27,479 nucleotides of DNA from Baffinella frigidus (lineage: Eukaryota; Cryptophyceae; Cryptomonadales; Baffinellaceae). Position 1 is the first letter of the stretch. Each line of letters opens with the position of its first letter. The notes under the pieces were generated by a model, which saw only the letters and a program-made list of their open reading frames with translations, was not told where the DNA came from and searched no databases. Location: the NCBI GenBank assembly GCA_026770585.1, contig MU646340.1, positions 379,211 through 406,689 on the forward strand, in the 5' to 3' direction. Shown here piece by piece: positions 1-27,479 of this stretch. The translations under genes and the position numbers were made by a program.

Positions 1-1085
1 CCCCCCCCCCCCCCTCTCCCCGCTCCACAGCGCCCCCCCCGCCCCCCCGCGCCCGTCCAGCTCCACCCGCCCAACATCGCCTTCGTGCGAACACACGCTC
101 CACTCCCCCCCTCTCCCCCCCGCAGCCTCCCTGTGGAAACTCCGTCGAGGGTCCCAGGACGGGGTCGCGCTCGAGGGGCCGCGGGGGGTCGTAGGCACGT
201 GCGCATAACTTCTCTCCAAACTCCCCCCCGCCCATGAGGAAACCGGCGACCGATCCAACAACCCTGCCGGAGGGGACCGCCCGCGTGTACCCCCCCCCGC
301 ATCCGGAGCGCCCCCGGACGCACTGATGTAGCCTCTGCCGTAGCCCGCGTGAGGAGGCGGCGGCGTCCTGACGCTGTCGTCCGGGCGCTGCGGGGCGTGG
401 GGGCGAGGGTACGAGGTTGGCCCTGGCTCCAGGGGGCGCGCGGCGCTGCGGCCCGCGGACTCCTCGCGGGGCGGGGCGCGCGTCGGCGGGGACTCTCCAG
501 GGAGGGACGCTGTGGGTCTTCCGTGGCGCACGGGGCTGGCATCGTTCAAAGACGCGCCGCTGAGATGGCTGGGGGCGGGCCGAGCCGCGCTCCGATGCGG
601 ACACACGAACCAGTGGCGCCGCGCCTCCTCCGGGGATGAAAACTGACCCCCGCACAGATCACACGCCCAGAGGAGCAAAGGAATATCCAACCTTCCCCCC
701 CCTGCATCACGCCCCCCCGCTTCGCGCCCCAGCGGCCCTGCACTCCCTGGCCCCGAGCGCGCGGTGTCCATCGGGGGCGCGCTGCTCGCATGCTTGCGCT
801 CGTCCGCGCTGCGGGAGACCCTCTCTACGAACTCCTGCCGCACCTGCCGAGGACGTCCGGACGTTAGCCTCTCGGGACCACGCTCTAAGCCTGGGTTTAG
901 GGTTTGGGGTTTGGGGTGTGGGGTATGGGGTGTGGGGTTTGGGGTTTGGGGTTTGGGGTTTGGAGTTTGGGGGGTGGAGTTTGGGGTTTGGGGTTTGTGA
1001 TTTGGGATTTAAGGGTTGGGGTTTAGGGTGTAGCGTTTATGGTTTCAGACTTAGGGTTTAGGGTTTAGGGTTTAGAGTTCAGGGC

Positions 1086-1124
<39 letters not shown>

Positions 1125-3901
1125 GGTTTAGGGTTTAGGGTTTAGGGTTTAGGGTTTAGGGTTCAGGGTTTATGGTGTATGGTTCAGGGTTTAGAGTTTA
1201 GGGTGTAGCGTTCAGGCTTTAGGGTTTAGGGTTCAGGGTTCAGGGTTTAGGGTTTAGGGTTTAGGGTTTAGGGTTCAAGGTTCAGGGGTTAGGGTTTAGG
1301 GTTTAGGGTTTAGGGTTTAGGGTTTAGAGTTTAGGGTTCAGGGTTTAGGGTTTAGGGTTTAGGGTTTGGTGTGTAGGGTTTAGGGTTTGGGGTGTAGGGT
1401 TTATGGTTGAGGGTTTAGGGTGTGGTGGTCAGGTTTCAGGGTTTGGGGTTGAGGGTTGAGGTTGACGGAAGGCTAGCACCACCGTGCGGTAGACCCTAAA
1501 TTATGCATCTGATCAACTCTGCTGTATCGCACCATCTTGCGGAATCTCGGATCTCTCCAGTCTGATGCAGAACCCGGGCAGTTGCAAAAACTCTTTCCAG
1601 AAAAATCACGCCCCTCTAGGGGAGAAGGCTCTCAGATGCACCCGTGAGTGTAGAATTGCTCAGAAAATCCAGAGAAATTCGAAGTGTGGAATCCAGCAGA
1701 AATTCTCGAACCGATCGAGTCGAAGTCAGACGCACCTGGATCAGCGCCAGCTTATGGCGCTTGACCTCGAGTCGTCTCTCCGCCTCCGCGCGGCGCTGCA
1801 GATACTTGTTCGCCACGCTCCTCGCCCACTCGGGCGCGTCCTGCAGCGCTAAGGACAGCTCTGGCGCGGGGGATGTGTAGGATGGGGAGGATGCTGGAGA
1901 GCGGGGCGCGGGGGATAGGGGGGGAGGGGGGGGGCGTGCGCGGGAGAGCGCGCTGAAGACGTCGTCCTGTGAAGGTGAAGTGGGGTTAGGTGGCGTGGGC
2001 GGCATGCCATCAGGTGGACGGCACCCTCAATCCTGAGTCCTACACCCTAAAACCCAAACACTGGACCGGTTTAGGGACCACCGGTGTATGGTAAACGGGC
2101 TTAGAGTCTGGGATTGCGGACTTAGAGCTTGAAGCTTAGGTTTCAGGGTTTAGGATCTAGGGTCTAGGGTCTAAGATTTAGGGTTCAGGGTATGGGGTTT
2201 GGGGTTTGGGGTTCATGGTCTAGGGTTGAGTGCTTAGGGTAAAGGGTTTATGGTTTATGGTTTAGGGTTTAGGGTTCAAGGTTTGGGGTTTAGGGTTTAG
2301 GGTTTAGGGTTTGGGGGTTTAGGGTTTAGGGTGTAGGGTGTAGGGTGTAGGGTGTAGGGTGTAGGGTTTCGGGTGTAGGGTTTAGAGTTCAGGGTTTAGG
2401 GTTGAGGGTTTAGGGTTTAGGGTTTAGGGTTTAGGGTTTAGGGTGTGAGGGTTAAGGGTTGAGGGTTGAGTGATTAGGTTTGATGGTTTAGGTTTTAAGG
2501 TTTGGGATTGAGGGTTTCAGGTTTGGGGTTTAGGGTTTAGGGTTTAGGTTTGAGGGTTTAGGGTTTAGGGTTTAGGGTTTAGCCTTCAGGGTGTAGGGTT
2601 TAGAGAGTAGGGTGTAGGTCCCTAAACCGGTATAGTGTTCAGGGTTCAGAGTTTAAAGTTAAGGGGTTCAAGCAGAGGGATCTAGTTCAGAAGTTGATAT
2701 TGCAGTTCAAAAGTGTGGGTGGGTGATGGTTTCTGGAGGCAGGGCCAACCTCGTACCCTCGCCACACGCCAGGGCGCGCCCCAGGGGACAGCGCCATCCC
2801 CGCAGATGTCCCGCGCTTGGGCGAGAGCTCCCTTCGCAGCGTCGACACCAGCTCATCCTGCACGTCCCGCGTGGGAGGAGGAGGTGGGGACGGCGCCTCG
2901 AGGGAGGAAGCTGTCCGTGCAGCCGAAGCCAGCCGTGCAGCGGAGGGGGATAGGAAAGGGCGAGCTGGCGGCGCAGAGGATGCTCCGAGGCGGGGCGGGG
3001 ACGGCGTGGAGGCTAGGGTGTGCTCCTGGTGGATGGGCCGCCGCGCGGGGGTGGATGGCACCATCGGCGAGCTGTGGCGAGAAGTGTTGGGGGGAGAAGC
3101 GTTGATGGATTCGCTGGCTGAGAGGTATTCCGCGTCTGAGGATTCGGCACCGGACGAAGCACTGCTGCTGCGTCGTGTCCTCCGCGGGAAGCGCGAGTCG
3201 CGGCGCTTGCGGGAGGGGGGCGGCGAGAGGGGAGCGTGGTCTGCGTGGGCAAGCGTGTAGAGCGCCTCGTCTCTTTCCACGAACCGGACAAGCGACGAGA
3301 TCTGGTCGGAGATCAGGCGGCTTGAAACCACCACCTCCAGCCCATCTCCCAGCCGAAGCGACGCGCTCGTGGCCGGCCCTTGCTCGTCCCCACACTCAAA
3401 AGACTGTGATGCCCCGCCTGCACTCTGGGGAGAGGTGTGGACCCCGGATCGTTCGTCGCTGCCGGAGACGGACCCCGGAGAGGTGTGGACCACTGATCGT
3501 TCGTGGCCGCCGGAGAAGGACGGCTGCTGTTCCGTGGGCGGGATTTGCTCGTACACACTCTCCAAAGGCGATTCTGTCTGGAAGGAGGCACTGTATGGGT
3601 AGAGCTGGCCCGCTAGCTGCAAGTCGTACGGATCCAGGTCGTATTCGACGTATTCGTATGGCTCAAGCGTAGTGTGCGAGAGTGCCACGCTCGAGGGCAC
3701 CTTCAGATCTGCGTCGGCGTACGAAGCTTCGTACGGGTAGCTCATCGACGGACCCCCGCCATCGCCTTCGGAGAGCGGCGCGGTCCTGGTTTTTGGAGGC
3801 GCTTGGAGCCATTTTCTTGATCGCAGCTCGCTCGCGAGCAGAGAGGGCCTTCTGTTTTTGGCTGGGGCGCCGTCTTGGAAGCAATTAGAGTCCGCGGGCA
3901 T
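1..3901 (-). CDS. Gene B: Ser/Pro-rich protein with C2HC zinc knuckle, 3' end off window
   Basis: Exons on the minus strand are 3901-2750, 1966-1736 and 843-1 (open at the edge). Both introns are phase 0: donors GAG|GTTGGC and CAG|GTGCGT, acceptors TTCACAG|GAC and CTCGGCAG|GTG. The predicted protein has at least 742 residues. Residues 1-384 are Ser/Pro/Tyr-rich with an acidic Tyr stretch near 80-95, a local repeat of an ER-S-x-VHTSP motif, and a basic Ser/Arg tract around 235-260; this part looks disordered. Residues 385-461 hold a proline run, then a charged helical segment that continues into exon 3. Residues 522-542 read C-x2-C-x12-H-x3-C, a C2HC zinc knuckle. The remainder is Gly/Pro/Arg-rich. 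Below about position 130 the frame runs through poly-G, so the true exon 3 end is uncertain. I do not recognise the family. The start at 3901 has a strong context (A at -3); Met53 at 3745 is the alternative. Both introns carry CCCTAAA arrays on the sense strand. Confidence 0.72.
402..431. repeat. Left arm of 30-bp inverted repeat (partner 2734-2763)
   Basis: Positions 402-424 are the exact reverse complement of 2741-2763. After one mismatch the match runs on to 431/2734. The left arm is in exon 3 of gene B; the right arm straddles the exon 1 donor. Confidence 0.9.
601..663 (-). other. C2HC zinc-knuckle motif in gene B exon 3
   Basis: Minus-strand codons 663-601 give Cys-Asp-Leu-Cys, twelve residues containing a Phe four positions on, His, three residues, Cys. 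The spacing C-x2-C-x12-H-x3-C matches the C2H2/C2HC zinc-finger pattern. It lies in the frame set by the splice junction at 843 and is the best evidence that this exon is real coding sequence. Zinc binding is inferred from spacing only. Confidence 0.65.
889..1463 (-). repeat. CCCTAAA-type array in gene B intron 2
   Basis: The plus strand reads degenerate TTTAGGG, so the sense strand of gene B reads CCCTAAA. The right part is mostly canonical. Positions 1083-1128 are a local run of TTGAGGG, and 897-1000 is a run of TTTGGGG. The array ends about 45 bp before the acceptor of exon 3. Confidence 0.95.
2141..2612 (-). repeat. CCCTAAA-type array in gene B intron 1
   Basis: Degenerate TTTAGGG on the plus strand, sense CCCTAAA for gene B. 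It includes a local run of TGTAGGG near 2330-2366. It lies inside the intron 1967-2749. Confidence 0.95.
2734..2763. repeat. Right arm of 30-bp inverted repeat, spans gene B exon 1 donor
   Basis: Reverse complement of 402-431 with one mismatch. The exon 1 / intron 1 border of gene B (2750/2749) lies inside it. Confidence 0.9.
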
Positions 3902-6900
3902 GGTGCGCGGGCACGTCTCAGCCCTGCAGGCCGCGGGTGCTTCTGAGTTGGCGCGACGATGCCTCCTCGCGTTGATCCTCGTTGCATGCCTGCCCGCGAG
4001 CCTGCCCGCCTACGGGTCCGCTGGCGACGGAGGCGCCGTCGGCCACACGGGAGTGCGGGGGGGGTCTATGTATGGAGCGCTGCGGCTGCGTGGAGGGAAG
4101 GGGCCTGGGCGACGGACCCAGCCGGTCCCACAGAAGAACCCCAAGTTCTTCAAGAAGCACCACTCGGCGACCTGGGACAAGCTCAAGGTCCGGACGGAGT
4201 TCACGCACCCCAAGTTCGGGCGCACCGGGAATCCCAGTCAGAAAGCCGAGCCGGGGAACCCCTGGGCGACGGGGGGTGAAGCGATCGATTTTGCTGAGGG
4301 GATGACGCTCGGGAAGGATCTTCCGTACGGGTACGCGCCCCGGGGATCCCACGGGTGCTCCTTGCTGTCTCGCATTGGCTGGCTGGACGATTTATGCGGC
4401 AATCGCGCCATTTCCTGTTGGAGGGCATAAACGTCCCCGGCGTGCCTGCATCCGCACGTAGATGGTGTGCGAAGATGAGGCACCCTGCTCCAGACGCGCA
4501 CGAGCCACCCGCCTGAGTCACCCTAAAACCTCAACCCTAAACCCTAAACCCTAAACCCTAAACCCTAAACCCTAAACCCTGAACCCTAAACCCTATACCT
4601 TAAACACCCTCAATCCTACACCCTTAACCCTTTACCCTCCACCCTCAACCCTCAGCTCTAAATACCAAACCCCAAACCCCGAACCCCAAACCCTAAATCC
4701 CAAACCCCAAACCCCAAACCCCAAACCCCAAAACCCACACCCCACACCCCACACCCCAAACCCTAAACCCCAAACCCCAAACCCCAATCCCCAAACCCCA
4801 AAGCCCAAAGCCAACACCGCACGCCCCCAACGCAGGTACGCGCACCTGAAAGGGTCGATGCTGTTCCACCCGGACACGATGGAGAAGACGAACCTGGAAC
4901 GCATCTTTCTCGCGGACGAGACAGACGAGTGGCAGGAGTGGCGCTGGGACCCGCGAGATATCGACGAAAACGTCCGCAAGGTCTGGCTCTGGCTCTGTCT
5001 GTTTGGGCAAACCGATTTGGTGGTGTCGGATTTTTTTTTCGCTCCGAGGTTGACGGGGGTGTAGACCCAGGACGTCAACTTGAGCATAGTCGGCCAGCTC
5101 CAAAGTTGACCCGAGAGATGTCGACGACAACGTCCGCAAAGTCTAACTAACCCTGGCACCTAAAACTCATCCTGACCCATAAGCTCTGAACCGTAGGAAG
5201 GTATCGCTGTCTAATGGGGCGCGCCAGTTTGGTGATTTCCCGCTGCAAAGTTCACGGGGTTGTACCGCGTGCAAAGGACGTCAACTTGACAACAGTCGAG
5301 GTGCCCGACTGAGGCAGAGCTACAAGGTCTGACTGACTCCACGCAACCGACCCCTGCGAGAAAACACCGCTGACTCGCGCGCGCCACCCCCTCAGGCGAT
5401 GGAGCACCCGACGAAGTACCATCCAGTAGGCATCCACGCGCGGGCAATCATCGAGGAGAGCGAGGCGTCGCGCGCGGTCGCGTCGCGTGTCGGGCTCAAG
5501 TGGCTTCTGCGCAACACCCCGCCGCCTGCGGTGCGGATATCTCAACACATACTCACCCTGCCTCAATGAAATTGGGCCCGCCATAAATGTGTTGTAGCTG
5601 CACTTTTGTACTGGATTGTCTGCTGTAAATTTATTGTATGGCGGGCCCAGTGTTAGGCAGACAGAGCTGGAAATAATCCACATGGCGCGCCGTACCCTCT
5701 CAGGATTCTCACTCAAATTCCCGCGACTGTTGAATGTAGCAGGTACGTTGTGTACCGGGAACGTGTCTGAACCGGGCAGGCTCAGTGGCTGAGTACCCCA
5801 AAAAACAGTAATTAGTCAAGAGTTTCCCTGGGCAGATTCCCACGGGAGAACCTGAACCCCTTCTCGCAACCTGCCCCCCCACCGGCAAACCCCAACCTCC
5901 AAACCCTGAACCATACGCAGGAGCGAATGCAGCAAAGCGGGTTGGTAGAAGTTCCGGGGAAGACGTGCGCGGGGGTTGCAGCAGCTTTCATGCCTTTCCT
6001 CGGGGGGGAGGGCGGGGCGAGGAGCGAGGAGGAGGAGGGGGCGCTTGTGGTGAAGATGGCGGCAGGCGTGCACGCGTGGTCCAACGAGAACCCTGCGGGG
6101 GTGCTGGGGGTGGTGACGGGGGCGTTCGATGTGGTGGGGGGGGGGGGGCTGCAGGCGCGGGGAACGATGGCTCCTGGCGGAGAAGAAAGTGAGGACGTGA
6201 GTGATGTCGAGGTTGGGGGGGGAGAGATGCGCAGTAAGGTGGGCGCGGGGCCGGAAGGGAGTACGGAGCTGGTGGGATGCTGGTGGGTGGGGGACGGGAC
6301 GCGCGGACGCTTCTCGGATGTGCGGCTCGTTCAGAATCAGACGCGCGAGTTTCAAGTGCCAGGGCTCGGTAAACTCTTAACCTTAAACCCTGAACCCTGA
6401 ACCCTAAACCCGAAATCCAAAACCCTAAATCCCAAATCCTAAACCCTAAACCCCAAACCTCAAGACCCTAAACACTAAACACTAAAATCTGAAACCTAAA
6501 CCCGAAACTCCGACCCTGAACCCTTCACCCTCATCCCTAAACCCTAAACCCTAAACCCTAAACCCTAAACCCTAAACCCTAAACCCTCAACCCTAAACCC
6601 TAAACCACAAACCCTAATCCCCAAACCCAAACCCCGAAACCCTACACCCTAAACCAGGGGAGCACCTCGCGACCCTCGGAAATCCGATGAACCTGGGCGA
6701 TGCAGAGGAGGGTGAGAGTGGGGACGGGGAGGGGGGGGAGGATGGAGAGGGGGGGTGGGATGACTCGCAAGATCCGTTGAGTGTGCTGACTGTGATGGGC
6801 TGCTGGGAGCTGGAGGCGTGTGATATCGCGGGGGGGTTCCGCGAGGTAGCACCCCGCCACTGCTACACCATCCGTATGGTTCGTGTGTTAAGAGATGTTA

Positions 6901-9900
6901 AGAGCCGACGAATGTTGAGAGGCGACCAACAGAAGCAACTCGCGCGCACAAATGCACCCACTGCTCGCTCGCGGGGGATTCCACCCCCCGACTCCCGAGG
7001 GTTCCACGACCCGGCTCACCTGACTCCGAGAGGCTGACCTGACTCCCCTGAACCGAGAGGCTGGCCTTACGAGAGGCTGACTGATCCGAGAGGCTGGCCT
7101 GATCCCCCCCGACCCTCGTTCTCGGTTGGCCTGACCTGGCTCCTGAACCCCGGGCGCTGCAAGGTTCTGAGCGTGCAGGCGCGGGGGGCTCCTGTTGGGG
7201 ACCACCAGGGACCTGCCAGGCTGCCCTGCCTCAGAGAGGCCGACCTGACTCCCCTGAATCGAGAAGCTGACCTTACGAGAGGCTGGCCTGACTCTCCCCT
7301 GGCCCTTGCTGCAAGGTGCTGAGCGTGCGGTCCGCGACGTGCAGGGACCCGCGAGGCTGATCTGACCTTACCCCTGAAACTCGCAAGGTGTTGAGCGTAC
7401 GGGCGCGCGGGGACTGCGCTGTCTCGTCATGCCGCATTCGCGACGTGCCGCTCCTGGGGGAGGACTGCCCTTTCAAGAATCCCTACTGGCAGTACAACGA
7501 CAGGTCCGCGTTTCTTCCACACAGAGGGCTACGAAGGGATTCTTGGTTGGAGTTCCAGCAAGAATCGGTTAGGATATTCGTAGGACCAGCCTGTGTCCCT
7601 ACGGTAGGCAATACCGTGGGGTCCTATGGATTATTCACGTATGGGTTGTTCACGAAATCCGCATTCGCGACGTGCCGCTCCTCGGGGAGGACTGTCCTTT
7701 CAAGAACCATCACTGGCAGTTCAACGACAGGTTTCGGGTTTTGGGGTTGGGGTTGAGGTTTTGAGGTTAGGGCTTGGGGATTGGGATTTAGGGTTGATGG
7801 TTTAGAGTTTAGGGCTGAGGGCATAGGGCTCAGGGCGTGGGGATTAGGGATCAGGGCTTAGGGCTAAGGGTTCATGGTTTAGGGTGTACCCTACTCGCCA
7901 GTCTGTTCGATCGCAGGGGCGTTGACCAATCGGTGTTCGCTGGTAGTGTGGGGCCTACCTTGTAATACCGTATGCGTAGCGACCCCGAGTTCGGAGAGTT
8001 TCATGATAACTTGCGGTGTTGAGCGTGTGCTGCTTGCGGGTACTCACTGCGATCGCTCAGACGCCTGATTGCACCGGGCAGAGTATGTGCCGGGACGGGT
8101 TCGTGTCCAGGCAGACACCAAGAGGCGGACCAGTGTCAGCACATTCTGTGCGAAGCACGGTCGTCAGGCGTGCCTCAACGTCTCATCATTCAAACATTCC
8201 TTTGCAAAACGCCCCCACAGGCACCAGAACAATCTGTGAGTCATCACTCGTGGGAACAATATCAGACCCGTCAAACCGTCCTCTGATTCGTCGGTGTGTG
8301 ACTGATCAGAAAGTGTTTGCCTGATCAGAAACATTTCACCCCCTGCAGTATGTACAACCGGACGCTGGACATGGAAGGTGTCGGGAAGATGACAGACGGG
8401 ATCCAATGCTTTGACGAATCCCGCATCCGTCTCCGCGCGACCTTGTTCGCTGACTCGCTCCACGGGGGAGTGCGCCTGTTCAATAAGGCCGAGGGCGTCA
8501 TCTCCAACTGCACCTTCGCCAACTTTGAGGTCTTTCCTCCCGAAACTCTAGCTACGGGGGTGGCTACGGTAGGGCCTAGGGCTCCTGCTGCACGCGTGCT
8601 ACAGTGATGCTGAAAGATGCGTGCTACAGTGATCCCGACGCGTGCTACAGTGATGCTGAAATCGAAACACTTCGTAAAACACGGTCGGGGTGGGTCCAGC
8701 AGACGCGTCCCGCGTGTCCCTCACCGCTGGAATCGAGAGACATTACCACCCTGTACCCTGCTCGCTACACCCTAAACCCTAAACCCTAAACCCTAAACCC
8801 TGAACCCTAAACCTTGAACCCTAAACCCTAAACCCCAAACCCTACACCAGGTCGGGGTGGAGGGGGTGGACTCATCGCGCGTAGCAATCGACTCGTGCGC
8901 GTTCCTCTGGTCCGCAGGGGCGCTTCTCACTCGCGGAGAGGCCACGGGTCTGCTCGAGGACTGCAAGGTCGTCAGGAACGTGGTGGGGGTGAGTGTGCAT
9001 GGCGCGACCGACACGTGCGTTCGCAGGTAAACTCCCCCCCCTTTTCCCCTATCAGAAAGGATCTCTTGAGGCCCCTCGCCTTTTGAAACGTGTTCACTTG
9101 CGTCGACGCAGGTGCACATCCCGGAGAAGAGGCGCGTGTTTTGAACTATCAGCTTCTTGTGCACACCCCCTTCCCTGAGCTTCCGCAGCAAACTCCCGAG
9201 ATTCCTGTACACACTCCTGAGCTTCATCTACACACCCGCAGGTGCAAACCAAACACCAAACCAACGCCGCCAAAAAAACAACTCCAAACCCCAAACCCCA
9301 AACCCCACACCGCGCAACAGGTGCACGTTCAGGGACTGCCACGACGGTGCGCTCTTCTCGGGGGGGGAGGCCGCGCAGCAGCGCTTGAGGTTACACCCTA
9401 CACCCTAAACCCTAAACCCTAAACCCTAGACCCTAAATCCTAAACCCTAAACTCTGAAACCTAAACCCTAAACCCTAAACCCTAAACCCTAAACCCTAAA
9501 CTCTACACCCTACACCCTGAACCCTAAACCCTAAACCCCAAACCCTAAACACTCAACACTACACACTAAACACTAAACACTAAACACTAAACACTAAACA
9601 CTAAACACTAAACACTAAACACTAAACCCTTCACCCTACACCCTAAACCCGCAACCCTACACCCTACACCCTAAACCCTAAACCATAAACCATAAACCAT
9701 AAACCATAAACCATAAACGATAAACTCTAAACCCCAAACCCTGAACCTCAAACCCCAACCCCTAAACGGCAGGTTCGTGGACAATCACGTGTCGTGCTTG
9801 CCGGACCCGGACACAGAGGCGGGATTCACGTGGCTCAGCCTGCAGCGGCCAGGTTCAGCGCCTCCCATGATTACACCTCCCTCCTTGCTTATCTCTCTTA

Positions 9901-11030
9901 ACTGACTCCGCGCGCTGAGGCACATGCGGCGATCGACCTCAGTGGCTCAGTCTGCAGCGGCCAGGTGCTCTTCGCAAGGCGTGCACTTGGTGTACCGAAT
10001 GTAGCGCATAAGTCCCCAGGCACCGTCTGGCGTCACGCTGATAATCCCCGCACCCTCCCCGCTGGCAGGGAAGGCAACGTTGTGCGGAATGACCCGGTGT
10101 ATCCTCCCCCAGCAAACGTCTCTCTGACAACCCCCGCACCTTCCCCGCCGGCAGGCAAGCTGGTCGAGGAGAACAACGTGGTGAAGAACGACCCGGTGTA
10201 TCCCGCGACGCACGACATCGCCAAGAAGTACAGCTACCCGGAATCGTGGGACTGGGAGCGCATCAATGTACGCCCCACCCTTCCCGGAGTGTTGATCTCC
10301 TTGATGTGACAGTCCGCTGCAGCCCTCTATCTCGTTCTCTCTATCTCGTTCTCGCTTTTTTTCTCTCTCTCTCTCCTTCCCTCCCTGCTCACTATCCCTG
10401 TTATGCGCCTGAGCTGTGCGCGATCGTGCTGTCTGCTGAACCAACGCTGCGCTCCCGGGGCCACTGTCAACTTTCTCACAGGATGACTTTTGGGTGGCAG
10501 AAAGACTTCTGGGACCAGTACGAGAAGCACCACGGCCCGATGCCCTACGAGGAGTCCTAGTGCGCCCCCACCCTCAACCCTCAACCCTCAACCCTCAACA
10601 CTCAACACTCAACACTCAACACTCAACACTCAACAATCAACCCTAGGGACCTGGACCCGAAACCGGGGACCACCATATTCCAGTACCGTGCGCTCGTGCG
10701 CTAATCACTGTGAAATCGAAAGAGTGTCCCTGAGGAATCGTTGACGCGCTACACCCTCAAACCTTACAGCACGTCCCGCTAAACTCACAGCAAGCCCCCA
10801 ACCCCCATAACAGCACCTGCACCGACCCCTAAACGCGCAACCCTAAACCCCAACGCTAACCCCCCTCCCCCCCACGGCACAGCCTCTCGCGGTACCTGCA
10901 GCTGGCAGAGCGCAAGAAGCACGCGAAGAAGGTCAAAGAACGCGCGGATCAGATCAAGGCGGATGAGCGACGCAAAATGCCGGCCCCCGAGATTACCACC
11001 CGCGACTTCGGACCGATCCTCGCCGGGTGA
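3900..11030 (+). CDS. Gene A: signal-peptide beta-helix (PbH1/pectin-lyase-like) protein
   Basis: Thirteen exons join in frame to 762 residues: 3900-4330, 4836-4980, 5396-5530, 5921-6368, 6658-6845, 7388-7503, 8349-8529, 8851-9026, 9321-9389, 9773-9852, 10155-10267, 10501-10559, 10883-11030. All junctions are GT-AG with matching phases. The start ATG has G at -3 and +4. Residues about 20-40 form a hydrophobic signal peptide, followed by LRLRGG and a basic stretch. From about residue 240 to 660 the sequence shows right-handed parallel beta-helix rungs: repeated Cys-x-Ile/Val/Phe strands, a W-x-L-x-x-C-x-I motif in exon 5, and tandem D-S-C, E-D-C and R-D-C turns in exons 7-9. Exon 4 ends and exon 5 begins with Gly/Glu-rich linkers. 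The C-terminus is a Lys/Arg/Glu-rich helix. Such folds often bind or cut polysaccharide, or act as scaffolds; I see no catalytic signature, so substrate and activity are unknown. No plastid-type Phe follows the predicted signal peptide, so secretion is more likely than plastid import, but this is weak. Confidence 0.88.
4331..4835 (+). other. Gene A intron 1, with 8-bp direct repeat at its borders
   Basis: Exon 1 ends CGTACGG and the intron starts GTACGCGC. Exon 2 starts with the same GTACGCGC after CAACGCAG. The CCCTAAA array occupies 4528-4803. The 8-bp repeat at donor and acceptor is what insertion with target duplication, or intron birth by tandem duplication, would leave. Confidence 0.8.
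4528..4803 (+). repeat. CCCTAAA-type array in gene A intron 1
   Basis: Canonical CCCTAAA at 4540-4600, drifting to CCCCAAA from 4668 onward. It ends about 30 bp before the exon 2 acceptor. Confidence 0.95.
5048..5081. repeat. Short palindromic element, copy 1
   Basis: GGTTGAC and GTCAACTT flank about 19 bp, including GGGGGTGTAGAC. Related copies are at 5247-5287 and 22790-22830. Confidence 0.6.
5111..5144 (+). pseudogene. Decayed copy of gene A exon 2 end plus donor
   Basis: Thirty of 34 bases match 4951-4984, the last 30 bases of exon 2 and the first four of intron 2. It sits inside intron 2. The donor AAG|GT became AAA|GT. Confidence 0.85.
5247..5287. repeat. Short palindromic element, copy 2
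   Basis: AAAGTTCAC and GTCAACTT bracket a segment containing GGGGTTGT and GCAAAGGAC. It lies in gene A intron 2, about 200 bp after copy 1. Confidence 0.6.
5548..5660. mobile_element. Small MITE-like palindrome in gene A intron 3
   Basis: A perfect 13-bp inverted repeat, TGGGCCCGCCATA at 5573-5585 and its complement at 5637-5649, is extended outward by CTGCCT (5548-5553) and AGGCAG (5655-5660). The interior is AT-richer than the surroundings and has no ORF. No clear target-site duplication is visible. Confidence 0.55.
6378..6653 (+). repeat. CCCTAAA-type array in gene A intron 4
   Basis: Starts nine bases after the donor and reaches the acceptor of exon 5. Canonical CCCTAAA at 6536-6585; degenerate elsewhere. 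Confidence 0.95.
7026..7400 (+). repeat. Imperfect tandem repeats in gene A intron 5, with copies of exon 6 start
   Basis: Two kinds of unit alternate. One is GAGAGGCTGRCCTKA with CTGACTCCCCTGAA (7026-7110 and 7230-7300). The other is GCAAGGTKCTGAGCGTGC (7159-7186 and 7311-7344), which matches the acceptor and first codons of exon 6 at 7383-7402. Confidence 0.75.
7597..7658 (+). repeat. Dispersed repeat related to 16896-16975
   Basis: Contains TACGGTAGG, GGATTATTCACG and TGGGTTGTTCACGAAATCC, closely matching words in gene D intron 3. Confidence 0.6.
7659..7730 (+). pseudogene. 72-bp copy of the 3' part of gene A exon 6 with donor
   Basis: Aligns without gaps to 7432-7503 with about seven mismatches, and keeps the frame and the AG|GT donor. 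Three altered codons change Pro-Tyr to His-His and Tyr to Phe; three changes are silent. No in-phase acceptor is visible close upstream, so it is more likely a decaying partial copy than a second usable exon. Confidence 0.8.
7732..7890 (-). repeat. TTTAGGG-orientation array in gene A intron 6
   Basis: Degenerate GGGTTTAG and GGGCTTAG words on the sense strand, directly after the donor of the exon 6 copy and in the donor half of the intron. Confidence 0.85.
8590..8662 (+). repeat. Short tandem repeat in gene A intron 7
   Basis: Three copies of GCGTGCTACAGTGATSC, the first and third followed by TGAAA. Confidence 0.85.
8757..8848 (+). repeat. CCCTAAA-type array in gene A intron 7
   Basis: Canonical CCCTAAA running to the CAG acceptor of exon 8. 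Confidence 0.95.
9103..9250 (+). repeat. Extra acceptor-like copies in gene A intron 8
   Basis: CGACGCAG|GTGCAC at 9105-9118 and CACCCGCAG|GTGCAAAC near 9233-9247 resemble the chosen acceptor CGCAACAG|GTGCACG at 9320/9321. The first two lead into frames that do not continue the beta-helix pattern and meet stops. Confidence 0.45.
9396..9766 (+). repeat. CCCTAAA-type array with variant sub-arrays, gene A intron 9
   Basis: Canonical CCCTAAA at both ends. Inside are about ten units of CACTAAA (9549-9625) and about five of CCATAAA (9683-9718), each locally uniform. Confidence 0.95.
9942..9966 (+). pseudogene. Copy of gene A exon 10 end plus donor
   Basis: Twenty-four of 25 bases match 9830-9854, the end of exon 10 with its GT donor. 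It lies in intron 10. Confidence 0.85.
10038..10106 (+). pseudogene. Copy of gene A exon 11 acceptor and start
   Basis: Matches 10125-10203: the pyrimidine tract, a GGCAG acceptor, then AACGTTGTGCGGAATGACCC against AACGTGGTGAAGAACGACCC, with an internal deletion of about 16 bp that breaks the frame. Confidence 0.8.
10322..10383 (+). repeat. Pyrimidine (CT)n tract in gene A intron 11
   Basis: CT-rich simple repeat in the middle of the intron, about 120 bp before the acceptor. Confidence 0.85.
10567..10860 (+). repeat. CCCTCAA / CACTCAA / CCCTAAA words in gene A intron 12
   Basis: A uniform CCCTCAA then CACTCAA run at 10572-10644 directly after the donor, and degenerate CCCTAAA words at 10753-10860 before the acceptor. 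Confidence 0.85.
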
Positions 11031-11094
11031 TGGGGGGGCGCTGGGATGGGTTCCGCTCTGTAGCTCTCGGGGTTTCGTGGTTATGTGGGTATCC

Positions 11095-11100
11095 AATAAA
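11095..11100 (+). terminator. Poly(A) signal of gene A
   Basis: AATAAA lies 65 bp after the stop codon of gene A, within a GT-rich context (CCGGTGTGAGG follows). It matches the standard eukaryotic polyadenylation signal. Confidence 0.7.
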
Positions 11101-11119
11101 TTCCGGTGTGAGGTGATGG

Positions 11120-12483
11120 GGTCTCTCTGGGGTCCTGGGCGCTGCGGAACCTACGCCTGGGGTACAGGTGTTACATGTACTTGCGAAAAAGAAGACGCAA
11201 CGCCCTAGCTAGGGTCGTACAGAAGGGCTACTTTTAAGAGCAAGGAGCGACCACCCTATGTACGGCGTGTGTCCGTATTCGCAAGTAACCACTGTAAAGC
11301 GTCTGTGGTGGTCTTCTTTCCATCGGAGTTTCGAGAGCAAGGAAGACTGCAGAACCGGTGCATTATCTTCCAGGGGGTTTCACTTTGGTTTATCAGGAGG
11401 CGCGCCAGGCGCGCTGCCTTGGCCTGACGGCAGTCACCAACACTGCTCTTCCCTCTCCCGTTCGACTTCGGCGCAGAATAAAAAGAGGCCAGCATCTGGC
11501 CTCGGATTTCGGTGAAAATCTGTAAACCCCTTGAACTTTTTTCCTCCCCGCTCGAGAGCGGACAGTTCTATAGAGATATTAACCCCCTGCAGAGAAATGC
11601 GAATGGTGTTGACACAAAGGAACCTTGGAAGCGGGCATCAACCATGATTCTTCTACCATGTGGTACGTGCGAGATTCTCTTAATTGCAGGGGTATCATTG
11701 TACCTTGCTGATAATACACGGGGATTCTAAAGGAATAAAAAATCTGTTTTTCATTATCAAGAAACGCAAAAAAAACGCCAATCCTTTCACCCTTCAAATT
11801 TGAGGAAACGATGAAAAGAACCCGCTCCTATCCTTAATCCTCGGTCCACCGCTTTTGCTGCTCTCGCTGCCACCCCCTTTCCCTTCACGCTAGCCGCCCC
11901 CCCGTCTCCTCAGTCTTAGATCAATTCGCGTGTGTATAGTGCACCGAGCTCGTGCATATGAATTTTTGAATTCTCATCAAAGAGCTTTAGTCAACAGAGC
12001 AGCAAAACATTCCCACACTTACTTTGCCAAATTCAAACATCAGTTGAGTAACTTGCCGAAATCTGACGCCACGGTTTCTTCAAAACGATCCGAAAAGAAA
12101 ATCTCTACAAAGTGAACTATTCAAAAGCGAACGCCCAGCGCGCATTGATTCGCAAATGACAGGTACACGTAAACCTGCAGAACGAAACGTTATTTTTTTT
12201 GACTCACAAAGGTATCTGGACAATGTAAAAACACAAAAGCTCAAACATCGGTCGGTGCATGTTTTCGTAGATAAGTAACAGAGGGTTGACTGGACGTAAA
12301 ATTTCATCAATCCTTTGAAAATAAAATCAGAAAACGGGAGGCCCAAATCCTGTGTGTTTTGTTATGTTCCATTTTTTTGGAGACCAAATACCACTGTAAG
12401 GTACCACGACACAAGGTACACACACAAAATTGGGCTGTGGACATTAATAAATCAAGGACCGTTGACAAACCAACCGCTTTTTA
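11120..12483. other. Intergenic stretch without recognised gene
   Basis: AT content rises clearly here. The ORFs are short, overlap on both strands and show no domain or splice-compatible extension. I see no telomere-type arrays and no RNA gene. A small palindromic GGCGCGCCAGGCGCGC sits at 11400. Confidence 0.6.
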
Positions 12484-12531
12484 GTGGTCCTGAATTTGCA
12501 CTGGCATGTTGTAACGGTTTCCGTTACGCAG
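12484..12531 (+). mobile_element. Truncated copy of the palindromic element at 13865
   Basis: GTGGTCCTGAATTTGCAC, then GGTTTCCGTTACGCAG, matches the first two thirds of the 13865-13926 element in the same orientation. It ends exactly where similarity to gene C exon 1 begins. Confidence 0.65.
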
Positions 12532-12612
12532 TCGACCGGTACGATGTCCATCTTTCTCGACTCCGCCAAAAAGTCTACCAGCTGGTCCAGGTTCAACGCG
12601 CGCGGGATGACT
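12531..12612 (-). pseudogene. Broken copy of gene C exon 1 (EF-hand region)
   Basis: Aligns to 15225-15306. The minus-strand reading keeps the residues from the first EF-hand loop through the MDIVPVD stretch with few changes, but it lacks the first ~20 codons and everything after the VPVD segment. The palindromic element joins directly at its 3' side. Confidence 0.8.
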
Positions 12613-12984
12613 TCTGTGTGGACCACAAAAGAAGTCGTGCGGGAGACCGGGAAAGGAGGAGCGAGGGGAGGGGGGCAACGGCTGGCGAAAATTCGATTTG
12701 ATTCAAATCAGGGCCCAGAAAGCCATCCAGGAATGAACGCTTTCGAACAAAAGGTGGAGGCACAAAAAGAAGAAACTAAGGGGCAAGAGCCTAGTGTGGC
12801 CGACGAGTCGAGGTGAAGGCGACCCATTAGTGTTTAAGCTCGGCAATCTATAAAAACTGACCTGTTTTATGATTTTTGGATTTTTTGACTTGCAAAAAAA
12901 TGGCCAGTGGCAGTTTTTTGTAAAAAACACAAGTGTTTAGCGGGAAATGGTTTGTTTCACTGCACAAGATGCCGGTACATTCTC

Positions 12985-13480
12985 TCCCGAGTAAATCCTG
13001 AGCCCCTCTGAGTCAATCCTGAGTCTTTCTGACTGAATCCCAAGTCTTTTTGGGCGAATCTTGAGTTTTTCTGAGTCAATCCTGAGTTTTTCTGAGTAAA
13101 TCCTGATTTTTTGCGGGTAAACCCTGAGTCTTTCTGGGTTAATCTTTAGTCCTTCTGAGTGCATCTTGAGTCTTTCTAGCTGAATCCCAAGTTTTTGTGG
13201 TTGAATCCTGGGTCTTTTCTTGGTAAATTTTGAGTCATCATGTCTAGACACTGAGTCTTTCTGGGTGAAAGCTGAGTCTTTCTGGATTAAAGCTTGCGTC
13301 ATTCTGCCTGAATCCTCACTCCTTCTGATTGAATCCTGAGTCAGCCTGCCTAAATCCTGAATCTTTCTCCCTGAATCCTGAGTCACCCTGCCTGAACCCT
13401 GAGTCAATTTGACTGAATCCTGAGTCATCCTGACTGAATCATGAGTCCTCCTGACTGAATCATGAGCCCCAACCCCCGTC
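12985..13480 (-). repeat. 21-bp minisatellite, about 23 units
   Basis: Degenerate units built on TGAATCCTGAGTCTTTCTGA. Because 21 is a multiple of three, the minus strand stays open for 163 codons (13428-12937) as a seven-residue repeat rich in Glu/Asp, Arg, Leu and Ser. It occupies the place of the C/D intergenic gap in the duplicated segment. Confidence 0.85.
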
Positions 13481-13635
13481 TAAATCTTGAAACCATCCTG
13501 AGTGGCGACTTCAGTTTTTAACTAAATACTTGTAACTAAAAACTGGTCGTCGGCCACACTACATGCACCAGAGTTTTTAACTAAAAACTGGTAATGACGA
13601 GACTGGTTGATGGGTTCTCGTCGGCAACGTACCAG

Positions 13636-13846
13636 CGACTAGAAACCGGCATCTCGCTTCAGGTCAGCGTCCCTGGAGCGAGAGGAGTGGGGATGGCGGC
13701 GCGGTACCTCTCGTCCGAGGGTGACCCAGACCACGATCCTTCGATCCCGAAATTCAGCCACCTCCACCGCGTCGCCGGTATCGAGGAGGTCGAAGAAAAT
13801 TCGAGGACACCCCGGTGTTCCAGGAGCGTGTCGCGTATCTCAACCG
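13636..13846 (+). pseudogene. Broken copy of gene D leader and exon 1
   Basis: Aligns to 15586-15771 including the ATG at 13693 and the first ~22 codons. An in-frame insertion of about 18 bp (near 13761) and an 11-bp insertion (near 13795) follow; the second shifts the frame. The GAG|GTGAGA donor is lost. Similarity stops at the exon border. Confidence 0.85.
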
Positions 13847-13864
13847 CACACCCATCGCCTTTTT

Positions 13865-13926
13865 TGCGGTCCTTAATTTGTACATGTGATGGTTTCCGTC
13901 ACGCAGTACACAATTTAAGGACCGCA
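13865..13926. mobile_element. 62-bp palindromic element
   Basis: TGCGGTCCTTAATTTGTAC at the left and the complement of TGCGGTCCTTAAATTGTGTA at the right form terminal inverted repeats around GGTTTCCGTCACGCAG. A truncated sister copy is at 12484-12531. With only 62 bp it cannot encode anything; it looks like a MITE relic. Confidence 0.65.
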
Positions 13927-14327
13927 CACCGACCGTGTTTCGCTGACCTTGATCAAGTAAGGCCCGCCACCCACCGTCGTAAAAAAGCCGTACCTTATCT
14001 TCGAGTAACCTAAGCGTGTACTGTGCGAAACACCTCAAGAATGGCTTGTGATAGCCGCCGGAACAGGCAGGCACGCCAACGCCCTGGCACCGCGCACACA
14101 CCGTGTCTTCCGAACAGTGATAGTTCCTGAAAAGAAAAAGTGGATAGCTTAAAAAAAATAGAGTTCACCGAATGAAAGAAGGGAATTTAATTTTACATCG
14201 GGATGGTCAAGCGAGCGCACCCTCCAGTCCAGGCTGGGTCCGGCTCAGGATCTGACAGGATCGGGCTTCCAACTCGCGCATCTCTCCGCACGCGCGCTAG
14301 ATCCACCTAGTTAGTGAGGCGCCTAGA
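13927..14327. other. Intergenic, downstream of gene C
   Basis: No gene recognised. On the minus strand an ATTAAA at 14191-14186 lies about 140 bp after the gene C stop and could serve as a weak poly(A) signal. Confidence 0.4.
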
Positions 14328-15363
14328 CTAGAAGTCGACGTCGAGCTCCTTGTGGACCTTGGACGTGGTCTTGTTGGTCCGAAGCCCCCGGTTCACATAC
14401 TTGTTGATGGTGATGGAGGTGTTGCCGGGCTCGTTCATGCAGAAGTCGAGCGTAAACGCGCCCTGCGCCGCACGCGCTGCGTCAGCCAGCGCCAGCGCCA
14501 GAGGAGGGGGCGCGGGCAGCGTCCGCCAGCAACGGCGTGGTGCAGGTGGGGAATGGTGGGAGGGCAGGAGGATGCGGGATGCGTACCTCTTTCCCCCTCC
14601 ACTTGACTGGCATGTCCACCTGCTGCGGTTTCTTGATGCCGAGGTCGTGAGCGGTGGTTGTGAAACATGGATGCTGCACCTTCGTGTTGGCCACGAACTG
14701 CGTCGCGTCGCCAAACCTGACAGCACCTTCTGAGTCAGCATTCCGAGGACCCGCCGGCCAGGGGTGCAGGGATGCAGGGATGCAGGGATGCATGGTGCTG
14801 AGCAAGACCCCCCCCCCCAACCTCGATGCATTATCTGCGCAGACCTGCTCGGGATGATGTTGGAGTTCCCGAAGGGGTCCTTGTACTCCTCGATAGATTC
14901 CTCCTGTCACATCGTATGGGCGGGCCAGCAGTCAGAATCTCCTCTTCTCCCTGCGCAGCTGAGCGCATGCGTTGCACGAATTATGTGCATGGGCGCAAAC
15001 CGCGGCTCACCTCGGGTCTGTCGGCCTGGCTCCACTGCTTGAATTGTTCGAACCTGTGCAGAGCTCATTGTCAGCGTCACCCCCTCTCCCGCTCAAGCTC
15101 GCATTGCCACCCGCAGCCAGAGAAATATGAGTCAAGGGCGCGGCAGGGGGTGCGCGGTAGCGGGAAGCGCACGTGATCTCCTCGAGGTCGCTCTGCTGCA
15201 GCTGCGCGACAATGTAGGCCTCGTCGACGGGTACGATGTCCATCTTCCGGACTTCCGCCACAAAATCCACGAGCTGGTCCAGGTTCAGCGCGCGCGAGCG
15301 CGACTTGTCAAACACCGTGAACAGTCGCTGCACACACGACCACTCCGCGACGAGGTCTGCCAT
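14328..15363 (-). CDS. Gene C: small protein with two degenerate EF-hands
   Basis: Five minus-strand exons join in frame to 185 residues: 15363-15173, 15053-15011, 14903-14845, 14716-14587, 14462-14328. All introns are GT-AG, 107-128 bp long, with phases 2, 0, 2, 0. The ATG has A at -3 and G at +4. Residues 13-40 and 50-71 fit EF-hand helices around loops at 19-30 (DKSRSRALNLDQ) and about 56-67. The hydrophobic residue at loop position 8 is present in both, but position 12 is Gln in both and the Gly at position 6 is missing, so calcium binding is doubtful. Residues 98-185 form a separate region rich in Asn/Thr/Lys, with a conserved-looking PCFTTTAHDLGIKKPQ segment; I do not recognise it. A flagellar or calmodulin-like adaptor role would be a guess. 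It is divergent from gene D. Confidence 0.88.
14763..14793 (+). repeat. GGATGCA tandem repeat in gene C intron 3
   Basis: Four near-identical 7-bp units. Confidence 0.9.
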
Positions 15364-15648
15364 CGTGAGAGAGCGCGCACGAGCGAGAGAGAAGTGGCGA
15401 GAGCAGTTTCTGTGCCCGCGCCAAGCAACGGCTTCTTCAAACGAGTCCTCCCTGTCTGAAAACGATTGATTTTTGGTGGGAAATGATGATTTCTCCCAGG
15501 ATTTGGTCCGCTTCCAGGATAAAGTCAACCAGGGCTCATCGGTTTTGAAAAGTGGGAAAGGCGCAGGAGGAAGGAACTTCCCTGTGCCGCCTAGAAACCG
15601 GCATCCCTGTTCAGGACGAACAGCGTCCCTGGAGAGAGAGGAGTGGGG
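15364..15648. promoter_or_regulatory. Putative bidirectional promoter of genes C and D
   Basis: The 285 bp between two divergent, strongly supported start codons must hold both 5' UTRs and core promoters unless upstream exons exist. No TATA box is evident. An AT-richer patch lies at 15463-15500. Confidence 0.5.
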
Positions 15649-18600
15649 ATGGCGGCGCGGTATCTCTCTTCGGAGGGCGACCCAGACCACGATCCTTCGA
15701 TCTTGAAATTCAGCCGAATCGAGGAGGTCGAGGACACCCCGGTGTTCCAGGAGCGAGTCGCGTATCTCGAGGTGAGAGCATCAAACCAGGCGGGGGGCAT
15801 GGGCGTCGTTGTGCCACACACGAAATGCGACGGCTGGCGTCTTTTCAGGAGCTCACTTGTTTGACTTCATCCTCCATCTCAGGGGCAAATGAAGCAGAAC
15901 AAGGAGGAGGTGAAAGCGCTGATCGCGTACGCCGGCGCATACTCCCATGCCGGAAACGGTTTGCCCGTTACCTCGACCCCAGCCACACGAGAAACTTCAG
16001 CCCTCTCCAGCTGGTAGTTGGGATTATCCCAACCTGTTGCAAGTGCAGACCGGATATCAACGAGGTCCTGTTCGCTTCACTGCTGAGCAGACTCTTGCCA
16101 AGGTGAGGAGGTTGTGTGTGGACCTTAAGGGGTTTCCCGATTCGTGCATCGGCCCTGAGATGTTCGCTCAACAGGGTCGCACACAGGACTGAAACAGCCT
16201 CATGAAATGTACCGCCAAGTCTTTAGGAGGAAGGAGGGGGTTGGTTTGTGGAGAAAGTGTGGAATCCGCATCCGGCAGTGTGCATTCTTCCGGGCCATCC
16301 TCGTTCGGAAGCCTCTGTTTTGACTGGCACTCAGTAGGCACCACATGGCAGCTGTGCATCCCTGCTGATACACCCAACACGATGGGCTGCAATTCCCTGA
16401 CACAAACAAGGCTGGGGCGCCCCTCCGTACCATCCTGTGGCTGGCAGGGGTACTGCCCTCGCCTCTCTTTGCGCTGCGCCCTCCCTTTCCGCGGCCGTAC
16501 CATGTGTCGAATTGCCGAACGTAACAAATAACCTGTGGTATGAAAAAGCGTACGCTGAGGCCGTGCAGTCTTTCGCGGCGATGTGGGCCTACTGCAGGGT
16601 CCTCGAGGGCTGCGCCTCCTCATGAGCGAGGTACCTGCAGAATAACATGTGGTATGCAACAGAGTACGCGGAGGCGGGCAAGGCATTCGCGGCGAAGGCA
16701 GAGGACTTCGGGAGGGTGATGCCTGCGATGCAGAGCGTGGCGTCGGGGCTCAAGAACCTTCACTCCCTCCTCCAGATGATGACTACCCAGGTCGAACCAC
16801 CCCTCGCTTGATACACATCGGTGTGTGTGCAGTGATTCCTGGTGGCCGAGCCATCAAGAATCGGGTGGGATTACCGCAGATACAACCCGGTGGCCTACCG
16901 TAGGGTCTTGGGTTATCCACTAATGGGTTATTCACGAAACGGGTTATCCACTAATGGGTTATTCACGAAATCCCTTTGTAGCCCGGTGTGTGGGAGCCTT
17001 GCGTCCAACACCACGCAGTTCCCATGCTGAGGAGGAGGGACCCCGAACCCTAAACCCTTACCTACACCCCGAACCCCAAACCCTTACCCCCAACCCTCTT
17101 CGCAGACTCCCGGGACAGGCGATGCAAAACCCTAACCCCGACACTCTTACACCCCAACCCACAACCCCGTACCCCCTGAACCCTCTTCCTATTTGACACA
17201 CACCATCGTGCTGGAGAGCGCTAAACCTGACCCCGACTCGCAAACCTCACCCCCTGAACTCTCAACCCCGAACCCTGAACCCTGAACCCTGAACCTTGAA
17301 CCCTCAGGTGACAAACGACATCGTGAAGCCTCTGGAGGCGGAGCTAGGGGAGATCCGCGGGAACAAGACCCTCAAAGCCTCCATGGACTCGGTAAGCCGG
17401 ACTCGGGCAACGCAATTTCCGCAGAAATCGCGCTGAATCTGACACACTGGCTTCGTGGTATATTTAACTCTCAAATTTGGAGCAGAAGAGACCTCGTCCC
17501 CCACGAAATTGGCGAGAACAAATAGACGGAGACAGAAGTGGGCGCCCCTCTGCCTCTCACACCCTGCGACGCAGCGGGTTTTGGGTTCAGGGTTTAGGTT
17601 TTAGGGTTTAGGTTTTTAGGGTTTGGGTTTAGGGTCTAGGGTTTAGGGTTCAGGGTTCAGGGTTCAGGGTTGAGGGTTTAAGGTTTAGAATGTTCCTCAC
17701 CGACCCCCGATTTGGTTTTGATTAGGTTCCGGAGTTCCCCGACTCATGCGAAACCTCGTTGAGCGAAGGGTAGCTAGCACGCGGCATCGGCTTTTGGGGC
17801 GTCTCTTGGAGGAGCCCTGGGGCATCCTGCAGTGCACTACATCATTCTCATCCCCTTTGAGGATTTTCCCGATGGAATACTTTTTGAGCGCTCATGACAA
17901 ACCTGCGTGTCCTGCAACCCTCAACCCCAACCCCAAACCCCTCGACCCCTCAACCCTAATCGCTACACCCTACAACCTGAACCACATCACCCAACCCCTG
18001 AACCCCTACACCCTGAACCCTACACCCTTCACCCTAAACCCTAAAACCGAAACCCAACACTCTAAACCCTAAACCCTAAACCCTATAGTCTCAACCCCAA
18101 ATCCACAACTCTCAACTCCACACCCTACACCCCAAACCCCAAACCCCAAACCCTCAACCCTCAACCCTCAACCCCAAACCCGACCCCCCAAACCTGGCAG
18201 GCGGCGGACGACTTCTACTCATCGTTGAACAAAAGCCTGACCCTCCGCTCCGACGCCGACCCCCACATCACGGTCTTTACCCTAAACCTTTCCCCCTGAA
18301 CCCTTCTCCCTAAACCCCAACCCTGGATCCTCAACCATGGACCCTGGATACTAAACTCTAATCCCAGATCCACTCTTCTCCGGAACCCTACACTCTGAAG
18401 CACTGTCCTGAAGCAGTCTCCCCCGGACACACTTTCAGCTCCGGGTATTGTAGACGGCGGTATGTACTACCGTTTTGTTCACGACGGTACGCTGTGGCGC
18501 ACCCCACACCCTAAACCCTAAACCCTAACCTCTCAACTCTCACCAAACCCCAAACCTTAACCCCGAGCAGCTAGAGGCGGACCGCGAAGCAATGCGGCGC

Positions 18601-21600
18601 AAGAGGCGCTAAAACCTAAACGCTGCACGCTACACCTACCTTAACCCCCAAATAAACCTTCAACCCTAACCCCCAAACGCTAAACCGTGCACCGACACAC
18701 AGCTGGAGGCGGACCGCGAAGCAATGCGGCGAAAGGGACGGTACGCGCTGCTGCGGCTCGAGTACCTCTCGAAGCTCACGGACCTCAGCGCGCGGCGCCA
18801 CCGCCGCGTCGGCTCCTTCTTCACCCAGATCGTCAACAAGCAGGTTCCGCTCCTGCCTTGCTACCCCCCCCCCCCACGCAGATCTGCAAAACGCGGTGAG
18901 AGCGACCCTCTGTCTCGGAGGTGTGGGGTGTGATGCGCAGCACCGCGTGCTTCCTCGGAGGTGGTGGGTTTGATGCCCGCACGTGCGCGTTTTTTTTTCG
19001 CGGGTGTTGGTTGTGATGCGCAGACGTTGGTGGGAGCAGGTGTGGCTGATGCGCGCGGGGCTGTCTGCGCTCGAGGGCGCTGTCCCCCCTCTCTTCTCCC
19101 ACGATACCCAGGTCCTCTCTAGCTAGCTAGCTAAGTAACTAAGTAACCAACTTACTTACTGACTGACTTACCAACCAAATTACTAACTAACTAACTAACT
19201 AACTAAATAACTAAATAAAGAACTGACTGACCGACTGTCTGACTAAGTAACTAAATAACTGAGGAAGTCTCCCCCTTCGCTCCGCTGATCCGCAGTGGGC
19301 CTGCGCATCACTGTCAACGAGCGGAGAGCAAAAGGCAATACTCACCCGCCGTGTGTTCCTCGAGGACGGACCTAGCCTGGAATCTGCCTTCGTGAAGGAC
19401 TCATAACCTGAGTGCGGGAAGGCCCGAAAAAGTGACTCCGTGGAAGTGTCGGAGGAGGGAGAGCACTCTTGATCATCTCAACCTTCAACCTTCAACCTTC
19501 AACTTTCAGCCCCAAACCCTAAACCCTAAACCCTAAACCCTAAACTCTACACCCTAAACCCCAAATGCCAAACCCTAAACCCTCAACCCTCAACCCTGAA
19601 TCCTAAACCCTGCACCCTAAAACCTTAACCCTCAACCCTAAACCCTAATCCCCAAACCCTCAACCCTCAACGCGGCAGGGGGACGACGCGTCGCAGGAGC
19701 TCTCGCAGCGGCAGGCGATGCGCCTCCAGCTTGTCACCTCCCACATCGCTGAACAGGTCTGGGGACACTATTTATGGTTTAGGATTTTACAATGTGGGGG
19801 TTAGATGTGGTTCCAGCTCGTCACTCCACACATTGCAGAACAGGTCCGGGTTTAGGGATTAGGGGTTAGGGGTTAGGGGTAAGGTGTTAGGGGTTAGGTT
19901 TAGGTTTAGGGGTTAGGGATTAGGGATTAGGGATTAGGGATTAGGGATTAGGGATTAGGGTTTGGGGTTTGGGGTTTGGGGTTGGCAGTTTGGGGGTTGG
20001 GGTTCGGGGTCTAGGGTTTAGACGCATCACCTACAACTCGTCACCTCCCACATCGCTGAACAGGTCCGCCCCCCGCTTGTCTGGCAAGTGCTACGTGTAC
20101 ACCCGGAAGGGGTGTATGGTTTCGTGACGGGTGGTTGGTAGAGCGGTTTTCGCATCTTCAGGTCACGCGAAAATAACACAACACCGTCCAGGGTTGACGA
20201 TGCTAGTACTAACATGTCACCGTTTGCCGTTGTTCCATGGTTTTCGTTGCCGTCAGATGTGAAACCCGCTCTACAGGTGACGCGTTGTCCACCACCCTAC
20301 TGTACTGCCTACTGTAGCACCCTACGGCATGCCGGCATCAGGTCGACGCCGGAATTCGGCCGTCCACCCTTACGGGTGACATTGTAAGGGTGACATTGTA
20401 AGGGTGACATTACGAGAGACCCTGAAGGGGGACGGTGTGTGAACAGGAGGCGCTCTTGCGACGGGACGCGGACGGCAGCATGCCGAAAGGCCCGAGCATG
20501 GGCGTGCAGCGCTCTCCTGCCGGGGCTGGCGCGCCGCCTGTCGACCGCGCGGTGCAACAACCCTACACCCTGCACCCTCAACCCCTGAACCCCAAACCCC
20601 TACACACTAAACACTAAACCTTCAACCCTCCGCTCTAAACCCTAAACCCCAAACCCTAAACCCTAAACCCAAAACCCTAAACCAGAAGCCTGAAACCCCA
20701 AACCCCCAACCCCAAACCCCAAACCCTAAACTTTAAACACTGAACCCCTAAACCCTAAACCCTAAACCCCTTAACTCTTAACCCTTAACCCTAAACTACC
20801 CTAAACCCCAAGCCCTAAACCCCTACACCCTCAGCCCCAAGCCCCAAGCTCTAAACACTAAATACTGAACCCTAAACCTGCAAGCAGGTACACGAGATGC
20901 GCGGGTGGCTGGGGAAGGTGGGGGGGAGCAGGGGGAGGCAGACCAAGGACCTGCGGAACAACCGGTGCGCCCCCCTGCGCCACCTCACTACCCCAGGCGG
21001 GGTAGCGTACGTATGCGCCACCGGGTGGAGGCTCATTCCCGCAGCGTTCAGGGTTGAGGGTCTGGGTTGTAGGGTTGAGGGTTCAAACCGTATCTGCCCA
21101 CAGCGGCACCAGCACTGCTCTCGGAAGACATGCTCCTTACCAGGGGAATTTCGCGCACGGTTTTCGGTACGGTGGGCGCCGGCACCACGCTTCCAGTGTG
21201 GGTGGGTGCGCATGCAGAGCGGGGGCGGGGCAGCGAATTACGAGGCCCTAAACCCTGAACCTTAAACCGCGTGTTACGCCCGAAGCGTTGGATGCGGTTC
21301 GAAGCCATCGGGGGGTGCGTCCACTTTCGACGTCCACTTTCGGCAGGCTCGTCGCTGGATAGGCCTCGCGGGCACTTCTCGCTGTGAGCAGACACGTTTT
21401 GGACCCTACGCCCTAAACCCCAGACCCTAAACGCTTGTTGCAGATACTGGGCGGTGCTGTCTGCCGGGAAGCTGTTCCTGTACCGTAACTGGCGCGCGTC
21501 GCCCAAGTACACCATCGATCTCCTCCTCTGCACGGTCCCGCCCCCTCTTCCTCCGTTCCATCCTCCTCCTCCTCCTCCTTTTCATCCTCCTCTTCCGCCT

Positions 21601-23284
21601 CCCCGGACCCTGCGTCCCCCGAGCACACCATCGATCATCCCTCAGCACGGTCCCGCCCCGCAACTCTGCGGACTATTCACGTCCCTTGTAGGAACAGCCA
21701 GAGTGGCTTCACACGGGACTTGTTCGTGGCGGGACATGTGTTGCTCACTCGCACTTCGCTGTTTTCTGTCACTGAAGTTGATTCCCTTTTTTCCCCGACG
21801 TGAGATCGATGCTACTGCCAACTGTTAAGTCCAAATTGACCGAGACAGAGCTAGTCGTTCCATACGCGGACTCGGTGCTGCAGCCCACCCGGCCTCGCGT
21901 GGCGTGACCCCAGGAAGTGATCGCCCAGCCGCTGCACTGCTACCCAGGACATTTTACCCTAAGTCAACAAAGCTGACTCTCGGCAGTAAGTTGCCATATC
22001 GTTTAGATGGACCTGCTCTGAGAGCAGGCATTTGACTTAAGGCACTGCCTTTCAGGGGGAGTTGACTTTGGCGAAATGTTCTGGCTCAGAGTGCACTGCG
22101 ACCACAGCGGTCTCGCCCTGCATCCTAGGCGAGCGCGGCGTTGCACCGGTCTCGCGTGGACGGATCTAATCCCGCCGAGTATTCATAATGAATACGATTT
22201 TGGTGTATCTTGAGGGTAGAAATAAGACAGTCGTCTATCTAGACTTCATTCAGAGCCTTAAAAAATACCGGAATCGGATCGGAAATCCCCGAAATCGTAT
22301 TCATTATGCATACTCTTCCGGATGAGATCTCGCGTCCATTCGGTCTCGCGCTCGCGCTCGCCTGAATCCCGCTCTGTCACGCCCAGGATTTTGTGATTTC
22401 ATGGGTACGCACCCAACTTCATTCAATATGGGCAGGGCACGAAAGAGACAGGGGGAGGAAGGGAGGGAGGGAGGGAGGGAGGGAGGCAGGGTGAGGGAGA
22501 GAGAGAGAGAGAGAGCGAGAGAGTCCAATAATGTCCGGTGGTGCAACAGGTGAAGGAGGCGCGGGGACCGGAGCGATTCTGCTTCGAAATCATCTCTCCC
22601 TCCTCCTCTCGCATGCTCCAGGTCCTACCACGCCAGAGCCTTGGAAAGGGACGCCAAAAGTCAATTTCCCCTCACGGCAATGGTTTTCAAAACTCAACAG
22701 GCGCACTCAGATGCGCTTTCGATTGAATCGACCCCCTCGAACACTCTGGCGTGGTAGCGATGCCTCACTCGGGGTTGACTGACTATCCGAAAGTTGACAA
22801 CCTGGGGTTCTGGTGCAGACGCGTCAACTTAACACGATTCTTGGAGGCGGAGAACGCGTGACACGCTGAACATGATTGGCCAGGCTTAACATGCCACGTG
22901 CAAATCATACTACATCATACAAAGGCAATTGCATGAAAAGTAAACGATGTAGATAATATACGCATGATAGGTGAGGCTTAACATTATGGGAGGAAGTATG
23001 CGGACAGCTCGAGCGCGATTCAGAAGTGCATGGCCGTGATCCCTTCTTTTTCTTGAGTAGAACCCCATATAATCTTGGTTAGACACCCACAGAACGATGT
23101 GTGTGTGTATGCATGGTTAGACGCCCACATAATGATGTGTGCATGTGTGGTTAGAATCGCATCGAAGCATGCTCATTATTTCGCGCGTTCAGGCGGAGAA
23201 CGCGCTCGCGATGCAGAGGTGGATGATCCGTGTTTTTTTCTTGATTATGCGCCCATACAATCTTGGTTAGACACCCATGTAACG

Positions 23285-23322
<38 letters not shown>

Positions 23323-26300
23323 GTGTGTGTGTGTGAGTGAGTGAGAGAGAGAGTGTGTGTGCGTGTGTGTGCGTGTGTGTGTGTGTGTGTCTGTGTCTGT
23401 TTCTGTGTGTGTGTCTGTGTCTGTGTCTGTGTCTGTGTCTGTGTGTTTGTGTGTGTGTGAAGGTGCGTAGTTACAACCCATGGAACTATGCTCAACATTT
23501 CCCCCGTTCAGGCGGAGAACTTGCTGTCGATGCAGAGGTGGATGGCAGTGATCCACAACGCTACCGGACGCCTCCTAGACGCCCAGGTCGCCTACACCCT
23601 AAACCCCAAACCTTACACCCTAAACCCTAAACCCTAAGCCCTAAATTCCGAACCCTACACCATAATCCCCAACCCCTAAACCCTGAAACCTACATCCAAC
23701 GCCCAGGTGGGCCGCACGGAGAACGCGGGCAGGTGTGAAACCCCGAGCCCGAAACTTGAAACCCGATACCCGAAACCCGACACCCGAAACCCTGAACCCA
23801 ACTCTCCCGTGAAAACATGAGGCTCAGTGCAGGGAGAGACGTGCGGGCATACGTTCAACCCTCGACCCTCGCCTCTCAACCGTGGACTCTCACCGTTCGA
23901 CAGGGGAAGGTTCGAGAGCGCGGGAACACGCATGCGGAGATGGGAAAGCATTCTCGCGGTGCCCCCCCCCCCCCCACGACAACCGCGACGGCCCACTCAC
24001 CAGTTCAGAAAGGCTTTTTTGAGATGAAAGAAACGGTTCACACGGAGCTCCTTGTAGATTCCCTGAGTTGGACAGGGGTGACGCGGCGCGTGCGGGGAGG
24101 AGGAAGAAGAGGAAGACACCATTCTCTCTTCCAGGCTGTTGCAGTGCTGTTCCAGGCTTGGTGCGGTGGAGGCAGCAGTCGAGGTGGCTTGGTGCTGTGG
24201 CCTGTCAACCCCACACCCTACACCCCCAAATCCAACGTCTCAACACCAACCCCATGGGGCTGCATGTGGCAGGCAGAACGGGGTGTTCTTCTGTGCTAGA
24301 CCTGATTGCGAGGTGTTCTGCAATTAGGATATTCTTCTGGCTCTCATGCGCTAATGGGATGACCTGACAGGGGGGGGGGTGCAGGTGGCAGACAACGTGT
24401 TGGCTTGTTGGTGTAGCCTGTCAACCCGTGTTGGCCTGTTGCTGTGGCCTGTCAACCCCACACGCTAAACCCTCAACACCAACCCCTGGGGATACAGGTG
24501 CCAGGCAACGCAGGGTGTGTGGACTGCGGCGCGGAAGGGCCGGAGTGGGCGTCCATCTCCCTTGGAGCCCTCATGTCCCGCCCCTGCCCTTGCCATGATA
24601 TGTCACATGTCTTCTCAGCCAACCCCATGATTCAGTTGAGATCGCACCCCCCGTGTCGATACCGGAACAACCCCAGAAATGCATCCGTAAGAGAAGCGAC
24701 GACCGGGGTTGCTGCACCAGGGGAGTGAGCAGGCACGTGCAGCTGTCTGCAGAAACCATACCGCTTTGAACCCTAAAATCTAAACACTAAACCCTACACC
24801 CTGAACCCTAAACCCTAAGCCCTAAATCCGACACCCTAAACCCTATAACCTACACCCTAAACCCTACACCTTAAACCTCAAACCCTGAACCCTACACCCT
24901 ACACCCTACACCCTACACCCTACGCCCTACACCCTACACCCTACACCCACACCCTACACCCTACACCCTACACCCTACACCCTACACCCTAACACCACCC
25001 GGGGTGCGCAGGTGTCTGCAGTGCTCCGGAGTGCACCGGGCGCTGGGGGTGCACGTCTCTCGAGTGCGATCTTTGCATCTTGATGTCTGGGAGGAGTCGC
25101 TCATGGACCTTCTCTCCGCCATGGGAAACGCCAAGGTGCTCAGCACATTTGGGGGTTGGGGTTTGGGGTTTGGGGTCCAGGGGGTAGGGTTCAGGGTGTA
25201 GGGTTCAAGGCTTAGGGGTAAAGCCGCCCTGCTTCCGCCCGGAGAGCTGTCCGGCATTGAGGAACCATCTAGGACACTAGGTCGGACTTCGGCGTCGAAA
25301 AGCTAAGTCCAAGGCTCCTTGCGGACCGGGAGCTTCTTGTTATTTCATCTCCGTTAGGCCGGGAGCGGACTTGCATAGAAGCGTCGATGGCACAGCTAAC
25401 CAGCTTCTTGGGGCGCAGCTGACCAGCTTCGACCGTTGCAAGTGAACAGTGTGTACCTCGCGAGGTGCCAAGAGAGAGAGAGTTTTTTATTGACGACCAA
25501 TTGGACCGGGGTGCAGGTGAACAACGTATACCTCGCGAGGTGCGAACAGGACCCGCGCGATCCACTTGTCTGGGCGGACGGGGACTTCATCCGCCGGAAA
25601 TACGCCCTCAGGTCGCGCTTCCCCACCAGCCCTCCCAAGTGGCTCATATAGTGCCCCGGAAGGTCTTCGATTTGAACTTGGATCGGGGTCGCTTTTGACC
25701 CCGATCCAAGATAAATCGACAATGCCCCAGAGCACCGTTTGAGCCACCTCCAAGGGCTAGTGGCCCTCCTCGTCGCGATTCAGACTGTTGACTAGCGAGA
25801 TACGCGCCTGGGTCTAAGCCGAACCCTTACATTTGTACTTCGCTCATAAGAAAGCCCCCCCACCCCTTGGACTATCATAGGGCCCTAGACATAGGCTTAC
25901 TGTAGGGTCCTAGAAGAGGGCGCTTTCGTATGAGGGTGGTACCCCTGTAACGCAATACCCCAAACAGGGCGTTCGTAGAGCAGCTTTTTACAAAGGGGTT
26001 ATGTCAACAAAATTCACTACGCGATTTGCTCATATTAGTAATAATAAAGCGTGTGTGTAGTAAATTTCGTTGGCGAGAACACCATTTACAAAGGATTCTC
26101 TGAGATAAAATACCCGAAACAGGGCGTTTGTGGAGCAGCCGGGCAACGCGACTCCCGACCACCTCTCCCAGAGCCTCACCTCCGCGGTGCACCCCTCCTC
26201 CGAAACCCTTCAACCCACACCCTAATCCCCAACCCCCCCCCACGTGAAACAAGGGCGTGCCCCCCCCCCCCCCCATTCAGACCACCGTTTTTTGCCATCT

Positions 26301-27346
26301 GAAGGGTGGATGTTTGTATTTTGGCAGGTGCGGTCACAACAGCTGCAGAAGGTGCTCCTGTACCTCTCGCAGGGCGCTGACGTCAACGCCAGGTTACGAG
26401 CCCCCATGTACGCTATCCACAAAGACAGGTTGCGAGGCCCCCGGAAACCAACCTTCTGAATCCTCTGAGACTTACTACGCGGTAGAGCTACATGTCATTT
26501 TACGCCCTGCGTCTTTCTATTATTTTCCCTTGAAATCGGCAAAAGTTGCCGGAAATGCCCACAGATAATTAACTTTGACGGAAAAGTAACCGCCAGGATT
26601 GCTTTCCGGTTGCCTAGATAAAGCAACTACCCCTCCCGCGTAGTAGGGTTTCCTGAGCTTTTACATACCCCAGTCACGTGATGATCGCCTCTCCACGAAC
26701 CACAGCCCCTCCGGGTACACACCTTCCCCGGAGATCCCCAGGGGATGTGTTTCACCTCCCTGGTACAAACCAGGCCGGGGTGGCCACGCGTGGTATGGGG
26801 GAAGGTTTGTCCTAAGGCTCATACACGTTTGGATTACTCATCTCTGTCCTGCGAGCAATACAGAAGACACATACAAGGGACGGTAGCGGGCCCGTCCAAC
26901 CCGAGGCGGGCCCGTCCTCACCCCTCTTTCCTCCGGCGAAATCTCACCCCCCTTTCCAACGGTGAATTGGTCAGGTGTGGGTCATCCTCGGACGCGGCGG
27001 AGCTGTCGCCACTTGCGCACGCGGTGCGCGCAGGGGGCGTCTCGTGCATGGAGCTCCTCCTCCAGAACGGCGCCGACGTCGCCGGGACCGACTCCCAGGT
27101 GCGGAATCCGTTCTGGTCAAAAATCGTTCTGGTCAAAGGTGCGACCACTTTGGGTGATTGCCCCTGCGACTGTGCCGCCTTGCGCCCCTCCCCGAACTCT
27201 ATCAGTCAACGCTCTACCCCCGCACGCAGGGGCGCACGGCACTCCATCACGCGGCGCTGGGCGACCTGGGGGCATGCGCGGAGCTGCTCTTGGCGAGAGG
27301 CGCGAGTCCCGAGGTTGTCGACGCCCTCGGACAGACCCCACTCGAG
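15649..27346 (+). CDS. Gene D: BAR-PH-ArfGAP-ankyrin protein (ACAP/AGD type), 3' end off window
   Basis: Nineteen exons join in frame to 596 residues: 15649-15771, 15883-15926, 16631-16790, 17308-17391, 18201-18272, 18703-18843, 19679-19756, 20447-20551, 20888-20964, 21444-21534, 22550-22621, 23512-23586, 24498-24574, 25012-25135, 25517-25611, 26123-26186, 26328-26392, 26975-27098, 27230-27346. Residues about 1-234 are alpha-helical and fit a BAR domain (curved-membrane binding). Residues 270-374 are a PH domain, beginning with a G-W-L-x-K-x-G-G strand and ending with the usual Met-Gln-x-Trp helix. Residues 375-495 are an ArfGAP domain: C381-x2-C384-x16-C401-x2-C404-x4-R409, with both zinc ligands and the catalytic arginine finger present. 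Residues 495-596 hold ankyrin repeats with GADVNA and G-R-T-A-L-H-H-A-A. Such proteins stimulate GTP hydrolysis by Arf on membranes. The exon 2/3 junction is the least sure; 15966|16641 is an in-frame alternative that adds ten residues. Confidence 0.92.
16520..16600 (+). pseudogene. Decayed copy of gene D exon 3 start
   Basis: Aligns to 16634-16715. It translates as N-N-L-W-Y-E-K-A-Y-A-E-A-x2-S-F-A-A against N-N-M-W-Y-A-T-E-Y-A-E-A-x2-A-F-A-A of exon 3, then diverges and stops at 16623. No acceptor is visible. Confidence 0.85.
16896..16975 (+). repeat. 31-bp tandem repeat, dispersed family
   Basis: Two units of GGGTTATCCACTAATGGG followed by TTATTCACGAAA, preceded by TACCGTAGGG. Related sequence is at 7597-7658 in gene A intron 6. 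Confidence 0.8.
17042..17306 (+). repeat. CCCTAAA/CCCTGAA-type words in gene D intron 3
   Basis: Degenerate, C-rich, running into the CCCTCAG acceptor of exon 4. Confidence 0.85.
17578..17692 (-). repeat. TTTAGGG-orientation array, donor half of gene D intron 4
   Basis: Sense strand reads GGGTTTAGG and GGGTTCA words. The same intron holds the opposite orientation at 17916-18190. Confidence 0.9.
17916..18190 (+). repeat. CCCTAAA-type array, acceptor half of gene D intron 4
   Basis: Degenerate C-rich words reaching the GGCAG acceptor of exon 5. It could pair with 17578-17692. Confidence 0.9.
18277..18690 (+). repeat. CCCTAAA-type words in gene D intron 5
   Basis: Scattered blocks at 18277-18400, 18503-18560 and 18611-18690, interrupted by the exon 6 copy. 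Confidence 0.85.
18569..18603 (+). pseudogene. Copy of gene D exon 6 acceptor and start
   Basis: Matches 18701-18735 with two mismatches, including a CAG acceptor and the first 11 codons, then reads into TAA. If spliced in, it would truncate the protein in the BAR domain. Confidence 0.9.
19117..19265 (+). repeat. Drifting tetranucleotide repeat in gene D intron 6
   Basis: Four-base period moving through CTAG, TAAG, CTTA, CTGA and CTAA words for about 150 bp. Confidence 0.9.
19478..19672 (+). repeat. CCCTAAA-type array in gene D intron 6
   Basis: Begins with four CTTCAAC units, then CCCTAAA, ending at the GGCAG acceptor of exon 7. Confidence 0.95.
19811..19846 (+). pseudogene. First copy of gene D exon 7 end plus donor
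   Basis: About 31 of 37 bases match 19725-19761, ending GAACAG|GTCCGG. Confidence 0.85.
19848..20026 (-). repeat. TTAGGG-orientation array, gene D intron 7
   Basis: Sense strand reads GGGATTA (seven uniform units near 19913-19960), GGGGTTA and GGGGTTT variants. It lies between two copies of the exon 7 end. Confidence 0.95.
20028..20066 (+). pseudogene. Second copy of gene D exon 7 end plus donor
   Basis: About 34 of 37 bases match the exon 7 end, again followed by a GTCCGC donor. Confidence 0.9.
20372..20413 (+). repeat. GGGTGACATTGTAA tandem repeat
   Basis: Three units about 35 bp upstream of the exon 8 acceptor. Confidence 0.9.
20558..20880 (+). repeat. CCCTAAA-type array filling gene D intron 8
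   Basis: Occupies almost the whole intron (20552-20887), from donor to acceptor. Confidence 0.95.
21048..21432. repeat. Paired TTTAGGG- and CCCTAAA-type words in gene D intron 9
   Basis: GGGTTGAG words at 21048-21085 toward the donor; CCCTAAA words at 21243-21266 and 21400-21432 toward the acceptor. Confidence 0.75.
21624..21657 (+). pseudogene. Copy of gene D exon 10 end plus donor
   Basis: CACCATCGATC, then CACGGTCCCGCCCC, matches 21510-21543 of exon 10 and its donor, with changes in the middle. Confidence 0.8.
22177..22315. mobile_element. 139-bp MITE with 24-bp terminal inverted repeats
   Basis: The left arm 22177-22200 and the complement of 22292-22315 match at 23 of 24 bases (GAGTATTCATAATGAATACG at the left). 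The interior is AT-rich with no ORF. It sits in gene D intron 10. No convincing target-site duplication was found by eye. Confidence 0.8.
22455..22523 (+). repeat. (GGGA)n then (GA)n tract before gene D exon 11
   Basis: Purine-rich simple repeat on the sense strand, ending about 25 bp before the exon 11 acceptor, where pyrimidines would be expected. Confidence 0.9.
22790..22830. repeat. Short palindromic element, copy 3
   Basis: AAAGTTGAC and GTCAACTT flank GGGGTTCTGGTGCAGACGC. It is related to 5048-5081 and 5247-5287. Confidence 0.65.
22842..23042 (+). pseudogene. Split decayed copy of gene D exon 12
   Basis: GAGGCGGAGAACGCG at 22844-22858 and CAGAAGTGCATGGCCGTGAT at 23021-23040 match the start and middle of exon 12. 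The ~160 bp between them begins and ends with versions of AGGCTTAACAT. Confidence 0.6.
23183..23230 (+). pseudogene. Copy of gene D exon 12 acceptor and start
   Basis: GTTCAG|GCGGAGAACGCG and ATGCAGAGGTGGATG match 23505-23546, with the frame open for 12 codons before running into intron-like sequence. Confidence 0.9.
23286..23470 (+). repeat. (GT)n microsatellite in gene D intron 11
   Basis: GT/TGTC/GTCT dinucleotide-based tract between the exon 12 copy and exon 12. Confidence 0.95.
23595..23795 (+). repeat. CCCTAAA/CCCGAAA-type words in gene D intron 12
   Basis: CCCTAAA at 23595-23690. CCCGAAA words at 23742-23790 follow a small copy of the exon 12 end (ACGCCCAG|GT at 23699-23708). Confidence 0.85.
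24256..24300 (+). pseudogene. First decayed copy of gene D exon 13 start
   Basis: GGGGCTGCATGTGGCAGGCA, then ACGGGGTGTTCTTCTG, resembles 24488-24530; the acceptor AG is replaced by AT. Confidence 0.7.
24376..24412 (+). pseudogene. Second decayed copy of gene D exon 13 start
   Basis: GGGGTGCAG|GTGGCAGACAAC resembles GGGATACAG|GTGCCAGGCAAC of exon 13. It lacks the zinc-finger cysteines. Confidence 0.7.
24769..24992 (+). repeat. CCCTAAA then CCCTACA array, gene D intron 13
   Basis: A canonical start, then about 15 nearly uniform CCCTACA units (24891-24990), ending 20 bp before the exon 14 acceptor. Confidence 0.95.
25146..25218 (-). repeat. TTTAGGG-orientation array at donor end of gene D intron 14
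   Basis: Sense GGGGTTTGGGGTTTGG and GGGTTCAGG words start ten bases after the donor. Confidence 0.9.
25439..25474 (+). pseudogene. Copy of gene D exon 15 start
   Basis: GTGAACAGTGTGTACCTCGC, then GAGGTGC, matches 25517-25543; CAG|GTG became CAAGTG, so the acceptor is lost. Confidence 0.9.
25668..25717. repeat. Near-perfect hairpin in gene D intron 15
   Basis: Inner arms CTTGGATCGGGGTC (25677-25690) and its exact complement (25697-25710) enclose a 6-base loop. Outer arms TCGATTT and AAATCGA extend the palindrome after a short internal mismatch. Confidence 0.9.
25954..25984 (+). pseudogene. Copy of gene D exon 16 acceptor and start
   Basis: AATACCCCAAACAG|GGCGTT, then CGTAGAGCAG, matches 26110-26140 with three mismatches; one makes a TAG in frame. 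Confidence 0.9.
26424..26442 (+). pseudogene. Copy of gene D exon 17 donor
   Basis: ACAG|GTTGCGAGGCCCCC resembles CCAG|GTTACGAGCCCCC at 26390-26406. Confidence 0.6.
26443..26974 (+). other. Remainder of gene D intron 17
   Basis: No telomere-type array. It holds small inverted repeats, including CCTGGT/ACCAGG at 26759-26774 and ACACCTTCCCC (26719) against GGGGGAAGGTTTGT (26797), and two copies of GCGGGCCCGTCC near 26887 and 26905. Confidence 0.5.
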
Positions 27347-27398
27347 GTCACCCCCCCCTCCGCACCCCCCGATATCCTGTCGTGCGCGTCATCTCATG

Positions 27399-27434
27399 GA
27401 GTCCGGAGGTGGTCGACCACGGGCGTTCGGACAG

Positions 27435-27439
<5 letters not shown>
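27399..27439 (+). pseudogene. Copy of gene D exon 19 end
   Basis: GAGTCCGGAGGTGGTCGAC and TCGGACAGACCCC match 27303-27340 of exon 19. The copy runs directly into poly-C at the window end. Confidence 0.8.

Positions 27440-27478
<39 letters not shown>
27436..27478 (+). repeat. Poly-C run at window end
   Basis: About 43 C. With the C-rich start of the window (1-14) it suggests a contig cut at homopolymers. Confidence 0.9.

Positions 27479-27479
<1 letters not shown>

What the first reader, a model, noticed from the sequence alone, without database searches (positions are those of the whole stretch)
4331..27439. Introns repeatedly carry decayed copies of the adjoining exon end with its splice site
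At least ten introns of genes A and D contain one or more partial copies (about 15-72 bp) of the 3' end of the upstream exon with its donor, or the 5' start of the downstream exon with its acceptor. Examples: 5111 vs 4951, 7659 vs 7432, 9942 vs 9830, 10038 vs 10125, 16520 vs 16634, 18569 vs 18701, 19811 and 20028 vs 19725, 21624 vs 21510, 23183 vs 23505, 25439 vs 25514, 25954 vs 26110, 27399 vs 27303. The copies always lie in the intron next to the source exon and in direct orientation, so the process is local tandem duplication across exon-intron borders, repeated over time. Each event doubles a splice site, lets the border move, and lengthens the intron. I know of no described system in which nearly every intron of a gene shows this.
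Basis: partly seen in the sequence, partly recalled or inferred. Interest (0 to 1): 0.85.

Follow-up and report, generated by a model that had tools for sequence, protein, structure and literature searches.

The report
Exon-edge copies inside neighbouring introns
In two genes of a cryptophyte alga, about a third of the introns hold short same-direction copies of the edge of the exon next door, splice site included; the pattern is real, looks like scars of DNA-break repair that splicing hides, and the way the copies differ hints that they came from a second, diverged version of the genes.

Summary
The window is Baffinella DNA: gene D (ACAP-like) is identical to a B. frigidus protein over all 620 aligned residues. 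Genes A and D give 33 introns. Of 2310 intron-exon comparisons the nine best are all adjacent and direct; 200 shuffles give none as good. Of 15 local direct repeat pairs in the genes, 10 touch or cross a splice border and 2 end one base short (random: 18-19%). They lie in 10 of 33 introns, so "nearly every intron" is wrong. Only 1 of 12 is plainly tandem. Similarity ends 0-9 nt past donors. Splice signals are almost only AG|GT and CAG|G, so a copy just crossing the border carries a whole site.

This suggests an already diverged homologue as template, but base composition weakens the test (p about 0.015) and no second homologue was found. Genome-wide data were unreachable. I favour break-repair copying filtered by splicing; cis duplication is nearly as likely.

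The parts
3900..11030 (+). Gene A, 13 exons (3900-4330, 4836-4980, 5396-5530, 5921-6368, 6658-6845, 7388-7503, 8349-8529, 8851-9026, 9321-9389, 9773-9852, 10155-10267, 10501-10559, 10883-11030); right-handed beta-helix protein
   Evidence: In-frame model; Pfam PF13229 E 2.1e-12; no match at E<=1e-3 among the 7994 candidates scored
15649..27346 (+). Gene D, 22 exons seen, ACAP-like BAR-PH-ArfGAP-ankyrin protein; continues beyond the window
   Evidence: Model; Pfam (earlier model); identical to P0001 over 620 of 620 aligned residues
4948..4980 (+). Source: end of exon A2
5108..5140 (+). Copy of exon A2 end with donor, intron A2
   Evidence: 91%, offset 160
7432..7503 (+). Source: end of exon A6
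7659..7730 (+). Copy of exon A6 end with donor, intron A6
   Evidence: 90%, offset 227
7506..7657 (+). Filler between exon A6 and its copy: element shared with intron D3 (16802-16939)
   Evidence: alignment, score 86
7164..7188 (+). Weaker copy of exon A6 start with acceptor, intron A5 (second at 7316-7331)
   Evidence: family D10; one search scores 33 and 31
9830..9852 (+). Source: end of exon A10
9942..9964 (+). Copy of exon A10 end with donor, intron A10
   Evidence: 96%, offset 112
10031..10104 (+). Copy of acceptor and start of exon A11, intron A10; the one near-tandem case
   Evidence: (71%, offset 86) against 10117-10203
16527..16581 (+). Copy of acceptor and start of exon D3 (source 16641-16695), intron D2
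   Evidence: 80%, offset 114
18568..18611 (+). Copy of acceptor and start of exon D6 (source 18700-18743), intron D5; telomere-like filler follows
   Evidence: (94% over 36, offset 132)
19804..19846 (+). First copy of the end of exon D8 with donor (source 19717-19759), intron D8
   Evidence: 79%, offset 87
20030..20066 (+). Second copy of the end of exon D8 with donor (source 19723-19759), after telomere-like filler
   Evidence: (92%, offset 307)
21612..21658 (+). Copy of the end of exon D11 with donor (source 21496-21543), intron D11
   Evidence: 85%, offset 116
23144..23225 (+). Copy of acceptor and start of exon D13 (source 23464-23544), intron D12
   Evidence: 80%, offset 320
25437..25474 (+). 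Copy of acceptor and start of exon D18 (source 25512-25549), intron D17
   Evidence: 84%, offset 75
25954..25984 (+). Copy of acceptor and start of exon D19 (source 26109-26139), intron D18
   Evidence: 90%, offset 155
27399..27440 (+). Match to interior of exon D22 (from 27304), cut by the poly-C end of the window; not counted
   Evidence: score 38
12531..12604 (-). Fragment C': copy of part of exon 1 of the minus-strand gene (15223-15296), outside genes A and D
   Evidence: 9 synonymous, 3 non-synonymous differences in the 72 nt compared
13636..13841 (+). Fragment D': copy of exon 1 of gene D with upstream DNA (15588-15768); carries 18- and 11-nt insertions
   Evidence: 6 synonymous, 1 non-synonymous in the in-frame pieces compared

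Best explanation
The copies are scars of error-prone repair of DNA breaks close to exon-intron borders. Repair copied a short exon edge (about 17-72 nt) together with the splice site, usually joined to other sequence (a mobile-element fragment, telomere-like repeats, simple repeats). A copy inside an exon would wreck the gene; one that carries the splice site is harmless, because the spliceosome keeps one edge and discards everything between, so these survive and each makes the intron longer. In this alga the splice signal is almost wholly AG|GT and CAG|G, so a copy that reaches only 2-3 nt past the border already brings a complete site. The copied template was probably not the exon beside it but a homologous, already diverged version of the same locus (other allele, homeologue or paralogue), most of it in one period. 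Shown: place, direction, border, non-randomness, weak splice signals, synonymous-biased divergence. Inferred: break repair, survival filter, diverged template, single period.
For: Nine of the 9 best intron-exon matches are adjacent and direct; 7 end exactly at the splice border. 10 of 15 local direct pairs touch or cross a border and 2 more end one base short, against 18-19% at random; none has both copies in exons. In 11 of 12 pairs the similarity covers 12-51% of the offset; the stretch between is a shared element in A6 and telomere-like in D5 and for the second D8 copy. Information beyond GT is 0.02-0.29 bits per site at donors, and about 0-0.24 upstream of CAG at acceptors. Template: pN/pS 0.21 (0.14-0.30) in 14 copies; on copy branches that can be polarised 7 synonymous and 3 non-synonymous changes; fragments C' and D' have a like pS (0.38) with pN 0.03 although they are only pieces of exons; divergences less varied than under two ongoing-process models. 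Similarity ends 0-9 nt past the donor in 6 of 6 and the exon side is the longer in 11 of 12, as expected if the source had different introns.
Against: No second Baffinella homologue of gene D appeared in the protein searches (which score only limited candidates within a length range; P0001 stands for one sequence) and gene A found no match, so the diverged template is unseen. The synonymous excess weakens when base composition and sampling error are allowed for (p about 0.015; 0.19 if exon synonymous sites evolve twice as fast as introns), and the share of third-position differences alone is less extreme (P 0.01-0.04). pS near 0.36 is very high for alleles. Loss of similarity in introns may just be faster decay. 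The chi-square test alone shows no unusual evenness of pS (9.3 on 13 df). No junction was tested for microhomology, and there are no data beyond two genes of one window.
Confidence: 0.42

Rival explanations
1. Local duplication in cis, as the reader proposed but mostly with filler: staggered breaks in the same molecule are filled in and joined, the exon edge itself is the template, and the copy then decays without constraint.
For: Adjacency and direct orientation; intron-only local repeats also occur (3 of 15 direct pairs) and further repeats flank the copies in introns A2, A5 and D12; one clearly near-tandem case at 10031-10203; small tandem duplications at breaks are an established repair outcome (passages of PMC8355091).
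Against: pN/pS 0.21 instead of 0.5 or more; even divergences (P 0.003-0.008 under my two age models); 11 of 12 pairs are not plainly tandem. It would need exon synonymous sites to evolve about 2-3 times faster than introns.
Confidence: 0.38
2. Assembly mosaic: contigs of two diverged haplotypes or strains were interleaved, and the exon edges of one were joined into introns of the other.
For: The published CCMP2293 assembly is short-read Illumina with mate pairs and AllPathsLG (PMC9756366, passages), and its table speaks of 'haploid gene models'; differences look like those between two coding genes.
Against: No N in the window; the copies are short fragments that begin inside exons; D' carries insertions and C' covers only part of its exon; the exon and two different copies at D8 would need three sources.
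Confidence: 0.1
3. The copies are used: alternative exon edges or small alternative exons kept by selection on protein.
For: Low pN/pS and GT or AG still present in most copies (by eye).
Against: Offsets between edge and copy are often not multiples of three (160, 227, 112, 307, 155); at A2 and A6 the copied stretch begins without a splice-like dinucleotide (by eye; at A10 there is an AG by the start); indels occur (A11, D11); the annotated protein P0001 uses the ordinary edges.
Confidence: 0.05
4. Introner-like insertions: mobile elements that land at splice borders with a long target-site duplication.
For: The A6 filler shares about 150 nt with the start of intron D3; the D3-copy spacer weakly matches 25894-25943 in intron D18 (score 35); junction repeats of 8-10 nt across whole introns A1, D8 and D13 (3 of 33, permutation p 0.004).
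Against: Most spacers show no shared element in the window; the junction-repeat signal is absent on average (mean identity 7.5 vs 7.25, p 0.19); the duplications are longer than the 3-9 bp described for some introners (PMC9860276 passages).
Confidence: 0.04

Closest known systems
Intron gain by tandem genomic duplication of an AGGT-bearing exon piece (review PMC3443670, passages seen)
   Same: A duplicated exonic stretch with its splice-like border ends up in an intron; splicing hides the event
   Different: Here existing introns are extended, the exon edge of one side is copied with its real splice site, and 11 of 12 pairs are not plainly tandem
[quoted passage not shown]
   Same: Inserted sequence between short direct duplications
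   Different: The duplications are 17-72 exon nt and do not bracket the whole intron, except short repeats at A1, D8 and D13
Small tandem duplications by CST / Pol alpha-primase fill-in at 3' overhangs (PMC8355091, passages seen)
   Same: Direct duplications of tens of bases at breaks
   Different: Filler, splice-border association and synonymous-biased divergence were not in the passages I saw
Introners (PMC9860276, passages seen)
   Same: Insertions that recruit splice sites from duplicated target sequence
   Different: No common element seen in most fillers; nothing shows that these introns are new
Tandem exon duplication with mutually exclusive exons (recalled)
   Same: Exon sequence next to its exon in direct orientation with coding-like divergence
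   Different: Only exon edges, no complete exon with both sites, several offsets out of frame

Membership tests
Tandem duplication | Similarity runs through the whole distance between copies | tested here: not met
   Met in 1 of 12 pairs; the other 11 cover about 12-51% of the offset; flanking repeats in A2, A5 and D12 leave older, eroded units possible
Tandem duplication | Direct orientation, adjacent | tested here: met
   9 of 9 best matches
Intron gain by target-site duplication (introner or DSB repair) | Direct repeat across both ends of the intron | tested here: not met
   Runs of 8 nt or more in 3 of 33 introns, p 0.004; no shift of the mean, p 0.19
Introner family | Same element in many introns | tested here: inconclusive
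Break-repair scar | Unlike sequence between short copies of nearby sequence | tested here: met
   11 of 12 pairs by extent of similarity, spacers; origin of most spacers unknown
Break-repair scar | Microhomology at junctions | not tested
   Junctions were only looked at by eye
Neutral local duplicate | pN/pS of exon versus copy at 0.5 or more | tested here: not met
   0.21 (0.14-0.30); composition-controlled p about 0.015
Functional alternative exon edge | Transcripts that use the copied site | not testable with these tools
   No RNA reads available

The most novel reading that the evidence does not exclude
Introns of this alga are an archive of a second, diverged version of its own genes: exon edges of a homeologue or long-separated allele were written into collinear introns during repair, across splice borders, so that splicing hid them. 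Part of the intron growth in a genome six times the size of Guillardia theta's would come from this.
Probability: 0.27. Interest if true: 0.78.

Novelty: new variant of a known kind. Interest (0 to 1): 0.52.

Why it matters
How introns lengthen without harming genes is largely open. Copies that carry the splice site itself give a simple route: the damage is spliced away. If the copies come from a diverged homologue, the same scars would date an old duplication or hybrid state in a cryptophyte whose genome (534.5 Mb, PMC9756366) is about six times that of Guillardia theta. Both can be tested genome-wide with the published assembly and RNA-seq.

Tried and rejected
Telomere-repeat insertion with target-site duplication as the general cause: rejected as general, since only the D5 spacer and those at D8 carry clear telomere-like DNA (the G-rich flag in the D13 spacer is a GT repeat, judged by eye). 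Target-site repeats at intron ends as a general feature: rejected. Protein-coding alternative edges: offsets and indels speak against it. First mask for telomere-like DNA ran past the arrays and hid 27% of exon bases; replaced. First models of gene D had exon 2/3 wrong and lacked exon 7; corrected with the help of P0001. The protein and Pfam searches used the earlier 633-aa model, so their domain limits are approximate. In one search two of the 15 pairs (A2, A6) were entered one base longer than BLAST gave; one search repeats the test with the BLAST ends (10 at the border, 2 one base short, 3 intron-only). with a tolerance of 2 or 3 nt counts 12 at the border against 19-20% at random. Further possible copies noted by eye at 10485, 24261 and 24379 did not line up and are not counted; 27399 is not counted. 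The codon test used 14 copies: the 12 and the two weaker A6-start copies. The age models (uniform 0-0.30, exponential mean 0.14, cut at 25% difference) are my own choice. One search ran a binomial test on 7 of 11 (p 0.008), while the printed tally is 7 of 10; branch polarity assumes that two agreeing sequences are ancestral.

Not-in-print statement: no entry in the listings was, by title and start of abstract, about such exon-edge copies; several listings were capped (20 of 326, 20 of 58, 15 of 61). I saw only passages of PMC9756366, PMC9860276, PMC3443670 and PMC8355091.
Full report
What the window is. My final model of gene D (647 aa in the window) is identical to B. frigidus T484DRAFT_1770542 (P0001) over all 620 aligned residues; 27 residues of the model are absent from P0001 and P0001 runs 42 residues beyond the window. 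So the window is Baffinella, a cryptophyte; that it is strain CCMP2293 is my inference. The published CCMP2293 genome is 534.5 Mb, 6.1 times that of Guillardia theta, assembled from Illumina fragment and mate-pair libraries with AllPathsLG (PMC9756366, passages). I built gene A (13 exons, 3900-11030) and gene D (22 exons, 15649-27346, open to the right) by hand; both read in frame, and all 33 introns are GT-AG. The 27 residues (exons 23707-23732 and 23904-23958) are missing from the annotated protein but a like stretch is in the relative P0002 (by eye). Gene A found no match among the 7994 candidates scored, so its model rests on the open frame over 13 exons and a beta-helix Pfam match.

Noticed in passing
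Introns of A and D, e.g. 4512-4820, 9390-9770, 23587-23706; also 890-1470 and 2100-2620: Degenerate CCCTAAA telomere-like arrays: C-rich strand masks 22% of intron bases (18 of 33 introns with at least 21 nt), G-rich strand 5% (6 introns, at least one of them a GT repeat by eye), exons 0.000. A perfect CCCTAAA repeat has no AG or GT, so splicing may select its direction (inference).
   Followed up: partly
23587-23706: Intron D13 is 120 nt, 114 of them telomere-like, and has the same 10 nt (ACGCCCAGGT) across donor and acceptor: a candidate for an intron born by insertion of telomere-like DNA.
   Followed up: partly
All 33 donors and acceptors of genes A and D: Almost no splice signal beyond AG|GT and CAG|G and no clear polypyrimidine tract.
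   Followed up: partly
7506-7657 and 16802-16973: Two introns of different genes share a ~150-nt element that begins 2 and 11 nt after the exon end; possible introner or MITE.
   Followed up: partly
12477-12532 and 13859-13926: Related sequences (one palindromic, MITE-like) sit at the broken ends of the C' and D' exon fragments.
   Followed up: no
23707-23732 and 23904-23958: Two exons missing from the public annotation of gene D; a like stretch is in relative P0002.
   Followed up: partly
23532-23608: ARAGORN calls a tRNA-Pro on the minus strand across exon D13; probably spurious.
   Followed up: no
3900-11030: Gene A encodes a 762-aa beta-helix protein with no database match at E<=1e-3 among the 7994 candidates scored.
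   Followed up: no
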